From Rhodococcoides kyotonense (lineage in GTDB: Bacteria; Actinomycetota; Actinomycetes; Mycobacteriales; Mycobacteriaceae), in NCBI RefSeq assembly GCF_900188125.1, contig NZ_FZOW01000016.1:1-64000 (forward strand): a stretch of 64,000 nucleotides of DNA, read 5' to 3'. The position numbers were made by a program, and so were the translations under genes. Shown here piece after piece: positions 1 to 64,000 of this stretch (positions are counted from its first letter, which is position 1; each line of letters opens with the position of its first letter). The notes beneath the pieces were generated by a model. That model was not told where the DNA came from, made no database searches, and saw only the letters and a list, made by a program, of their open reading frames with translations.

Positions 1-1395
1 CGTTGGGGTACAGGGCTGCGGCGACTGCGGGGTTGGCGGCGATGGCGTTCTCCAGTGCGGCGATGAGACTGTAGGAGCCGCGGTAGGTCCCACCCTCACT
101 CTGGCCCTCAGCCTGACCTTCACTGCTCGCCTGTGTCGAAAGCGTCTCGGCTGCAGCTAGTTTCGGGACCCCGAGGCCACGGCGGCGTCGGCCGCGTCCG
201 AGCGGATGGAAGGTCATATGGTTCCCGGTGCTCAGGTGTCGCGTGGTGACGGGACCGTCGCCCTCGCGATCCGCGCCCTGGCCCTTACTTCCCTCGCCCT
301 CGCCCCGACTTCCTGCGCCGTTGTCGTCTGTCTCGCTCTCGGCGTCGTCGCCGGATTCATCTTTTCCGGACTCGTCGTTGCCTGCAGAGTCATCCGGGGC
401 GGCGGCTGGGGTGTCGTGGTCTGGTGTGATGCCGAGTTCGTCGGCGATGTTGCGTGCTTCGGTGATGACGATCTGCCAGTCACTGTTGGCGGCGAGTTCG
501 CGGGCGTAGTGGGCGTCGATCAGGCCGTGCCCGGCCAGAAACGCGGGAAGATCGCTCAGGCCGGCGAGGGTGGCCAGGTCGATGGTGATCGAGGTGAGCG
601 GCACCCGACGATCGGGCAGTTCCCGCTTCGCGGTGCACGGGTGGTCGTCGTCGACCTCACAGGTGCACGCCAGATACTCCTCGCGCTGGATGCACGCGAT
701 GTAGGCGGCAGCGAGGCGTTGACTGCGGGTGCGGGGGTCGCGTGGGCAGAGTGTGGCCGCCATTTCGGTGATGGACTGCCAGCATGCGGCGGCGTCGGCG
801 GCTTCGAGGTTCGCTTCGATGGTGGCGATCAAGTCTTTGTCGCGGTAGCGGACTCCGGTGAGTTTCTTGAGGTCTTCGCGGGCTTCGGCGACTTCGTCGG
901 GTGCGGTGCGTTGGATGATGGCGGCGATTTCGGTGGCGAGCGGTCCCGGGGACAGGCGACGGGCAGCGGCGAGCACTTCTGTTTCGATACGTCCAGCGGC
1001 ACCAAGAGATATCGAATTGGTGACCCGGTAGATGGCGCGGACGCGGGCGAGGTCGAGTTCACCGGCCTCGAATGCGGCTTTGATCGCGGGTAGCCGCAGG
1101 CGGAGGTCCATGCCGATCTCGGCGAACGTGTCGGCGACGGTTTTGGAGCAGCCGAGGGCCTTCGCGGTTTCGGAGGCGGCGTAGTTGCCGGCGTCGGTGA
1201 TCAGATCCCCGATTTGGATGGTTTGGTGGATGCAGGAGTCCCAGATCTGGGCTGCGAGGGCGACTTTCCGGGCGCATGCCTGGTTCTCACGGACCGCCTT
1301 CTCCGACAGCTCGGCCAGCAGTGCGGTGTCGATGACCGGCTTCTTCTGCGGGCCGACATATTTCGCGAATGCGCTGCGTTGGTGGAACGCCATGG
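1..1395 (-). CDS. DUF222 (13E12-repeat) protein, probable HNH endonuclease, truncated by window edge
   Basis: The minus strand is open from the ATG at 1393-1395 to the window edge (464 codons, no stop). The translation has the DUF222 pattern: an alpha-helical N-terminal half (for example SLGAAGRIETEVLAAARRL), a short Cys-rich insert (ACTCEVDDDHPC) and then an acidic, low-complexity linker. Family members usually end in an HNH nuclease domain, which would lie outside the window; the paralogue at 16198-18186 keeps it. An SOS-like palindrome lies 24 bp upstream. In mycobacteria the 13E12-repeat genes include members of the LexA regulon, so damage induction is a reasonable inference. The cellular role of the family is not settled. 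Confidence 0.8.
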
Positions 1396-1418
1396 ATTCA
1401 AGCCCCCCGACTCGATTC

Positions 1419-1434
1419 GAACGTACTTTCGATT
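1419..1434. promoter_or_regulatory. Putative LexA/SOS box of the DUF222 gene
   Basis: TCGAACGTACTTTCGA matches the actinobacterial SOS box TCGAAC-N4-GTTCGA at 11 of 12 arm positions. It ends 24 bp before the ATG at 1395, where a promoter-proximal operator would be expected. Confidence 0.6.
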
Positions 1435-1913
1435 GTATCGGAGCGGTTCGGATCGGGCAACAGTTAATCCATTGCAGCGCACTGGTTTACGAAATTGTCC
1501 GCGTTATCACATGCCACCGACAGAAACCGAGGCAGTGACTGTGCGACCCCAGGCCGCTTCGTCGTCGCCGGGTAGTCGCCGGACCCGAAGAGACTCGGCC
1601 ACCGCACCTATGGTCGACCTCACTACACGCGGTCGGTGACAAGGTCCCACGTCCGTCACATGAGCGAAAGGACGCCTCGGCGCCACTACCGAAATCCAGG
1701 TTCCGACGTTCGGATGCGGCAAGCCCCATCGGTTGAGCAGGTCAAGGAAAATCCTTGGTCCACAACCAGAACAGAGCAAATCATCAGGATCCAGCAAAAA
1801 GGGACTGGCATCGCGTGACGAGGCCGCTAGAACATCGGCCGCTCGCCCCGCCCCCAGCCACCCAGCACCAATCTGCCCGATGCGAAGGAACGCAACCGAT
1901 TACTGTTCGACGA
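1435..1913. other. Gene-poor interval
   Basis: I see no convincing gene here. Short open frames exist on both strands (for example 1507-1797 minus) but lack a clear ribosome site or recognisable domain. The stretch presumably carries promoters for the flanking divergent genes. Confidence 0.4.
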
Positions 1914-2345
1914 GTGAAGAACCCGGACGCGAAAGCCCTTGTCGCAGTTGTCGTCGGCGCAGGCGCTCTCGTCGGTCTCGGCGCGGCGGTCGTCTGGCAC
2001 GTGGCAACCCCGGCGCGCGTTGGACCGGACGTCGAGTTCGGGTGGTTCGCGTACACCCGGATCCGCCCCTCCTGGTTCCCGGCTTCGCTGTACCTCGTCG
2101 GCGCGGGGATACTGATCGCAGTCGTCCTCGGTCGTTCCTCGTCGATTCCGGATTACGAATCCGTAGCGCCGCGCACCGATCCCGCGTCGGCATGGTCGCG
2201 CTGCTCGTCGCACTCGGCGGCGTGCTGGGCCTCGGCGCTGCAGCCGCGTGGGAGCACTGGCCCCCGCAGGAAGGCACGAGCATCGCCGCGCTCGTACCTA
2301 CCGATGCCGTCGGCGGCATCGACACATCGAGCTGCACGCCTCTGA
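1914..2345 (+). CDS. Small membrane protein, 5' half of a probable frameshifted gene
   Basis: From the GTG at 1914 the product begins with KNPDAKALVAVVV and has two predicted membrane helices (about residues 7-27 and 48-68, the second around SLYLVGAGILIAVVLG). After about 2180 this frame turns into Ser/Arg/Ala-rich sequence typical of a shadow frame, while the frame starting at 2192 becomes hydrophobic. Either two short genes overlap here or one four-helix membrane protein has lost a base near 2180-2192. The family is not recognised and the start is uncertain because no strong ribosome site is visible. Confidence 0.45.
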   Translation: MKNPDAKALVAVVVGAGALVGLGAAVVWHVATPARVGPDVEFGWFAYTRIRPSWFPASLYLVGAGILIAVVLGRSSSIPDYESVAPRTDPASAWSRCSSHSAACWASALQPRGSTGPRRKARASPRSYLPMPSAASTHRAARL

Positions 2346-2491
2346 CGACCTCATCGTTGTCCGACTACGCACACTCCGACCCGGAAATCGAACACCCCTG
2401 GCTCGTGTTTCCCGCCGGAGGAGCTCTCGTCGCAGGCGCCCTGGGACTGTCGTTGAGCCTGCGCGACCTACGGCTCACGTGGCGAGACTGA
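2192..2491 (+). CDS. Small membrane protein, 3' half of a probable frameshifted gene
   Basis: The frame starts at the ATG at 2192 (MVALLVALGGVLGLGAAAAW), has a hydrophilic loop with one Cys, and ends with a second helix (around WLVFPAGGALVAGALGLSLS) followed by an Arg-rich tail. The layout (helix, exposed loop, helix) parallels the upstream half, so this may be the rest of a four-helix protein or a separate translationally coupled gene. It ends immediately before the stop of the convergent TetR gene at 2492. Function unknown. Confidence 0.45.
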   Translation: MVALLVALGGVLGLGAAAAWEHWPPQEGTSIAALVPTDAVGGIDTSSCTPLTTSSLSDYAHSDPEIEHPWLVFPAGGALVAGALGLSLSLRDLRLTWRD

Positions 2492-3058
2492 CTACCGCCG
2501 CAACGACTCGAGCAATCGGTCCAACACCACGTGCGCATCGTGACGGTCCCGGGCACCCGCGTCGTCGCGGGCCAACCACAGTGCCGCCTCGTTCATCGCG
2601 CCGGACAACATGACCGCGGTAACGTCGTCGGCGCCCGACAGCTCGGCCAGACCCTCGCGCAGGAGGCGACCCGAATGCCGGGCGTCGGATTCCCTCCACG
2701 TCGCCCATCCCAGAACCGCGGGCCCGTCGATCAACAGGATCCTTCGGTGCGCGTCGGAACAGGCGGCGTCGACGAATGCGTGGCATCCCGCCACGAGCTG
2801 ATCCCACGCATCGACCTGCCCATCGGCCGCGTCACCGACCACTGAGGCGACCGACGCTGCCACGTCGTCCAGTACAGCCGCGAACAGGCCGTTCTTGCTC
2901 TTGAAGTGATGATAAACCGCGCCGCGCGTCATCTCCGCTTGCGCTGCAACATCTTCCAGCCCTACGCCCGCAAAGCCCCGCTCGGCGAACATGTCGCGAG
3001 CGATGTCGAGCAAATGCGTCGTCGTCGCCGCGCTCTGTTCTTTCTTCGTCGGACTCAT
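2492..3058 (-). CDS. TetR/AcrR-family transcriptional repressor
   Basis: This 188-residue protein has a classic TetR N-terminal helix-turn-helix at about residues 33-52 (GLEDVAAQAEMTRGAVYHHF) and a helical ligand-binding C-terminal half. I chose the ATG at 3058 because GGGAGGAG lies just upstream and homology begins there; the longer open frame runs through the operator. It is divergent from the VOC gene at 3144, with two inverted repeats in the 85 bp between them, so it probably represses both itself and that gene. The inducer is unknown. Confidence 0.88.
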   Translation of the reverse strand: MSPTKKEQSAATTTHLLDIARDMFAERGFAGVGLEDVAAQAEMTRGAVYHHFKSKNGLFAAVLDDVAASVASVVGDAADGQVDAWDQLVAGCHAFVDAACSDAHRRILLIDGPAVLGWATWRESDARHSGRLLREGLAELSGADDVTAVMLSGAMNEAALWLARDDAGARDRHDAHVVLDRLLESLRR

Positions 3059-3078
3059 GCGTCTCCTCCCTTGATACG

Positions 3079-3095
3079 TACACAGTGTATGTGTA
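3079..3095. promoter_or_regulatory. TetR operator candidate 1
   Basis: TACACA-GTGTA-TGTGTA is a perfect 6-5-6 inverted repeat in the divergent promoter region, 21 bp upstream of the TetR start codon. Confidence 0.55.
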
Positions 3096-3106
3096 TCTTC
3101 AAAACG

Positions 3107-3121
3107 CATACAGACAGTATG
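3107..3121. promoter_or_regulatory. TetR operator candidate 2
   Basis: CATAC-AGACA-GTATG is a perfect 5-5-5 inverted repeat. Its centre is 27 bp from that of the first repeat and it lies 22 bp upstream of the VOC start. The two repeats share the TAYAC/GTRTA core. Confidence 0.55.
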
Positions 3122-3143
3122 TATCCAACTGAAAGGGACCGTG

Positions 3144-3560
3144 ATGATCACCAGCTTCTACCCCGTCGTCATGACCGAGAACGTCCGGGCGACCGCGTCG
3201 TTCTACATCGACGTCCTGCAGTTCGAGACCACGTTCGACAGCGACTGGTACGTCAGCCTGCGACGTGATCCGAACGTCGAACTGGCCGTCCTCGACTCCT
3301 CGCACGAGACGGTCCCGCCGTCCTTGCGACACCCCGCCCGCGGCACCCTGCTGAACCTCGAGGTCGACGACGTCGATGCCGAATACGACCGCCTCGTCGT
3401 GCGCGGTGGAGCCACACCGCTGCGGGACATCCGCGACGAGGACTTCGGTCAACGCCATTTCATCCTCGCCGGACCCGACGGAGTCGGCATCGACATCATC
3501 ACCCCGATCACGCCGTCGGCCGAGTTCGCCGACAGTTACGCACCCGCCGTCTCCCAGTGA
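3144..3560 (+). CDS. VOC-family (glyoxalase/bleomycin-resistance fold) protein
   Basis: This 138-residue single-domain protein starts [19 protein letters not shown], the usual first beta strand and helix of the vicinal-oxygen-chelate fold. It ends with the strand pattern [22 protein letters not shown] five bases before the ATG at 3144 favours that start over the GTG at 3141. It is divergently paired with the TetR regulator, so it is probably inducible, perhaps for detoxification or drug binding. The substrate cannot be told from sequence. Confidence 0.82.
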
Positions 3561-3587
3561 TCACGCGGGCGTGCAAGCATTTCGTAC

Positions 3588-4361
3588 ATGAGCACATTGG
3601 TCTGCTTTCACGCCCATCCCGACGACGAGGTCTTCAACACGGGCGGCGTCATGCGCCTCGCGGCCGACGCGGGGCATCGGGTCGTGTTGGTCACCGCAAC
3701 AGACGGCGCCCTCGGTGAATTTCCCGACGGCATCCTGACCGACGGCGAATCACTCGCCGGACGCCGCAAGCTCGAATTGAAGAGATCCGCCGACGCGCTC
3801 GGCGTCAGTCGGATCGTCATGTTGCACTACGCCGACTCCGGGATGGCAGGGACTCCCGAGAACGACATGCCCGACGCGTTCTGCAACGCCGATGTCGAGG
3901 AAGCCGCAGGCAAGCTTGCCGCGGTGCTGCAGGAAGAGAACGCCGACGTCGTCACCATCTACGACCCCAACGGCGGGTACGGGCACCCCGACCACATCCA
4001 GGTACACCACGTCGGGCTGCGCGCCGCCGAGATCGCAGGCACGAAGAACGTCTACGAGACGACGGCCAACCGCGATCACATGAAGGAACTCGTCAAGGCC
4101 AACCCCAATTGGGCCGAGGAGGACAATTCCCTCGATCTCGACACGTTCGGCCTGCCCGAATCCGAGATCACCACGATCGTCGACGTCAGCAGTGTCATGG
4201 ACGCGAAGCGTGCTGCCATGCTGGCCCACGAGACGCAGGTCGGCGATTTCGGACCCTTCCTCGAGATGCCGCTCGACACGCTCCAACAAGCATTCGGCCG
4301 CGAGTGGTTCCGACGCGTCGGCGCTGGTTCCGGCCTGACGGAGACGTCGCTGCCGTTGTGA
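3588..4361 (+). CDS. PIG-L family zinc-dependent deacetylase
   Basis: This 257-residue protein has the N-terminal metal-binding motif AHPDDE (residues 9-14) and the second motif GHPDH (about 132-136), both characteristic of GlcNAc-PI/LmbE-type de-N-acetylases such as MshB and Mca. Metal ligands appear intact. It likely hydrolyses an N-acyl or amide bond of a sugar or thiol conjugate; mycothiol metabolism is one possibility but the genes around it do not support a specific substrate. It lies upstream of and codirectional with the ABC exporter pair, separated by a strong palindrome. Confidence 0.82.
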   Translation: MSTLVCFHAHPDDEVFNTGGVMRLAADAGHRVVLVTATDGALGEFPDGILTDGESLAGRRKLELKRSADALGVSRIVMLHYADSGMAGTPENDMPDAFCNADVEEAAGKLAAVLQEENADVVTIYDPNGGYGHPDHIQVHHVGLRAAEIAGTKNVYETTANRDHMKELVKANPNWAEEDNSLDLDTFGLPESEITTIVDVSSVMDAKRAAMLAHETQVGDFGPFLEMPLDTLQQAFGREWFRRVGAGSGLTETSLPL

Positions 4362-4368
4362 CGGCAGT

Positions 4369-4400
4369 GCTTGCATGGCGCGTGCAAGCGCCATGCAAGC
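4369..4400. repeat. Perfect 12 bp inverted repeat between deacetylase and ABC genes
   Basis: GCTTGCATGGCG and CGCCATGCAAGC form perfect arms around an 8 bp centre that carries another TGCAAG core, so the heptamer TGCAAGC or its complement occurs three times. There is no T-run after it. It sits 22 bp before the ABC ATPase start, which fits an operator as well as a terminator. Confidence 0.6.
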
Positions 4401-4422
4401 GGGCAGGTGCACTGTTGCCGTC

Positions 4423-5367
4423 ATGACACCAGCTATCGAGGCAGTAGACCTCGTCAAGATGTTCGGCTCGCACCGCGCAGTGGACGGCGTATCGCTGACG
4501 GTTCCCGCGGGAGCCGTCTACGGCGTCCTCGGCCCCAACGGGGCAGGCAAGACCACCACCGTTCGCATGCTCGCCACACTCCTGCGTCCCGACGGCGGAT
4601 CGGCTCGAATCTTCGGGCACGACGTCGTCGCCGATTCCACGGCCGTTCGTTCGCTCGTCGGCGTGACGGGCCAGTACGCGTCCGTCGACGAGGACCTCTC
4701 GGCAACCGAGAACCTCATCGTCTTCTCCCGGCTGCTCGGACTGAGCCGTAAGGACAGTCGCCGTAAAGCCGCCGAACTTCTCGAGGAGTTCGGCCTGACC
4801 GAGGCCGCAACGAGGCCTCTGAAGAACTTCTCCGGCGGTATGCGTCGTCGACTCGACCTTGCCGCCAGTCTGATCGCCTCCCCTCCCCTTCTGTTCCTCG
4901 ACGAGCCCACCACCGGTCTCGACCCGCGCACCCGCGCGCAGATGTGGGACACGATCCGCAGACTCGTCGCACAGGGATCGACCGTGCTGCTGACGACCCA
5001 GTACCTCGACGAGGCCGATCAGCTGTGCGACCGGATCGCTGTCATCGACCGCGGCAAGGTCATCGCCGACGGCACTGCCGACGAACTGAAGGCGTCGGTC
5101 GGAACATCGTCACTGCAGTTGACACTCGTCGACGCGACGCAGTTCGACACGGCTCGTTCCATCGTCGCCGGGCAACTCGGCGTGGAGGTGTCGGCATCGG
5201 AATCCGGCCGCCTGACCGCGCCCATGAGCGACCCGTCGTACACTCCCGAAATTCTGATCCGACTGCGCGACAACGGTATCGCAGTCGACGAAATCACCGT
5301 CTCCAAGCCCAGCCTGGACGAGGTCTTCATGACCATCACCGGGCACGACACCATCGAGGCAGCATGA
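4423..5367 (+). CDS. Daunorubicin-resistance-type ABC exporter, ATPase subunit (DrrA-like)
   Basis: This 314-residue ATPase has Walker A GPNGAGKT (37-44), the ABC signature SGGMRRR and Walker B LLFLDEPTTGLDP, followed by a C-terminal extension ending in PSLDEVFMTITG, typical of DrrA-class exporters. The ATG at 4423 is preferred because the family begins at EAVDLVK; the open frame upstream passes through the palindrome. Its stop overlaps the start of the permease gene (ATGA), so the two are translationally coupled. Export of a hydrophobic compound or lipid is inferred. Confidence 0.88.
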   Translation: MTPAIEAVDLVKMFGSHRAVDGVSLTVPAGAVYGVLGPNGAGKTTTVRMLATLLRPDGGSARIFGHDVVADSTAVRSLVGVTGQYASVDEDLSATENLIVFSRLLGLSRKDSRRKAAELLEEFGLTEAATRPLKNFSGGMRRRLDLAASLIASPPLLFLDEPTTGLDPRTRAQMWDTIRRLVAQGSTVLLTTQYLDEADQLCDRIAVIDRGKVIADGTADELKASVGTSSLQLTLVDATQFDTARSIVAGQLGVEVSASESGRLTAPMSDPSYTPEILIRLRDNGIAVDEITVSKPSLDEVFMTITGHDTIEAA

Positions 5368-6188
5368 CCACCACACTCACGAAACCGGAACCTACTACCC
5401 GTGCGCTGAATCCTCAGCGCCACATCTCGATTCAGCAGTCACTGGAGAATTCGCTGACCATGGCGTACCGCGGACTGCTCAAGCTGAAGCACAACCCGGA
5501 ACAACTGTTCGACGTCGTGTTCCAGCCCGTCATCTTCACGTTGATGTTCAGCTACATCTTCGGCGGCGCGATCAGCGGAGACGTGAGTTCGTATCTCCCC
5601 CTGATCATCCCGGGCATCCTCGCACAGACCGTCATCACGACGTCCGTCGTCACCGGAACCCAGTTGCGTGAAGACATGGACAAGGGTGTGTTCGACAGAT
5701 TCAAATCCCTTCCTATCGCTCGCATCTCACCGCTGGCCGGCGCTCTGCTCGCCGACGTCGTGCGCTACTTCATCGCGACCGTCATCACGTTCTCGACGGG
5801 CTTCGCGATGGGGTATCGCCCCGAAGGCGGTGTGTTCGGCATCCTCGCCGCAGGCGCACTGGTCATCTTCACCGCGTGGGCGATCAGCTGGATCTTCGCT
5901 CTGATGGGCGTGCTGATGAGCAAAGCGTCCTCGGTGCAGGGTGTGTCGATGATGATTCTGTTCCCACTCACGTTCCTGTCCAACGCATTCGTGCCCGTCG
6001 ACACGATGCCGGGCTGGCTGCAGTCGTTCGTCAACGTCAATCCGGTGTCGCACTTGGTGACTGCCGTGCGTGAGCTCGCCAACAACGGGCACGCCGGCAT
6101 CCACGTCCTGTGGTCCCTGCTCGGAGCTGTCGTCGTGGTGGCCGTCGTCGCGCCGCTGACCGTCAAGGCCTACATGCGCAAGGCGTGA
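5364..6188 (+). CDS. ABC-2 type permease of the DrrAB-like exporter
   Basis: This 274-residue integral membrane protein has six predicted helices and the ABC-2 family stretch LPLIIPGILAQTVITTSVVTG, followed by DMDKGVFDRFKSLPIARISPL, seen in DrrB-type permeases. It starts at the ATG overlapping the ATPase stop. It ends 10 bp before the convergent stop of the large AfsR-type gene. Together with the upstream ATPase it should form a homodimeric exporter in the cytoplasmic membrane. Confidence 0.88.
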   Translation: MTTTLTKPEPTTRALNPQRHISIQQSLENSLTMAYRGLLKLKHNPEQLFDVVFQPVIFTLMFSYIFGGAISGDVSSYLPLIIPGILAQTVITTSVVTGTQLREDMDKGVFDRFKSLPIARISPLAGALLADVVRYFIATVITFSTGFAMGYRPEGGVFGILAAGALVIFTAWAISWIFALMGVLMSKASSVQGVSMMILFPLTFLSNAFVPVDTMPGWLQSFVNVNPVSHLVTAVRELANNGHAGIHVLWSLLGAVVVVAVVAPLTVKAYMRKA

Positions 6189-6198
6189 GCCCGAACCG

Positions 6199-9100
6199 TC
6201 AGGGCCGAAGCAGCTCGAGAATCTCGTCGAGCGCTTCGGCCCTCGTCGTATGTGCGACCCGAGCGACTGCGGCATCCACTGCGGCGGCCCCGAGGACGCG
6301 ACGCGCGGCATCGAGATGCAGTTCGGGTCTCATCGACGAATAATCCTGTCGTGCATACACTTTGACGGACAGAGCGATCAGCCTGACGCCACGGCCGCGA
6401 TCGCGTCCGGACTGCACGTCGAACGAACCGACTGCACAGGCGACCGATCCCAACTGCGGCAAGTCCCGAAACTCGGTACCACCGAGGCGGGCGAGCGACA
6501 CCGATTGCAGTACGACGACCGTATCCGCGATGCGATCCGCCGCACCGTACAGCGAGTGCGCCGCGACCGACGCGCTGGCCAACAGCGTCAGATACGGGTC
6601 GTTGTGACTGTCGTCGGAGAATCCCGCGATCTCTGTGGAACGACGGTACAGGGCGAGACCGGACTCGATGCGCCCCTCGGCGATGTCGGCCTCGGCGCGG
6701 GTCGCGGTGATCGATGCCATGCGCTGATCCTGCTGATCTGCATCGGCCGCGATGGCCGACTCACCGTCGACGCTCATCGCAGCGACGTCATCGATCAGCT
6801 TGCGGCCCTCGTCAATTCGGCCCGCCGCAATCAACGCGGCGCCTGCGAGTCCACGCATCTGTGCGCTCTCGTCGTAGGAATGCAGCTCCCACATCAGGTC
6901 CGCGGCGCGTGCGTAATGCGACACCGCCAGCTCGGAACGTCCGGACTGGCCGTGGATGCTGCCGAGGCTCTGCGACGCAGTCGCGATGCCCCAGACGTCA
7001 CCGCGATCGACGGCGATGGCATAGGCGACATCAGCGTCCTGCGCAGCCAGGTGCAGGTATCCGAAGTTCTCGGCGAGCGCGGCTCGAATCATGAACGCGG
7101 CACTGCGCACAGACGCATCGGACGCGCGAACGCCGTCGGCCAACCTCCTGGGGAGTCCGCGGCCGTCGGTGCGCCCGATCAGAACCTCGCCGACGAACCT
7201 CAATCCAGGTTCGACACCTGCACGCTCACGAAGACTGCGCCGCAAGCGAACTCGAACTCGCGCGGCATCTCTCACGCCTCCGCCGCGACCGACGTGCGCG
7301 AGCAGGACGACATGCGTGAGAACGACGTGATCGTCGTCGCCACCGAGAACGTCCTCCGGTGCGTCCATCATCCGAGGCGCCCAGTTGAGGACCTCGGTGT
7401 GGGCACCGCGCAGCGCCCAGAAGAAGGCCAGCGCCGCGAACAGGGCGTAGGCCTCGGGCCAGCAGGCTTTGTCGACTGCATGACGAAGAATGTCGAGCAG
7501 ATTGTCGTGATCGGCCTCGAGCAACCGAATCATCTCGATCTGATTCACTGCTCGATACCCGCCAGCGGCCGTGCGTGCGACGTCGGAGCCCCAGGCCAGC
7601 ATCCGGGCGCGCACCTCGGCGGCCTCGTCGTCGCCCAGTTGCTCTTCGCCGAATTCCCGAACCGTCTCGAGCATGTGATAGCGAACGTGATCGTTCTCGT
7701 CGACGACGGTCAGCAACGATTGCCGAACCAATCCGTCGAGCGCATCGGCGACGTCGTCGACTCCCTCGAAACCCGCGACCCGCTCGGCGGCATCGACGGT
7801 GAATCCCGCTGGGAATCCACATAATCGAGCCAACGCGCGTTGCTGCGAGAATTCCAGCAGGTTCCAGCTCCACTCGATCACCGCATGCAGCGTCCGGTGC
7901 CGCTCGGGACGTGTGCGATCACTACTACGCAGCAGCGCGAACCGATGCTCGAGCCTGGTGTTGATGTCCGCGACCGTCAGGCTGCGCACGCGAGCGGCCG
8001 CAAGCTCGATGGCCAATGGTAGGCCGTCGAGCGTGCGGCACAGGCGATTCACCTCGACGGGATCGAACGACGCGCCGGGCCGAACCGCTCGGGCCCGCGA
8101 GACGAACAATGTCGCTGCGGGAGAATCGATTCCACCAGCCGACAGCGGTGGCAACGGATACGCGGACTCGGACGTGATCGACATCGGCGCCCGAGACGTC
8201 GCCAGAACGGTCAACAACTCACTGGCGCCGACCAAGTCGTCGACGACCGAGGCCACGTCGTCGATCAGATGCTCACAGTTGTCGAGGATCAACAGAACAG
8301 GCTTGCCGGACAACGCCTCTCGGAGCCGCTCCCCCGCCGTCCGCATCCGACCGAGCCCGATACCACCGATCTTGAGGTCCGTCTCGCTGAGCCCGAGCGT
8401 TCCGCTGATCGTCGCGACGACATCCTGACCACTGCGTAACGACGCGAGTTCGACGAGGGCGACAGGCTTCGACGACGCTGCGCGCGAACCAATCTCGTTC
8501 GCCAGCCGCGTCTTGCCGCTTCCGCCGGGGCCGACGATGGTGGTCACCCGCGCGCGGGTCATGAGGTTCTCGATCGCGTCGATGTCCCGCTCGCGTCCGA
8601 TCAGGACGTTCGGCGACGCGCGCAACCCCACCGAGACCGGCGCGCGCGGTGCAGGCGGGGCCAGGATCTCCGCGTTCAACTCGATCAGCTCACCCGACGG
8701 GTCGGTTCCCAGCCGATCGGCGAGGCGTTCGCGCAGTTCGGCGAACACCGCCAACGCGTCATTGGACCGACCGAGCCCGTGCAGGCATCTCATCAGGTCG
8801 GCGGCGGCGGGCTCGTCGAGCGCATCCCGTGCGACAGCGCGACGGGCCGGCGCCAGCGCCCTCTCGAAGTCCTTCTTGCCCAGCAAGGCGGCGATCTCGA
8901 TCGCGTCGAGCGCATCCGCGGCCGCTCCCGCGCGTGCACGCAGGTCGTCGGCGAGAACGCCGTCGGGCAGGTCCGATCCCGGCTCGCCGCGCCACAGCAC
9001 GCGGGCCGCATCGACGAGCACCAGCGCGGCATCGTGACTGCCCGCCGCGAGTTCCGCACGGGCCTGTCCGACGCGCACCTCGGCGCACGTCAGATCCAAC

Positions 9101-9426
9101 TGCTCCGGCGTCGACACCAATCGGTACCCGGCAGGGCTGGTTTGGAGAGTTCCGGGCGGCAGAGCCGAGCGGAGCCGAGAGACCTGCGTCTGCAGCGCGT
9201 TCTTCGGGGCGCGCGGGCGCGCATCCGGCCACACGTCGTCGAGCAGGGCTCCGACGCTTCTGCTCTGCCCCGGCGCGCAGGCCAACGCGACGAGCAACGC
9301 ACGCGCGCGGGTTCCGGGAATCGAGACGAGGTCACCGTTCAGTCGGGTGCAGACAGGACCCAGCACGCCCACGTCGATTCGAGCGACGGGGGCGTCGACG
9401 TCGACAGCACGGGTATCGAGAGGCAC
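6199..9426 (-). CDS. AfsR/SARP-type regulator with BTAD and NTPase domains
   Basis: The product is 1075 residues. Residues about 18-105 look like an OmpR-type winged helix, 110-250 a bacterial transcriptional activator domain, 270-560 a STAND/NB-ARC-like ATPase (P-loop GPGGSGKTR at 299-307, Walker B VLLILDN near 377-383), and the rest helical TPR-like repeats. This is the AfsR-like large activator plan, so it probably integrates a signal and drives secondary or stress genes. The start is a GTG with no clear ribosome site. It is divergent from the Hsp70-like gene at 9589, a likely target. Residues around 680-740 are unusually Arg/Val-rich and may reflect a compensated double frameshift. Confidence 0.85.
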   Translation of the reverse strand: MPLDTRAVDVDAPVARIDVGVLGPVCTRLNGDLVSIPGTRARALLVALACAPGQSRSVGALLDDVWPDARPRAPKNALQTQVSRLRSALPPGTLQTSPAGYRLVSTPEQLDLTCAEVRVGQARAELAAGSHDAALVLVDAARVLWRGEPGSDLPDGVLADDLRARAGAAADALDAIEIAALLGKKDFERALAPARRAVARDALDEPAAADLMRCLHGLGRSNDALAVFAELRERLADRLGTDPSGELIELNAEILAPPAPRAPVSVGLRASPNVLIGRERDIDAIENLMTRARVTTIVGPGGSGKTRLANEIGSRAASSKPVALVELASLRSGQDVVATISGTLGLSETDLKIGGIGLGRMRTAGERLREALSGKPVLLILDNCEHLIDDVASVVDDLVGASELLTVLATSRAPMSITSESAYPLPPLSAGGIDSPAATLFVSRARAVRPGASFDPVEVNRLCRTLDGLPLAIELAAARVRSLTVADINTRLEHRFALLRSSDRTRPERHRTLHAVIEWSWNLLEFSQQRALARLCGFPAGFTVDAAERVAGFEGVDDVADALDGLVRQSLLTVVDENDHVRYHMLETVREFGEEQLGDDEAAEVRARMLAWGSDVARTAAGGYRAVNQIEMIRLLEADHDNLLDILRHAVDKACWPEAYALFAALAFFWALRGAHTEVLNWAPRMMDAPEDVLGGDDDHVVLTHVVLLAHVGRGGGVRDAARVRVRLRRSLRERAGVEPGLRFVGEVLIGRTDGRGLPRRLADGVRASDASVRSAAFMIRAALAENFGYLHLAAQDADVAYAIAVDRGDVWGIATASQSLGSIHGQSGRSELAVSHYARAADLMWELHSYDESAQMRGLAGAALIAAGRIDEGRKLIDDVAAMSVDGESAIAADADQQDQRMASITATRAEADIAEGRIESGLALYRRSTEIAGFSDDSHNDPYLTLLASASVAAHSLYGAADRIADTVVVLQSVSLARLGGTEFRDLPQLGSVACAVGSFDVQSGRDRGRGVRLIALSVKVYARQDYSSMRPELHLDAARRVLGAAAVDAAVARVAHTTRAEALDEILELLRP

Positions 9427-9588
9427 CGATCAACATCGTAGGTGAGCGCGACGACACGGCCGCATATTCGCCCAATGGTCGGTTATGGATCGGAAAACAG
9501 ACCGAGAGACGGTATAGTGTGCGACGGGGATCACCAGGACGTGCAGGTACGGAACTGCCGAAGCGGGGATGGGAGGGCGCGGGAAACG

Positions 9589-10851
9589 ATGGTTGCAGTC
9601 GGCATGTCGATGGGTGCGAGCGGTATTCGCGCAGTGCGTACGTCCGACGGCGTCACATTCTCGGCCGAATGGTTCCCGTCGGTGGCGGCTGTACCCGATG
9701 CCGACGACGTCGCGCACGCCATTCGGACGATCGTCGATCGCCCCGATGCACCGCACTCGTTGGGCGTCGCGTTCCCCGACCCCAGTTACTCCGCTGCGCT
9801 GAAGGCCGCGCTGGTCGAGGAGTACGTCTCGGAGGTGCACATCATCTCGGAGATCGCGGGCACGCTCGAGAAGCTGCGCGCCGATCCCGACTTCCGGTAT
9901 CGCACCGTCGCGATCTACGACCTGGGCACCACGGGTCTGGACATGACCATCGCCGACATCGACAGCGGAACGGTGTACGCCGCCACCAGGTCACCCGAGA
10001 TCAGCGGCACCGTTCTCGATCGTGCCGTGCGCGACTACTTGATGACGCTGGACATCCTGGCCGTTCCGCGCACACCCGACGAAGAGGCAGGCCTTCTCGC
10101 GTTCAGCCGCGAGATCAAGGAAGCATTGTCGACGCACGAGGACACACAGACATCCGACGGCGCGTTCCGGTTGATGGACCGTCGGATGTTCGAGATCCGC
10201 ATCATGCGTCCCGCCGAGCGTTCGGCCATCGGTCTGCGCGACCTGGCCGAGATGTCCGAGATTCCGCCGGAGGTCGTCGTCACGATCGGCGGCGGCGCTC
10301 GCATTCCGCTCATCGAGGACATCCTGGGCCGCTACCTCAGGCTCCCCGTCATGAGCCCCCGGGAGCCCGAGTTGATCGCCGCCGAAGGCGCAGCTCTGTA
10401 CGCGACGCGTGTCGACGGGGTCCGTAACGCGGCCACCCCGCCGGCGAGGCGCAGCGCCAAGTCACTGTTGACGCCACTTCTGCGTTTCGGATTGCCGTCC
10501 GTCGTCGCGCTCGGTCTGTTGTCGTGGGTTGCGTGGCCGTCGTCCGACACGGCGTCGTCGCTCACCAGCGTCCCGACTCCGGCCGTCGAGCAGCCGTCGT
10601 CGACACCGGATTCGGTGACGAGCACACCGTCCCGCACCACTGCGCCACCACCTGCTCCTGCGGTCGCGGACAGCCCGACGACGACAGAGCCACCTCACGC
10701 CGATCCGGAAGCCCCGACACCGTATCTGCCACGTCACAACACGGGCGGGTACGTCGAGCCTCCTGCCCCGGCGCCGCCGCCGTTCCAGCTGCCGCACATC
10801 GAATTGCCTCGGATTCAACTACCTACCCTGCCGCCGTTGCCGTTCCCCTGA
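9589..10851 (+). CDS. Hsp70-like actin-fold ATPase with membrane anchor and Pro-rich tail
   Basis: The 420-residue protein has an actin/Hsp70-type nucleotide fold: phosphate-1-like [11 protein letters not shown] near the N terminus, phosphate-2 YDLGTTGLD (about 111-119) and the adenosine motif TIGGGARIP (about 228-236). There is no full substrate-binding domain. A single membrane helix (about 304-322) is followed by roughly 100 residues rich in Pro, Thr and Ser. It therefore looks like a membrane-tethered ATPase with an exported or surface-exposed tail rather than a chaperone. GGGAGG precedes the ATG at 9589. Divergent from the AfsR-type regulator. Its role is unknown. Confidence 0.78.
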
Positions 10852-10916
10852 ACAGGCCACCGGAGAACACAGGACCTCACGAGACAGGCGCGGCCTCGAT
10901 GCGCAAAGATCGAACG

Positions 10917-11786
10917 ATGGCCACCACAGCACAATGGATCGAAGGCGCCCGTCCCCGTACGTTGCCGAACGCGATTGCACCGGTTCTCGTCGGAACGGGA
11001 GCAGCGGCGTCACTCGACGCGGCGGTGTGGTGGAAGGCGCTGCTGGCTCTGGTCGTCAGTCTCGCGCTGATCATCGGCGTCAACTTCGCCAACGACTACT
11101 CCGACGGCATCCGCGGCACCGACGACGAGCGCGTCGGTCCGCTTCGGCTCGTCGGATCGAAGGTCGCCTCACCGGGTTCCGTCAAGGCGGCCGCGATCGG
11201 GTGCTTCGCCGTCGGCGGCGTCGCGGGCCTGGTTCTCGCGGCGACGACGGCCTGGTGGCTCGTCGTCGTCGGCGCTGTCTGCATCGCAGGTGCGTGGTAT
11301 TACACAGGCGGCACGAAGCCGTACGGCTACGCGGGTCTCGGCGAGATCGCCGTATTCGTGTTCTTCGGACTCGTCGCGGTACTCGGCACACAGTTCGTGC
11401 AGGCGGACCGCGTCGACTGGGTGGGACTCGTGGCGGCCGTCGCCGTCGGGTCGTTCTCCAGCGCGGTGCTCGTCGCCAACAACCTACGTGACATCGACAC
11501 CGATCCGGACTCCGGAAAGCTCACGCTCGCAGTGCGTTTGGGTGACACGCGCACCCGACTGCTGCATCTGGCACTGATGGTCGTGCCGTTCGCGGTCACG
11601 GTGGCGCTCACTGCTCGGACACCGTGGGCGCTCGTCGCACTTCTCGCCCTGCCGCTCGCAGCACGGGCCAACAAGCCGGTTCGGTCCGGGCAGACCGGGT
11701 TCGCTCTCATTCCAGCGCTGCGCGACTCCGGCCTCGCCATGCTCGTGTGGGGCCTGGCCACCGGAGTCGCGCTGACGTTCGCCTAG
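10917..11786 (+). CDS. menA: 1,4-dihydroxy-2-naphthoate polyprenyltransferase
   Basis: This 289-residue UbiA-superfamily membrane enzyme attaches a polyprenyl chain to 1,4-dihydroxy-2-naphthoate in menaquinone synthesis. The start [16 protein letters not shown] and the Asp-rich motif NDYSD (about 60-64) are typical of actinobacterial MenA, as is a second acidic motif NNLRDIDTD. About eight membrane segments are predicted. I chose the ATG at 10917 by homology over the ATG at 10899. Its stop overlaps that of the convergent small membrane protein by 4 bp. Confidence 0.93.
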
Positions 11787-12163
11787 CGCTTGTCCGGAAC
11801 GAACGCTCCCAGCAGGAAGTTGACGATCGAAATGATCAGCGCACCCCAGAACGCTGCGCCGAAGGTGTCGATCGTCAGGCCGTAGTCCGTCGCCGACGAG
11901 ATCCACGCCGTCAGCATCAACATCAACGCGTTGATGACGAGCGTGAACAATCCGAGCGTCAGAATCAGCAGCGGCAGGGACAGTAGTTTCACCAGCGGTT
12001 TGATGAAGGCGTTGACGATCGTGAACACCGCCGCGATGCCTGCCAACACGAGCAGATCCCAGGCCGTGCCCCGACCTGAACTCGACACGGCGATCCCGGA
12101 CACCCATTGGGCGGCCAGCCAGATCGCAACTGCGTTGATCACGAGCCGTACGAGAAATGTCAT
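11783..12163 (-). CDS. Phage holin family 4-type small membrane protein
   Basis: The 126-residue protein has four hydrophobic segments, with the family hallmark [23 protein letters not shown] in the middle. Despite its Pfam-style name this family is a common chromosomal membrane protein in actinobacteria and there is no phage context. ATG at 12163 was chosen; a GTG at 12172 is an alternative. It is the last gene after palindromic element 1. Function unknown. Confidence 0.82.
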
Positions 12164-12177
12164 GCCCGACACCCTAT

Positions 12178-12217
12178 GTGAGTGAGAATGTATAGCGCTC
12201 TATACATTTTCACTCAC
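12178..12217. repeat. Palindromic element 1 (PAL family)
   Basis: The left arm GTGAGTGAGAATGTATAG and right arm CTATACATTTTCACTCAC flank the centre CGCT; there is one mismatch, G:T in RNA. It lies 7 bp beyond the stop of the ClpC-N gene and 15 bp upstream of the holin-type gene. Its left flank GACACCCTAT is shared with element 2. Confidence 0.85.
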
Positions 12218-12223
12218 GACGGC

Positions 12224-12772
12224 TTATGCCGCCTTGTCCAGCGATTCCGTGATCCGGTTCCGCAGGCCGTCGGGATCTCGCACGACGGCGGTGAATCCGT
12301 CGTCCGCTCCCCTGATCAACCCGAGCAGCAGGTGCTCGGACCGGATCTCGGAGTCCTTGCGCTGGATCGCCTCCCGCAACGACAGTTCGATCGCCTTCTT
12401 CGACGCGGGCGCGAACGCCAGGTGCCCGGTACGACGGCCCAGCCAGCCGCGCTTGTCCTGAGTCGGCTCGTCGAGCGCGCCCTCCCCGAACGACGCCTCC
12501 AGACTCGCTCGGACCGCGTCCAGGTCGATCCCGATCGACTCGAGGGCTTTGGCGTCGCCGTCCCCCAGTTCGCTGTCCGTCGACAGTGTCGCCCGCACCG
12601 AATCGACCGTGTAACCCTCGCGTTCCAGCAGTGATCGCAAACCCGAGTCCGCAGTATCGAGGACACCGAGGAACACGTGGACCGCCTCGATGCGGGGCGA
12701 CTTCGTTGCCCGGGCCTGTTCCTGCGCAGCCACGACGGCCATGCGGGCGCGCCCGGTGAATCGTTCGAACAT
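12224..12772 (-). CDS. Clp N-terminal domain protein, ClpC2-like
   Basis: The 182-residue protein is only a double Clp_N repeat with no AAA+ module. The first repeat begins MFERFTGRARMAVVAAQEQAR and the second has KKAIELSLREAI followed by SEHLLLGLIR, both close to the ClpC1 N domain. The Phe at position 2 and the Phe in LAFAP correspond to the two ClpC1 phenylalanines that bind cyclomarin. The gene follows a small HTH gene by 3 bp; together they reproduce the order of domains in mycobacterial ClpC2 (HTH then ClpC-N). Likely role: sensor or decoy for ClpC1 ligands, inferred. Confidence 0.85.
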   Translation of the reverse strand: MFERFTGRARMAVVAAQEQARATKSPRIEAVHVFLGVLDTADSGLRSLLEREGYTVDSVRATLSTDSELGDGDAKALESIGIDLDAVRASLEASFGEGALDEPTQDKRGWLGRRTGHLAFAPASKKAIELSLREAIQRKDSEIRSEHLLLGLIRGADDGFTAVVRDPDGLRNRITESLDKAA

Positions 12773-12775
12773 CTC

Positions 12776-12985
12776 CTACCTCCCGTTGTGCTTCTTGTGC
12801 ACGGCTTGCTTGCTGACGTCGAGCGCGTCGGCGATGGCCTGCCACGACCACCCCTGCCTGCGCGCATTCGTCACCTGAATAGCTTCGAGCCGCTCCAGCA
12901 GCCTGCGCAGCGCGAGAACGGCCCGGAGCCCTTCGCTCGGGTCGGGGCTGCCGGCTGCGGCGGCGAGTGTCGTTGCTTCGGTCAT
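12776..12985 (-). CDS. Small helix-turn-helix protein, partner of the ClpC-N gene
   Basis: This 69-residue protein ends in a helix-turn-helix (GWSWQAIADALDVSKQAVHKK, about residues 45-65) preceded by a helical segment. That motif resembles the HTH found in the N-terminal half of mycobacterial ClpC2 (SWSDIGKSMGVTKQAAQ). The ATG at 12985 lies at the expected transcription start (7 bp past a TAGATT -10), suggesting a leaderless mRNA. Two TTGACA-type inverted repeats overlap the promoter, so autorepression is likely. Longer upstream reading enters palindromic element 2 and is spurious. Confidence 0.8.
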   Translation of the reverse strand: MTEATTLAAAAGSPDPSEGLRAVLALRRLLERLEAIQVTNARRQGWSWQAIADALDVSKQAVHKKHNGR

Positions 12986-12988
12986 AGC

Positions 12989-13032
12989 TGTCAATCTAGG
13001 TTGACAAGCACGATTCGTCAACCCACGTTGAC
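12989..13032 (-). promoter_or_regulatory. Promoter and two operators of the HTH/ClpC-N operon
   Basis: Reading leftward, TTGACG (complement of 13016-13021), 17 bp, then TAGATT (complement of 12993-12998) form a good promoter 7 bp from the ATG. TGTCAA-TCTAGG-TTGACA (12989-13006) overlaps the -10 and GTCAAC-CCAC-GTTGAC (13017-13032) covers the -35, so a dimeric regulator bound to either would block transcription. Confidence 0.6.
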
Positions 13033-13087
13033 ACCCTATGTGAGTGAAAATGTATAGCCCTCTATACATTTTCACTCACATAGGGTG
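13032..13087. repeat. Palindromic element 2 (PAL family), longest copy
   Basis: Perfect 26 bp arms around the centre CCCT. The core arm is GTGAGTGAAAATGTATAG, extended outward by CACCCTAT on the left and its complement on the right. It lies between divergent promoters (HTH gene and pepN), so it cannot act as a terminator for either and its right end reaches the pepN ribosome site. Confidence 0.9.
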
Positions 13088-13093
13088 GTGGTC

Positions 13094-15556
13094 GTGAACA
13101 CCGCGAACCTGACCCGGACCGAAACCCGCCGCCGCTCGCGCCACATCGGCAACGTCGGCTACCGCGTCGAACTGGATCTGCGCGACGCGGTGGATTCACG
13201 CACGTTCGGCACACGCACGACCATCACGTTCGACGCCAGCACCCCGGCCACCTGGCTCGACTTCATCGGCGCGGAGGTCAGATCGGTGACGCTCGACGGC
13301 ACCGAGGTTCCGGTCGAGTACGACGGCTCCCGCATCCAACTCGTCGGGCTGGGCAAGTCGAACACCGTCGTCGTCGACGCCGTGGGTCGCTACAGCCGCA
13401 CGGGTGAGGGTCTGCATCGTTTCGTCGACCCCGCGGACGACGAGGTGTACCTCTACACACAGTACGAACCAGCCGATGCCCGACGAGTATTCGCGAACTT
13501 CGAACAGCCGGACATCAAGGCGCAGTTCACATTCACCGTCGACGCACCCGAGGGCTGGGAGGTGCTGTCCAACCGAATCGGCACCACGGACGGCGCGAGA
13601 ACCACGTTCGAGCCGACGCTTCCGATCTCCACGTACATCACCGCGATCGCCGCCGGCCCGTATCATCGTGCCGAATCGACGTGGCACAGAGGCGAATCGA
13701 CGATTCCGCTGGCTGCGTTGTGCCGCAAGTCCATTGCCGAACATTTCGATCCCGACGACATCTTCGAGATCACCAAACAGGGCCTCGACTTCTACCACGA
13801 CAGATTCGCATTTCCGTACCCCTTCGGCAAATACGACCAGATCTTCGTGCCCGAATACAACCTGGGCGCGATGGAGAATCCCGGGCTCGTCACGTTCACC
13901 GAGTCCTACGTATTCCGTTCCGCTGCAACCGAAGCACAGTACGAGCAGCGCGCCAATACGATCCTGCACGAGATGGCGCACATGTGGTTCGGCGATCTCG
14001 TGACCATGGAGTGGTGGGATGACCTGTGGCTCAAGGAATCCTTCGCCGACTTCATGGGCGCCTTCGCATCCGCGAACGCCACCCGTTTCACCGACGCATG
14101 GGTCAGCTTCGCCAATCGCCGCAAAGCGTGGGCGTACCTTCAGGATCAACTCCCGACGACGCATCCGATCGTTGCCGACATCCCCGACCTCGAGGCCGCG
14201 AAACTGAACTTCGACGGCATCACCTACGCGAAAGGCGCGAGCGTGCTGAAGCAACTCGCAGCCTACGTCGGCGAGGACGCCTTCTTCGAGGCCTCGCGCA
14301 ACTACTTCGCCGAATTCGCCTACAAGAACACCACTCTCGCGGATCTTCTCGGTCACGCGTCGACGGCATCGGGACGCAATCTCGACGAATGGGCCGCGGC
14401 GTGGCTACAGACCACGGGCGTCTCGACGCTCTCCTACACCGGCAGCGACACACGCAAGAACATGGGCATCGAGCAGACCGACCCTCGCCCGCACCGCGTC
14501 GCCGTCGGACTGTACGACGCGGATGCCGACGGCAACATCGTCCGGACGTCGCGGCGTGAGATCGACATCGCCGACGCGTACACACCACTCGAACTCCCCA
14601 GCGCCGCACTGGTTCTCCTCAATGACGACGACCTCACGTACGCCAAGATCCGGTTCGACGACGCCTCCCTCGAGACCATCCGGACCTCGTTGGATCGCGT
14701 CGTCGATCCTCTTGCGCGCGGACTGATCTGGTCGGCACTGTGGAACGCGACGCGCGACGCCGAACTCGATCCGCGCACCTACCTCGACATCGCGTCGCGG
14801 TTCGCCGCGTCGGAAAGCAAGGTCGGCGTTCTCGCCGCTGTCGTCGCGAACGCCCAGTTCGCCGTCGACCACTACGTCACCGATTCCGCTGCGGCAGCCG
14901 ATGATTGGCTCGCCACGTGCTGGTCTCGACTCGAAACCGCCGATCCGGGAAGCGACGCACAGATCGTGTGGCTGCGAGCCGTCGCCGCAGCTGCCACGAC
15001 GTCGGACGTGCGCTCGGGACAGATCGACCGACTGCTCGACGGCTCTCTCCCGATCGAGGGTATCGAGCTCGACCCCGAGCAGCGGTGGATGCTGCTGAAG
15101 TCGGTCAGTGCACGCGGAAAGGTGTCCGTCGCACGGCTCGATGCCGAATTGGACACGGACAACACTGCTTCCGGGCTCAACTCGCATCGCGCAGCCGTCG
15201 CCGCACAGCCCGATGCGGAGACCAAGGCGCACGCGTGGACCGCGTTGACCACCTCCGACGACCTCTCCAACGATGCCGTCGACGCCACGGTGTCGGGGTT
15301 CCGCGCAGGTGGTCGACGCGATCTCCTCGCCGCATACGACGACCGCTACTTCGACGCCATCGCGGACCTCTGGTCCACTCGCAGCATCGAAATCGCCCGA
15401 CGCCTCGTCGTCGGCCTGTTCCCGCAGCAGGACTCCACGGACGCGGCCGACACGTGGCTGGCCGCGCACGAATGGGCGCCTGCTGCACTGCGACGGTTGG
15501 TGATCGAGCAGCGTGACCACCTCGCCCGGGCCCTGCGGGTGCAGCAGGCGTTCTGA
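13094..15556 (+). CDS. pepN: Aminopeptidase N (M1 family zinc metalloprotease)
   Basis: This 820-residue cytosolic protease removes N-terminal residues from peptides. It has the substrate-binding GAMEN motif and the zinc site HEMAH (292-296) with the third ligand Glu315 in LWLKESFA, and the length usual for actinobacterial PepN. GTG at 13094 is preferred over GTGs at 13085 and 13088 because AGGGTGG then sits at ribosome-site distance and homology starts with NLTR. The ribosome site partly overlaps palindromic element 2. Confidence 0.94.
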   Translation: MNTANLTRTETRRRSRHIGNVGYRVELDLRDAVDSRTFGTRTTITFDASTPATWLDFIGAEVRSVTLDGTEVPVEYDGSRIQLVGLGKSNTVVVDAVGRYSRTGEGLHRFVDPADDEVYLYTQYEPADARRVFANFEQPDIKAQFTFTVDAPEGWEVLSNRIGTTDGARTTFEPTLPISTYITAIAAGPYHRAESTWHRGESTIPLAALCRKSIAEHFDPDDIFEITKQGLDFYHDRFAFPYPFGKYDQIFVPEYNLGAMENPGLVTFTESYVFRSAATEAQYEQRANTILHEMAHMWFGDLVTMEWWDDLWLKESFADFMGAFASANATRFTDAWVSFANRRKAWAYLQDQLPTTHPIVADIPDLEAAKLNFDGITYAKGASVLKQLAAYVGEDAFFEASRNYFAEFAYKNTTLADLLGHASTASGRNLDEWAAAWLQTTGVSTLSYTGSDTRKNMGIEQTDPRPHRVAVGLYDADADGNIVRTSRREIDIADAYTPLELPSAALVLLNDDDLTYAKIRFDDASLETIRTSLDRVVDPLARGLIWSALWNATRDAELDPRTYLDIASRFAASESKVGVLAAVVANAQFAVDHYVTDSAAAADDWLATCWSRLETADPGSDAQIVWLRAVAAAATTSDVRSGQIDRLLDGSLPIEGIELDPEQRWMLLKSVSARGKVSVARLDAELDTDNTASGLNSHRAAVAAQPDAETKAHAWTALTTSDDLSNDAVDATVSGFRAGGRRDLLAAYDDRYFDAIADLWSTRSIEIARRLVVGLFPQQDSTDAADTWLAAHEWAPAALRRLVIEQRDHLARALRVQQAF

Positions 15557-15565
15557 GACGGACAG

Positions 15566-15893
15566 TCAGCCTAGGCGCGACGCGAGCCACCACAGCGTCG
15601 CGTCCGCCTGTTCCAGCTGCATCCGGCGCAGGTGGGGAAGCCCAGGCGGGGCAGGCAGATGACCGTCACGCCAGGCTCGACCGGCCAGCCCCGCGAGGAC
15701 GACATCGACGTCGCGTTGTGGCGGATCTACCCACGCCGACTTGCGCAGGAATCGCTCCGGATCGTAGCCGCACGCTGCGATGTCCGGGGCGACACGCACC
15801 ATGTCAACCCACCCCGGTGACACCCAGCGGTGCGTCCAATCGACGAGCCACAATCTGCCGCCAGGCTCACGAACGACGTTGTCACGCTTATAA
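15566..15893 (-). pseudogene. Phosphotransferase (APH-like) C-terminal relic
   Basis: The translation KRDNVVREPGGRLWLVDW, followed by SPGWVDMVRVAPDI and ending ATLWWLASRLG, matches the second half of aminoglycoside-phosphotransferase-type kinases (catalytic-loop DN and the following D of the DW motif). The N lobe and the HGD part of the catalytic loop are missing. Upstream in the same frame the sequence is unrelated and coincides with a HAD-type motif in another frame. It is therefore a 3' remnant created by a deletion, not a working kinase. Confidence 0.6.
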
Positions 15894-15974
15894 GCGGCGG
15901 ATTCGAATCCTCGGACGTACGTAGCGTTCCGTCTATGTCGAGGGCAACCAGCAGCGCGCCTGGCCTCGAAACAT
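15894..15974 (-). pseudogene. HAD-hydrolase 5' relic fused to the kinase remnant
   Basis: A good ribosome site (GGAGGAG) precedes an ATG at 15974. After a frame change the sequence reads ALLVALDIDGTLRTS, the DxDGT nucleophile motif of HAD phosphatases. The ATG frame itself stops after 13 codons. Only about 27 codons are left before the kinase remnant begins, so this appears to be the decayed beginning of a HAD gene. Confidence 0.5.
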
Positions 15975-16189
15975 GGATACTCCTCCGAAAGATTCTGCGA
16001 CAGTCCTCCTTGCGGTGGATCGACTCGAATGCGATCGAACCCGATGCCCACTCGGCCCTCCCATCGCGCCAGATAATGTCACGACGCCATACCAGGATAG
16101 ACGTCGTCCATCGAAATTGGCCGAGTGCTGCTGCAGTGGTTGATGATTCAGAATTCAATCCTTGCCGGTGAGCTTTCGGTCCAGTACTG

Positions 16190-16205
16190 TAGAACATATG
16201 TTCGA
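16190..16205. promoter_or_regulatory. Putative LexA/SOS box overlapping the HNH gene start
   Basis: TAGAACATATGTTCGA matches TCGAAC-N4-GTTCGA at 11 of 12 arm positions. The ATG start codon of the HNH gene (16198) lies inside it. Confidence 0.6.
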
Positions 16206-18186
16206 CACGGGGGTTTCGACTGGAGGTCCAGCTGCGGCTCTCATGTGCGCGCCGGGCTCCGAGTTGCCGGGTGCATGTGACACGGATGCGTGCGTGGCGG
16301 GATTGTCTATGTTCGCTGCCCGGTACCAGGTGGCGGAGAACGTAGCGCGAGCCAAGACAGCCGAGACGGTATGCGAGATCGCCGAACTCCGATTGTCCGA
16401 GGCCGAGAACACCGGCGGTGACGCCTCGGAGACGGTTCGCGCTGTCGTGTCCGAGGTGGCGGCGGTGCTGTCGTTGTCGCACAAAGTGGCTGGTCCATTA
16501 CTCGAGGTCGGTCTCGATCTCCATCGATTGCCATTGACGGCGTTGCGATTCGTGTTCGGAAGTCTGGAATGGGCGAGGGTTCAAGTGTTGACCTCGGTAC
16601 TCGGCCAGGCGTGCGACAAGACCATCGCGGCGCTCGAGTTCGAGGCCGTCGCAGCGGCGGAGCACCTGACTCCCCGATCGCTACGAGTCCGATTGTGGCG
16701 GATGTGGTTTCGTTTCGACCGAGAAGAGGCGACGGCAGCCAAGTCTGCCGCGTTGAAAGGTGAGCGGGGCGTGTCCATTGCGCCGCATCATGATGGGACC
16801 ACCCGGCTGACAGCGGCGCTGAGCGACCTCGAGGGAGCGGAGGCAGAGGCACTGATCGTCGAGATGTGCGGAACGGTATGCGACAAGGACCCGCGAACCC
16901 TGAAAGCGTTGCGGGCCGATGGATTGGTCGCGTTGCTGCACGGTGAGCACGCTCTCGAATGCCGATGCGATCTCGCGGAAGAGTGCCCACAGTATGGAGT
17001 AGCGGACGCGCCGGAACCTCGGCGTGGACATCTGCTGCAGATCCTGGTCGACGTACAGACATTGCTGGGACTCACCGCGGAGCCCGCGGTACTGGCCGAT
17101 GGCACACCACTCGATGCAGAAACGGTGCGGATCGTAGCCGAGGATGCGCAGTGGCAGGGACTGCTGACCGAACTACTGACCGTACTGAAAGCACAAGGAA
17201 CAGAGAGTGATTCGACCCAGTCACGCGATGACAGCACCGCAGACCCCGAAGGGCGACCCGGCGACTCGAACAGTGGCAACGAAGACAAGAACAATTCGGC
17301 GCGCGACGTAACGGCAGACAGCGCAGACCCCGATGGCCGGCCGACCGCCGAGCGCTCGGAGGCTCCCGCGGTCCAGGTGCCACGGCTGATCGCGCGCGGC
17401 CGAGCCAGGCCCGCTGGGACGGTTCCGGCGATCGAGACATGCACACAGGCTCGCCGCGAATCGAGCGGTGCACCAACGGGATTCGGCGCGGCGAGTGAGT
17501 CCGTGCGCGCACAGACGGTCGCGATGCTGCTCGCCGCGATCGAACGGGATCCAACCCGTGCCTCCGGGATCCACACCGACGGCCATGGAGGCCACACCGA
17601 CCCTCCGCGGGGCGCACTTACGTACCGTCCGTCGTCGGAAGTGGCGGCTCGGGTGCGCATGACGTACAGCACCTGCACCCATCCCGGTTGCGACGTCCCG
17701 TCGACGCGATGCGAACTCGATCACATCGTGCCGTTCGACCACGACGATCCGCACCGCGGTGGATGGAGCATCGAGTCTAATCTGCATCCCACCTGCAAGA
17801 ACCATCACCAGTTGAAGAACCATCACCAGTTGAAAACGTCGCGAGCCTGGTCGGTCGCAATGCTTGACGGTGGCGCGATCCTGTGGACCAGCCGCGCCGG
17901 GACTCGAAAGATCACCTTGCCCGAGCTGGGATGCCCGACGACGCCCCGCACCAGGAAGCGGAGCAGTCCGGCACCGAAACCGGATCCGAATGCGCCACCG
18001 TGGTGGGAAGAGAAGACCTGGTGGGAGAAGCACATGCCTGCGGGTACAGCACCACCGTCGCGCGCAGACGTACGTGCCGTGGCGTCCGACGCTGCCCGCG
18101 TGAAGATGCGGACCGTCAGGCGACGTTTTCGCGAACACCGCGTCGCGCAGTGGTTCCGCGACCGACACGAACCGGCACCGTTCTGA
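16198..18186 (+). CDS. DUF222 and HNH endonuclease domain protein
   Basis: This 662-residue protein has an N-terminal DUF222 region (about 30-300), an acidic low-complexity linker (about 335-400) and a C-terminal HNH nuclease. The HNH core includes CTHPGCD, CELDHIVPFDH and LHPTCKNHH, so zinc Cys pairs and the catalytic His remain. Directly after the final motif, NHHQLK is repeated by an 18 bp tandem duplication (17797-17832). The ATG at 16198 is preferred over a TTG at 16162. Paralogue of the truncated gene at 1-1395; both carry SOS-like boxes. Confidence 0.88.
   Translation: MFDTGVSTGGPAAALMCAPGSELPGACDTDACVAGLSMFAARYQVAENVARAKTAETVCEIAELRLSEAENTGGDASETVRAVVSEVAAVLSLSHKVAGPLLEVGLDLHRLPLTALRFVFGSLEWARVQVLTSVLGQACDKTIAALEFEAVAAAEHLTPRSLRVRLWRMWFRFDREEATAAKSAALKGERGVSIAPHHDGTTRLTAALSDLEGAEAEALIVEMCGTVCDKDPRTLKALRADGLVALLHGEHALECRCDLAEECPQYGVADAPEPRRGHLLQILVDVQTLLGLTAEPAVLADGTPLDAETVRIVAEDAQWQGLLTELLTVLKAQGTESDSTQSRDDSTADPEGRPGDSNSGNEDKNNSARDVTADSADPDGRPTAERSEAPAVQVPRLIARGRARPAGTVPAIETCTQARRESSGAPTGFGAASESVRAQTVAMLLAAIERDPTRASGIHTDGHGGHTDPPRGALTYRPSSEVAARVRMTYSTCTHPGCDVPSTRCELDHIVPFDHDDPHRGGWSIESNLHPTCKNHHQLKNHHQLKTSRAWSVAMLDGGAILWTSRAGTRKITLPELGCPTTPRTRKRSSPAPKPDPNAPPWWEEKTWWEKHMPAGTAPPSRADVRAVASDAARVKMRTVRRRFREHRVAQWFRDRHEPAPF
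17797..17832 (+). repeat. 18 bp in-frame tandem duplication in the HNH motif
   Basis: AAGAACCATCACCAGTTG occurs twice in immediate succession. It adds six residues (KNHHQL) at the end of the HNH core, where the family normally has one copy. Confidence 0.95.
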
Positions 18187-18209
18187 GAGGAACCACTAGG
18201 CTCGAGCCC

Positions 18210-18518
18210 ATGGCTCGGAACACCACCACGAAGCTCGCCACGTCCGCACTCGCAGCCGGAGGTCTGCTCGGCGGATTCGCCGTCGCACAGAAGACGAAGA
18301 ACCGGCAGCTGGGCGGGGCCGTTCTCGCTGCGGCAGGTGTCGCGTGCACCGCGTCGTGGAACAAGGCAGCCGGGCCGAAGGTCGCAGGTGCGCTGCTCGG
18401 CACCTACCTCGTGGGTTTCGGTGCCTCGCATCCGCTCGCGAAGAAGATCGGCGCATGGCCCGCGGTCAGCGTCGCTGCGGGAGCAACCGCCGCAGCGTCA
18501 GTCATTCTGACGAGATAG
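18210..18518 (+). CDS. Small Ala/Gly-rich membrane protein
   Basis: The 102-residue protein begins [18 protein letters not shown] and has three short hydrophobic segments separated by Lys-rich turns. The family is not recognised. The start ATG at 18210 lies 23 bp after the HNH stop. Its 3' end overlaps that of the convergent desulfhydrase gene by 21 bp. Confidence 0.65.
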
Positions 18519-19595
18519 CTTCCCGGTCCGCGCGAACCCCTCCAACGCCGCTGTCGGGCCGGTCAGATCCATCCCCTGCCCGGCGACCCAGTCGTCGTCG
18601 AAGTACGTTCCCGCGTAGCGCTCGCCGCCGTCGCACAGCAACGTGACGACGCTGCCGCCGCGCCCGTCGGCGATCATGTCGGAGATCAGCCCGAACGCTC
18701 CCCAGATATTGGTGCCGGTCGACCCGCCGACGCGTCGGCCGAGCACGGTCGACGCGTGCCGAGCGGCAGCGACCGAGGCTGCGTCGGGCACCGCGATCAT
18801 TCGGTCGATGACCTGCCCGACGAACGACGGTTCGACGATGGGCCTGCCGATCCCCTCGATGCGAGACGGCTTCCCGGTGGAGAAGCCTGCGTCACCGGTG
18901 TCGTACCCACCGATGAACGCCGAGTTCTCCGGATCCACGACGGCCAACCGCGTCGCGTGACGCCGGTAGCGGATATAGCGACCGATGGTGGCGCTCGTTC
19001 CGCCGGTGCCCGCGCCGACGACCACCCACGTAGGGATCGGGGACTCCTCGCGCGTCATCTGCTCGAAGATGGATTCGGCGATGTTGTTGTTGCCGCGCCA
19101 ATCCGTCGCACGTTCGGCATGGGTGAACTGGTCCATGTAGTGCGAGTCGGGTTCGGCGGCGAGCCGGTGCGCCTCGGTGTACATGGCCGCCGGGTCGTCG
19201 ACGAAATGGCAACGCCCACCATGTGATTCGATCAGCGCGACCTTGGCAGGCGACGTGCTCCGCGGCATGACGGCGACGAACTTCAACCCGAGCAGACGAG
19301 CGAAGTACGCCTCGCTGACGGCGGTGGATCCCGACGACGCCTCGATGACCGTGGTGTTCTCGGTGATCCATCCGTTGCAGATCGCGTACAGGAACAGCGA
19401 TCGCGCGAGTCGATGCTTGAGGCTGCCGGTGATGTGCGTCGACTCGTCCTTGAGATACAACTGGACGCCCCACGCGGCGGGTAACGGGTACCGCAGCAGG
19501 TGGGTGTCGGCGCTGCGTTGCGCGTCGGCGTCGATCAACCGGACCGCATTGTCCACCCACTCACGGGATGCCGAATGGTCGACGACGCGAGACAC
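18498..19595 (-). CDS. cds1: PLP-dependent L-cysteine desulfhydrase, Cds1-like
   Basis: This 365-residue fold-type II PLP enzyme has the cofactor lysine at about residue 60 (ITGSLKHR), substrate loop [10 protein letters not shown] and the phosphate-binding [10 protein letters not shown]. The sequence pattern resembles M. tuberculosis Rv3684 (Cds1), which releases hydrogen sulfide from cysteine, more than CysK or CysM. It starts at a GTG sharing one base with the stop of the DUF4229 gene, so the two are cotranscribed. A generic cysteine synthase role is the alternative. Confidence 0.8.
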
Positions 19596-19915
19596 TACCG
19601 CCCGTCCTCGCCGCGCAGCTTCGCCTGCAGATCGGCGCGCGCCCGACGTCGCCCTTCGTCGACACCTGCGATGGACTGGTTGACGCGGATGCGGAGCGAC
19701 TTGAACAGCACCAGCGACAGAGGTAACGAAATGAGGACGGCGAACACAGCGGCGACGAGAACGGGCACCTTCACACCGACGAGCAGGCCGATGCCGACGA
19801 TCGCGGCGCCGATGACGACGACGAGCAACAGCCGGGCCCCCGAGTAAAGCGCGACGTCACGGAACAGTTGCCCCTTGGTCGCGGTGGGCACGGGCTTGGC
19901 ATTGCGTTCGTTCAC
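19595..19915 (-). CDS. DUF4229 family membrane protein
   Basis: The 106-residue protein has two membrane helices (about 31-50 and 52-70) followed by a basic tail ([19 protein letters not shown]), the layout of DUF4229 proteins widespread in actinobacteria. First gene of a two-gene operon with cds1. Function unknown. Confidence 0.75.
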
Positions 19916-20148
19916 GAACCCCAGGTTACCGCCCCGATCGGACGCAATTCGGACCGCCTGACTTATCCGATTTGTCTATTACCTCCCCTTTACCAACTTT
20001 AGATCAGTCGAGTACCTAGGGGTTCGAGTGCCACCATGGGCTTCGACATCGAAAGTTGTTTCATTCATGTCACGGCAAATACGCACGTAGGCGGATCACA
20101 CCCGCGACACAGCACGCCGTGACACAGCACGCAGGAGGACACGACCAG

Positions 20149-20361
20149 ATGAGCGCACCAACACTGCACAAGGCTCAAGACGCACTGCTCACCCCCGGGC
20201 AGGTCGCTGCGCTCTTCCACGTCGACCCGAAGACCGTGACCCGCTGGGCACATGCAGGACGTCTCGGATCGCTTCGTACGCCGGGAGGCCACCGCCGCTT
20301 CCGTGAGGCCGAGGTGATGCAGCTGCTCACGTCGCTCACCACCGAGGCAGGCCACCGCTAG
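20149..20361 (+). CDS. bldC: BldC-family MerR-like transcriptional regulator
   Basis: This 70-residue protein is a bare winged HTH: LLTPGQVAALFHVDPKTVTRWA, followed by GRLGSLRTPGGHRRFREAEV, closely resembling Streptomyces BldC over its whole length. Such proteins bind DNA as head-to-tail oligomers on direct repeats and control developmental or stress genes. AGGAGG 12 bases before the ATG supports the start. The 230 bp upstream is gene-free and AT-richer than its surroundings. Confidence 0.9.
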   Translation: MSAPTLHKAQDALLTPGQVAALFHVDPKTVTRWAHAGRLGSLRTPGGHRRFREAEVMQLLTSLTTEAGHR

Positions 20362-20402
20362 CCCACAGCACAACGCTGGGGCCGGATTCTCAGGAAACTG
20401 CG

Positions 20403-20438
20403 AGCCGCGTGGGGTGCCAACGGCATCCCCACGCGGCT
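20403..20438. repeat. GC-rich hairpin between bldC and the next gene
   Basis: AGCCGCGTGGGG and CCCCACGCGGCT pair, continued by TGCC/GGCA with a one-base bulge and an AAC loop. It lies 41 bp past the bldC stop. No T-run follows, so it could be a bldC terminator or a leader structure for 20462. Confidence 0.5.
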
Positions 20439-20461
20439 ACCCTCGTATGAGGAGGTGCGTC

Positions 20462-20662
20462 GTGATCTATCTTTTGGCGTTGATCGGTTTGATCGCAGTT
20501 GTCGTTCTGTTCTGGAAGGCGTTCGGACCCACTGGTCAGGCACCCGCAGGCAAGGTGCTCGGCCCTGACGACGACCCGGAATTCCTGTGGCGCATGAACC
20601 GTGACGCGAAGCGTTCCGGCAAGGACGGCCCGGACACCAGCTCACCGGATCCGACCGAATAG
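20462..20662 (+). CDS. Small single-helix membrane protein
   Basis: From the GTG at 20462 the 66-residue product begins IYLLALIGLIAVVVLFWKAF (one membrane helix) followed by a charged cytosolic tail. AGGAGG at 20450-20455, six bases upstream, decides this start over an ATG at 20447, which would place the ribosome site inside the gene. An intrinsic terminator follows. Function unknown. Confidence 0.7.
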   Translation: MIYLLALIGLIAVVVLFWKAFGPTGQAPAGKVLGPDDDPEFLWRMNRDAKRSGKDGPDTSSPDPTE

Positions 20663-20676
20663 ACCTGGCCCCAACC

Positions 20677-20709
20677 AGCAGCCCGTTCTCTACGAGCGGG
20701 CTGCTTTTG
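20677..20709 (+). terminator. Intrinsic terminator of the small membrane gene
   Basis: AGCAGCCCG and CGGGCTGCT form a perfect 9 bp stem around an 11-base loop, followed by TTTT. It begins 15 bp after the stop at 20662 and overlaps the end of the convergent ATPase gene. Confidence 0.8.
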
Positions 20710-21730
20710 CGTTGTCGGGGCGTGTGCTGGGGAAACCGTCGGCGACGGCAGCCGCGAGCTCGAGCAGCGCCTGACGCGTCCCGCGACGCAGCCTGCTCAG
20801 GTCGATCTCGGCGCCTTCCTCCAGGTGCGGATCGAACGGCACGACCACGACCTGTCTGCACCGCTGACCGAAATGTTCGACGACCTTCTCCACATCGACC
20901 TTGCCTGCACGCGGCCGCACCGCGTTGACGACGGCCACCGAGGACTGCACGAGATCGCGGTGACCGTGCGCGTCGAGCCAGTCCAACGTCGCGGACGCGC
21001 TGCGGGCTCCGTCGACCGAGCTGGAGCTGACGACGACGAGCGCGTCGGACCCGTCGAGAATGCGGTCCATCGCCGAGTGCATCAATCCGGTTCCGCAATC
21101 GGTCAGCACGATGCTGTAGAACTTCTCGAGCACTGTGACGGCCTGGTCGTAGTCGCTGCCGCTGAACGCCTCCGACACCGCGGGATCGGCGTCCGATGCC
21201 AGCACCTCGAGCCGGAATCGGTTCTGTGACGTGTAGCCGCGGACGTCGCTGTAGCGCGACAGACTGTCGATGTCCCGCAGCATGTTCCGCACGGTCGCGG
21301 GCGTCTCCAACGGCACTTTCTGGCTCAGCGTGCCGCGGTCCGGGTTGGCGTCGACGGCGATCACGCGGTCACCGCGAATACTTGCGAACGTCGAGCCCAG
21401 GGTCGCCGTCGTCGTGGTCTTCCCGACGCCACCCTTGAGGCTGAGAACCGAGATGCGGTAGCAGCCGACGAGGTGGCGATCGACCTGGTTGGTCAGACGT
21501 CGGCGTCGTTCGTCGCGGGCGCTGTTACCGACGTTGACGCGTCGGCCGCTGGCGTCGTACAGAAAACGGCGCCAACCCGACAGCGGGGGCGGTGAGACTT
21601 TCTTGACCAGCAGCGCGTTGGTCAGATCGTGCGCCGACGACTGCACTACGGGCGGCAGCCGGTCAGCCCCGGACTCTTGCGGCTCACCGGAACCCACCGG
21701 CTGCCACGACTTCATCTGCCATTCGGCCAC
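20690..21730 (-). CDS. MinD/ParA-type ATPase (Rv0530-like)
   Basis: This 346-residue protein has a deviant Walker A motif LKGGVGKTTTT at about 98-108, VIAVDANPDRG (Walker A' region) and LTDCGTGLMH, typical of MinD/ParA-like ATPases. The first 90 residues are poorly conserved and Pro-rich. It lies downstream of the cytochrome c maturation genes, as Rv0530 does in M. tuberculosis. A positioning or secretion-associated role (compare EspI-like proteins) is possible but unproved. Confidence 0.82.
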   Translation of the reverse strand: MAEWQMKSWQPVGSGEPQESGADRLPPVVQSSAHDLTNALLVKKVSPPPLSGWRRFLYDASGRRVNVGNSARDERRRRLTNQVDRHLVGCYRISVLSLKGGVGKTTTTATLGSTFASIRGDRVIAVDANPDRGTLSQKVPLETPATVRNMLRDIDSLSRYSDVRGYTSQNRFRLEVLASDADPAVSEAFSGSDYDQAVTVLEKFYSIVLTDCGTGLMHSAMDRILDGSDALVVVSSSSVDGARSASATLDWLDAHGHRDLVQSSVAVVNAVRPRAGKVDVEKVVEHFGQRCRQVVVVPFDPHLEEGAEIDLSRLRRGTRQALLELAAAVADGFPSTRPDNAKAARS

Positions 21731-21774
21731 GAGCGATCCCCCAATCGCGTCGAAAATACCGACCGGACGTTACC

Positions 21775-22743
21775 TCAGTTGAGACCTGCGTACGAGTGCA
21801 GACCCGAGACGACCATGTTGATGATGAAGAGGTTGAACAGCATCGCGGTGAAGCCGAGGATGTTGATCCACGCCGCGCGCGTGTTGCGCCAGCCGGACGT
21901 CGCGCGGGCGTGCAGGTACGCCGCATAGACGATCCAGGTGATGAACGACATCGTCTCCTTGGGATCCCAGCCCCAGAACCGGCCCCAGGCTGCTTCGGCC
22001 CAGATGGCACCGAGGATGACGCCTGCACCGAACAGCGGGAACGCGACGATCGTGGTCTTGTACGCCAACCGGTCGAGGGATTTGGCGTCGGGAAGACGGG
22101 ATGCGAATCGGCCCCAGAAACCGCGGCTCTCCTCGCCTGCCGGCTGCTTGATGCGGAGCAGGAACAGCAGGCTCGCGACGCCCGACACCAGCAGGATGCC
22201 GCTGCCGACGCTGACGATGGTGACGTGGATCGGGAGCCAGTACGACCGCAGTGCGGGAACGACGGGTGCCGCGTCGGCGTAGAGCTTGGTCGCGGCGAGG
22301 AACATCAGGACGATGATCGGTGCCAGGACGAACACGAGCATCGGACGCATCGATCGCTTGCGCAGCAGCACGATCGACGTCAGTGTCGCGGCCGCGGTGG
22401 CCATCGTGACGAACTCGTACATGTTGCCGAGGGGGAAGCGGTGCGTCGCGAACCCACGCAGCACGACGGCTGCGACGTGCAGCACGAGCGCGAGGATCAG
22501 CAGTGCGAAGCCCATGCCGGACAGACGCTCGGACAGCGGTCGCTTCGGCGTCTCGGCCACTCGACCCGGAACCGTCTTCGACGTGACGGGTGCACCGCTA
22601 CCGACGAGCTCGCGTGCCTGCACCTTCGTTGCCTTCACCGACGCGTACTGCGCGATGAGTAGCACGAATGCGAGGACGTAGATCGTGAACGCGGACTCGA
22701 AGGACAAGTCGCTGTAGTGCGACAGTGTCTCGTTGATCGGCAT
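21775..22743 (-). CDS. ccsB: Cytochrome c biogenesis protein CcsB/CcsA
   Basis: This 322-residue protein has about eight membrane helices and the haem-handling WWD-like motif FWGWDPKETMSFI near the C-terminal third. With ResB it forms the System II haem lyase, which moves haem across the membrane and attaches it to apocytochrome c. It follows resB by 3 bp in the operon ordered hemL, phosphatase, tlpA, ccdA, resB, ccsB. Confidence 0.93.
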   Translation of the reverse strand: MPINETLSHYSDLSFESAFTIYVLAFVLLIAQYASVKATKVQARELVGSGAPVTSKTVPGRVAETPKRPLSERLSGMGFALLILALVLHVAAVVLRGFATHRFPLGNMYEFVTMATAAATLTSIVLLRKRSMRPMLVFVLAPIIVLMFLAATKLYADAAPVVPALRSYWLPIHVTIVSVGSGILLVSGVASLLFLLRIKQPAGEESRGFWGRFASRLPDAKSLDRLAYKTTIVAFPLFGAGVILGAIWAEAAWGRFWGWDPKETMSFITWIVYAAYLHARATSGWRNTRAAWINILGFTAMLFNLFIINMVVSGLHSYAGLN

Positions 22744-22746
22744 CGG

Positions 22747-24372
22747 TCAGTTCTCCTGCTTGTTCGTGTTCACGGTCTTCACATCACCGATCAGCTTGTC
22801 GCAGAGCCTGTCGAACTCTTCTCCCCAGCCCGCCTGATCGGTACGGGCGAGCCCACCGAGTTCTACTACAGTACGTCGTGTGTCCGATTCCGGGTGAAGT
22901 CGGACCCACACTCGACGCCGTTTGACGATCAGCGAGACCAGCAGTCCGCCCATCATGGTCAGCGCGAACACGAGCACCCAGGTCTGCGCGGGGTCGTGCG
23001 ACACCTGCAGGTTGACGAACTCCTCGGCGCCGTCGAAGCGGACCGTCGTGCCGTCGGACAGCGTCGACGTCTCCCCCGGCTTGAGGTTCACTCGGTCCTG
23101 TTTGACGAGCCTGCCCTGGTTGATCATTTCCTGATTCAGCGAGAACAGCGACTGCGGATAGCCGGTGTCGAGCCCGGTGTCGCCTTTGTAGATGTCGACG
23201 GCGACGGCCGGATCGGTCATGGCCGGGTAGCTCGACGACAGCAGGTTGCCGTGGAAGAACGCAGTCGGCGCGAACAGTCCTTCGATCGCGATCTGGTTCT
23301 TACGACGCTCGGTCGCATCCGGGTACAGGCCACCGGGCGGATCGATACGCAGCACACCGCTGGACAGGAACGTCGTCGCGTCGGTCGGCTGCCACTGGAT
23401 GGTCTCGGTGCGGGTCTCGCCGTTGGGGAACGTCACGGTGAACGTCGGCGCGTATCCATGGCCCTGCAGGTAGACACGGTCACCCGCGACGCGCAGTGGG
23501 TGATTGACCTGCAGCACGTCGTCGCGCCAGGTGTTGTTCGTCAGGTCGTCGTTCGCCTGGTACTCGATGTTCGACGTGAACATCTCGGCCTGACCGTTGT
23601 CGAGGTAGTCCGCCTTGAAGTCCTTGACGCGGATGCACAGCGGCTCGAGGTTCGTGCCGTCCACGAGTTGTCCGGCGCGGAACCCGTCGTACACAGCGGG
23701 TGACGTGCTGCAGAAGCCGGGTCCGTCGTTGGCGATGACGACGACGTTGCCCTCGTAGCCGAGTAGCTTGCCGAGCGCGATGGCCGCGAGCAGTCCGACG
23801 AGCGACAGGTGGAAGACGAGGTTTCCGAACTCGCGCAGGTGCCCCTTCTCCGCGGAGAGAGTGACCTCGCCACCGGTTTCACGACGTGCAACTCGCCAAC
23901 CACGAAGCTGCGCAGCCACTTTCGTAGCGGTCTCGTCGGTGGATTCGGAGGACGTGTAGGTGCGGTGATGCGGCAGTCGCGAGAGATTACGTGGCGTCGG
24001 AACAGGCTTGGTGCGCAATGCTTTCGCGTGCTCGATGCATCGCGGAACGATACAGCCGACGAGCGAGATGAACAGCAGCGCGTAGATCGCGGTGAACCAG
24101 AAGCTCGAGAAGACGTCGAACAGTTCGAGCTTGTCCATGATCGGGCCGAGAGTCGGCCTGGCCGCGATGTATTCGTCGACCTTGCCGGAGTTGAGGCTGC
24201 GCTGCGGCACGAGCGCGCCCGGGATGGCCGCGAACGCCAGCAGGAACAGCAGCACCAACGCAGTGCGCATGCTGGTGAGACTGCGCCACGTGTTGCGCAC
24301 CAATGCAACTGCGCGCCCTGGAACGGATTGCCTGGGCGGCTTCTGCTCGGCCCGCTCCTCCACATCCGTCAT
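22747..24372 (-). CDS. resB: Cytochrome c biogenesis protein ResB
   Basis: This 541-residue protein has three N-terminal membrane helices, a large external domain (about 170-460) and one C-terminal helix (WVLVFALTMMGGLLVSLIV). It contains the family motif SFWFTAIYALLFISLVGCI. It is the partner of CcsB in System II cytochrome c assembly. I took the ATG at 24372 because it overlaps the ccdA stop (ATGA); a longer frame to 24678 is the antisense of ccdA coding order and is rejected. Confidence 0.92.
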   Translation of the reverse strand: MTDVEERAEQKPPRQSVPGRAVALVRNTWRSLTSMRTALVLLFLLAFAAIPGALVPQRSLNSGKVDEYIAARPTLGPIMDKLELFDVFSSFWFTAIYALLFISLVGCIVPRCIEHAKALRTKPVPTPRNLSRLPHHRTYTSSESTDETATKVAAQLRGWRVARRETGGEVTLSAEKGHLREFGNLVFHLSLVGLLAAIALGKLLGYEGNVVVIANDGPGFCSTSPAVYDGFRAGQLVDGTNLEPLCIRVKDFKADYLDNGQAEMFTSNIEYQANDDLTNNTWRDDVLQVNHPLRVAGDRVYLQGHGYAPTFTVTFPNGETRTETIQWQPTDATTFLSSGVLRIDPPGGLYPDATERRKNQIAIEGLFAPTAFFHGNLLSSSYPAMTDPAVAVDIYKGDTGLDTGYPQSLFSLNQEMINQGRLVKQDRVNLKPGETSTLSDGTTVRFDGAEEFVNLQVSHDPAQTWVLVFALTMMGGLLVSLIVKRRRVWVRLHPESDTRRTVVELGGLARTDQAGWGEEFDRLCDKLIGDVKTVNTNKQEN

Positions 24373-25190
24373 ATGGGAAGCACCACATCGGACACGAAGG
24401 CGTCGCGAACCCAACTCACGAACACGTCCCACGCACCCGTGACGAGTGCAATTCCTACTGCTATCAACATGATTCCGCCGAACACCTGTATCTGTCGTGC
24501 ATGGGTGCGAAGCCAGCCGACTCCGCGAAGAGCGCTCACCGAGCCGAATGCGAGGATCACGAACGGCAAGCCGAGTCCGAGGCAGTACGCGACGATCAAC
24601 ACCACTCCACGCGCCGCCGTCGCACCCTCGGTTCCTGCGGCGAGCGAGATGACGCCCGCCAGAGTCGGTCCGAGGCACGGCGTCCAGCCGAGCGCGAACA
24701 CGCCGCCGAGCAGCGGGGCGCCGAGCAGGCTACCGACGCGGCGAGGCTCGAATCGGACGTCGCGCTGCAGGGCGGGTACCAATCCGATGAACACGAGACC
24801 CATCGCGATGGTGACGACTCCGCCGATGCGCATGAGCAGGTCGCGATTGACCGACAGCACCGAGATCGCGCCGAAGACCGTCGCGGTGGCGAGCACGAAC
24901 ACGACGGTGAAGCCGAGCACGAACAGGCCCGCTGCGAACGCAACCCTGAGTCGACTCGATGTCCGAACCTTCGTCGTCGCCGCTTCCGATGCCGTCACCG
25001 CGGGCGCGTCGGCGCCGACGACGCCCGCCAGATACGACAGGTAACCCGGTACCAGCGGGACGACGCACGGCGACGCGAACGAGACGAGCCCGGCGAGCAG
25101 GCAGACACCGAGTGCCAGGACCAAGGGCCCTGTTGCTGCCGTCGTCTGGAATGCCTCGCCGATGCCGGCGAGATGGACCGTCGTGCTCAC
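24369..25190 (-). CDS. ccdA: Thiol-disulfide electron carrier CcdA
   Basis: This 273-residue protein has six membrane helices and the paired cysteine motifs SFASPCVVPLVPGYLSYL and GWTPCLGPTLAGV, which relay electrons from thioredoxin to outside partners. It keeps apocytochrome c cysteines reduced. The gene overlaps tlpA upstream and resB downstream by 4 bp each. Confidence 0.94.
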   Translation of the reverse strand: MSTTVHLAGIGEAFQTTAATGPLVLALGVCLLAGLVSFASPCVVPLVPGYLSYLAGVVGADAPAVTASEAATTKVRTSSRLRVAFAAGLFVLGFTVVFVLATATVFGAISVLSVNRDLLMRIGGVVTIAMGLVFIGLVPALQRDVRFEPRRVGSLLGAPLLGGVFALGWTPCLGPTLAGVISLAAGTEGATAARGVVLIVAYCLGLGLPFVILAFGSVSALRGVGWLRTHARQIQVFGGIMLIAVGIALVTGAWDVFVSWVRDAFVSDVVLPI

Positions 25191-25780
25191 TGCTGATCGG
25201 ACTCCTCGCCCGCGACCCGCTCGACGACGGGCTGCAGATCCTGCGCAAGGAGCTCACGCAGGAACACCGCGGCGACGCGGTGCTGCTTGTCGAGGACGAT
25301 CGTCGTCGGCACGACGGACGTCGGGATGCCGCCGAGCGCGGACAGCGTGCGCATGGGTGGGTCGTAGATGGACGGGTACGTCACGTTGTTGTCGATGACG
25401 AAGTCCTGCGCCTTGTCCTGGGCGTTGTCGCGGACGTTGATGCCGAGGAACTGCACACCGAGGTCCTTGGTGTTCTCGAAGACCTCTTCCAGGTCGTCGG
25501 CTTCGCCGCGGCACGGGCCACACCACTGGCCCCACACGTTCAGCACGACGGCCTTGCCCTCGTACTCGTCGAGCGAGGTGGTCTTGCCCTCGTCCATCAG
25601 GTCCGGTCCGGACAACTCGCCGATGGTGCCGCGGTCGGACGGCGGGTCGTAGTAGATCTCGGTCTGCCCGCCGGGCGAGACGAAGTCGAATGTTCCGCCC
25701 GTCGCGACGGCGTCGGTACCCGTCGCACATCCGGACAGGACCAGTGCGACGGCTGACAGGGACAGAACGACCTTACGCAC
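25187..25780 (-). CDS. TlpA/ResA-like thiol-disulfide lipoprotein
   Basis: This 197-residue protein has a lipoprotein signal (LVLSGC, Cys18) and a thioredoxin-like domain with WGQWCGPC around residues 83-90. It presumably sits on the outer face of the membrane and passes electrons from CcdA to apocytochrome c. It corresponds in position to M. tuberculosis Rv0526. It overlaps both neighbours, so it is translationally coupled. Confidence 0.92.
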   Translation of the reverse strand: MRKVVLSLSAVALVLSGCATGTDAVATGGTFDFVSPGGQTEIYYDPPSDRGTIGELSGPDLMDEGKTTSLDEYEGKAVVLNVWGQWCGPCRGEADDLEEVFENTKDLGVQFLGINVRDNAQDKAQDFVIDNNVTYPSIYDPPMRTLSALGGIPTSVVPTTIVLDKQHRVAAVFLRELLAQDLQPVVERVAGEESDQQ

Positions 25781-26441
25781 CGGTTACCCTCGGGTCGCTT
25801 GCACCGGCGGGCTCGGAGTAGACGATGTCGACGAGAGTGTCGCCCTCGTAGACGAGCGACGTCAGCGACGCGAGTCCGCACTGACGGTGCCGCGGGTCGT
25901 GCCACAGACGATCGCCCTGCAAGAAGCGTCGCAGCGTCCAGACCGGCAGCTGATGGCTGACGACGACCGCTTCGTGACCGACCGCGGCGACGCGGACCGC
26001 ATTGACGGCGGCGAGCATACGATGCGCGATCTGCAGGTACGGCTCACCCCACGACGGCGTGAACGGGTCGCGCAGCTTCCACCAGTGCCGAGGCCGACGC
26101 AGCGCGCCGTCGCCGACGGACACCCGCAGACCTTCGAAGTCGTTTCCGGCTTCGATGAGGTTCTCGTCCTCGCCGATCGTCAGACCGTGCGCTGCGGCGA
26201 TCGGCGCGGCGGTCTCCTGCGCACGCTGCAGCGGCGACGCGACGACATGAGTGATGTCGTGCCCGGCGAGCGCGTTCGCGACGGCCGTCGCCTGCGCCTG
26301 CCCTGCGACGGACAGCCGGAATCCGGGAAGCCGTCCGTACAGAATGCCCTTGGGGTTGTGCACTTCACCGTGCCGCAGAACGTGGACGATGGTCCGCGTC
26401 GACTGGTGCGGATGAGACTCGCTCGACTCGGGGCTGCTCAC
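25773..26441 (-). CDS. Histidine phosphatase family protein (Rv0525-like)
   Basis: This 222-residue protein carries the catalytic motif [10 protein letters not shown] near the N terminus and the second histidine in [10 protein letters not shown]. The phosphatase fold is clear but the substrate is not. I chose the GTG at 26441, which overlaps the hemL stop (GTGA) and follows AGGAAC; the longer open frame is an Arg/Ser-rich shadow of hemL. It is the link between hemL and the cytochrome c genes. Confidence 0.85.
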
Positions 26442-27760
26442 TTGGTTCCTGCTTCTGCTCGGGCCGCTGCGCGGGCTGCGTGGGGAAGGGCGTCGGCGAT
26501 GATCTCGAACGCGGCGTCGTCGAGTGCCGCGGACACGAACCACGCTTCGAAGGCACTCGGTGGCGGATAGACGCCTCGGGAGAGCAGCCCGTGGAAGAAC
26601 GCGGGGTATCGCCATGTCTCCGCAGCTTTGGCGCCCGCGTAATCGGTGACGGGTCCGTCCGAGAAGAACACGCTCACCATAGTGCCCGCGAACTGGACGT
26701 GATGGCGAACGCCTGCCTCGGTGAGGGCATCGCCGAGCAGGCCGCCGAGGCGCTCGGAGTTCTTCTGCAGCTTCTCGTATACGGCGGCGTCGGCAAGCTG
26801 GAGGCTCGTCAGGCCCGCCGCGACGGCGACGGGGTTACCGGACAGCGTGCCCGCCTGATAGACCGGTCCGGCCGGGGCGAGGTAGGCCATGACGTCGGCG
26901 CGGCCACCGAACGCAGCGGCAGGCAGACCGCCGCTCATGACCTTGCCGAACGTGTAGAGATCGCCGGCGATGCCGTCGATGCCGTACCAACCGGCGGCAC
27001 TGACACGGAAGCCCGTCATGACCTCGTCCATGATCAACAACGCACCGTTGTCGGTGGCCAGGCGTCGTAGACCGGAGTTGAAGCCGGGCACCGGTGGAAC
27101 CGCACCCATGTTGCCCGCGGCGGCCTCGGTGATGATGCACGCGATCTGGCCTGGGTTCTCGGCGAAAGCCGCTTCGACGGCAGCGAGGTCGTTGTAGGGA
27201 ACCACGATCGTGTCCGACGCCTGTGCCCCGGTCACGCCGGGCGACGTCGGGAGTCCGAACGTGGCGAGGCCGGATCCGGCGTCGGCGAGCAGCGCGTCGA
27301 CGTGGCCGTGGTAACAGCCGGAGAACTTGACGATCTTGGTGCGCCCGGTGAAGCCGCGCGCAAGACGCACCGCAGTCATCGTCGCTTCTGTGCCGGAATT
27401 CACAAGACGAACCTGGTCGACGGGACCGACTCGGCGAACGATCTCCTCTGCCAGCGCGATTTCACGCTCCGTCGGAGCACCGAACGACAGGCCCGTGGAT
27501 GCGGCCTTCTGGACGGCCTCGACGATGGCCGGATGCGCGTGCCCGTGGATCATGGGACCCCACGACGAGATGAGGTCGACGTACTTGTTTCCGTCGGCGT
27601 CGGTCATCGTGTATCCGCTGGCCTCGGTGATGAACCGAGGCGTTCCTCCGACGGAGTGGAACGCGCGCACCGGGGAGTTGACACCACCCGGGATGACAGC
27701 GCTCGCGCGCTCGAACAGCTGGGCCGAAACTTCGGGCTCGGAGCCGGTGGAAACAGTCAC
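26438..27760 (-). CDS. hemL: Glutamate-1-semialdehyde 2,1-aminomutase
   Basis: This 440-residue class III PLP enzyme converts glutamate-1-semialdehyde to 5-aminolevulinate. It shows [14 protein letters not shown] and the cofactor lysine in [14 protein letters not shown]. It is the first gene of the transcript that continues into cytochrome c maturation, matching haem supply to haem use. HemA, its pathway partner, is at 43172-44554. Confidence 0.95.
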
Positions 27761-27819
27761 GACCCCCAGTGTCCCAGGTTTGCCGATACTGCCAACTACA
27801 GGGCGTAATAATCAGCCCG

Positions 27820-28299
27820 TCAATCCTTCTTCTTGCGCTTCTTCCTGCTGTCCTCTTCGTCGTCTTCGTCCTCGTCGTCGTCCTTGTCGTCGGGCATGAA
27901 GATCATCGCGACGAGGATCAGCGCCCAGATTCCGAGCGGCCATCCAGGCCAGTACCCGTTCAGTTCGCCGTCGGAGATGGACTGGAAGCCCCAGATGCCG
28001 GTCATGATGATCGCGCCGCCGAACCACCAGCGCCACTCGTCGAAGTACTCACGCCAATCCTTGGCACTCGCCGACTCGGCGGGCGGATCGGCAGGCTTCG
28101 GCACCGGAAGGTCGTTCGTGAGTTTCGCCAGTTCTCCCCGCGTCGAGGAGGTCCAGACGGCGTCGAGACGCTGTTCGTACTCGATCATCGTCAGCCGGCC
28201 CTCGGCCATCGCGGTACCGAGGAACCGGGCCGTGTCCTCACGTTCGGCGGTACCCACGCGCAGCCGGGACGTCTCGTCGAACCGTTCCATGTCACCCAT
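27820..28299 (-). CDS. DUF1707 domain membrane protein
   Basis: This 159-residue protein has the DUF1707 motif (RVGTAEREDTARFLGTAM, then EGRLTMIEYEQRL) at residues about 10-60, two membrane helices (around 105-140) and a tail of alternating Asp/Glu and Lys runs. Many actinobacteria have this family; its role is unknown. ATG at 28299 is favoured by AGGGA five to six bases upstream. Confidence 0.82.
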   Translation of the reverse strand: MGDMERFDETSRLRVGTAEREDTARFLGTAMAEGRLTMIEYEQRLDAVWTSSTRGELAKLTNDLPVPKPADPPAESASAKDWREYFDEWRWWFGGAIIMTGIWGFQSISDGELNGYWPGWPLGIWALILVAMIFMPDDKDDDEDEDDEEDSRKKRKKKD

Positions 28300-28350
28300 G
28301 AAGATCCCTGTCACTCATGAAGCGCCTTCCCTCATGTCCGAATTGCCAGG

Positions 28351-29031
28351 TTACCGCGCGTACGCTTCCAAACGGTTCGCGAGTTCGACCGGCTGCGACA
28401 ACGCGAGCAGATGACCACCGGGCATGGCATCGACGTCCAAACCGAGCCTCTCGCCGACGACCCGTCGCTGGAACTCGATCGGTATGAACCTGTCCTCGGT
28501 GCCGTGCAGTACACGCGTCGGGACGTCCGGCCAGGCGTCGAGCGGCCACGGCATCGTGAAGGGGACGTCGGATTCACCGGTCGCTTCGCCGCTGAGCATT
28601 TCACTCGCCACATCGGCCGGGACGTCGTGGAAAAATGCGTCGGCGAGCAGGTCCTCGGTTGCCAGATCACGCCCGTCGCGCAGCGCTTGTTCGGCGCGCG
28701 CCTGCTCGAATCCGGTCGCGGCCCACCACTGTTCGGCCGCCTCGCCCGGTTTCGGAGTCATCGCGTTCAGCAGAACGATCAGCGCGACGTCGGCACGCAG
28801 TGCTACCAGCGGCGCCGTGAAACCTCCGAACGATTGCGCGACGAGAACGACGCGTGTGCGTTCCCCGATCGCCGCGACCACGACATCGGCGTAGTCCGAC
28901 AGTCCGGCGTCGCCACCGGCCGGAAGGGTCACGGCCACAACGTCGTTGCCGCGTGAGGTGAGTTCGGCTGCGACACGGTTCCAGTATCGACCGTCGCCAC
29001 CCGCACCTGGAATCAGAACGAACGTCCCCAT
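28351..29031 (-). CDS. Alpha/beta hydrolase
   Basis: This 226-residue protein begins GTFVLIPGAGGDGRYW (oxyanion-hole loop). It has the nucleophile elbow AQSFGG and the C-terminal catalytic His in GGHLLALSQP, with a probable acid in HGTEDRFIP. The Ser-Asp-His triad appears intact; the substrate is unknown (esterase-like). The ATG at 29031 was chosen; the frame beyond it is antisense to a small gene. Confidence 0.85.
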   Translation of the reverse strand: MGTFVLIPGAGGDGRYWNRVAAELTSRGNDVVAVTLPAGGDAGLSDYADVVVAAIGERTRVVLVAQSFGGFTAPLVALRADVALIVLLNAMTPKPGEAAEQWWAATGFEQARAEQALRDGRDLATEDLLADAFFHDVPADVASEMLSGEATGESDVPFTMPWPLDAWPDVPTRVLHGTEDRFIPIEFQRRVVGERLGLDVDAMPGGHLLALSQPVELANRLEAYAR

Positions 29032-29146
29032 CGGAGATTCCCTTCGAAGAGCTATGGATACCCCTGCCGTCTGCGAGTAAGTTTGGAGTAATCGGCGCCC
29101 GAGGTCCAGGCTCGGATTCCGGTGAGGGTGTCGGGAGGTCATCGTC

Positions 29147-29326
29147 ATGACAGCATCGCGGACTTCGATCACCGAGATGAACTCGGAAGAACTGTGCAGT
29201 CTCTACGAGAGACTGAAAAGCGAACGCAGAGAAGCCATTCAAACCAACGCACCCGCCGAGTTCGTACTCCGGGCGGAGAACGAACTTCGACGGGTGGGCA
29301 ATCAGTTGCGACGACGCGGGTTGTGA
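29147..29326 (+). CDS. Small charged helical protein, 59 residues
   Basis: An ATG at 29147 with GGGAGG eight bases upstream opens a 59-codon frame ending TGA at 29326. The product is Glu/Arg-rich (for example SLYERLKSERREAIQ and AENELRRVGNQLRRR) and is predicted to be alpha-helical, possibly coiled coil. It is not recognised. It lies alone between convergent and divergent neighbours. Confidence 0.6.
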   Translation: MTASRTSITEMNSEELCSLYERLKSERREAIQTNAPAEFVLRAENELRRVGNQLRRRGL

Positions 29327-29335
29327 CTCACCTTC

Positions 29336-29896
29336 TCACTGGGGTCGGCGGTGCTCACCGACGTGATTCGGATCGGCTGTGCGGTTCGGATCTACAGCGC
29401 GGTTCGGGTCCACGCGGTTCGGATCTACCCTGCTCGGATCTACTGCGCGGTTCGGGTCGGTCCGGTCGTCTCCGGCGTGCCTGTGTCCGGTGTTGTCGTG
29501 GTGAACCTCGGTTCCTCCGGGGACGGCGTTCGTGTTGTCGCGATCCCGCCCGGTCTTGACGTCGGGATCGATCTTGTTCGCGCGAGCGAATTCGCTATCG
29601 ACTTCGTCTCGTGACGTCGCGGCGTCGCCCTGGTGGGTCTCGGCTTGCAACGAGAGTCGACGTGCTTCGGCGGCCTTGGCTTCGGCGTCGGCTTCTGCGC
29701 GACGCGCCTTGGCTGCGCTCTCGTCGGCGATCGCTTGGCGGCGTTCGACGTCGTGCGCGCGCTCGGCCGCGTTCTCACGGATCTTTCCTGCTTCGGCGCG
29801 TCTGGCGGTCTGCTGCTTACGCGACAGTGCGAGTGCGACCGCGACGACGATGAGTACGACGACGACCGCGATGATTATCCACAGTGCTGTGTCCAT
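29336..29896 (-). CDS. Membrane-anchored coiled-coil protein with DPNR repeats
   Basis: The 186-residue protein has an N-terminal membrane helix (about 5-25), an Ala/Glu/Arg-rich coiled coil (28-95), a polar linker and a C-terminal run of four or more degenerate VDPNR repeats encoded at about 29360-29455. The layout suggests a membrane-tethered structural or envelope protein. Not recognised as a named family. Confidence 0.7.
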   Translation of the reverse strand: MDTALWIIIAVVVVLIVVAVALALSRKQQTARRAEAGKIRENAAERAHDVERRQAIADESAAKARRAEADAEAKAAEARRLSLQAETHQGDAATSRDEVDSEFARANKIDPDVKTGRDRDNTNAVPGGTEVHHDNTGHRHAGDDRTDPNRAVDPSRVDPNRVDPNRAVDPNRTADPNHVGEHRRPQ

Positions 29897-29984
29897 GTGT
29901 GACTCCCCAACCTCGTTATCGAACGACTGTCCAGTCGAGATTTCGAGTACCCGACGCAGCTTTCGACAAACGGGATTCGGCCGA

Positions 29985-30662
29985 TCACCCGAACAACAGC
30001 GCGACGTCGGCCTGCGGGAACCACGACGGGGCTTCCGACATGAAGTCCTCGCGGGTGCGCGCCCCCGCCCGCTCGGGTACGCGTCCGATCAGCGGGATGC
30101 CGGTGACCGCGGGGAGCTCGGACAGGTTCGTCGAAGCCGCGAGGTCCGGTTCGGCGGGCCACGAACCGATGACCAGGCCCGCGCAGCGCACACCCGCCGC
30201 GGCCAGGGCGGACGTCGTCAGCTCCGAGTGGTTGAGTGTGCCGAGGCCTGCGCTGCACACGACGACGACCGGGGCGCCCAGTTCCCGCGCAAGATCGACG
30301 ACGGTGAAGCCGCCGAACCTCACCAGCAGGCCTCCGGCACCTTCGACGAGCACGACGTCGGCGTCGATCGTACGAATGCGGTGCACGACGTCGTCGAGCA
30401 CCGGTTCCGGTAGTCCCGACCGTCTCGCAGCAACGTTCGGGGCGAGCGGATCCGGGTATCGCGCGAATTCATGCAGGTCGTCGATGCCGGTGAGCCGCTC
30501 GATGTCGGCCAGGTCGCCCGGCTCGCCGTCTCGGACGCCCGTCTGCGCAGGCTTGCACACCGCAACCGATCTGCCCGACGCGTATGCGGTCGCCGCGAGG
30601 GCTGCGGTCACCACGGTTTTTCCGACGTCGGTCGACGTGCCGGAGATCAGAACGATCGTCAT
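29985..30662 (-). CDS. bioD: Dethiobiotin synthetase
   Basis: This 225-residue ATPase closes the ureido ring in biotin synthesis. It has the P-loop [13 protein letters not shown] at residues 6-18 and the EGAGGLLV motif. It overlaps bioF by 4 bp (ATGA). It is the last gene of bioA-bioF-bioD; bioB is not in the window. Confidence 0.94.
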
Positions 30663-31801
30663 GCCGCGGTGGGGGCGAGAATCGACCCGAGAACCTGCTG
30701 GACACGTCCGAGTTCCGCCTCGGTCAGGCTCGCTCGCGCAGTCAACCGAAGCCGTGACGTCCCCGCCGGGACGGACGGCGGCCGGAAGCAGCCGACGTGC
30801 ACGCCCTGTTCACGCGCGTCCTGGGCTGCCCTGAAGGCGGTGTCCGCGTCCCCGAGAACGACGGATACGACGGCGGATTCCGACGCGTCCACACCGACGA
30901 TCGCCGCGAGCCGTGCGGCGCGTTCGCGGACTGCAGACGCCCGCTCGGGTTCGTTCCTCAGCACCGTCAGCGCCGCCGACGCTGCCGCGACGGCCGCGGG
31001 TGCGAGCCCGGTATCGAAGATGAACGGCCGGGCAGTGTCGATCAGATGATCGCGGACAGCCGTCGGGCCGAGAACGACACCACCTTGCGACGCAAGCGAT
31101 TTCGACAGTGTCGCGGTCACGACGATGTCCGGCGAACCGTCCAGGCCGAGTTCGTGCACCAGGCCACGACCACCCGACCCTCTGACACCGATGCCGTGGG
31201 CTTCGTCGACGACGAGAAGAGCCTCGTACTTGCGGCACAACGCATGGAGCTCGACCAGCGGCGCGAGGTCGCCATCGGCGCTGAAGACCGAGTCGGTGAC
31301 GAGCAAGGCCCTGGCCTCGGTTCTCGACGCGAGAAGCGTCTCGACGCGGACGAGGTCGGTGCGGTCGTAGATCTCGACGCGCGCGCGGGAGAGTCGACAC
31401 GCGTCGACGAGGGATGCATGCGACTTCGAGTCCGACAGGACGAGCGATCCCCGGCCGGACAGCGCCGCGACGGCGGCGAGGTTCGCCGTGTACCCGGAGG
31501 AGAAGACGAGCGCGGACTCTGCGCCCACGAAGTCCGCGAGGTCGGACTCCAGCTGATCGTGCAGCGTCGTGGTGCCGGTGACCAGGCGCGATCCCGTCGC
31601 ACCTGTCCCGAATGCCCGTACTGCCGCACAGGCCGCGTCGACGACGTCGGGGTGGTTCACCAGGCCGAGGTAGTCGTTGGACGCGAGGTCGATCACGTTC
31701 TCCGACGCTGCTCGCGCTCGCAGAGTTCGGTGCAGCCCACGGTCTGCTCGCTCGCGCGCTGCGCCGGTCAACCAGTCGAGTGTCGCCACGAGCACGACCA
31801 T
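30659..31801 (-). CDS. bioF: 8-amino-7-oxononanoate synthase
   Basis: This 380-residue PLP enzyme condenses pimeloyl thioester with alanine. It shows [20 protein letters not shown] and the cofactor lysine in [14 protein letters not shown] took the ATG at 31801 ([10 protein letters not shown]); the longer frame runs through the operator palindromes. It lies 36 bp downstream of bioA. Confidence 0.92.
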
Positions 31802-31802
31802 A

Positions 31803-31835
31803 CTTGAACAGCGTTCAAGATTAAACACCGTTCAA
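31803..31835. promoter_or_regulatory. Two BioQ-like operator palindromes in the bioA-bioF gap
   Basis: CTTGAAC-AGC-GTTCAAG (31803-31819) is a perfect palindrome; TTAAAC-ACC-GTTCAA (31821-31835) is a degenerate copy in tandem. The core TGAAC-N3-GTT resembles the site reported for the TetR-type biotin repressor BioQ of corynebacteria (TGAAC-N3-GTTAC). Together the two sites fill nearly the whole intergenic gap. Confidence 0.55.
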
Positions 31836-31837
31836 GT

Positions 31838-33112
31838 TCAAACTATGCGGGCCACCGCGGTCATCGCACGGGTGATGGCATCGACGTCCTCGGCGCTGCA
31901 GATGTACGGCGGCATCGCGTAGACGAGCCTGCCGAACGGGCGCAGCCACACACCTTCGCCGACGGCCGCATCCGTCGCCTTCTGCATGTCGACGGGTTCC
32001 TTCATCTCGACGACGCCTATGCCGCCGAGGACCCGCATGTCGGCGACTCCGGGGAGGGCTCTCACGGGTTCGAGTCCTGCCGTCAGCCCCGCGTTCAGCG
32101 CTGCGACCTCACGTGCCCAGTCCCGGCGGAGGAGCAATTCGACGGCGGCAACCGCGACCGCGCACGCGAGCGGATTGCCCATGAACGTCGGCCCGTGCAT
32201 CAGACCACCGGCCTCGCTCGTACTGATGACGTGCGCGACGTCGTCGGTGCACAGCGTCGCCGCGAGCGTCATGTAGCCACCCGTCAGCGCCTTGCCGACG
32301 CACAGGACGTCGGGCGTGACACCCGCATGATTCGCGGCGAACAGAGCGCCCGTGCGGCCGAAACCCGTTGCGATCTCGTCGAATACGAGCAGCACGTCGT
32401 GCTCGTCGGCCATCCGTCGTAGTTCCGTCAGGTAGCGCGCGTCGTGGAACCGCATGCCGCCCGCACCCTGCACGACGGGTTCGACGACGATCGCAGCGAG
32501 CTCGTCGGCGTGCTGCTCCAGAATTGCTTCGAACTCCGCGACGTACTCGGCCTCGAACTCGCGAGGGGGCGCAGGCGCGAAAACCTGCTGCGCGAGAACG
32601 TCGGTCCACAGCGAATGCATGCCGCCGTCGGGATCGCAGATGCTCATCGGCGCGAACGTGTCCCCGTGGTAACCGCCGCGCCACGTCAGCAGCCGGCTCT
32701 TGCCCGGCTTCCCTCGTCCGCGCCAGAACTGGATACACATCTTGACCGCGACCTCCACCGACACCGAACCCGAATCAGCGAAGAACACCTTCTCCAGACC
32801 GGGCGGAGTGATGGCGACCAACAGCTCGGCGAGACGCGCCGCTGGTTGGTGGGTCAGGCCGCCGAACATGACGTGAGACATGCGGCCCAACTGATCCCGG
32901 GCCGCCGCGTCGAGAATGGGGTTTCGGTAGCCGTGCACCGCTGCCCACCACGAGCTCATCCCGTCGATCAGCTCGGTGCCGTCGGCGAGGCGTAACCGCA
33001 CGCCCTGCGCGCTGTCCACGACGAGTGGGGTCGTCGACGCGGGGAACGCGCCGTAGGGATGCCAGACGTGCGCGGCGTCGATCTGCGAAATCCGTGAAGT
33101 GTCGATGGCCAG
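31838..33112 (-). CDS. bioA: Adenosylmethionine-8-amino-7-oxononanoate aminotransferase, unusual start
   Basis: This class III PLP aminotransferase makes 7,8-diaminopelargonate. It has [10 protein letters not shown], the cofactor lysine in [16 protein letters not shown] and [12 protein letters not shown]. The first ordinary start is a GTG at 33019, but the frame continues upstream and encodes the conserved BioA N terminus [16 protein letters not shown]. No ATG, GTG or TTG lies in that extension, so I place the start tentatively at CTG 33110-33112, preceded by GTAGG. A sequencing error or a lost start is the alternative. Confidence 0.82.
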
Positions 33113-33140
33113 ACAGCCTACGTAGTGGCGCGGGAAACAT

Positions 33141-33156
33141 GTAACACCCGTGTTAC
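33141..33156. promoter_or_regulatory. Palindromic operator candidate upstream of bioA
   Basis: GTAACAC-CC-GTGTTAC is a perfect inverted repeat between bioA and the divergent small gene at 33179, in the expected promoter region of both. It differs from the TTGAAC-type palindromes downstream of bioA. Confidence 0.5.
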
Positions 33157-33178
33157 GTGTGGATTACACTCGGCGTTC

Positions 33179-33385
33179 ATGGAGGCACAACACGAACCTG
33201 CGCGGCACGCGTGGCCCGACGGCTTCCGCGAGCACCTGATCCGCGAGTTCGAGGGGTTCAGCCCGATCGTCGATCGCGCGATCGAGGACGGCGGCGCGTC
33301 GCTGTTCAACGACGGTCCGTACCGACGCCCTGGGCTCTGGGCCAGGGTGCGCGCGTTCGGCCGCGAGTATCTGTGGCCGTCCTGA
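33179..33385 (+). CDS. Small hypothetical protein divergent from bioA
   Basis: This 68-residue protein (EAQHEPARHAWPDGF at the N terminus, RRPGLWARVRAFGREYLWP at the C terminus) is soluble, aromatic-rich and unrecognised. The ATG at 33179 lies 22 bp from a palindrome, suggesting it may share control with bioA. Confidence 0.55.
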   Translation: MEAQHEPARHAWPDGFREHLIREFEGFSPIVDRAIEDGGASLFNDGPYRRPGLWARVRAFGREYLWPS

Positions 33386-33430
33386 CACCGATCCTGGTTT
33401 ACCGGACCGCGCGAAAGGTTACCGTCGAGT

Positions 33431-35395
33431 ATGGCAACCACTTCGGAGCATCTGCGTAACACATTGGACGGTCGCTGGCGCGACGTGAAGAACGAGGCAC
33501 GCGCTCAACTCGTCCGTGACGAGTTCCGACCGCACTACACACCCAATACCGTCATCGCGCGGACCAAGGCGCTCGAGCAGCTGAAGTTGCTCGCCCGGCA
33601 CGGTGCGGCCGACGACGGGTTCAAGAAGGAACACGGCGGCACCGGTGACGTCGGTGCCGCGGTCACGATGATCGAGATGCTCGCGATGTCCGACCTGTCC
33701 TTGATGGTCAAGGCCGGAGTTCAGTGGGGCCTGTTCGGTGGAGCCATCGAGAACCTGGGCACCGAACGCCACCACGAAGCCTATGTTCGACGCATCATCG
33801 ACCTCGATCTCCTCGGCTGTTTCGCCATGACGGAGACGGGCCACGGCAGCGACGTCCAGTCGCTCGAGACGACGGCCACCTTCGATCGTGAGACCGACGA
33901 GTTCGTGATCCACTCCCCTACCCCGTCGTCACGCAAGGACTACATCGGCGGCGCTGCCGAAACAGCAACCGTCGCAGCAGTGTTCGCGCAGCTGATCACG
34001 GCAGGGCCCGGCGAAGAGCCCGAAGGCCACGGCGTGCACTGCTTCTTCGTGCCGCTGCGCGACGAGAACGGCGACGACCTGCCGGGCGTTACGACGTCGG
34101 ACTGCCAGTACAAAGGTGGCCTGCCCGGTGTCGACAACGGCCGAATCATGTTCGACCACGTCCGCATTCCCCGCGACAACCTGCTCAACAAGTACGCCGA
34201 TGTCGCCGAGGACGGCAGCTACTCGTCCCCCATCGAGAATTCCAGCCGCCGATTCTTCACGATGCTCGGCACACTCATCCGCGGCCGCGTCACCGTCGGT
34301 GGCAGCGCGGCAGCAGCAGCGCGCGTCGCACTGGACATCGCGACGCGATATGCGTTGCAGCGCAGGCAGTTCTCGGCACCGAAGTCCGACGACGAAGTCC
34401 TCATCATGGACTACCTCGTTCACCAACGCAGACTGTTCCCGTTGATCGCGAAGTCCTACGCACTGCAGTTCGCGCAGAACGAGCTGGTCGCCAAGTTGCA
34501 CGAGCTGCAGTCCTCGGAGAATCCCGACGCCGAGGAGCAGCGCGAACTCGAATCTCGCGCAGCAGGACTGAAAGCGGCCAACACGTGGCACGCGACGACG
34601 GCCATCCAGGAAGCCCGTGAGGCGTGCGGCGGTGCAGGCTATCTCGCCGAGAACCGGCTGATCTCACTCAAGGCCGACACCGACGTGTTCACGACGTTCG
34701 AGGGCGACAACCACGTCCTCACACAGCTCGTCGCGAAGGAACTGCTGACCGCGTACGCCGACGACGTCAAGAGCATGAGCCCCGTCGAGTGGGTGCGGTT
34801 CGCTGCCGAATATGCAGGCGATCGCGTCGTGAAACGTACTGCGGCACAGACGATCATCCAGACCATCCTCGACACTCGACAGGACAACGAGGAAGAGGGA
34901 TCACTGTTCAACCGTGGTACTCAGGTCAAGATGTTCGAGGACCGCGAGGACTACCTGCTCGCCACCGTCGCCCGCAGACTGCAGGGCAAGGCCAAGGAAA
35001 TGAGCGCGTTCGACGCCTTCAACTCCGTGCAGGATCACGTGCTGCATGCCGCGAGTGCGCACATCGACCGGATCATCCTGGAAGCCTTCGTCGCCGGGAT
35101 CAGCTCGTGCGAGGACGAGAAGGCGAAGGAACTGCTCGGGCAGGTATGCGATCTGTACGCGCTGTCGGTCATCGAGGCGGACAAGGCGTGGTTCATCGAG
35201 CACCGGTACCTGTCCACCGAGCGGTCGAAGGCCGTCACCCGCGGCATCAACGAGCGCTGCCGGACCCTGCGTCCGCACGCAGTCGAACTCGTCGACGGCC
35301 TCGGAGTCCCCGAGCAGCTGTTGGGCGCCGCGATGCTCGGACACCCGCAGGCCGGTAGCGACGAGGAGGAAGCCGCGCACCCGAGCAAGGCCTGA
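33431..35395 (+). CDS. Acyl-CoA oxidase/dehydrogenase family flavoenzyme
   Basis: The 654-residue protein has the acyl-CoA dehydrogenase fold (FAMTETGHGSDVQ flavin/substrate motif at about 135-147, then ALQRRQF) with a long C-terminal helical domain like eukaryotic peroxisomal acyl-CoA oxidases. The ACGGAGYLAENR motif is present. It probably catalyses the first step of fatty acyl-CoA beta-oxidation; whether the acceptor is oxygen or a flavoprotein cannot be told. Single-gene transcript ended by the hairpin at 35412. Confidence 0.88.
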   Translation: MATTSEHLRNTLDGRWRDVKNEARAQLVRDEFRPHYTPNTVIARTKALEQLKLLARHGAADDGFKKEHGGTGDVGAAVTMIEMLAMSDLSLMVKAGVQWGLFGGAIENLGTERHHEAYVRRIIDLDLLGCFAMTETGHGSDVQSLETTATFDRETDEFVIHSPTPSSRKDYIGGAAETATVAAVFAQLITAGPGEEPEGHGVHCFFVPLRDENGDDLPGVTTSDCQYKGGLPGVDNGRIMFDHVRIPRDNLLNKYADVAEDGSYSSPIENSSRRFFTMLGTLIRGRVTVGGSAAAAARVALDIATRYALQRRQFSAPKSDDEVLIMDYLVHQRRLFPLIAKSYALQFAQNELVAKLHELQSSENPDAEEQRELESRAAGLKAANTWHATTAIQEAREACGGAGYLAENRLISLKADTDVFTTFEGDNHVLTQLVAKELLTAYADDVKSMSPVEWVRFAAEYAGDRVVKRTAAQTIIQTILDTRQDNEEEGSLFNRGTQVKMFEDREDYLLATVARRLQGKAKEMSAFDAFNSVQDHVLHAASAHIDRIILEAFVAGISSCEDEKAKELLGQVCDLYALSVIEADKAWFIEHRYLSTERSKAVTRGINERCRTLRPHAVELVDGLGVPEQLLGAAMLGHPQAGSDEEEAAHPSKA

Positions 35396-35411
35396 GCTCG
35401 TGGGGCCCTTT

Positions 35412-35466
35412 CGGAGCGAGGGCGGCATTCGGTCACTCTGAGTGACCGAATGTCACCTTCGCTCCG
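35412..35466. terminator. Long bidirectional hairpin between convergent genes
   Basis: CATTCGGTCACT and AGTGACCGAATG pair around a CTG loop, and the stem continues outward (GGAGCGA with TCGCTCC) to about 26 bp per arm with one mismatch and a few G:T pairs. It separates the convergent acyl-CoA oxidase and sugar dehydrogenase genes. No U-tract follows, as is common in actinobacterial terminators. Confidence 0.7.
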
Positions 35467-35491
35467 CCGGGCCCTCCGAAATCCCGGCTCG

Positions 35492-36664
35492 TCAGGAGCT
35501 CGGCGTCACCCGCAGAACCCGGTCACCGCTGCCGTTGTCCGTGGTCAGCAGGAACGATCCGTCGGCCAGCGGCTCCATCGACCGCAGCCGGCCGTATTCA
35601 CCTTCCAGCGCGACGGTCTCCCGTGCGACCCCGGTGCCGTCCTCGGTGAGTTTCAGGATCACGAGCTTCTGCCCCTGCTGGCTCGAGATGACCGCAGCCC
35701 CTGACCAGTCGCCCCACGCAGCACCGTCGACGAACGTCAGATCCGGCGTCGCGATGGTCGGTTCACCCGAACTCCAGACCGCCTCGATCGCTCCGGGCAC
35801 GCGCTCGGGGTCGGTCATCGGGACCGACTCGTCGTAGGTCAGTGGGTTGCGGTCCGGCTTGTAGCCGTAGTTTCCGCCGGGGACGAGCAGGTTCAGCTCG
35901 TCGTCGCGCGTCGTTCCCTGTTCCACCTCGTAGAGGCGGTCGGTACCAGGTTGGAAGGCCAGCCCCTGCACGTTGCGGTGCCCCAGCGTGTAGACGCGTC
36001 CCGGTGCGTCGGCCGCGGCGGTTCCATCGGCGTTCACGTGAAGCACCTTGCCGCCGAGCGAGTTTCGGTCCTGCGGAACCGTCGGCGATGCAGTGTCGCC
36101 GGTCCCGACGAAGAGGCTTCCGTCGGGTGCGCTCAGGATCCGGCACCCGCCGTGACGCCCGGATGCGGCGACGGGAATGTCGTCGACGACGGTCTGCGTC
36201 CGCGTCAACGTGGTCCACTCGGGATCGACGGTCCAGCGGAAGACCGCGATGTGGTTGCCGTCGCCGCCTGCGCTACCGGGGATGGCACTGCCGGTGCCCA
36301 GGCCGCCTCCGCCCGTCACTCCTTGGCACGTGTAGAGCGCGCGCGACTCCGAGAAGTCTTGTGCCAGTTCGATTCCCATCAGACCGGTTTCGCCTTGGGC
36401 GTACAGGTCGCTCAGGTCGGCAGCCAGGTCCGCCACGCTGCCGTCGGTGCGCTTGACGACGAATCGCCCGCTGCGCTCGCCGGTCAGGATGGTGCCGTCG
36501 GGTGCGACGACCACATCCCACGGCTTGTTCAAACCGTCGATCTCGGTGGTCACCTGCAGATCAGGCAGATCGGTCTCGGGTTGGGCACCCGCCCCCGACG
36601 TACAGGCAAGCGTCAGGCAGACACTCGCAGCGAGAACTCCGGTACCTGCCAGCAGCTTGTTCAT
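35492..36664 (-). CDS. PQQ-dependent-type sugar dehydrogenase lipoprotein
   Basis: The 390-residue protein has a signal peptide with a lipobox-like LTLAC (Cys21) and the six-bladed propeller pattern of glucose/sorbosone dehydrogenases: LNKPWDVVVAPDG, YTLGHRNVQGLAFQPG, ELNLLVPGGNYGY. It is therefore an exported sugar oxidoreductase or binding protein. Whether it uses PQQ is unknown. Confidence 0.85.
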   Translation of the reverse strand: MNKLLAGTGVLAASVCLTLACTSGAGAQPETDLPDLQVTTEIDGLNKPWDVVVAPDGTILTGERSGRFVVKRTDGSVADLAADLSDLYAQGETGLMGIELAQDFSESRALYTCQGVTGGGGLGTGSAIPGSAGGDGNHIAVFRWTVDPEWTTLTRTQTVVDDIPVAASGRHGGCRILSAPDGSLFVGTGDTASPTVPQDRNSLGGKVLHVNADGTAAADAPGRVYTLGHRNVQGLAFQPGTDRLYEVEQGTTRDDELNLLVPGGNYGYKPDRNPLTYDESVPMTDPERVPGAIEAVWSSGEPTIATPDLTFVDGAAWGDWSGAAVISSQQGQKLVILKLTEDGTGVARETVALEGEYGRLRSMEPLADGSFLLTTDNGSGDRVLRVTPSS

Positions 36665-36703
36665 TCATGGCATGTACCACCTGCAGCCGACCGTAAACAC
36701 GGC

Positions 36704-36907
36704 TCACGATGCGAGTCGATAACCCGCTTCCGTGACGGCCGCGGCAACGGCCGAATCCTCGATCGTGTTGTCGCTGAACACAACAACCTTGCCCGACGCG
36801 ACGTCGACCTTCACGTCGGTAACCCCCGTCAGTTCCGATATCTCCTCGGAAACCGAAGCGGCACAATGCTGGCAGGTCATGCCCTCGACCACGTAATTGC
36901 TTTCCAC
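36704..36907 (-). CDS. copZ: CopZ-like heavy-metal-binding chaperone
   Basis: This 67-residue single HMA domain has the metal site GMTCQHC (Cys12, Cys15) and the usual beta-alpha-beta pattern ending EAGYRL. It should bind Cu(I) or a similar ion. It lies 38 bp after the csoR-like gene; no CopA-type ATPase is adjacent. Confidence 0.88.
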   Translation of the reverse strand: MESNYVVEGMTCQHCAASVSEEISELTGVTDVKVDVASGKVVVFSDNTIEDSAVAAAVTEAGYRLAS

Positions 36908-36944
36908 GCGAGAAACCTTCTCTCCGATTGCTTTTCGAATTGGG

Positions 36945-37226
36945 TCAGGATCGGACGAGCCGAGCGATGGCGTCCGACGCCTCTTTCACCTTCGCGTCCG
37001 CGTCCGGACCGCCCTTCTTGGCGGCCTCGACGACGCAACCGGCCAGGTGCGCGTCGAGCAGCTTGAGCGAGACGGACTGCAGCGCCTTGGTCGCCGCGGA
37101 CACCTGGGTGAGGACGTCGATACAGTACCGATCCTCGGACACCATCCGAGAGATTCCGGCGATCTGCCCCTCGATGCGACGGAGCCTCTTCAGGAGGTCG
37201 TCCTGCTCGGTCGAGTAACTGCTCAT
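36945..37226 (-). CDS. csoR: CsoR-family metal-sensing repressor
   Basis: This 93-residue protein keeps the Cu(I) ligand triad Cys35, His60 and Cys64 (YCIDVLTQ and LLDAHLAGC), with spacing equal to that of M. tuberculosis CsoR. The ATG at 37226 is preferred; the ATG at 37238 sits in the operator. It most likely represses copZ and itself until copper binds. Confidence 0.88.
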   Translation of the reverse strand: MSSYSTEQDDLLKRLRRIEGQIAGISRMVSEDRYCIDVLTQVSAATKALQSVSLKLLDAHLAGCVVEAAKKGGPDADAKVKEASDAIARLVRS

Positions 37227-37235
37227 GCCCGCCAC

Positions 37236-37254
37236 CATACCCCTACCGGGTATG
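37236..37254. promoter_or_regulatory. CsoR operator candidate
   Basis: CATACCC-CTACC-GGGTATG is a perfect 7-5-7 inverted repeat with the G/C tracts typical of CsoR sites, 9 bp upstream of the csoR ATG. It overlaps the end of the upstream gene (stop at 37243). Confidence 0.65.
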
Positions 37255-37485
37255 GGAACGCATCCACGACAGCCGACGGATCCCGTCCGTCACGAGCACA
37301 CCGGCGACGACGACGCAGACCGTTGCCACGGCGATCCACGATCCCGAGTATCTTGTCGACGTGTACGCCGGTGCGCCGTCCGGTACCGCAGCGTAGTGAT
37401 GAACGTCGATGCCGAGGTTCCAGCACAGCACCGCGAGGACGATCGCCACCACGGCCCCGACAACCTCGCCGATCGCGGTTCTCAT
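37243..37485 (-). CDS. Small two-helix membrane protein
   Basis: This 80-residue protein has membrane helices at about 8-26 and 50-67 separated by a polar external loop. ATG at 37485 overlaps the stop of the gene before it (ATGA). It is unrecognised and is the last gene of a three-gene membrane cluster. Confidence 0.65.
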   Translation of the reverse strand: MRTAIGEVVGAVVAIVLAVLCWNLGIDVHHYAAVPDGAPAYTSTRYSGSWIAVATVCVVVAGVLVTDGIRRLSWMRSHTR

Positions 37486-37955
37486 ACGTTCTCCTTCGCC
37501 AGCTCCAGCGCCTCACGCAGGCCGTCGTCGTCCTTCGCCCAGGCTTGCACGAACGCACCCCCGACCAGGCGGAGCCCGATCGCGTGGCGACGACGCGGCA
37601 CCCCACTCAACTCACCCAGCACCCGCGCCGTCTCCCATTTCTTCGGCTCGTAATCGCCGTCGGAGTAGTCGGCGGGAGGAAGGATCGCGTCGATGTCGAC
37701 GAGGTCCAGCACCTCGGTGCCCTGCCGCAGCGTCGACGGCGTGAGTTCGACGCTGACATGCCTGCGTGCCGCGGACACCTGGACGTAGGTGAAGCCGATG
37801 AGCACCAGCGAGAACAGTCCCAATGCGAACCAATGGACGACCGGGCCGGTCAGAATTTCGAAGATCAGAACTGCGATGCAGAACAGCGGGCCCCACAGCA
37901 ACGCTCGCCACCGTGCGCCCTGCTCCACGAACAGCACGGGACCGGGTTCACTCAC
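37482..37955 (-). CDS. Membrane-anchored hypothetical protein with two N-terminal helices
   Basis: From the GTG at 37955 the product has 157 residues: two membrane helices (about 18-55) and a C-terminal soluble domain (HVSVELTPSTLRQGTEVLDL, then IGLRLVGGAFVQAWAKDD) that looks like a PH-type beta fold. The first open ATG frame upstream is a Cys/Ser/Arg-rich shadow. It overlaps the gene before by 8 bp. Function unknown. Confidence 0.65.
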   Translation of the reverse strand: MSEPGPVLFVEQGARWRALLWGPLFCIAVLIFEILTGPVVHWFALGLFSLVLIGFTYVQVSAARRHVSVELTPSTLRQGTEVLDLVDIDAILPPADYSDGDYEPKKWETARVLGELSGVPRRRHAIGLRLVGGAFVQAWAKDDDGLREALELAKENV

Positions 37956-38388
37956 GGTGGAACCAGCTACGCGCCGACGGACGATAGACGAGCATGCAGG
38001 CAACCAGCAGAACCAGCGCGATCGCCAACAGTTCCTGGAAGGCACCCAGCGCCAGCACTCCCAACACCAACACCAGCGCCGCGAAGATCGAGATCCCGAC
38101 GAGCGCCCGTCGCAGCATTCCGTGACCTGCACGCACCGGACCTGCGAGGAATCCGACGACGAGTCCCAGAACAGCGCACACGACGCCGACGACCCGAATG
38201 AGCGAGAGATAGGAATCGATGGCCGCAGACGACGTACCTTGCTGCTCGAGTGCAGGGCGCAGTTGATCGACCGGAACCGTGAGGGTCAGCAGCGCCACGA
38301 GAACGAGAAGGACAGCGGCGATCAACCACAACACGTACGCAGCATTGACGACTCCGGGCCGCGCACCCGCGGGGACACTGGTACTCAC
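37948..38388 (-). CDS. Four-helix membrane protein
   Basis: This 146-residue protein has four hydrophobic helices (about 17-38, 65-85, 95-115, 117-133) and a basic C terminus. The family is unrecognised. It heads the small cluster that continues into 37482-37955 and 37243-37485. Confidence 0.7.
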   Translation of the reverse strand: MSTSVPAGARPGVVNAAYVLWLIAAVLLVLVALLTLTVPVDQLRPALEQQGTSSAAIDSYLSLIRVVGVVCAVLGLVVGFLAGPVRAGHGMLRRALVGISIFAALVLVLGVLALGAFQELLAIALVLLVACMLVYRPSARSWFHRE

Positions 38389-38405
38389 ACGTACATACTG
38401 CCTGT

Positions 38406-38552
38406 TCAGCCGGTGACGATTGCCGGCACCACGATGGCGAGCGCGACGAGAATGCCGAGCGCCACCACCAGCCCGATGAGCAGCAGCTCACGACTGGTGC
38501 TGTGAGGACACTTCAACTTGGTGACGTGCCGCGGTTCTGCGTCGAACTGCAT
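38406..38552 (-). CDS. Short single-helix membrane protein, 48 residues
   Basis: The ATG at 38552 follows GGGGGAG four bases upstream. The product has a polar start with one Cys (PRHVTKLKCPHSTSREL) and one membrane helix (LLIGLVVALGILVALAIVVP). A plausible small gene between the membrane cluster and the next short ORF. Confidence 0.55.
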   Translation of the reverse strand: MQFDAEPRHVTKLKCPHSTSRELLLIGLVVALGILVALAIVVPAIVTG

Positions 38553-38638
38553 TGACTCCCCCTACGCACAGCGTGTGACGGCAATCACCGTACACCGCAC
38601 GCGCGGGGAGGGAAAGCGCACTGGTCAGCGAGCGCCCA

Positions 38639-38764
38639 TCACCCCGCCGTGAATCCCAGCGCCATGATGAACACTGCTACCGACACTGCCGCGAGCAACC
38701 CCAGCAACGCCCACACGGGCCTACCGCGCTCTTGATCGTTCTGTCGAATCTCTGGTTGTGTCAT
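38639..38764 (-). CDS. Short single-helix membrane protein, 41 residues
   Basis: ATG at 38764. The sequence is TQPEIRQNDQERGRPVWALL and then a hydrophobic helix ending in TAG. The ribosome site is weak and there is no family match, so this is tentative. Confidence 0.4.
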   Translation of the reverse strand: MTQPEIRQNDQERGRPVWALLGLLAAVSVAVFIMALGFTAG

Positions 38765-38847
38765 CGCGCGAATCCGATCACTCGAAGGTCTACTTCGGGT
38801 GATGCTAGTCACATGTTACTGAAGTGACTGGTGTGACACGCGCGAGA

Positions 38848-39441
38848 TCAGGACTTTCGGGACGCGAAGAAGTACTCGTTCGAGTCCTTGCGGTGCATCA
38901 GGTAGATCGCACCCGCAGCCAACACACCCTGCAGAATTCCGGCGACACCGAGGACGATGGCCATGGCGCCGTCGTTCGCACCGAATCCGAACAGTTGCGG
39001 AACGGTCAGCACGACCGTCACGGTGCCGATCATCGTCAGCAGCATGCGAGCCCACATCTTGCCCATGCGCATCTTGTTCACCCAGAACAGGAACAGCGCG
39101 CCGAATCCGACGCCGATCGCGACCATCACGACGAGAGCCGCGATCAGGTAGCTCTCAGCGGAGTCCACCGTCAACGGGATGGACGCGTCCTGAGCCATCA
39201 CGTCGTCGACCAGTTGCTGAGCGAACACCGACCGGTCGCCGTAGACGACGATCAGCGTCGCCAACAGATTGATCATGCCGAGCAGCGCGACACCCCACCA
39301 GAGATGACGTGCCGTCTCGACGTCGACCGGGGCGGGCCGCTTCACCGACTCCAATGGAGGCGGGCCGTGCTCCGCTTCCCACCGCGCCCAGTCGGGCTCG
39401 GGAGGTTGCTGTCCGTTCTCGGGATGCCAGGGGTTGCTCAC
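38848..39441 (-). CDS. Conserved membrane protein downstream of hemB (Rv0513-like)
   Basis: This 197-residue protein has a Pro/Glu/Trp-rich N terminus ([20 protein letters not shown]) and four predicted helices (about 47-70, 100-120, 130-150, 162-182). The GTG at 39441 overlaps the hemB stop (GTGA), which fixes the start. M. tuberculosis has a membrane protein in the same position (Rv0513). Function unknown. Confidence 0.75.
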
Positions 39442-40412
39442 AGCCAACCTGCCGCTTCGGTCGCCCAGTAGGTCAGTACGACGTCCGCACCCGCGCGGCG
39501 GATGCTCGTCAACGATTCCAGGATTGCGGCGTCACGATCGATCCATCCGTTCTGCGCGGCTGCCGTGATCATCGAGTACTCACCCGAGATCTGATATGCC
39601 GCAACAGGAACCGGCGAAATGTTCGCGACGTCGCGAAGAATGTCGAGGTAGGACATGGCCGGTTTGACCATCACCATGTCCGCGCCCTCTGCGAGATCGA
39701 GCTCGACCTCGTATGCGGCTTCGCGTCGGTTCGCCGAATCCTGTTGGTACGTGCGGCGATCGCCCTGCAACGAGGATCCGACGGCCTCACGGAACGGCCC
39801 GTAGAACGCCGACGCGTACTTCGCCGAATAAGCGAGCTGCCCGACGTCGTGATGCCCCGCCGCGTCGAGCCCGGCACGAATCGCGGCAACCTGACCGTCC
39901 ATCATTCCGCTCGGTCCGAGTAGGTGTGCACCCGAATCAGCTTGTGCGACAGCCATGTCCACGTACCGCGCCAGCGTCGTGTCGTTGTCGACGGCACCGT
40001 CGGCAGTCAGCACACCACAGTGACCGTGATCGGTGAACTCGTCGAGGCACGTATCGGCCATGACGACAGTGGAGTCACCGAGGTCGGACTTCAGTCGACG
40101 CAGTCCGCGATTCAGAATTCCCTGCGGATCCGTTGCGCCGGAACCGATCGCGTCCTTGTCCTCTGCGCGCGGCACACCGAACAGCATGACCCCACCGACA
40201 CCGGCGGCGACGGCCTCCTCGGCCGCCTTGCTCAACGAATCGAGTGTGTGCTGGTACACGCCGGGCATCGACGAGATCTCACGCGGAGCGTCGAGCCCGT
40301 CGGCGACGAACATCGGGAGCACCAGATGCCGTGGCTGCAACGAGGTTTCGGCAACCAGACGCCGCAGCGCCGGGGTGCGACGCAAGCGACGGGGGCGATC
40401 TACGGGGAACAA
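39438..40412 (-). CDS. hemB: Delta-aminolevulinic acid dehydratase (porphobilinogen synthase)
   Basis: This 324-residue enzyme condenses two 5-aminolevulinate molecules to porphobilinogen. It has the family start [15 protein letters not shown], substrate lysines in [13 protein letters not shown] and [10 protein letters not shown], and a metal loop [19 protein letters not shown] at 40412 is the best start (GAGG upstream); the ATG at 40454 lies inside palindromic element 3 and adds residues absent from the family. Confidence 0.93.
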
Positions 40413-40438
40413 AAGGATGGCCTCACTTCGTTCGGCAC

Positions 40439-40478
40439 GTGCACGAAAATACATAGCGGACTATGTATTTTCGTGCAC
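40439..40478. repeat. Palindromic element 3 (PAL family)
   Basis: Perfect 18 bp arms GTGCACGAAAATACATAG and CTATGTATTTTCGTGCAC around CGGA. It lies between hemB and the cobA/hemD stop at 40485. Confidence 0.9.
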
Positions 40479-40484
40479 ATGGCA

Positions 40485-42041
40485 TCAGCGCCTGCGACTC
40501 TTCTTCCGCGGAGGAGGCAGAGCGCCCTCGGCGCGCAGGCGAGCAGCGTGCTCGGCCAGCGCCTCGATGAGCGGACCCACCTGCGCGGTCTCGGGCTGCA
40601 CGTCGACGCGCAACCCGAATTCGACTGCAGTCTCGGCAGTCTTCGGCCCGATGCACGCGACGAGCGTACGAGCATGTGGCTTTCCGGCGATTCCGACGAG
40701 ATTACGGACGGTCGAGCTCGACGTGAAGCACACTGCGTCGAATCCACCCGTCTTGATCATCTCGCGGGTCTCGGCGGGCGGCGGCGCGGCCCGAACGGTG
40801 CGGTAGGCGGTGACGTCGTCGATCTCCCAGCCACGCTCACGCAGGCCTTCGGCGAGGGTCTCGGTCGCAATGTCTGCGCGCGGCAACAGAACTCGGTTGA
40901 CCGGGTCGAAGACCTCGTCGTACGGCGGGAAGTCCTCGAGCAGTCCGAGCGACGACTGATCGCCCGACGGCAGCAGTTCGGGGTTGATTCCGAACGACCG
41001 CACCTTGGCCGCGGTCGCTTCACCGACGCACGCGATCTTGACGCCGGAGAACGCGCGAGCGTCCAGACCGAACTCCTCGAACTTCTCCCACACCGCGCGG
41101 ACCGCGTTGGTCGAGGTGAAGACGACCCACTGGTACCGGCCGTCGACCAAGCCCTTGACCGAGCGTTCCATCTGAGCCGGACTACGCGGCGGCTCGACGG
41201 CGATGGTCGGGACCTCGATCGGGATGGCGCCGTGCGTGACGAGCCGATCGCTCATCTCCCCAGCCTGATCCTTGGTGCGCGGCACGAGCACGGTCCAGCC
41301 GTACAGCGCGCGAGATTCCCACCAGGACATCTTGTTTCGGCCCGAGACGACCTTGCCGACGGTCACGACGAGCGAGCCGACGAGCTCACTGCCCGCGTCG
41401 TTCAACGTCGCGAGGGTCGCCTCGACGGTGCGCTGCTGACGCGTCGTACCGCGGACGGTGATCGCGGCAGGTGTCTGCGGTGCGAGCCCATGTTCGACGA
41501 GCGCGCTCGCCGTTTCGGCCAGGTGCCCCGACGTCGCGTGCAGCACGAGCGGACCGGGAGCGGCAGCGAGTGCAGCCCAGTCGACCTCACCGCGCACGTC
41601 GGCCTCGGTGTGTCCGGAGCCGAGCGCCATACCGGCGTAACTCGGAACCGCCGACCCGGACGGAAGGCCGGGAAGCACCTCGAACTGGACGTGGGTACGA
41701 GCGACGGCTGTGACCTCGGCTATGACGGAATCCGCGGTCAGTGGGTCACCGGACACGAGACGGATGACGTCGTGGCCGTTCTTGGCCTCGGCCAGCAGTG
41801 TCTTGGCAACCTCGGCAGGCTCACCGAGTGCGGGACGGACGTCGACGCCGTTCTCACCGGTTTCGGGGTCGCGCGGCAGGTCGTTGCCGACGAGCGCGAT
41901 AACGCCCTGGTCGACGTCGGGGTCGGTGAAAGCGAGTTCAGCGGCGCCGAGTACTTCGCGTGCGCGGACGGTGAGCAGAGCCGGGTCGCCCGGCCCCGAC
42001 CCCACGAACAGGATCCGTCCGTTGGCGTTCTTGCGGCTCAT
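40485..42041 (-). CDS. hemD: Fused uroporphyrinogen-III C-methyltransferase and uroporphyrinogen-III synthase
   Basis: This 518-residue bifunctional protein has an N-terminal SAM methyltransferase domain (about 8-245, start RILFVGSGPGDPALLTVRA) and a C-terminal HemD domain (about 255-500, with VFTSTNAVRAVWEKF and VCFTSSSTVRNL). HemD cyclises hydroxymethylbilane and the CobA half starts the sirohaem/cobalamin branch. Motifs of the methyltransferase half are diverged, so its activity is less certain. Confidence 0.9.
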   Translation of the reverse strand: MSRKNANGRILFVGSGPGDPALLTVRAREVLGAAELAFTDPDVDQGVIALVGNDLPRDPETGENGVDVRPALGEPAEVAKTLLAEAKNGHDVIRLVSGDPLTADSVIAEVTAVARTHVQFEVLPGLPSGSAVPSYAGMALGSGHTEADVRGEVDWAALAAAPGPLVLHATSGHLAETASALVEHGLAPQTPAAITVRGTTRQQRTVEATLATLNDAGSELVGSLVVTVGKVVSGRNKMSWWESRALYGWTVLVPRTKDQAGEMSDRLVTHGAIPIEVPTIAVEPPRSPAQMERSVKGLVDGRYQWVVFTSTNAVRAVWEKFEEFGLDARAFSGVKIACVGEATAAKVRSFGINPELLPSGDQSSLGLLEDFPPYDEVFDPVNRVLLPRADIATETLAEGLRERGWEIDDVTAYRTVRAAPPPAETREMIKTGGFDAVCFTSSSTVRNLVGIAGKPHARTLVACIGPKTAETAVEFGLRVDVQPETAQVGPLIEALAEHAARLRAEGALPPPRKKSRRR

Positions 42042-42208
42042 CGGTTGTTCTCCAGTGCTGTCTTGTGCGGGTAGTGCAGTTCGATCGGGGTTGCCGGGCC
42101 CCGTTTCGGTATCAGACGCGCAGTCGCGATGGAACCGCCGCGTACAGGGGGCCGAGGGGCCCTGCGTTTGGCTCGTCCGCGAGTGGGTGCGGTGATCGAC
42201 CTAGACAT
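42038..42208 (-). CDS. Basic small protein between hemC and hemD, 56 residues
   Basis: The ATG at 42208 follows GGGGGAG by six bases and overlaps the end of hemC; the stop overlaps the hemD start (ATGA). The product is very basic ([21 protein letters not shown]). Its position makes translational coupling likely, but it matches no family known to me. Possibly a coupling leader or an actual small protein. Confidence 0.5.
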
Positions 42209-43175
42209 GAGGTGCTCCCCCGGCTGCAGGTTCGGTGACGGCGACGAGATCGCGGGCACCGAGGTCGAGAAGCTCGCGAGCGAGGTCGCGGCCCAGTTCC
42301 TCGGCACCGTGAGTGGATCCGACGATCGATGCACGGATGGTGTCGCTGCCGTCGATCGCGGCGACGCAGCCGCGGACCGACAGCTCGTCGAACACCCGAC
42401 CGTCCTCGTCGATCGATTCGACGACCTCGGCGATCGCGCCGACAGGCGCGGTGCAGCCTGCTTCGAGTTCGGCAAGCAATCCACGTTCGGCCTGCACGGC
42501 CGCGCGAGTGTTCGGGTCGTCGAGCGTGCCGATCTTCTCGATGAGCTCGGTTTCTCCGATGCGGCATTCCACCGCGAGCGCACCCTGTGCAGGCGCGGGC
42601 AACAACTGAACCGGATCCAGAGCCTCGGTGACGACGTCGAGCCTGCCGATACGTGCAAGTCCTGCGCGAGCGACGACGACCGCGTCGAGCTCACCCGACG
42701 CGACCTTGCCGATGCGGGTATCGAGATTGCCGCGCAGCGGACGGATGTCGAGACCCTGGCCGAGCGCACGCAACTGCGCTGCTCGACGCGGTGCCGACGT
42801 TCCGACGGTCGCGCCTGTCGGCAGTTCTCCCAGCACTAGACCGTCACGAGCGACGAGGGCGTCGCGCGGATCCTCACGCGGAGGAATCGCGGCGATGACG
42901 AAGCGCTCGTCGGGGGCCGTCGGGAGATCCTTGTACGAGTGCACGGCGACGTCGACCTTGCCGTCGGTGAGCGCTTCACGCAGCGCGGCGGTGAAGACGC
43001 CGACGCCGATCTCCTGTACCGGTGCCGCAGACAGATCGCCCGCGGTCTTCACGATCACGAGTTCCGCGTCGAGGCCTGCGGCGATCAATCCCTGACGCAC
43101 CGTCTCGGCCTGGGTCGTCGCGAGAAGGCTTCCCCGCGTTCCGATCCGTACTACACGCTTGTCCGATCCGCTCAC
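42201..43175 (-). CDS. hemC: Porphobilinogen deaminase (hydroxymethylbilane synthase)
   Basis: This 324-residue enzyme polymerises four porphobilinogens. It has [13 protein letters not shown], the substrate loop [18 protein letters not shown], and the dipyrromethane-cofactor Cys in [10 protein letters not shown]. The start overlaps the hemA stop by 4 bp. Confidence 0.95.
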
Positions 43176-44554
43176 TCCGACTGTCCCTTCCGGGCATCGG
43201 TACGGCTGGCGGTGAAGTCGTCCACGAGTTCCATTCCGTTGATCTCGATCGGGCTGGCGACAGCCTCGACCGTTCCTGGGCTGAGCTCGAACAGCTCACG
43301 CAGCGCTGCTGCATACGAATCGCCGCCCGGTGTCGTCGCGAGTTGCTTGACCCGCACGGTCGGCGAATGAAGAAGCTTGTCGACGACGCGTCGCACCGTC
43401 CGTGCCACCTCGTCGCGTTGCGGTGAATCGAGGCCCGGCAGGCGGGATTCGAGACGCAGAAGTTCGCCTTCGACGACCTCGGCCGCGCGCTGGCGCAGGG
43501 CGGTGACGGTCGGGGTGACCTCGGCCAGACGCTGACCGGCGAGATAGCCGGACAGCTCGGCGGACACGATCTCGCGAGCGGCCGACGCATCGGTCGATGC
43601 GGCACCCGCAGCCGGGTCGCGTTGCAGCGACTCCATGTCGAAGATGTCGACGCCCGGCAGTCCGGCAACGGCGTGGTCGACGTCGCGCGGCAATCCGAGG
43701 TCGCAGATGGCAAGTGTGCGGCCGGGCTCACGCTGCGCGAGCGCGAGATGCGCATCCGCGAGCGAGACGACAGCCCCGACCGCGCCCGTACAGGTGACGA
43801 GGACATCGGCGTCGGCCAGCGCTACCGGCATCTGGTCGAGGTCCATTGCGATGGCCGACACGCCTGCGGACACAGCGGTCTCGGCGAGCCGATCCGCTCG
43901 CTCGCGCGTCCGGTTGACGACGATCAGACGGCCGATACCCGCGCGGCCGAGATGCGCGACGGACAACCCGCCCATCGCACCCGCACCGAGCACGACGGCC
44001 GTGCGACCGGCGAGAGTGCCGTCGAACAGGGCGGCAGCGCGGTCGAGCGCAACCGAGACGACCGACGCACCGGCAGAATCGATGCCCGTCTCCGAATGCA
44101 CCCGCTTCCCGACGCGCAGTGCCTGCTGGGCCAGTTCGTGCAACACACGTCCCGACGCCTGCTGGCCGTCCGACGCGGCGTACGCGGCCCGGATCTGGCC
44201 GAGAATCTGCTGCTCACCGATGACCATCGAATCCAGGCCACTGGCCACCGCGAACAGATGCTCGACGGCTGCTTCGCTGTACCGGACGTAGGCGTGCTTG
44301 GTCAGCTCCGGCACCTGAAGGCCCGAATGCTCGGCGAGAATCTCGCCTACCGAGGCGAGCGCCCCGTGGAACGCGTCGACGACCGCGTAGACCTCGACGC
44401 GGTTGCAGGTGGAGACCACCATGACCTCGGAGATGTTCCCGCTGGCCATGAGCTTGTCGGTCAGCTTGGGACGATCCGTGTCGGTGATCGCGACACGTTC
44501 GAGGACTGCGACGGGAGCGCTACGGTGCGAAATCCCGACGAGAAGGACACTCAC
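43172..44554 (-). CDS. hemA: Glutamyl-tRNA reductase
   Basis: This 460-residue NADPH enzyme makes glutamate-1-semialdehyde from glutamyl-tRNA, the committed step of C5 haem synthesis. It has the catalytic Cys in STCNRVEVY, the [12 protein letters not shown] motif and the NADPH fold [10 protein letters not shown]. It overlaps rex by 4 bp, which places it in the rex-hemACD operon also known from Streptomyces. Confidence 0.95.
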
Positions 44555-45390
44555 GGTGCAATCACCGATCCATTTCTTCTGGAATTGCTGCTTGTCGAAC
44601 TACTGATGGCGCCGGCCGCAACTCCGGCTCCGGGCAAACCGCCCGGCGACACTCTGGGTCCCCGACTGCGCCCGAGTCGAGGCGTCGTCGACAGGTTCGC
44701 GCCGCCGTGAGCGGCCTCGTTGCGAGAACTGTTGAACGACAGGACCTGCATCTCGACGGCCAGGTCGACGCGTCGCACTTCCACGCGGTCCGGGACGTCG
44801 AGTTCGACCGGGGAGAAGCTGAGGATGCATTCCACTCCGCCGGCGACGAATGCCGACGCGACGGCCTGGGCCGCGTCGTCGGGCGTCGCGATGACGCCGA
44901 TGGTGGCTTCGAGTTCACGGCATCCGACCTCGAGGGTGTCGACGTGCCTGACCTGCAGATCGTCCACGACGAGGCCGACGCGCGCAGGATCGATGTCGAA
45001 CAGCCCGACCATGGAGAAGCCGCGACGACCGAACCCGCCGTACCGAGCGAGGGCCTGACCCAGATTGCCGACGCCGACGAGAACGACCTTGTGGCCGCGG
45101 TCGAGGCCTAGTGCGCTCTCGATCCGGGCGCGCAGGCGCATGACGTCGTATCCAACTCCGCGAACACCGTTGGGTCCGAGGAACGACAGATCTTTACGTA
45201 GCTTCGCCGAACCGACTCCGGCCGCCGTCGCGAGTTCTTCACTGGAAACGATGAGAACGCCGTCGTCGGCAAGGATTCCGAGGACCCGCAAGTAGGTCGC
45301 CAATCGGGTCACCGTAGCCTGGGGGATAACGCGTTCGGCACCAACGGATCGCTCGACCGGGGCCGGTACAACCGGGCGCTCTCGGGTCAC
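44551..45390 (-). CDS. rex: Redox-sensing transcriptional repressor Rex
   Basis: This 279-residue protein has an N-terminal winged helix ([17 protein letters not shown], then [13 protein letters not shown]) and a Rossmann domain with [11 protein letters not shown] that senses the NADH/NAD ratio. The C-terminal ~60 residues are Ser/Gly/Arg-rich and beyond the usual Rex length. It is first in the operon with hemA, hemC and hemD. A Rex-like site lies about 160 bp upstream. Confidence 0.93.
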
Positions 45391-45445
45391 GTTCCTGGCT
45401 CCTCGTCCGAACGGCAGCGATGCCGGTCCTCACGCTGATCCTGCG

Positions 45446-45474
45446 GTGTTCGATCAACTACATGTGTTCGATCA
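45446..45474. repeat. Direct repeat of 11 bp upstream of rex
   Basis: GTGTTCGATCA occurs at 45446-45456 and 45464-45474, 18 bp apart, in the rex promoter region. Regular spacing suggests binding by a protein that recognises direct repeats; no candidate is obvious. Confidence 0.45.
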
Positions 45475-45547
45475 GGGCGGCGCTTCGGGTGCTGCGCGCT
45501 GCTGAACTCACAGAATTCTGCTTCCGTGTCCGCACCACGGTAACTGC

Positions 45548-45565
45548 TTGTGAACGAATGAACAA
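45548..45565. promoter_or_regulatory. Putative Rex operator
   Basis: TTGTGAACGAATGAACAA matches the Rex site TTGTGAA-N4-TTCACAA at 12 of 14 arm positions, between rex and the glutaredoxin gene. Autorepression of rex-hemACD is established in Streptomyces coelicolor. Confidence 0.5.
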
Positions 45566-45614
45566 AGTCGCTGGATCCGTGCTAGAGGTGCCCTCACCTG
45601 CAAAGCGAGAGCAA

Positions 45615-45896
45615 TCACACGTTCTTAGGGTGCCCTTTTGCTGCCAGATCGGCGCGCAGTCGAGGCTCGTCGACCTCCCAATAACTGTGCTCACGACCGT
45701 CGAGAAGGACCACCGGAACACGGTCGCCGTATTCGGCGCGCAGGTCAGGGCTGGTAGCTGCGGCTTCGTCGACGTCGATGCTGGTCGGGACCACCCCGTG
45801 CTCGGCGCACACCGACGTCAGAACCTTCAGTGCGGCAGCGCAGGAGTAGCAGCCTGCACGGGTGAGAAGAACCACGGAGGTCGAGGCGGAATCCAT
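45615..45896 (-). CDS. Glutaredoxin-like protein (Rv0508-like)
   Basis: This 93-residue thioredoxin-fold protein has the redox motif GCYSC at about 15-19, and a cis-Pro in RVPVVLLDG. It is a small dithiol carrier, probably using mycothiol or thioredoxin reductant. The ATG at 45896 is supported by homology. It is upstream of rex on the same strand with a 224 bp gap. Confidence 0.85.
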   Translation of the reverse strand: MDSASTSVVLLTRAGCYSCAAALKVLTSVCAEHGVVPTSIDVDEAAATSPDLRAEYGDRVPVVLLDGREHSYWEVDEPRLRADLAAKGHPKNV

Positions 45897-46044
45897 GCCT
45901 CCACTGTCCCACCGACATGCACGGAGACGAACGTCACACCCGCCTCCCGAGCGGCCGGGCCGTCGACTCGGCGGGACGCGCGGTCGGTGACGGTGCCACG
46001 GTCTAGGGTTGTGGGTAGCGTTCGAGCAGGGAGGTACGCCGAAG

Positions 46045-47136
46045 ATGATCGACGGGGGTTCCGAGACGCCTGACATCGACAAGCCCGATGCAGAGACGTC
46101 CGAGGCAGCTACATCAGCGGACAAAGCGACACCGCAGGAGACAGCAGCATCACCGGAGACCGCAGCCGCGGTCGATCTGCCTGTTTCCGAGGTGTCCGAT
46201 GCCGACATGCTCGAGACGACCGATCCCGAGACCGACAAGCGTCGCAAGCGCCGGTTCCGCAACCCTCTCGGCCCGACGGACGCGCAGGTGCGCGCCAGTG
46301 TCGCGGGTGAGGCGAGCGCCGACGCCGCCATCGCTCTGCAGATCGAGGGCAGCAGTTCGGTTCCGCTCGACCTGACCGCTGCCGCGTTCTTCGACGTCGA
46401 CAACACGATGGTCCAAGGCGCGTCCATCATTCACTTCGCTCGCGGACTCGCGGCACGCAAATACTTCACGAGTGGCGACTTGGCCCAATTCGCTTGGCAG
46501 CAAATCAAATTCAGAGTCAGCGGCAAGGAGAACAGCGACGACGTCGCCAGCGGTCGCGAGAAGGCGCTGTCGTTCATCACCGGTCGGCCCACTGCCGAAC
46601 TCGCCCGGCTCGGCGAGGAAATCTACGACGAGCTCATCGCAGACAAGATCTGGCCCGGCACCGCAGCTCTCGCGCAGATGCACCTCGACGCGGGCCAGCA
46701 GGTCTGGCTGGTCACCGCCACGCCGCTCGAACTGGCGCAGATCATCGCCGAGCGACTGGGCCTGACGGGTGCACTGGGCACCGTCGCGGAGAGCAAGGAC
46801 GGAATCTTCACCGGCCGGCTCGTCGGCGACATCCTGCATGGGCAGGGCAAAGCGCACGCCGTCCGCACGCTCGCGGTCCGCGAAGGTCTGAACCTCAAGC
46901 GCTGTACGGCGTACTCGGACAGCCACAACGACGTCCCCATGCTGTCGCTCGTCGGCACCGCCGTCGCGGTCAATCCCGACGCGGACCTCCGTGAGCTGGC
47001 CAAGAACCGCGGCTGGGAGATCCGGGATTTCCGCACCGGACGTAAAGCGGCGAAGATCGGGGTCCCGACGGCACTCGCACTCGGCGCAGTCGGCGGTGGG
47101 CTCGCGGCGGTCCTCGGTCGTCGGAAAGCGGCCTAG
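46045..47136 (+). CDS. HAD-IB phosphatase, SerB1-like, membrane anchored
   Basis: The 363-residue protein has an acidic Ala/Thr-rich leader (1-100), then a HAD-IB phosphatase domain with nucleophile motif [13 protein letters not shown], motif II VTATP and motif [13 protein letters not shown], then a short Gly/Ala-rich C-terminal helix. It matches M. tuberculosis Rv0505c (SerB1), annotated as phosphoserine phosphatase, although the real substrate is uncertain. ATG at 46045 is preferred (GGGAGG upstream); a GTG at 46009 is the alternative. Confidence 0.82.
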
Positions 47137-47138
47137 TC

Positions 47139-47164
47139 CCTCCCCCACACAGGCCCTGGGGAGC
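47139..47164. terminator. Candidate terminator between convergent genes
   Basis: CTCCCCCA pairs imperfectly with TGGGGAG around a 9-base loop, between stops at 47136 and 47167. There is no U-tract. Confidence 0.35.
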
Positions 47165-47166
47165 CG

Positions 47167-47655
47167 TCAGAGTGTCAACTGCATCAGCGTCAGATCCAGC
47201 CACCGGTCGAACTTGATACCGACCTCCGGCATCTCCCCGACCGTCACGAAGCCGAACTTCTCGTGCAGCGCGATGGACGTGGTGTTCAGCGATTCGATGA
47301 CCCCGACGAGCGCGTGAACCTCGGCGCCCCGGGCACGCTCGATGAGCTCCGTCAGCAACGCGCTCGCAATGCCACGGCGATGAAAACCGTTGTGCACGTA
47401 GACCGAATGCTCCATCGTGAGCCGATAGCCGCTCTTCGGCCGCCACTGCGAGTACGACGCGTATCCGGCGACATTGCCGTCGACGACCGCCGTGAGGACG
47501 GGGTATCCGGCGCGGAGTCGCCCGTCGAGCCACTCCATTCGCTCGTCGAGCCCGACCTCGGTTTCGTCCCAGATGGCCGTGGTGTTTCTGATGGCGTCGT
47601 TGTGAATCTCGAGGATCGACGGTAGGTCTTCGGTGACGGTGTCGCGAATCAGCAC
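47167..47655 (-). CDS. GNAT N-acetyltransferase, phosphinothricin-type
   Basis: This 162-residue protein has the GNAT acetyl-CoA loop FHRRGIASALLTELIERA and the PAT-type features ILEIHNDAI, EHSVYVHNGF and IALHEKFGF. It probably acetylates an amino-acid-like substrate. Convergent with the phosphatase gene. Confidence 0.87.
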   Translation of the reverse strand: MLIRDTVTEDLPSILEIHNDAIRNTTAIWDETEVGLDERMEWLDGRLRAGYPVLTAVVDGNVAGYASYSQWRPKSGYRLTMEHSVYVHNGFHRRGIASALLTELIERARGAEVHALVGVIESLNTTSIALHEKFGFVTVGEMPEVGIKFDRWLDLTLMQLTL

Positions 47656-47688
47656 CGGGACAACACTACTGCCAGCCCAGGCTCGTGC

Positions 47689-48753
47689 TCATCCCAAGAA
47701 AACGTTTCGGCGCTTGGCGAGCAACCGGTACAGCGTGTGCTGGATGGTCTCGCGGACGTGGTCGGTGAGCTCGAACAACACCATCGGGTCCTCGGAGGCC
47801 TGCGCGTCGTAGGAATCCGTGTAGATCGGCTTGCCGAATTCGATGTACCACTTCGACGGTAGCGGAATCAGCCCGAGTGGCCCGAGGTGCGGGAAGAACG
47901 GCGTCACCGGAAAGTACGGCATGCCCATCAGCCGCGCGAGCGGGGTGATGTCACCGATCTTGGGATAGATCTCCTCGGATCCGACGATCGAGCACGGCAC
48001 GATCGGAGCACCTGTACGCAGCGCCGCCGAGACGAATCCGCCGCGGCCGAAACGCTGCAACTTGTAGCGCTCGCTGAACGGTTTGCCGATCCCCTTGAAC
48101 CCCTCCGGGAACACGGCGGCGACCTCACCCATACGCAGCAGACGTTCGGCGTCGGGATTGCACGCGAGCGTATGGCCGGCCTTACGAGCGATGGTTCCGA
48201 CGCCAGGCATCTCGAATGCCATGTCCGCGGCCAACATTCGCAACGGGCGTTTCTTCGGATGGTGATCACGGACGGCAACCGACGTCATGAGGGCGTCGAT
48301 CGGGATGACGCCCGCGTGATTGGCGACGACGAGCGCTCCCCCGTCGTCGGGGATGTTCTCGATGCCTTTGACCTCGACCCGGAACCACTTGTCGAACAGC
48401 GGCCGGAGCATCGGGAGCCACACGGCGTCCGCGAAGTGCGGGTCGTAGCCGAACTCGTCGACCGTGTAGTCACCGGCCAGTCGCCGACGGGCGAACTCGG
48501 CTGTCCGGGCGATCTGGTCGACCAACTTGTCCTTGACGGCATCGATCGGCGACGGGTCGGCGGTGTGGTGTTCGACGGGCGCAGCCGTCGTCGGGGTGAT
48601 CAGCGGCGTCGGAGGCAGCGGCTCGGTGTACGACGACGGGTGTCTACTGCGCCCCTGGTCCAGATGCCGACTGGGATCGGCATGAGCGGAGGAACGCACG
48701 GATCTTCCCGACCCACCGCCGTGCAGTGGAATCACCTTGGCCACGTCGGTCAC
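47689..48753 (-). CDS. Lysophospholipid/1-acylglycerol-phosphate acyltransferase (Rv0502-like)
   Basis: This 354-residue protein has the acyltransferase motif NHAGVIPID (the N/H-X4-D box) at about 140-148, PEGFKGIGKP as the second motif, and an N-terminal disordered region. It makes or remodels membrane lipids. It overlaps the SDR gene before it by 4 bp. Confidence 0.87.
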   Translation of the reverse strand: MTDVAKVIPLHGGGSGRSVRSSAHADPSRHLDQGRSRHPSSYTEPLPPTPLITPTTAAPVEHHTADPSPIDAVKDKLVDQIARTAEFARRRLAGDYTVDEFGYDPHFADAVWLPMLRPLFDKWFRVEVKGIENIPDDGGALVVANHAGVIPIDALMTSVAVRDHHPKKRPLRMLAADMAFEMPGVGTIARKAGHTLACNPDAERLLRMGEVAAVFPEGFKGIGKPFSERYKLQRFGRGGFVSAALRTGAPIVPCSIVGSEEIYPKIGDITPLARLMGMPYFPVTPFFPHLGPLGLIPLPSKWYIEFGKPIYTDSYDAQASEDPMVLFELTDHVRETIQHTLYRLLAKRRNVFLG

Positions 48754-49865
48754 CCCTCCCGTCCCGAGTCCGTTGCGGCCAGAGCTCTACGCGACACTGC
48801 AGCCCCTGCATCGACGGCCGACAGCAGACGCTTCTCCACCGAGTCGACCCAGTCGACCCCGAGCACGGGCCGCAGCGCAGCGCCTCGCACGAAGTCGTCG
48901 AATGCCTGCACGGTAGTCCACCGAGGCTCGAATCCGAGGTCGGATCGCATACGAGTGGTGTCGAGGCCGCACCCGAAGTGGAAGTAGTCGAGTTGCTCGG
49001 TGGTGAATTCGCGCATCATGCCGCCCATCAATGCCCGTCCGACGCTCTTGAACATCGCGAACGGTACCGGCACTTCGATGCGCCCCGCACGACGAATGGC
49101 TTGCGACAGCATGATCGTGCCGTCGGCTCCGACGTTGAACGTGCCTGCCGGGCCACTGACGGTTGCACGCTCGAGCGCGGCAAGCGCGTCCTCCTCGTGC
49201 AGCAGCTGCATGCGTGCGTCGCGGCCGATGATGCTCGGAATGACGGGAGACGTCATGTAGCGAGAGATGGTGCCGTTGAGCCTCGGCCCGATCAGCGGTG
49301 CCATACGCAGGATCGACACGGCGATATCCGGTCGACGTCGTCCGAGTCCGCGGATGTATCCCTCGATGTCGATGGTGTCGCGCGCGAACGCACCGGAGGG
49401 AGGGCGTCGCGCACTCATCTCTTCGGTGAACTTGACCGGATCCTTGGCGCTGCATCCGTACACGGACGACGACGACCGAAGAACCACCTTCTGCACCGTC
49501 GGCGATTTCTGGCACACAGCGAACAGCTGCATGGCCCCGATGACGTTGAGGTCCTTCATCGTCGCGCGGCCACCGGACTTGGGCGGTTTGGTGATGGTCG
49601 CCGCGTGCACGACCGTGTCGACCGACGCGTTCCGGATGACCTTGCCGATGAGCGGATTGCGGATGTCCGCGCGAACGAATTCCGCCCGGCCCATGCGTCG
49701 TAGAAGATCTTTGCTGGGCGAGCGGGCGTCGACGGCGATCACTCGCTCGATCGACGGATTCTGCGCGAGACGAGTGACCAGATAACCACCGAGGAATCGA
49801 CTCGCCCCCGTGACAAGGGCCACTTTCGGCGCTGCTACGCCACGATCGATCGAGTTCACCGACAC
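48750..49865 (-). CDS. NAD-dependent epimerase/dehydratase (Rv0501-like)
   Basis: This 371-residue extended SDR has the NAD motif VTGASRFLGGYLV and a diverged YxxxK region. It corresponds to the GalE2 position in M. tuberculosis. The sugar substrate is not known. First gene of the epimerase-acyltransferase pair. Confidence 0.85.
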   Translation of the reverse strand: MSVNSIDRGVAAPKVALVTGASRFLGGYLVTRLAQNPSIERVIAVDARSPSKDLLRRMGRAEFVRADIRNPLIGKVIRNASVDTVVHAATITKPPKSGGRATMKDLNVIGAMQLFAVCQKSPTVQKVVLRSSSSVYGCSAKDPVKFTEEMSARRPPSGAFARDTIDIEGYIRGLGRRRPDIAVSILRMAPLIGPRLNGTISRYMTSPVIPSIIGRDARMQLLHEEDALAALERATVSGPAGTFNVGADGTIMLSQAIRRAGRIEVPVPFAMFKSVGRALMGGMMREFTTEQLDYFHFGCGLDTTRMRSDLGFEPRWTTVQAFDDFVRGAALRPVLGVDWVDSVEKRLLSAVDAGAAVSRRALAATDSGREG

Positions 49866-50030
49866 CCCCGTTCGTTGCCGCGACTGCGTCTTACGGACGT
49901 TCCGCAGGCTGCACTCTCAGCAGCCTACTGGAATACCGAGAAGATGCGAGCGGTCGAGAAAAGGCACTCTGTGCAGGAAAAACGCATGTCAGGACAACAA
50001 GACCGGTGAGGGCTTTACACAACAGAAAAG

Positions 50031-50056
50031 CCCGTCACCTGACGATGACGGGCTCT
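50031..50056 (-). terminator. Intrinsic terminator of bS22
   Basis: On the minus strand, AGCCCGTCA, an 8-base loop, TGACGGGCT, then TTTTCTGTT: a perfect 9 bp stem with a T-rich tail. It begins 12 bp after the bS22 stop. Confidence 0.85.
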
Positions 50057-50067
50057 TCTACGAAGCT

Positions 50068-50169
50068 TTACTTACCGAGTTTCCTACGCTGCACTCGCGT
50101 ACGACGAAGCAACTTGCGGTGCTTCTTCTTCGACATGCGCTTGCGACGCTTCTTGATCACTGAACCCAT
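50068..50169 (-). CDS. Ribosomal protein bS22 / AURKAIP1-COX24 domain protein
   Basis: A 33-residue highly basic peptide ([20 protein letters not shown] and on to QRRKLGK) starting at the ATG at 50169. It matches the tiny actinobacterial ribosomal protein found as Rv0500B, with the same neighbours (proC, the HTH gene, galE2-like). It binds rRNA at the subunit interface. A terminator follows directly. Confidence 0.93.
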
Positions 50170-50420
50170 GGCGGGTGTCCCTCACGTTCTTCTCTAGCGT
50201 TTCGCGCACGCGATGTTGCGTACGCCTACCTGGCGCCTCGAACTCTGTTCCGGCCAACCATCGACCGACACAGAGCCGTCGATCCCCAAGCTGGCGCTCG
50301 GGCCTCGTTGTTCGCGGCCCGATGCAACGGCAGCCACTGGCACGACAGTTGTCGAGCTTACCGGTGAACGTGTCGATCCACGAAACCGGCCCGACTTCCA
50401 TCCGCCAGCGTCAGCGCTCG

Positions 50421-50657
50421 TCAGCCCGCGTCGAAGTACGACGTCTCCAGGTAGTCGTGCACCGCCTTGGCGTGCACACGAAACGACCTACCCACGCGTA
50501 CTGCGGGCAGTTCTCCGCTGTGTACCAGGCGGTACACAGTCATTTTCGACACCCTCATCAGTGTTGCCACTTCGGCCACTGTGAGGAATTGCGTTCCAGC
50601 TACGGCTGGTTGACCATCCGAGGACGAAGCCTTGGACGGCTTGTTTGCAGGCGCCAT
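50421..50657 (-). CDS. Excisionase/BldC-like helix-turn-helix DNA-binding protein (Rv0500A-like)
   Basis: This 78-residue protein has a winged HTH: FLTVAEVATLMRVSKMTVYR, then HSGELPAVRVGRSFRVHA. It is the conserved neighbour of proC in mycobacteria (Rv0500A). ATG at 50657 was taken; longer frames lack homology. Binding sites are unknown. Confidence 0.88.
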   Translation of the reverse strand: MAPANKPSKASSSDGQPAVAGTQFLTVAEVATLMRVSKMTVYRLVHSGELPAVRVGRSFRVHAKAVHDYLETSYFDAG

Positions 50658-50784
50658 CAATCCACATACCTCCGGCACGTCTCGCGCGGCAGGCTTCCCC
50701 TCCTGCCGAACAGACACGCACGTGCTACCTGTGAGCTTAACGTGACACATGGGGTTGTTGCGACGGGTGTAGGTCATCGAATTT

Positions 50785-51600
50785 TTATTCTGCTGTGATG
50801 CCCATCTCAGTCGATCGGTCCTTGGCGGCACTCAGAGCATGGAAAAACGCTGCTCGGAGGCCATTGGACTCCAATTCTCGGACTGCTGCGGCCGTCGTGC
50901 CTCCGGGCGATGTGACGGCATATCGGAGTTCCGTCGGCGTTTCGTCCGAACGATCGAGCATCGCAGCCGACCCGACCATCGTCTGAACCACGAGCGCCGA
51001 CGCGACATCCCTGGACAATCCGAGCCCGACTCCCGCGTCGACCATGGCCTCGGCGACGAGGAAGAAGTAGGCCGGTCCCGAGCCCGAGACGGCGGTGACG
51101 GCGTCGAGCTGATTCTCCTTGACCGTCACGACCTTGCCGACGCTCGACAGGATCGTCCGGACGAGTTCGAGGTGTTCGGCTTTCGCGTAGCGTCCGGGCG
51201 CCAGAACGCTGACACCCTCGCCGACGAGCATCGGCGTGTTGGGCATGACACGGATGACGGGGAACCCCGCAGGCAGCTTCGGCTCGAACTTCGCAGTGGG
51301 AACACCGGCGATCAACGACACGATCAACTGCTCGCGCTCGCCGTCCAGATCCGTCTTCGCGATCTCGGTGACGACCGATTCCGCGTCGCCCGGCTTGACC
51401 GCGAGGACGATGACGTCGGCGTTCTCCGACGCCTCGGAGATGGACGTCGTCAGGATTCCGTACGTCGACGCCAGCTCCGCTGCCCGCGATTCGAACTTCT
51501 CGGCCACCACCAGGTCACGAACCGCATGACCCGATTCGAGGAGACCCGCGATCAGCGCCTCGCCGATCCGGCCACCTCCGATTACTGCAATTCTCGTCAT
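50785..51600 (-). CDS. proC: Pyrroline-5-carboxylate reductase
   Basis: This 271-residue enzyme makes proline from pyrroline-5-carboxylate with NAD(P)H. It has the dinucleotide motif VIGGGRIGEALIAGLL, PNTPMLVGEGV, and the C-terminal catalytic signature LRYAVTSPGGTTAAAVRELE. Position in the cluster agrees with Rv0500. Confidence 0.95.
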   Translation of the reverse strand: MTRIAVIGGGRIGEALIAGLLESGHAVRDLVVAEKFESRAAELASTYGILTTSISEASENADVIVLAVKPGDAESVVTEIAKTDLDGEREQLIVSLIAGVPTAKFEPKLPAGFPVIRVMPNTPMLVGEGVSVLAPGRYAKAEHLELVRTILSSVGKVVTVKENQLDAVTAVSGSGPAYFFLVAEAMVDAGVGLGLSRDVASALVVQTMVGSAAMLDRSDETPTELRYAVTSPGGTTAAAVRELESNGLRAAFFHALSAAKDRSTEMGITAE

Positions 51601-51624
51601 GGCGGTAAGCCTAGATTGCGGTAC

Positions 51625-52455
51625 TCAGCGCGGCACCATCGCCAACTGTCGGCTCTGCACGACCACGGCACCCGTCGAATCGAGCACCAGATGGTCTTCC
51701 TCGAACCACGTGCCGCCGATGACGGTGCTGCTCGCCGCGACCCGCAACCAACCGGGCGCAGGTGCCTTACGCAGATAGCCCGTCAGCTGAACCGTCGGCG
51801 CCCATCCGAACATGCCGCGGTTCATCGTCACGGGCGCGCAGATGTCACCGGTCATCAACGCGAACAGCACGGCAGTGTCGACGTCGGCCTCGTCGTCGGG
51901 ATGCGGCCGTACCCACATCCGAACCTCCGGCTCCCCCTGCTGTCCCGACAGGAAATGCGCCGACGACGGGTCGATGCGCATCTCGCAGCCCTGCGCCACA
52001 TGCACGATCGACGCCATCGGGTGATCCCCGCCGATCGCCTGGGTCTCGGCGGGTGGCTCGGCAGGCATCGACGCGAGCGACGACGGCACCTCGTGGCGCG
52101 GCACGTCGGTGTCCGGACGCCCGAGCGTGACGACGGCCCGGACCGCGACGCGTCCGCCCTGTGTCATCTCGACATCGACGTGACTGACCTGCTTGCCGCG
52201 CTTGCGAACGATCGTCGTCAGCTCGACGGCACCGGGGTCGGGCGCGTTGAGGTAGCTGACGCTGACGGCGAGGGGCTGCAGGTCGTCGTCGCTCAGTTGG
52301 GCTCGTGCGGCGGCCGCGCAGGTGGCGAGCATCGTTCCACCGTGGACTTTGGGTCCGATCGTCCACGTCGAATCGATGACCGCGCCGAACGCGCCTTCGG
52401 TGTCGCTGTGATGGGTCGTCGTGACGGTCGTCGCGGATCGGAACGGGCTGGTCAT
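51625..52455 (-). CDS. Thioesterase-superfamily (double hotdog) protein
   Basis: This 276-residue protein has two hotdog-like halves: GPKVHGGTMLATCAAAARAQ with a following strand pattern, and a second half with FGWAPTVQLTGYLRKAPAPGW. This fits acyl-CoA thioesterase-type folds. It overlaps the MerR gene by 4 bp, suggesting a shared operon. Confidence 0.78.
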   Translation of the reverse strand: MTSPFRSATTVTTTHHSDTEGAFGAVIDSTWTIGPKVHGGTMLATCAAAARAQLSDDDLQPLAVSVSYLNAPDPGAVELTTIVRKRGKQVSHVDVEMTQGGRVAVRAVVTLGRPDTDVPRHEVPSSLASMPAEPPAETQAIGGDHPMASIVHVAQGCEMRIDPSSAHFLSGQQGEPEVRMWVRPHPDDEADVDTAVLFALMTGDICAPVTMNRGMFGWAPTVQLTGYLRKAPAPGWLRVAASSTVIGGTWFEEDHLVLDSTGAVVVQSRQLAMVPR

Positions 52456-53063
52456 GTGGCTGGCCTTTCGAGTGCAGAAGCTATGTCTTGATGGGCGAGG
52501 CGTCGGAGTGCTGTGATGACGGGTTCGTAGACGGCCGTTCCGATCACCGAGTATTCGACGGCCGCTTCGACGGTGTCCGGCATGAGCGACAGGTCGTAGT
52601 CGGCGATGCCGCGCACGTGGCGTCCGTACACCTCCAGCCGCTCGTCGGTCATCGGGATTCCGACTTCCTCGGCTGCTCGCAGAGCTCGGTCGAGCTGTGC
52701 GACGGCGACGAACCTGGGGTCGTAGACCTGCCCGAGTTTCTCGAGCGCCGCTTTCGCCAGCGGGTAGTCCTCGGCATCGGCGTCGTCGAGATAGGGCGGC
52801 AGCTCGGCGATCGCGCGCCCGAGCGTCTGGAACAGCGACGCCTCCGGGTATTCGATCAGCCGCAGAACCGTTCTGATGCGGTCGATCGGCAGCCCCGCGC
52901 CTGCGAGCGCCTTGATGAGAGCCAGGCGCTCGACGTGCTCGTCGCCGTACGTCGACTGCGTCGCGGACGTGGATATGCCTGGCATGAGCAGGCCCTCGCG
53001 CAGGTAGTACTTGATCGTCGCAAGTGGGACACCCGACGCGGCGACGAGCTGAGATACGCGCAC
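52452..53063 (-). CDS. MerR-family transcriptional regulator
   Basis: This 203-residue protein has an N-terminal MerR winged HTH (VSQLVAASGVPLATIKYYLREGLL, residues 3-26) and a helical effector domain. No Cys pair for metal sensing is visible, so an organic ligand is more likely. The promoter contains a 17 bp palindrome. It probably controls itself and the thioesterase. Confidence 0.87.
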   Translation of the reverse strand: MRVSQLVAASGVPLATIKYYLREGLLMPGISTSATQSTYGDEHVERLALIKALAGAGLPIDRIRTVLRLIEYPEASLFQTLGRAIAELPPYLDDADAEDYPLAKAALEKLGQVYDPRFVAVAQLDRALRAAEEVGIPMTDERLEVYGRHVRGIADYDLSLMPDTVEAAVEYSVIGTAVYEPVITALRRLAHQDIASALERPAT

Positions 53064-53079
53064 GCCGACTCCCTCGATT

Positions 53080-53096
53080 GGATACCTGCAGTATCC
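53080..53096. promoter_or_regulatory. MerR operator candidate
   Basis: GGATAC-CTGCA-GTATCC is a perfect inverted repeat 16 bp upstream of the merR start codon. Confidence 0.6.
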
Positions 53097-53101
53097 AGAC
53101 C

Positions 53102-53956
53102 TTACCCCGAGGAAGAATTCAGGTGCTTACGCGCGAACTCCAACGCCTGACCGAGCATCGACGAACGTTCGGTCAGCGTCCGAGCGTTCTGCGTGTTGAT
53201 CTCGACGACGGCCTGGCCGCGGAAACCTCGTCGAACCAGCTCGGAACACACCTCGGCGCACGGCTGGTCACCGTGGCCGGGAATCAGATGCTCGTCCACC
53301 GACGCGCCCCTGCCGTCGGCCAGATGCAGGTGCGCCAGGCCGTCGCCCATGCGGTTCATGAGCTCGACGGCATCGGAACCGGCTGTCGCCGTGTGGGAGA
53401 GGTCCAGCGTGTAGTGGGCGTGACCCGAATCGGTCGGATCGTACGACGGCGCGAACGCCGACAGCGCCGCACCCGGCCCGCCGCGCTTACGCAGCCGAGC
53501 CGCCGACCCTTCCTTGCGCCCGAAGAAGCGATCTGCACGCATCGGGAACATGTTCTCGACGGCGACGATGACGTCGGACCCCATCTCGAGATCCGCAACC
53601 TGGTCGGAAAAGCCGTCGGCGTACTTCTTCTGCCACCGAAAAGGCGGATGTACGACGACGGTCGCAGCCCCCAGCTTCTCGGCGGCCTGCACCGATCGTT
53701 CCAACTTCGCGGCAGGATCGGATCCCCAGACGCGCTGGGAGATGAGCAGACACGGCGCATGAATGGCCTGGACCGGAATGCGGTACTTCCGCGACAACGC
53801 CGCGACCGCTTCGACGTCCTGACTGACCGACTCCGCCCACACCATCAGCTCGATGCCGTCGTACCCCAATTCGGCAGCGAAGCGGAACGCAGCCTCGGTG
53901 TTCTGCGGGTACACCGACGCCGTGGACAGACCGACGACGACCTCGGACGCAGGCAT
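53102..53956 (-). CDS. Sugar phosphate isomerase/epimerase-like TIM barrel (Rv0498-like)
   Basis: This 284-residue protein shows the AP endonuclease-2/xylose isomerase-like barrel: LGYDGIELMVW, ATVVVHPPF, IVAVENMFP, LDLSHTATAGSD, HLADGRG and VVEINTQN, with metal-binding His, Glu and Asp at strand ends. A soluble metal enzyme of unknown substrate. Same position as Rv0498. Confidence 0.84.
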   Translation of the reverse strand: MPASEVVVGLSTASVYPQNTEAAFRFAAELGYDGIELMVWAESVSQDVEAVAALSRKYRIPVQAIHAPCLLISQRVWGSDPAAKLERSVQAAEKLGAATVVVHPPFRWQKKYADGFSDQVADLEMGSDVIVAVENMFPMRADRFFGRKEGSAARLRKRGGPGAALSAFAPSYDPTDSGHAHYTLDLSHTATAGSDAVELMNRMGDGLAHLHLADGRGASVDEHLIPGHGDQPCAEVCSELVRRGFRGQAVVEINTQNARTLTERSSMLGQALEFARKHLNSSSG

Positions 53957-53966
53957 GCAGGCCTTG

Positions 53967-55124
53967 TCAGCCGGTACTCAATTGGAACGCCAGCGGTCCC
54001 AGCGTGACGAACACTCCGACCGCGATAGCGATGACCATGCTGATCATGTCGTCCGTGCGTCTCAGGATGCGCACCACCGCGACGAGTCCGACGATCACCA
54101 GTACCGCCAGGATCAACGCGACCCACGGCAACATGTCCCACAGCTTCTCGAAGCCCTTGAACAACAGCGCGCCGACGACGATCGCCACGACGCCCTGACC
54201 CGCGAGAACGAGCCACTGCCTGGCGGCATCTTTCTTTGCCGGGGACGCAGGGGCGTCGTCGTGCTCGTCCTTGTCGCCGATCGCGTCGGTGACCTCGGTG
54301 ACCGCGTCGTCGTCCGCCTGCTTCTCGAGCGAGACCTTGTCGTCGTCCTCGGTCTTCTTCGTGGGCTTGTCGATCGTCGGTAGCGCGCGAGTCACGGGCT
54401 TGACCGCGGTCTCCGCCTTCGATTTCACGTGCCCCGAAGACTTCGCGGGTGACTCGGCCGTCGCATCGGTCTTGGCGGTGACCTTTGTTTTGGCTGTGAC
54501 CTCGGGCTTCGCTGTGACGGCAGTCTTGGCTGTGACGTCGGTCTTGGCTGTGACGTCGGTTTTCGGTTCCGGCTCGCGCTCGGTTCGGCCCCGCTGCACG
54601 AAGCCGGTGCTACGCGCCCTCGTGATGGGCACGGGACGCTGGGACGGGACCGAGCCGTACGGGCGACGCTCACTCTCGTCGTGCGCCTTGTTGAGAAGGT
54701 CGCCTGCGGCAGTGGTCGAGCCGGACAACAACTCGGGCTCTGGCTGCGCACGCGAACCGAAGGACGACGACTTGGGCTCGACCGAAGGCTTGGACTCGAC
54801 CGAAGGCTTGGGCTCGACCGAGGGCTTGGGCTCGACCGAAGGCTTGGACTCGCCGGGAGTCTTGCGGTCGCCGGGAGTCTTGGGATCGATTGGCGGTTTC
54901 GGTGCCGCCGCGGGTTCCGGTTCGATGACGGGGGCCCCGCCTGCCGTCGGCTCATCCCTGACGACGGGAATCTCGCCGGTCAGTTCGGCGACCGAGATGC
55001 CGCCCTTCACTCCGCGCCGACGTCGACCACCTGAACTCAGGTTGGCCTTCTGTCCGTTGCGCGCGAGTAGTTCGGCAACGGAAATCTGCCCGGTGTCCTC
55101 CGGGTTCGTGTTGTTGTCGGTCAC
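53967..55124 (-). CDS. Membrane protein with long repetitive Lys/Pro/Thr linker (Rv0497-like)
   Basis: This 385-residue protein opens with two copies of an ISVAEL motif (SVAELLARNG and GISVAELTGE), a feature of mycobacterial Rv0497 proteins. It continues with low-complexity repeats (KPSVEP units and TDVTAK units, each coded by an 18 bp repeat) and ends with four membrane helices (about 290-380). Start GTG 55124 overlaps the ppx stop (GTGA). Probably an envelope protein; function unknown. Confidence 0.8.
   Translation of the reverse strand: MTDNNTNPEDTGQISVAELLARNGQKANLSSGGRRRRGVKGGISVAELTGEIPVVRDEPTAGGAPVIEPEPAAAPKPPIDPKTPGDRKTPGESKPSVEPKPSVEPKPSVESKPSVEPKSSSFGSRAQPEPELLSGSTTAAGDLLNKAHDESERRPYGSVPSQRPVPITRARSTGFVQRGRTEREPEPKTDVTAKTDVTAKTAVTAKPEVTAKTKVTAKTDATAESPAKSSGHVKSKAETAVKPVTRALPTIDKPTKKTEDDDKVSLEKQADDDAVTEVTDAIGDKDEHDDAPASPAKKDAARQWLVLAGQGVVAIVVGALLFKGFEKLWDMLPWVALILAVLVIVGLVAVVRILRRTDDMISMVIAIAVGVFVTLGPLAFQLSTG
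54465..54565 (-). repeat. 18 bp coding repeat (TDVTAK units)
   Basis: About five to six copies of an 18 bp unit (plus strand GTCTTGGCTGTGACGTCG with variants) encode six-residue TDVTAK-like repeats in the Rv0497-like gene. Confidence 0.85.
54771..54858 (-). repeat. 18 bp coding repeat (KPSVEP units)
   Basis: About five copies of an 18 bp unit (plus strand CTCGACCGAAGGCTTGGG with variants) encode KPSVEP/KPSVES repeats in the Rv0497-like gene. Such perfect tandem units are prone to copy-number change. Confidence 0.85.
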
Positions 55125-56074
55125 GTCGTGCTCACCACCAGATCGCCGTCCGTTTCGGTGTCCAGCTTCCGCAAAATCAAACCTTCCCTGAGCGCCCACG
55201 GGCAGATCTCGATCGTATCGATCGACAAGGCCCGCATGCTCGCTTCCGCTACGAGCGCCCCGGCCACCAATTGCGGTGAGCGGTCGGCGCTGACTCCTTC
55301 CAATTCTGCACGGTCTGCAGCAGTCATCCTCGATATGAAGGCTATGAGTTGCCTGAGACCGTTCGCCGTCAACGTGCGCGGGACCCTCGGGCCTGCGGCG
55401 GACGGCGCGGCGCCGGTCAGCCTCGCGAGCGAACGGAACGTCTTCGACGTGCCGACCATCCGGTCGGGCTCACCGGCGGCGAGCAACTCCTTGGCCGGCG
55501 TCGACAGTTCCGCGTCGAGCCAATCCCGCAGGACGGCGACGCGTCGTTTGCCGGGCGGGTCGGCGTCGAGCCAATCCCTGGTCAGACGGCCTGCGCCGAG
55601 CGGAAGCGAGAACGCGACATCCGGATCCTCGTCGCTGCCCGAGGTGAGCTCGAGCGAGCCACCGCCGATGTCGAGGTTCAGAATGCGACCGGCGCTCCAG
55701 CCGAACCAGCGTCGAACTGCGAGGAACGTCAATCGCGCCTCGTCGACTCCCGACAGCGTCTGCAACACGACGCCCGTCTCGTTCTTCACTCGGGCGAGAA
55801 CCGCGTCGCTGTTGTGAGCATCACGTACCGCCGACGTCGCGAAGGCCATCAACTCTTCGCATCCGGACTTCGTGGCGATCGCAGCGAAGTCGGCAACCTC
55901 GCCGACCAGGCGTTCTGCACCTGCCGGGGTGATATTGCCGTCGGCGTCGGTGTTCTCGGACAGGCGCAGCGTCGCCTTCGAGGAGCTCATCGGAGTGGGG
56001 TGTCCACCACGATGTGCATCCACCACCAGTAGATGCACGGTGTTGCTTCCGACGTCGAGCACCCCTAATCGCAC
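55121..56074 (-). CDS. ppx: Ppx/GppA-type exopolyphosphatase (Rv0496-like)
   Basis: This 317-residue actin-fold phosphatase has [16 protein letters not shown] at the N terminus, the second phosphate loop [14 protein letters not shown], and [11 protein letters not shown]. Family members degrade polyphosphate or pppGpp. Its closeness to senX3/regX3 suggests a phosphate-stress link. It is divergent from the Rv0495c-like gene. Confidence 0.92.
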
Positions 56075-56107
56075 ACATCCACGGTACTGGGTCTAGCGTC
56101 GTGTCTT

Positions 56108-56905
56108 GTGACAGCAGGTAGTAAGCAGCAGTTTGCTGCGGAAGTCGACCTGGATTTCCCCCGCGAATGGGTGGAATTCCCCGATCCCGACAACTCCGAA
56201 CACATCATCGCGGCAGACCTGACATGGCTTCTGTCGAACTGGACCTGTGTGTTCGGCACCCCGGCGTGCCAGGGCACCGTCGCTGGGCGGCCCGACGACG
56301 GATGCTGTTCGCACGGAGCCTTTCTGTCCGACGACGACGACAAGAAGAAGCTCGACGAGTCGGTGAAGTTACTCACTGCCGAGGACTGGCAGTTCATGGA
56401 CAAAGGCCTCGGTAAGAAGGGCTACGTCGAATACGACGACCTCGACGACGAGCAGTCACTGCGTACGCGTCGATACAAGGGCGCGTGCATCTTCCAGAAC
56501 CGGCCCGGATTCGAAGGCGGCATCGGCTGCGCGCTGCACTCGATGGCGCTGCGGAAGGGGATCGAGCCTCTCGAGGTCAAACCCGACGTCTGCTGGCAGC
56601 TGCCGATCCGCCGCACCCAGGACTGGGTGACGCGTCCGGACGGCACCGAGATCCTCAAGACGACGATCGGCGAATACGACCGTCGCGGCTGGGGAGAAGG
56701 TGGCCACGACCTGTCCTGGTACTGCTCAGGCTCTCCCGACGCGCACGTCGGCAGCAAGCAGGTGTTCGAGTCTTACAAGCCCGAGCTGACCGAGCTACTC
56801 GGCAAGCCTGCGTACGACGAGCTGGCGTCGTTGTGCAAGCGGCGCCGCGGCCTCGGGCTCATCGCGGTGCATCCGGCGACGCGAGAGGCGCAGCGAACCA
56901 AGTAG
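56108..56905 (+). CDS. Conserved Cys-rich protein (Rv0495c-like)
   Basis: This 265-residue soluble protein has cysteines in patterns [28 protein letters not shown] and DVCWQLP, suggesting a metal or cluster site. It is conserved in mycobacteria as Rv0495c beside ppx; a redox-related role has been suggested for that protein. GTG at 56108 is the start. Palindromic element 4 follows 14 bp after the stop. Confidence 0.82.
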
Positions 56906-56919
56906 GGGGCCTTCGGCCC

Positions 56920-56963
56920 ATGTGCGCGGAAATACATAGCCCGCTATGTATTTCCGCGCACAT
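56920..56963. repeat. Palindromic element 4 (PAL family)
   Basis: Perfect 20 bp arms around CCCG; core arm GTGCGCGGAAATACATAG. It fills the gap between convergent stops at 56905 and 56970. Confidence 0.9.
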
Positions 56964-56969
56964 AGAGCA

Positions 56970-57995
56970 CTACGGCACAATGACCGCGCGGCCGCGGATC
57001 TTGCCTGCGTGCAAGTTTTCGTAGGCCTGCGGCGCCTCGTCGAGCGAGTACTTCTCGACGTGGATTTCGATCGCGCCGCGCTTGGCCAGCTCGACGACCT
57101 CGATCAGCTCGGCCCGAGATCCCCAGTTGATAGCGCGGCCCGTGACGTCGAGCGGGACCGTCCGCTGCCCGATGGGCACGGCACCGCTTGCCACGCCGAT
57201 GACGACGACATGCCCCGCCGTCGCAACCATCCCTGCCGCGAGATCGGCCGTCGGCTGGATGCCGACGAAGTCGAACACGACGTCGGCTCCAAGCCCGCGG
57301 GTGATCTCCTTGACCGAATCGACCGCGGCCGGCTCGGACTTGAACGTGTGGTCGGCTCCGACCTTGCGCGCGAATTCGAGCTGCTCGTCACCGAGATCGA
57401 GAGCGACGACGGTCGCCTGCGTCAGCGCCTTGAGAATCTGAATCGCGACATGCCCTAGCCCACCTGCACCGATCACGACGGCCGTCGTGCCGGGAGTCAG
57501 CTTCGGCAGTGCCGACTTCACAGCGCGGTACGGCGTCAGACCTGCGTCGGTGAGAGACACGCTCGTCACGGAGTCGAGGTCACCGAGCGGGACAAGGTGC
57601 CGGGCGTCGTCGACGATCATGAACTCGGCCATGCCGCCGTCACTGAAGATGCCGGGCGCCCGCATCCCCTTCTCGCAGTTCATCTCGTTGCCCTGTGCGC
57701 ACTGGTAACAGCGGCCACATCCCCACGGCCCGTAGACGAGCACGGATTCGCCGACCTCGACGCCGGTGACACCGTCGCCGACTGCTTCCACGACACCCGC
57801 GACCTCATGGCCGAGCGTGAGCGGCAGGGGCTTGAAGTAGTACTCCTCTTCGGAGACGCCCATGATGAACTCGTCGGAGTGACACGCACCCGCAGCTGTC
57901 ACGCGGAGCAGGATCTCCGATGCCGATGGGGTGGGTGTGTCGATCTCGACCAGCTCGGGCCGGGATCCGATCGTGCGGTACTGCAAGGCTTTCAT
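56970..57995 (-). CDS. Zinc-dependent alcohol dehydrogenase (MDR family)
   Basis: This 341-residue protein has the catalytic-zinc motif GACHSDEF, GHEVAGVVEAVGDGV, a structural-zinc loop (CGRCYQC, then NEMNCEKG) and the NAD motif VIGAGGLGHVAIQ. A cytosolic NAD(P)-alcohol/aldehyde oxidoreductase; substrate unknown. It lies between elements 4 and 5. Confidence 0.92.
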   Translation of the reverse strand: MKALQYRTIGSRPELVEIDTPTPSASEILLRVTAAGACHSDEFIMGVSEEEYYFKPLPLTLGHEVAGVVEAVGDGVTGVEVGESVLVYGPWGCGRCYQCAQGNEMNCEKGMRAPGIFSDGGMAEFMIVDDARHLVPLGDLDSVTSVSLTDAGLTPYRAVKSALPKLTPGTTAVVIGAGGLGHVAIQILKALTQATVVALDLGDEQLEFARKVGADHTFKSEPAAVDSVKEITRGLGADVVFDFVGIQPTADLAAGMVATAGHVVVIGVASGAVPIGQRTVPLDVTGRAINWGSRAELIEVVELAKRGAIEIHVEKYSLDEAPQAYENLHAGKIRGRAVIVP

Positions 57996-58073
57996 CGAGA
58001 AACTTCCTTCGTCGTATTCATAGATAGCAATACTTGAAGTTTAAACCTTGCAGTGGGGCGGCTGCGCCGCCAC

Positions 58074-58113
58074 GTGAGTGAAAATGTGTAGCGGGCTACA
58101 CATTTTCACTCAC
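58074..58113. repeat. Palindromic element 5 (PAL family)
   Basis: Perfect 18 bp arms GTGAGTGAAAATGTGTAG and CTACACATTTTCACTCAC around CGGG. It lies 5 bp beyond the regX3 stop. Confidence 0.9.
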
Positions 58114-58118
58114 AACGG

Positions 58119-58808
58119 TTATCCCTCGAGCTTGTAGCCCAATCCGCGAACCGTGACGAGGTGCTCGGGCTTGGCCGGGTCGGACTCGATCTTCGACCGC
58201 AGACGCTTGACGTGCACGTCGAGGGTCTTGGTGTCGCCGACATAATCGGCGCCCCACACCCGATCGATCAGCTGACCACGCGTCAGCACCCGACCGGAGT
58301 TGCGCAGCAGGTACTCGAGCAGGTCGAATTCCTTGAGCGGCAACGTGATCTGCTCGTTGTTCACCATCACCACGTGGCGTTCGACGTCCATGCGCACGGG
58401 CCCCGCCTCGAGCACTCCGGTGTCCGCGGCGCCGTCGATGTCGGCGTCGCTGCCGCGTCGGAGCACCGCGCGAATGCGAGCGATCAGTTCACGGGCCGAG
58501 TACGGCTTCGTGACGTAGTCGTCGGCACCCAGTTCCAGGCCGACGACCTTGTCGATCTCGCTGTCGCGCGCGGTCACCATGATGACCGGAACTCCCGAGC
58601 GCGCACGCAACTGCTTGCACACGTCGGTACCGCTCATGCCGGGAAGCATGAGGTCGAGCAGGACGATGTCGGCGCCTGCCCGGTCGAACTCCGCGAGCGC
58701 CGACGGGCCGTCACCGGCGACCGTGGCCTCGAAACCCTCCTTGCGGAGCAGGAAGGCCAATGGATCGGCCAACGATTCCTCGTCCTCGACGATCAGCACG
58801 TTGGTCAC
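58119..58808 (-). CDS. regX3: Response regulator RegX3
   Basis: This 229-residue OmpR-type regulator has a receiver domain (phosphoacceptor Asp in [10 protein letters not shown], Lys in [11 protein letters not shown]) and a winged-helix DNA-binding domain ([28 protein letters not shown] is split here as [10 protein letters not shown] and [10 protein letters not shown]). It responds to phosphate limitation in mycobacteria. The start overlaps the senX3 stop by 4 bp. Confidence 0.95.
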
Positions 58809-59974
58809 TGTTTCTCACTTTCCGTCGACCCGGGGTCGTCTTCTTCGAAATAGGCGGGGATCTGCAGGGTGAAAGTCGATCCGGTGCCGAGCTTGCTCCA
58901 CAGCGAGATGCTGCCGTTGTGGTTGGCTGCGACGTGTTTGGCGATGGCGAGGCCGAGGCCCGTCCCGCCGGTTGCCCGCGAACGCGCTTTGTCGACGCGG
59001 AAGAATCGTTCGAAGACCCGTTCCTGATCCTCTTTCGCGATGCCGATGCCTCGGTCGGTGACGGCGAACGCGACGAACTGGCCGCGCAACGCCCTGCTGA
59101 CCGAGACCGGCGACCCGTCGGGCGAGTACGCGATCGCGTTCTGGATGAGGTTCGCGAGCGCCGTCACCAGCAAGGCCTGGTCACCCAGGGCCTCGAGGCC
59201 GCTGGGGTGGTCGGTGGTGACGGTGATGCCGGCGTTCTCGGCGGCAAGCTTGGACCTGTCCAGAGCGGCGGCTACGACGCTGTCGACGTCGACGACTTCG
59301 AGATCCGGCAACTTCTCGGCACCTTGCAGCCGAGACAGCGCGATCAGCTCGGTCACCATGTTGCCCAGCCGCTTCGATTCCGCGACGACCTTGCCACCGA
59401 AATGCCGCACCGATTCCGGGTCGTCGGCGGATTCGAGAAGCGCCTCGGCGAGCAGACTCATCGCGCCGACGGGCGTCTTCAGTTCGTGACTGACATTGGC
59501 GACGAAGTCCCGACGCGTCGCTTCCATCCGGACCTGCTCGGAATCGTCGTCGGCGAAGAGGACGACGAACCGACTGTCTTCCTTGCTGAGCAGGCGCGCG
59601 ACGGCTCGGACGGCGATCTTGTCGCGTCCGGTGCGTGGATTCTTCGCGGTCAGATCGATTTCGACGGATTGCCCGTCGTCGAGGACCTTCTGCGCGGCAT
59701 CCCACGCCCGGTCGTCGATGAGGCGGTTACGCACGAGGCCCAACTCCTCGGCCCGCGGATTGAACAGGACGACGTCGTGGAACTTGTCGACGACGGCGAT
59801 CCCGCTCTCCGACGCCAACACGATCAGGTCGAGGACCTGGGACATGGTCAGTCCGGACGATGCTCGTCGCCGTTCCGAGTGTCGCGTGTTGAGGTACGGG
59901 ATAAGAACACCGCCGACGAGGTATCCACCGAATGCTGCAGACAATGCCAGCAGGACGGCCGATGCAACACTCAC
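58805..59974 (-). CDS. senX3: Sensor histidine kinase SenX3
   Basis: This 389-residue kinase has an N-terminal membrane segment (about 5-28), a PAS-like domain (about 45-150), the H-box [13 protein letters not shown] and ATP-binding motifs [16 protein letters not shown] and GTGLGLAI. With RegX3 it controls the phosphate starvation response. No repeat element lies between senX3 and regX3, in contrast to the mycobacterial intercistronic repeats. Confidence 0.95.
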
Positions 59975-60092
59975 ACCGGAATCGTACGTTCGATGGACAG
60001 CTCACATACGCAGGGTGCAGGCATTTCCCTGGTGGTTACAGCCCTCGTCGACAGTGTTCTTCGTTCGTTCACCTACTGTTTCGGCCTGATGC

Positions 60093-60848
60093 CTACTTGG
60101 CACCCTGATTCGCGACTGCGGCTGCGCCTGCGGCCGCTGCTTCGGGGTCCAGGTATGTTCCGCCGGGGTTGGACGGGACGAGCTTGCCCTCTCCACCCTC
60201 GAAGTCGTACCGCAGCGGAATGCCCGTCGGGATGTTCAGCGCGGCGATGTCGGCGTCGGAGATCTCGTCGAGGTACTTCACGAGCGCGCGCAGCGAGTTG
60301 CCGTGCGCGGCGACGAGGACGTTCTTCCCCGCCTTCAGTTCGGCGACGATGACCTCTTCGAAGTACGGGATGAGGCGGTCGACGACGTCCTTCAGGCACT
60401 CCGTCAGCGGAACGCTGTCGAGATCGGAGTACCGAGTGTCGGCGTCCTGGCTGTATTCGCTGCCTACCTCGATGGCCGGCGGCGGGGTGTCGTAGCTACG
60501 ACGCCACAGCATGAACTGCTCGTCGCCGTACTTGTCCTTGGTCTCGGCCTTGTTCAAGCCCTGCAGCGCGCCGTAGTGGCGTTCGTTGAGTCGCCAGTCA
60601 CGGACGACGGGGATCCAGTGGCGATCGGCGGCGTCGAGCGCGAGGTTCGCAGTGCTGATCGCGCGACGCAGCAGCGACGTGTACAACACGTCGGGCAGAA
60701 CACCGGACTCTGCGAGGAGCTCGCCGGCACGCTTGCCCTCGGCTTCGCCTTTCTCGGTCAGACGGACGTCCACCCAGCCGGTGAACTGGTTCGACGCGTT
60801 CCATTCACTCTCGCCGTGGCGGAGCAGAATCAGGGTTCCGATACTCAT
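60093..60848 (-). CDS. gpmA: 2,3-bisphosphoglycerate-dependent phosphoglycerate mutase
   Basis: This 251-residue glycolytic enzyme has [18 protein letters not shown] with the catalytic His, [13 protein letters not shown], and the second His in [11 protein letters not shown]. Its location next to senX3 equals that of gpm1 (Rv0489). Confidence 0.96.
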
Positions 60849-60860
60849 GCGGCCAGTTTC

Positions 60861-62018
60861 TCACGCCGGGGTGGGCCGACGCGCAACGAGAACCGCCACC
60901 ATCACGACCATCACGACGGCCGTCAGTGTGATCGGGATGGGGATGACCGGGTCGAGCAGAACGAGCAGCGCACCGACCGGCACGACCACGTTGACGACGC
61001 GGTCCGCGTTGGCCCTGATCGCGACGAACCACACGCCCAGCACGAACACGGCGATCGGCACCGTGACCGTGAACGACGCGGCGACGTCTCCCAGTTCGCT
61101 GTGACCGGTGAGCACGTCGATCTCCACTTCGATACCGGCCGAGAACGCGCCTGCTGCAGCGAAGACGAAGTAGTGGACGTACCCATAGGTCAGGGAATTG
61201 CCGAACTTCCCGATCGCCCGGTGATGCGGAGGCCAGAAGTAGATCCACCACAGTGACGCCGTAACGACGAGTGTGAGCACCGAGATCGAGATCAGCGGAG
61301 CGAGGGCGGTCTCGTCGTGCAGCGCCTCGATGATCGCATTGGCCGACGCCAGCAGACTCTCACCGAGCAGGATCAGCGTGAACAGTCCGTAGCGTTCGGT
61401 GATGTGGTGCGGGTGCCACGGCGTCGAACCTCGTCTTTCCGCGATGATCGGAATCGACACCTCGAGTGCCGCGAGAACGACGAATCCGACGACTTCCCAC
61501 TGGTTCTGCGGCACGAGGAGCCACAGGATCCACAGCACCTGGACGCCTGCGATTCCGAATGCATACGTCAGAGCGGTCCGCTTGTGCTCCGGGGATCTCG
61601 ACGCTCGAAGCCACTGCGCCACCATCGCGATACGCATGACGACGTATCCGATCACCAGGATCGTGTAATCCCTGTCCGTGAACGCCGGCTCGATACCCGC
61701 CGCCAGGACCAGCACGCCCGCCATCTGCAGCACCGTGAGTACGCGGTAGAGCCAGTCGTCGGTGTCGAACGACGTCGCGAACCACGTGAAATTCATCCAC
61801 GCCCACCAGATTCCGAAGAACACCATCAGGTAGCTGACGAGTCCGTCGGCGATGTGGTTCTCGCTCAACGCATGATGCAACTGCACCGCGGCGATACTGA
61901 CCGCGACGACGAACACGAGGTCGAAGAACAACTCCAGCGGACTCGCGGCCCGATGCGGCTCCTGCGGGTCCCGCGGGCGCATCGACACGAGGCGGAACGA
62001 CGTGGTCGGTAGGTTCAC
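60861..62018 (-). CDS. ltrA: Low temperature requirement protein A (LtrA) family
   Basis: This 385-residue protein has about ten or more membrane helices and the LtrA signature ASPLELFFDLVFVVAV plus ERYGLFTLILLGESLL. Membrane protein of unknown molecular role. It lies just upstream of gpm and is the last core gene before an accessory region. Confidence 0.9.
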   Translation of the reverse strand: MNLPTTSFRLVSMRPRDPQEPHRAASPLELFFDLVFVVAVSIAAVQLHHALSENHIADGLVSYLMVFFGIWWAWMNFTWFATSFDTDDWLYRVLTVLQMAGVLVLAAGIEPAFTDRDYTILVIGYVVMRIAMVAQWLRASRSPEHKRTALTYAFGIAGVQVLWILWLLVPQNQWEVVGFVVLAALEVSIPIIAERRGSTPWHPHHITERYGLFTLILLGESLLASANAIIEALHDETALAPLISISVLTLVVTASLWWIYFWPPHHRAIGKFGNSLTYGYVHYFVFAAAGAFSAGIEVEIDVLTGHSELGDVAASFTVTVPIAVFVLGVWFVAIRANADRVVNVVVPVGALLVLLDPVIPIPITLTAVVMVVMVAVLVARRPTPA

Positions 62019-62105
62019 GGGTAGGACGATAAATCACCGACGCCGAATGCCGCTGCCGGAGAATGGTTTTCCGGACATTTCGGGCGCCGGCGACATTTCG
62101 CGCGA

Positions 62106-62534
62106 CTAGCCAACTGGCGGATACCCCAACGTCCGACGCCTTATCCTGTCGTCACCAATTGCGAAGACGTAACCACCAGCTGGGCGACACGCCATCCGCA
62201 CTATCGCCGACTGATGGCGAAGAAACAACTCGATCATTGCCGGGGCCGTCAGGCCTGCGCGACTCAGTCCGAACAAGCGAGCATTATTCATCCAAATTGC
62301 CTGCGCTTCCGCAGGATTGGAAGCAATCGTCAAGTCCTTCGCCAGAAGGACCTCGCCACGAGCAGTTGCATCCCGAATCCATTCGGTATCCGAAATCTTC
62401 TGTGAAGCTCCGGTGCCATAGCGTTCGTCCATCGTGGTAATTGCCCATCCCGCTGCGCGGAGTGCGCTAGGGACCAGCCTCGAACCCAACCCTCGATCAC
62501 AGAAGAACGCCAACTGCGAAAGGTCGGCGTCCAC
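62106..62534 (-). CDS. PIN-like toxin, VapC45 type
   Basis: This 142-residue protein has the PIN-like (DUF5615/VapC45) layout: FFCDRGLGSRLVPSALRAAG, MDERYG, ISDTEWI, and EVLLAKDLTI, with acidic residues expected at a metal site. It follows the antitoxin gene by 4 bp. Resembles M. tuberculosis VapC45 (Rv2019). Likely an RNase inhibited by its partner. Confidence 0.75.
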   Translation of the reverse strand: MDADLSQLAFFCDRGLGSRLVPSALRAAGWAITTMDERYGTGASQKISDTEWIRDATARGEVLLAKDLTIASNPAEAQAIWMNNARLFGLSRAGLTAPAMIELFLRHQSAIVRMACRPAGGYVFAIGDDRIRRRTLGYPPVG

Positions 62535-62538
62535 GGGC

Positions 62539-63231
62539 TCAGGCCGCGGCGATCACAGCGCGGACGGTTTCTGACGACAAGTCATAGTCGAAAGCCACAT
62601 CGGAGATCGATTCCCCCGCCTTCACCCTCGACAGCACATCTGCGACCCGAACACCACGTCTAGTGATGGTCGGCTGCCCGGAATTGATCTGGGGATCGAC
62701 CGATACCCCCGCCGAACCATATTTCGGCAATCCAAACCTGGCGACAAGGCCGCCATCGAAGGTGATCGTCTGCAGATAGTCCGAAACCACATCATTGAAC
62801 ACTCGTTGCTGGTTCCGTACGACGACCAAACCTGCGACTGCGTCGGCGCCTTCATCGCCCGACTGTCCGAAGTCGTAGAGTACTTCCGCCCCATCGGTTA
62901 CCAATCGTTCGGAAGCAAGAGCAACATCGAGATCGATCTCTCTAGTCAGCCGCTCGACCGCGGGCCTTATGCGTTGCATCGGGACTCCGGCCGAACGGAA
63001 CGCAGCGAGAACGTAAGCCTCGGCGAGCCCTATGAACGGAACCGTTCGTCCGCGACCGCGGGCGGCTGTCGTGACGAGCGCGGGTGCGTGCCGCCTCCCC
63101 GCCAGCGTTTTGAAGTCGTAGCCTTTGGCCCAGTTGGCAAAGGTTGCTGTCGGCACATCGAGAATGCGTGCAGCGTCCGACAGCGTGTACAGAGCAAGGC
63201 TCTCCACATCAGGCACCGCAATCGTCGACAT
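62539..63231 (-). CDS. DUF433-containing antitoxin, VapB45 type
   Basis: This 230-residue protein has an N-terminal MerR-like HTH (YTLSDAARILDVPTATFANWA) and a C-terminal DUF433 fold (PTITRRGVRVADVLSRVKAG, then AFDYDLSSETVRA). Size and order match VapB45 (Rv2018). It would neutralise the PIN-like toxin and repress the operon. The start ATG at 63231 is supported by homology. Confidence 0.78.
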   Translation of the reverse strand: MSTIAVPDVESLALYTLSDAARILDVPTATFANWAKGYDFKTLAGRRHAPALVTTAARGRGRTVPFIGLAEAYVLAAFRSAGVPMQRIRPAVERLTREIDLDVALASERLVTDGAEVLYDFGQSGDEGADAVAGLVVVRNQQRVFNDVVSDYLQTITFDGGLVARFGLPKYGSAGVSVDPQINSGQPTITRRGVRVADVLSRVKAGESISDVAFDYDLSSETVRAVIAAA

Positions 63232-63310
63232 GCGCGCATGATACCGGGTCGGTCCGACGGTTGGCTCGATCGCCGCTGATCAGAACTAAGAAGTGCCTTA
63301 AGCTGGGGAC

Positions 63311-63469
63311 ATGCCAGAAGCTGGAATGGAAGATTCGAGTCATCGGTCAGCGACCGACACGACTGACTCAGTCGACCCACGTAACGACGCCACGGCTCTG
63401 CCTGACCCGATCGAGGGACCGTACTTGTCGGGTGAACTGACCGCGATGCGTGAAGCCGAGCGCTTCTGA
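63311..63469 (+). CDS. Small acidic hypothetical protein, 52 residues
   Basis: ATG at 63311 to TGA at 63469. The product is polar and Asp/Thr/Ser-rich, ending GPYLSGELTAMREAERF. Weak ribosome site. Position divergent from vapB45 and convergent with the next gene. Tentative. Confidence 0.4.
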   Translation: MPEAGMEDSSHRSATDTTDSVDPRNDATALPDPIEGPYLSGELTAMREAERF

Positions 63470-63475
63470 ACCAGG

Positions 63476-63997
63476 TCAGGTCGTCCGAAAGTTCGGTAAA
63501 TGCCGGCCGATATACCCAACGTAGATTCGTCCGGTTCCGGAAGCGTCGTTGTGATAGTGCAAGCGCGGACTGACGCTGCCGTACTTCGCGATTCGCACGT
63601 GTGCGCCCATGAACACCGTGCCCGCTGGGTCGACAACTTTCGGCACAGGCAGTATGCGGGGCGGACCGAAAAGTGGATGGTTCTGGGTCGCTTTCGTCTC
63701 GCCGCTTGCGTGGCTACCCGGGGTGATTACTGCGCATCCCGCAGGCACGTCATTGATGTAATCGTCCACGCTGCCATCGAACTCACCGGATGAGCGCAGT
63801 CGACAGTAATCGTTCAGCCCGCGCAACGCGCTCCACGTACGGATCGACCATTCCAGAAGGCCGTGCTCGTCCAGCTCGAGTGCATACTTCGACTCGCCGG
63901 TGAAGCGGACATGTTCGAATTCGCTTACTCGCTCGATCAACTCGGCGAAAGTCGTCGGAGGCTCGTCGGCTGGATTCGTTTCGGGCACCCAAGCCAC
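63476..63997 (-). CDS. Hypothetical protein, possibly extending past the window
   Basis: The frame starts at a GTG at 63997 and is open to the window edge, so it may be longer. The 173 visible residues include FTGESKYALELDEHG, GLNDYCRLRSSGEF and a C-terminal HYHNDASGTGRIYVGYIGRH. No family is recognised. It sits next to a toxin-antitoxin pair in what looks like an accessory stretch. Confidence 0.6.
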   Translation of the reverse strand: MAWVPETNPADEPPTTFAELIERVSEFEHVRFTGESKYALELDEHGLLEWSIRTWSALRGLNDYCRLRSSGEFDGSVDDYINDVPAGCAVITPGSHASGETKATQNHPLFGPPRILPVPKVVDPAGTVFMGAHVRIAKYGSVSPRLHYHNDASGTGRIYVGYIGRHLPNFRTT

Positions 63998-64000
63998 AGT

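Follow-up and report, generated by a model that had tools for sequence, protein, structure and literature searches.

We found a REP-like family of palindromes of about 46 bp which probably provides converging transcripts with a 3' hairpin; we infer both its function and the mechanism of its copying. The window, i.e. the whole stretch of 64,000 nucleotides that was analysed, contains five members:

12178-12217: GTGAGTG type, one mismatch, centre CGCT; 6 bp past the stop of a Clp_N-domain gene (12224-12772, minus strand)
13032-13087: GTGAGTG type, perfect arms of 26 bp, core 13040-13079, centre CCCT; flanked by divergent genes, the right one being that of an M1 aminopeptidase (13085-15556, plus strand, start uncertain)
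40439-40478: GTGCACG type, centre CGGA; 6 bp past the stop of a HEM4/TP_methylase gene (40485-42041, minus strand), upstream of an ALAD gene
56920-56963: GTGCGCG type, perfect arms of 21 bp with 2 bp between them, corresponding to arms of 20 bp and a 4-bp centre CCCG; between the convergent stops of 56108-56905 (plus strand) and an alcohol dehydrogenase gene (56970-57995, minus strand)
58074-58113: GTGAGTG type, centre CGGG; 5 bp past the stop of a response-regulator gene (58119-58808, minus strand)

The gene calls were made with a simple caller, which gives sound stops and rough starts. When the 18-4-18 plan was searched with up to three mismatches, exactly these five places of the window matched, and 100 dinucleotide-preserving shuffles gave no match. 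Thus, the five palindromes of the original prediction are real. Their predicted RNA folds ranged from -33.7 to -49.1 kcal/mol (z -5.9 to -11.0). As had been stated, four of them lie 5-16 bp past a stop codon, and the one with the core 13040-13079 lies between divergent genes. The asserted lack of a U-tract was also borne out: a terminator scan of 40001-59000 listed none of the three palindromes in this range, and by eye no U-tract was seen in the sequence at 12178-12217 and 13032-13087.

A genome-wide search revealed 107 exact places of the palindrome pattern in the genome of the window (G000), so that a family of only five copies is excluded. A covariance model, applied to no more than 150 candidates per genome, detected relatives in 30 of the 37 genomes from the Rhodococcus/Rhodococcoides group. 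Under stricter filters it gave none in 141 genomes of 30 other genera. The pattern with an NNGG centre was present in 8 of 301 genomes and the covariance model found relatives in 5 of 151, all of them in the Rhodococcus/Rhodococcoides group; a family-wide presence was rejected. Samples of 80 kb from five other genera were also inspected, and two of these genomes (G044 and G058) had their own strong palindromes at the ends of genes. Viral contigs, plasmids and phages yielded no match that would point to a phage or plasmid origin, a weak result as the queries were exact patterns or 54 bases long.

The unit consists of a CAYGTG-arm, an NGGG centre and an arm-CACRTG. The centre was NGGG in 48 of 60 copies, corresponding to a conserved, unpaired GGG. 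Several subfamilies with different arms coexist within one genome. In 864 kb of G000, seven 11- and 12-mers from the arms occurred 158 times inside palindromes and 3 times outside, whereby words from one arm can overlap in these counts. The many near-identical copies are dispersed as whole palindromes, which points to copying at unit length. Two copies, C24:173172 and C24:312210, are chimeric, each of their arms being known from a perfect palindrome; they are the only clean chimeras among the 52 copies with at least two arm differences.

The position relative to genes was determined for 122 distinct copies. This analysis assigned 71 copies to convergent gaps, 44 to tandem gaps and 4 to divergent gaps, the remaining 3 being located at the edge of a stretch. 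All 44 tandem copies lay between -21 and +38 bp from the upstream stop, and no copy was wholly inside a called gene. Viewed from the gaps, the 864 kb of G000 had family units in 30 of the 113 gaps between convergent genes. Tandem gaps were occupied by them in 12 of 148 cases when 80-600 bp long and in 2 of 322 cases when not longer than 80 bp, and divergent gaps in 2 of 112 cases. Among the convergent gaps of 30-80 bp, 33 of 43 contained a palindrome of any type. Of the 113 convergent gaps, 44 are shorter than 10 bp, and 43 of these lack one; consequently, the unit is not required there. Of the 93 occupied gaps, 91 contained a single palindrome, and the remaining two measure 1160 and 732 bp.

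The arms had also been predicted to covary, and this was confirmed with 43 distinct copies from eight genomes that were picked by the exact pattern. The proportion of paired cells (96.8% versus 88.3% in shuffles), the number of cells changed on both sides (87 versus 32.8) and the covariation score (0.288 versus 0.134) were each higher than in all of 500 shuffles. Both-side changes occurred in 7 of 18 pairs, and the 11 invariant pairs are partly due to construction because the copies were chosen with the exact pattern. Neither the number of pairs changed on both sides nor that of further pair types exceeded the shuffles (242 and 391 of 500 as high, respectively). Covariation by itself is no proof of selection on the RNA. 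On the transcribed strand of the 44 tandem copies the stem mismatches comprised 19 G-U, 24 A-C and 14 others, and the wobble preference that selection on the RNA strand could have left was not found. The centre of these copies was G-rich in 23, C-rich in 19 and tied in 2 cases. Lacking both a G-U preference and an orientation of the centre, the copies do not point to optimisation of the RNA itself. Inspection by eye of the G027 chromosome, with unmapped origin, showed both loop orientations in both halves and no clear two-arm pattern.

Orthologous gene ends were compared with G006, the closest relative found (84-88% DNA identity to G000 in three aligned stretches), and with G027. An intergenic palindrome of any kind was present at 10 ends in both G000 and G006, at 11 and 9 ends in one genome only and at 104 ends in neither (odds ratio 10.5, p 4e-5); the values for G000 and G027 were 12 both, 10 and 5 one only and 111 neither (p 4e-8), these Fisher p values being rough since shared palindromes were counted once and both genes flanking a convergent gap otherwise entered as separate counts. 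Conserved convergent pairs alone gave 4 both, 2 and 2 one only and 7 neither for G000 and G006. Filled ends are thus common to the species above chance, but their sequences differ: palindromes at shared ends of G000 and G006 had an identity of 0.620, which 685 of 2000 permutations equalled or exceeded, versus 0.607 when partners were mismatched, and the corresponding values for G000 and G027 were 0.438 versus 0.446. In relatives, these sites are also occupied by unrelated palindromes. At the 58074-58113 site G006 carries a GTGCACG-type palindrome instead of the GTGAGTG type, and among 30 loci compared at the HEM4/TP_methylase stop (the 40439-40478 site) 19 had a palindrome after the stop and 11 had none. 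A filled and an empty form of one site, compared by eye between diverged species, exhibited no target duplication, and the emptiness may be due to deletion.

Lineage specificity of the palindromes is partial. Among the 106 intergenic palindromes of G000, 63 were at least 0.8 identical to another one in the same genome, and 54 to one of the 48 palindromes from G006 and G027. Another palindrome, AGTGGC..GCCACT, is present in 53 copies in G027, 73 in G009 and 76 in G017, and is absent from G000 and G006.

The contention that no named family has this consensus was correct for the consensus only, since the general kind, a REP-like palindrome, is known. Rfam gave no match at gathering score, no named Rhodococcus palindrome family appeared in the open-licence literature that was covered, and the accessible portion of PMC11678152 contains nothing on such palindromes. 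In the broad sense the family shares with REPs that it is a short, high-copy palindromic repeat outside genes and adjoins the 3' ends of genes, in convergent as well as tandem gaps. The closest description is that of the GTAG/CGTC REPs (Di Nocera et al. 2013, PMC3733652), whose accessible text reports that the distance of convergent copies to both 3' ends is mostly below 20 bp, that tandem copies lie close to the 3' end of the upstream gene, that the termini supply TAG stop codons and that some families are species-specific, all of which is common to both. In contrast to these tagged REPs, the Rhodococcus unit forms a single long palindrome around an asymmetric NGGG centre. An unpaired GTAG/CGTC tag at the hairpin foot was absent from the flanks of 60 copies, which show CAY before and RTG after the unit, mostly pairing with each other. 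A word search of the main text of that survey gave no occurrence of Rhodococcus, Nocardia or Actinobacteria. With REPINs (Bertels and Rainey 2011, PMC3116915, as far as accessible) the family has in common an inverted pair forming a hairpin that is copied as one unit, and compensatory changes of the arms. However, 18% of the SBW25 REPs are singlets, whereas single Rhodococcus arms are practically absent, and the RAYT-type domain is not encoded in G000. PF01797, the RAYT-type Y1 transposase, was detected in 1 of 37 genus genomes, and mobilisation by RAYT was rejected on this ground. The uptake-sequence terminators of Haemophilus (PMC5217627, accessible part) are also a repeated sequence with inverted pairs at gene 3' ends; an uptake word doubling as terminator is ruled out here because the arms are not found as scattered singles.

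For the family as a whole we give an even chance to a REP-like element which multiplies as a whole unit within a genome, undergoes replacement over time and is retained at gene 3' ends as a strong hairpin just past stops, usable by either transcript. Placement at 3' ends together with shared occupancy suggests use at gene ends. The original alternative of hairpin or cruciform selection versus mobility of a palindromic unit was well founded, the evidence favouring both together. The 4 divergent copies, the lack of a sign of RNA optimisation, the partial lineage specificity, the short convergent gaps without a unit, the small number of clean chimeras and the missing RAYT-type mobilising enzyme count against this proposal.

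Rather unlikely, in our view, is that the units are selfish REP- or MITE-like palindromes without host function which persist at 3' ends as insertions elsewhere are purged. The lacking G-U preference and loop orientation relative to transcription and the differences in families between species fit such elements; published REPs are placed alike, and a spread via transposases has been hypothesised for the GTAG REPs (PMC3733652, accessible text). The near absence of two units per gap speaks against them. Filled ends in common above chance despite differing sequences would not readily result from repeated neutral insertion, although shared descent of filled sites with conversion in place could explain the occupancy without function.

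It is improbable that ordinary bidirectional intrinsic terminators evolved in place via compensatory mutations. Convergent-end placement, strong hairpins and covariation would be expected, and an ATTTT run was seen by eye within the 3' arm of many copies in G000. However, GTGCGCCCTTTGCGC and AGTGGCGTGG are examples of palindromes at such sites that lack this internal T run, and no U-tract follows the stem. Nor would one expect near-identical sequence at more than 100 loci or a conserved GGG in the unpaired centre. The dissimilarity at shared ends, where vertical memory is lacking, has already weakened this explanation. As an informal contrast, a hairpin with T-rich ends at 50024-50059 of the window has a counterpart in 8 of 14 panel genomes, counted per genome, in which the core is listed as GCCCGTCAC or GTCCGTCAC. 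Quite improbable, too, are DNA-level binding sites, e.g. for gyrase, which binds E. coli REPs, or for a protein of the nucleoid, by which supercoils would be relieved at sites of converging transcription: convergent placement and symmetry without transcription-strand polarity would agree with them, but one DNA-binding protein would hardly tolerate several arm-different subfamilies in one genome and unrelated palindromes at the same sites in relatives.

Under the favoured REP-like reading, copying may proceed by ectopic conversion between copies, by single-strand transposition through a putative enzyme, or by both, and the copies that are kept would act as two-way 3' hairpins. A 3' cap against exonuclease trimming after Rho-dependent or imprecise termination is favoured over a classical intrinsic terminator because no U-tract follows. 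In the actinobacterium Mycobacterium tuberculosis, TRIT is reportedly described in the RNIE paper as a conserved structured motif at gene ends, in which it would resemble the family. More tentatively, the gene-end sites might be inherited while their content is rewritten partly in concert per lineage, by ectopic conversion or a non-RAYT single-strand transposase copying whole units. Each genome would then possess its own "dialect" of 3' hairpins, the unit spreading as an element and at the same time serving its host as a standard bidirectional transcript end. Species dialects are known for the uptake sequences of Neisseria.

Shared ends that are filled above chance without detectable sequence memory in G000 and G006 open two questions to testing: by which route a palindrome of 46 bp is copied and exchanged when no RAYT-type transposase was found in G000, and whether REP-like repeats are working transcript ends of their hosts. 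Furthermore, the palindromes could serve expression work in Rhodococcus as candidate two-way 3' hairpins.

The five palindromes predicted in the window (12178-12217, 13032-13087, 40439-40478, 56920-56963 and 58074-58113) were all found at these positions when the sequence was re-examined. Their common plan of an 18-bp arm, a 4-bp centre and the complementary arm had no match in 100 shuffles of the window. A search of the genome containing the window (G000; 6.31 Mb, 50 contigs) located the exact pattern at 107 places and a reversed control pattern at none, and the family is thus larger than the original five copies. Covariation of the arms was assessed on 43 distinct copies aligned from G000 and seven relatives: 96.8% of the stem cells were paired and the covariation score exceeded all 500 shuffles. 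Two of the five measures used, namely how many pairs show double changes and how many pair types occur, were not above the shuffles.

The anatomy of the unit was determined in 864 kb of G000, consisting of the window and 800 kb from contigs picked for showing many palindromes. It includes 32 of the 107 exact copies; copies in which at least 14 of 18 positions pair number 60, which scales to an inferred number of about 200 in G000. The unit is about 46 bp long. Three further positions outside the GTG..CAC core tend to pair, namely Y-R (68% of the 60 copies), A-T (92%) and C-G (77%). After G-rich orientation 48/60 copies showed the centre NGGG; thus, the unit has polarity in its unpaired middle. 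The main arms were GTGCACGAAAATACATAG (18), GTGAGTGAAAATGTATAG (8), GTGCACGGAAATACATAG (5) and GTGCATAGAAATACATAG (4). Six arm 11- or 12-mers occurred 144 times within palindromes and never elsewhere in the 864 kb, a seventh, GTGCACGGAAAT, 14 times within and 3 times elsewhere, and six shorter arm words 0-3 times outside palindromes. Arm words are therefore virtually confined to palindromes, and copying thus acts on the whole palindrome.

A covariance model built from the 43-copy alignment, with up to 150 candidates scored per genome, had matches in 30 of the 37 genomes that represent the genus, the Rhodococcus/Rhodococcoides group; G001, G002, G005, G011, G012, G016 and G035 were without a match at this depth. 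Outside the genus, under stricter filters and with up to 43 candidates scored per genome, 0/141 genomes matched. A pattern with the centre NNGG matched 8 of 301 genomes, every one within the genus.

Placement was analyzed for 122 distinct copies, drawn from the 864 kb, a 14-genome panel and 38 pattern-matched loci. Convergent genes flank 71 of them, tandem genes 44 and divergent genes 4; the other 3 lie at the end of a stretch. All 44 tandem copies lay at -21 to +38 bp relative to the upstream stop. Sometimes the palindrome itself provides the stop codon, and at C24:167743 its TAG terminates both convergent genes. In G000 family units were present in 30/113 convergent and 2/112 divergent gaps, and in 2/322 tandem gaps of up to 80 bp and 12/148 of 80-600 bp. 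Palindromes of any kind occupied 33/43 convergent gaps of 30-80 bp and 1/44 below 10 bp. A single palindrome was found in 91 of 93 occupied gaps, the two exceptions being gaps of 1160 and 732 bp. The stop codon and the palindrome are often separated by a small hairpin whose loop is TTC, TTCG or GNA (e.g., GGGCCTTCGGCCC), as seen at window positions 56905-56920 and at compared gene ends.

This layout equals that of published REPs (PMC3733652), and the placement is therefore not new. In REP-rich genomes, according to that paper, REPs between convergent genes mostly lie less than 20 bp from both 3' ends, those in tandem gaps lie near the upstream 3' end, and TAG stops are often supplied by the REP. 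The palindrome family differs in lacking the tag that defines the GTAG and CGTC superfamilies. No RAYT-type domain was found in G000; CGTC REPs, too, are apparently without a dedicated transposase (PMC3733652). The sole Y1 transposase found among the 37 genus genomes is encoded in stretch L145 (G030:C38). Hence, the family is filed as REP-like, outside both superfamilies.

At the 40439 site, 3' of the HEM4/TP_methylase stop, a palindrome was seen at 19 of 30 loci and none at the other 11. Sequences vary greatly among these 19 palindromes, three of which are imperfect and were spotted by eye. Comparable variety was observed 3' of the response-regulator gene and of gene 56108-56905. Occupancy was compared for reciprocal-best genes, counting any intergenic palindrome. 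Between G000 and its closest relative found, G006, 10 gene ends were filled in both genomes, 11 and 9 in a single one, and 104 in neither (Fisher p 4e-5), and between G000 and the genome G027 the numbers were 12, 10 and 5, and 111 (p 4e-8); these p-values are rough because, shared palindromes aside, the two genes of a convergent gap entered the count independently. When only convergent pairs that are neighbours in both genomes are considered, the direction is the same and the numbers are small (G000/G006: 4 filled in both, 2 in each genome alone and 7 in neither; G000/G027: 4 in both and 12 in neither). For G000/G006, sequence identity at the shared ends was 0.620, a value attained by 685 of 2000 permutations, versus 0.607 with mismatched partners; the figures were 0.438 versus 0.446 for G000/G027 (1192/2000) and 0.432 versus 0.367 for the 7 shared ends of G006/G027 (259/2000). 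Because alignment was anchored on the centre, one shared end with a different loop length, a hairpin with GGGCCCTGTATCC arms that is not a family member, scores low despite plainly related arms. In the literature searched we found no description of gene ends that stay occupied while their palindromes are exchanged for others.

In closer relatives (G015, G023, G014, G026 and others) the palindromes of a given site look, by eye, vertically related with point changes; turnover is therefore not instant. Two G000 copies, out of 52 with at least two arm differences, are chimeras: each of their arms is known from perfect palindromes, and three differences lie side by side. This pattern suggests exchange between copies. 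Two copies 0.86 kb apart, within 12168-12217 and 13030-13087, have the common left flank GACACCCTAT. At the divergent site matching by position in G006 a different palindrome adjoins a similar flank.

Of G000's 106 intergenic palindromes, 63 were at least 0.8 identical to another one within G000, and for 54 such a partner existed among the 48 palindromes of G006 and G027. The corresponding numbers were 10/23 within and 11 outside for G006, and 12/25 and 6 for G027. Thus, the species have part of the family in common, and only another part is specific to a lineage. Lineage specificity is clearest for a second family, AGTGGC..GCCACT, with 53 copies in G027, 73 in G009, 76 in G017 and none in either G000 or G006; with up to 3 mismatches allowed it matched in 19/37 genus genomes. 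In G027 it was seen at gene ends (stretches L232-L241).

Another palindrome type with a GGTCACTC..GAGTGACC centre occupies a convergent gap at window positions 35412-35466, and similar ones were seen in G000 (C16:5524 and C24:271532) and in the G006 panel stretch. The palindrome family may be contrasted informally with the T-rich-ended hairpin at 50024-50059, for which counterparts (core GCCCGTCAC/GTCCGTCAC) are listed in 8/14 panel genomes. The alcohol dehydrogenase gene 56970-57995, found in 5/15 panel genomes, is flanked by a palindrome on either side in the window; in 3 of the 5 no palindrome was found toward the response-regulator side. Other genera of the taxonomic family have gene-end palindromes of their own (G044, L254-L257; G058, L258-L261), and 80 kb of G044 contained two related copies of CCGAATGTCACATGCGTTCAG.

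As RNA, the five window palindromes are predicted to fold strongly (-33.7 to -49.1 kcal/mol), and no U-tract follows them, as originally noted. Sense-strand mismatches in tandem copies comprised 19 G-U, 24 A-C and 14 others, and their centres were G-rich in 23, C-rich in 19 and tied in 2 cases. Mismatch types and centre orientation argue against fine selection on RNA pairing, though a lone A-C mismatch in a stem of 18-21 bp would be of little consequence. A functional reading therefore rests on placement and occupancy, and we give even chances to a candidate role in which the kept copies would provide transcripts with a 3' hairpin just after the stop.
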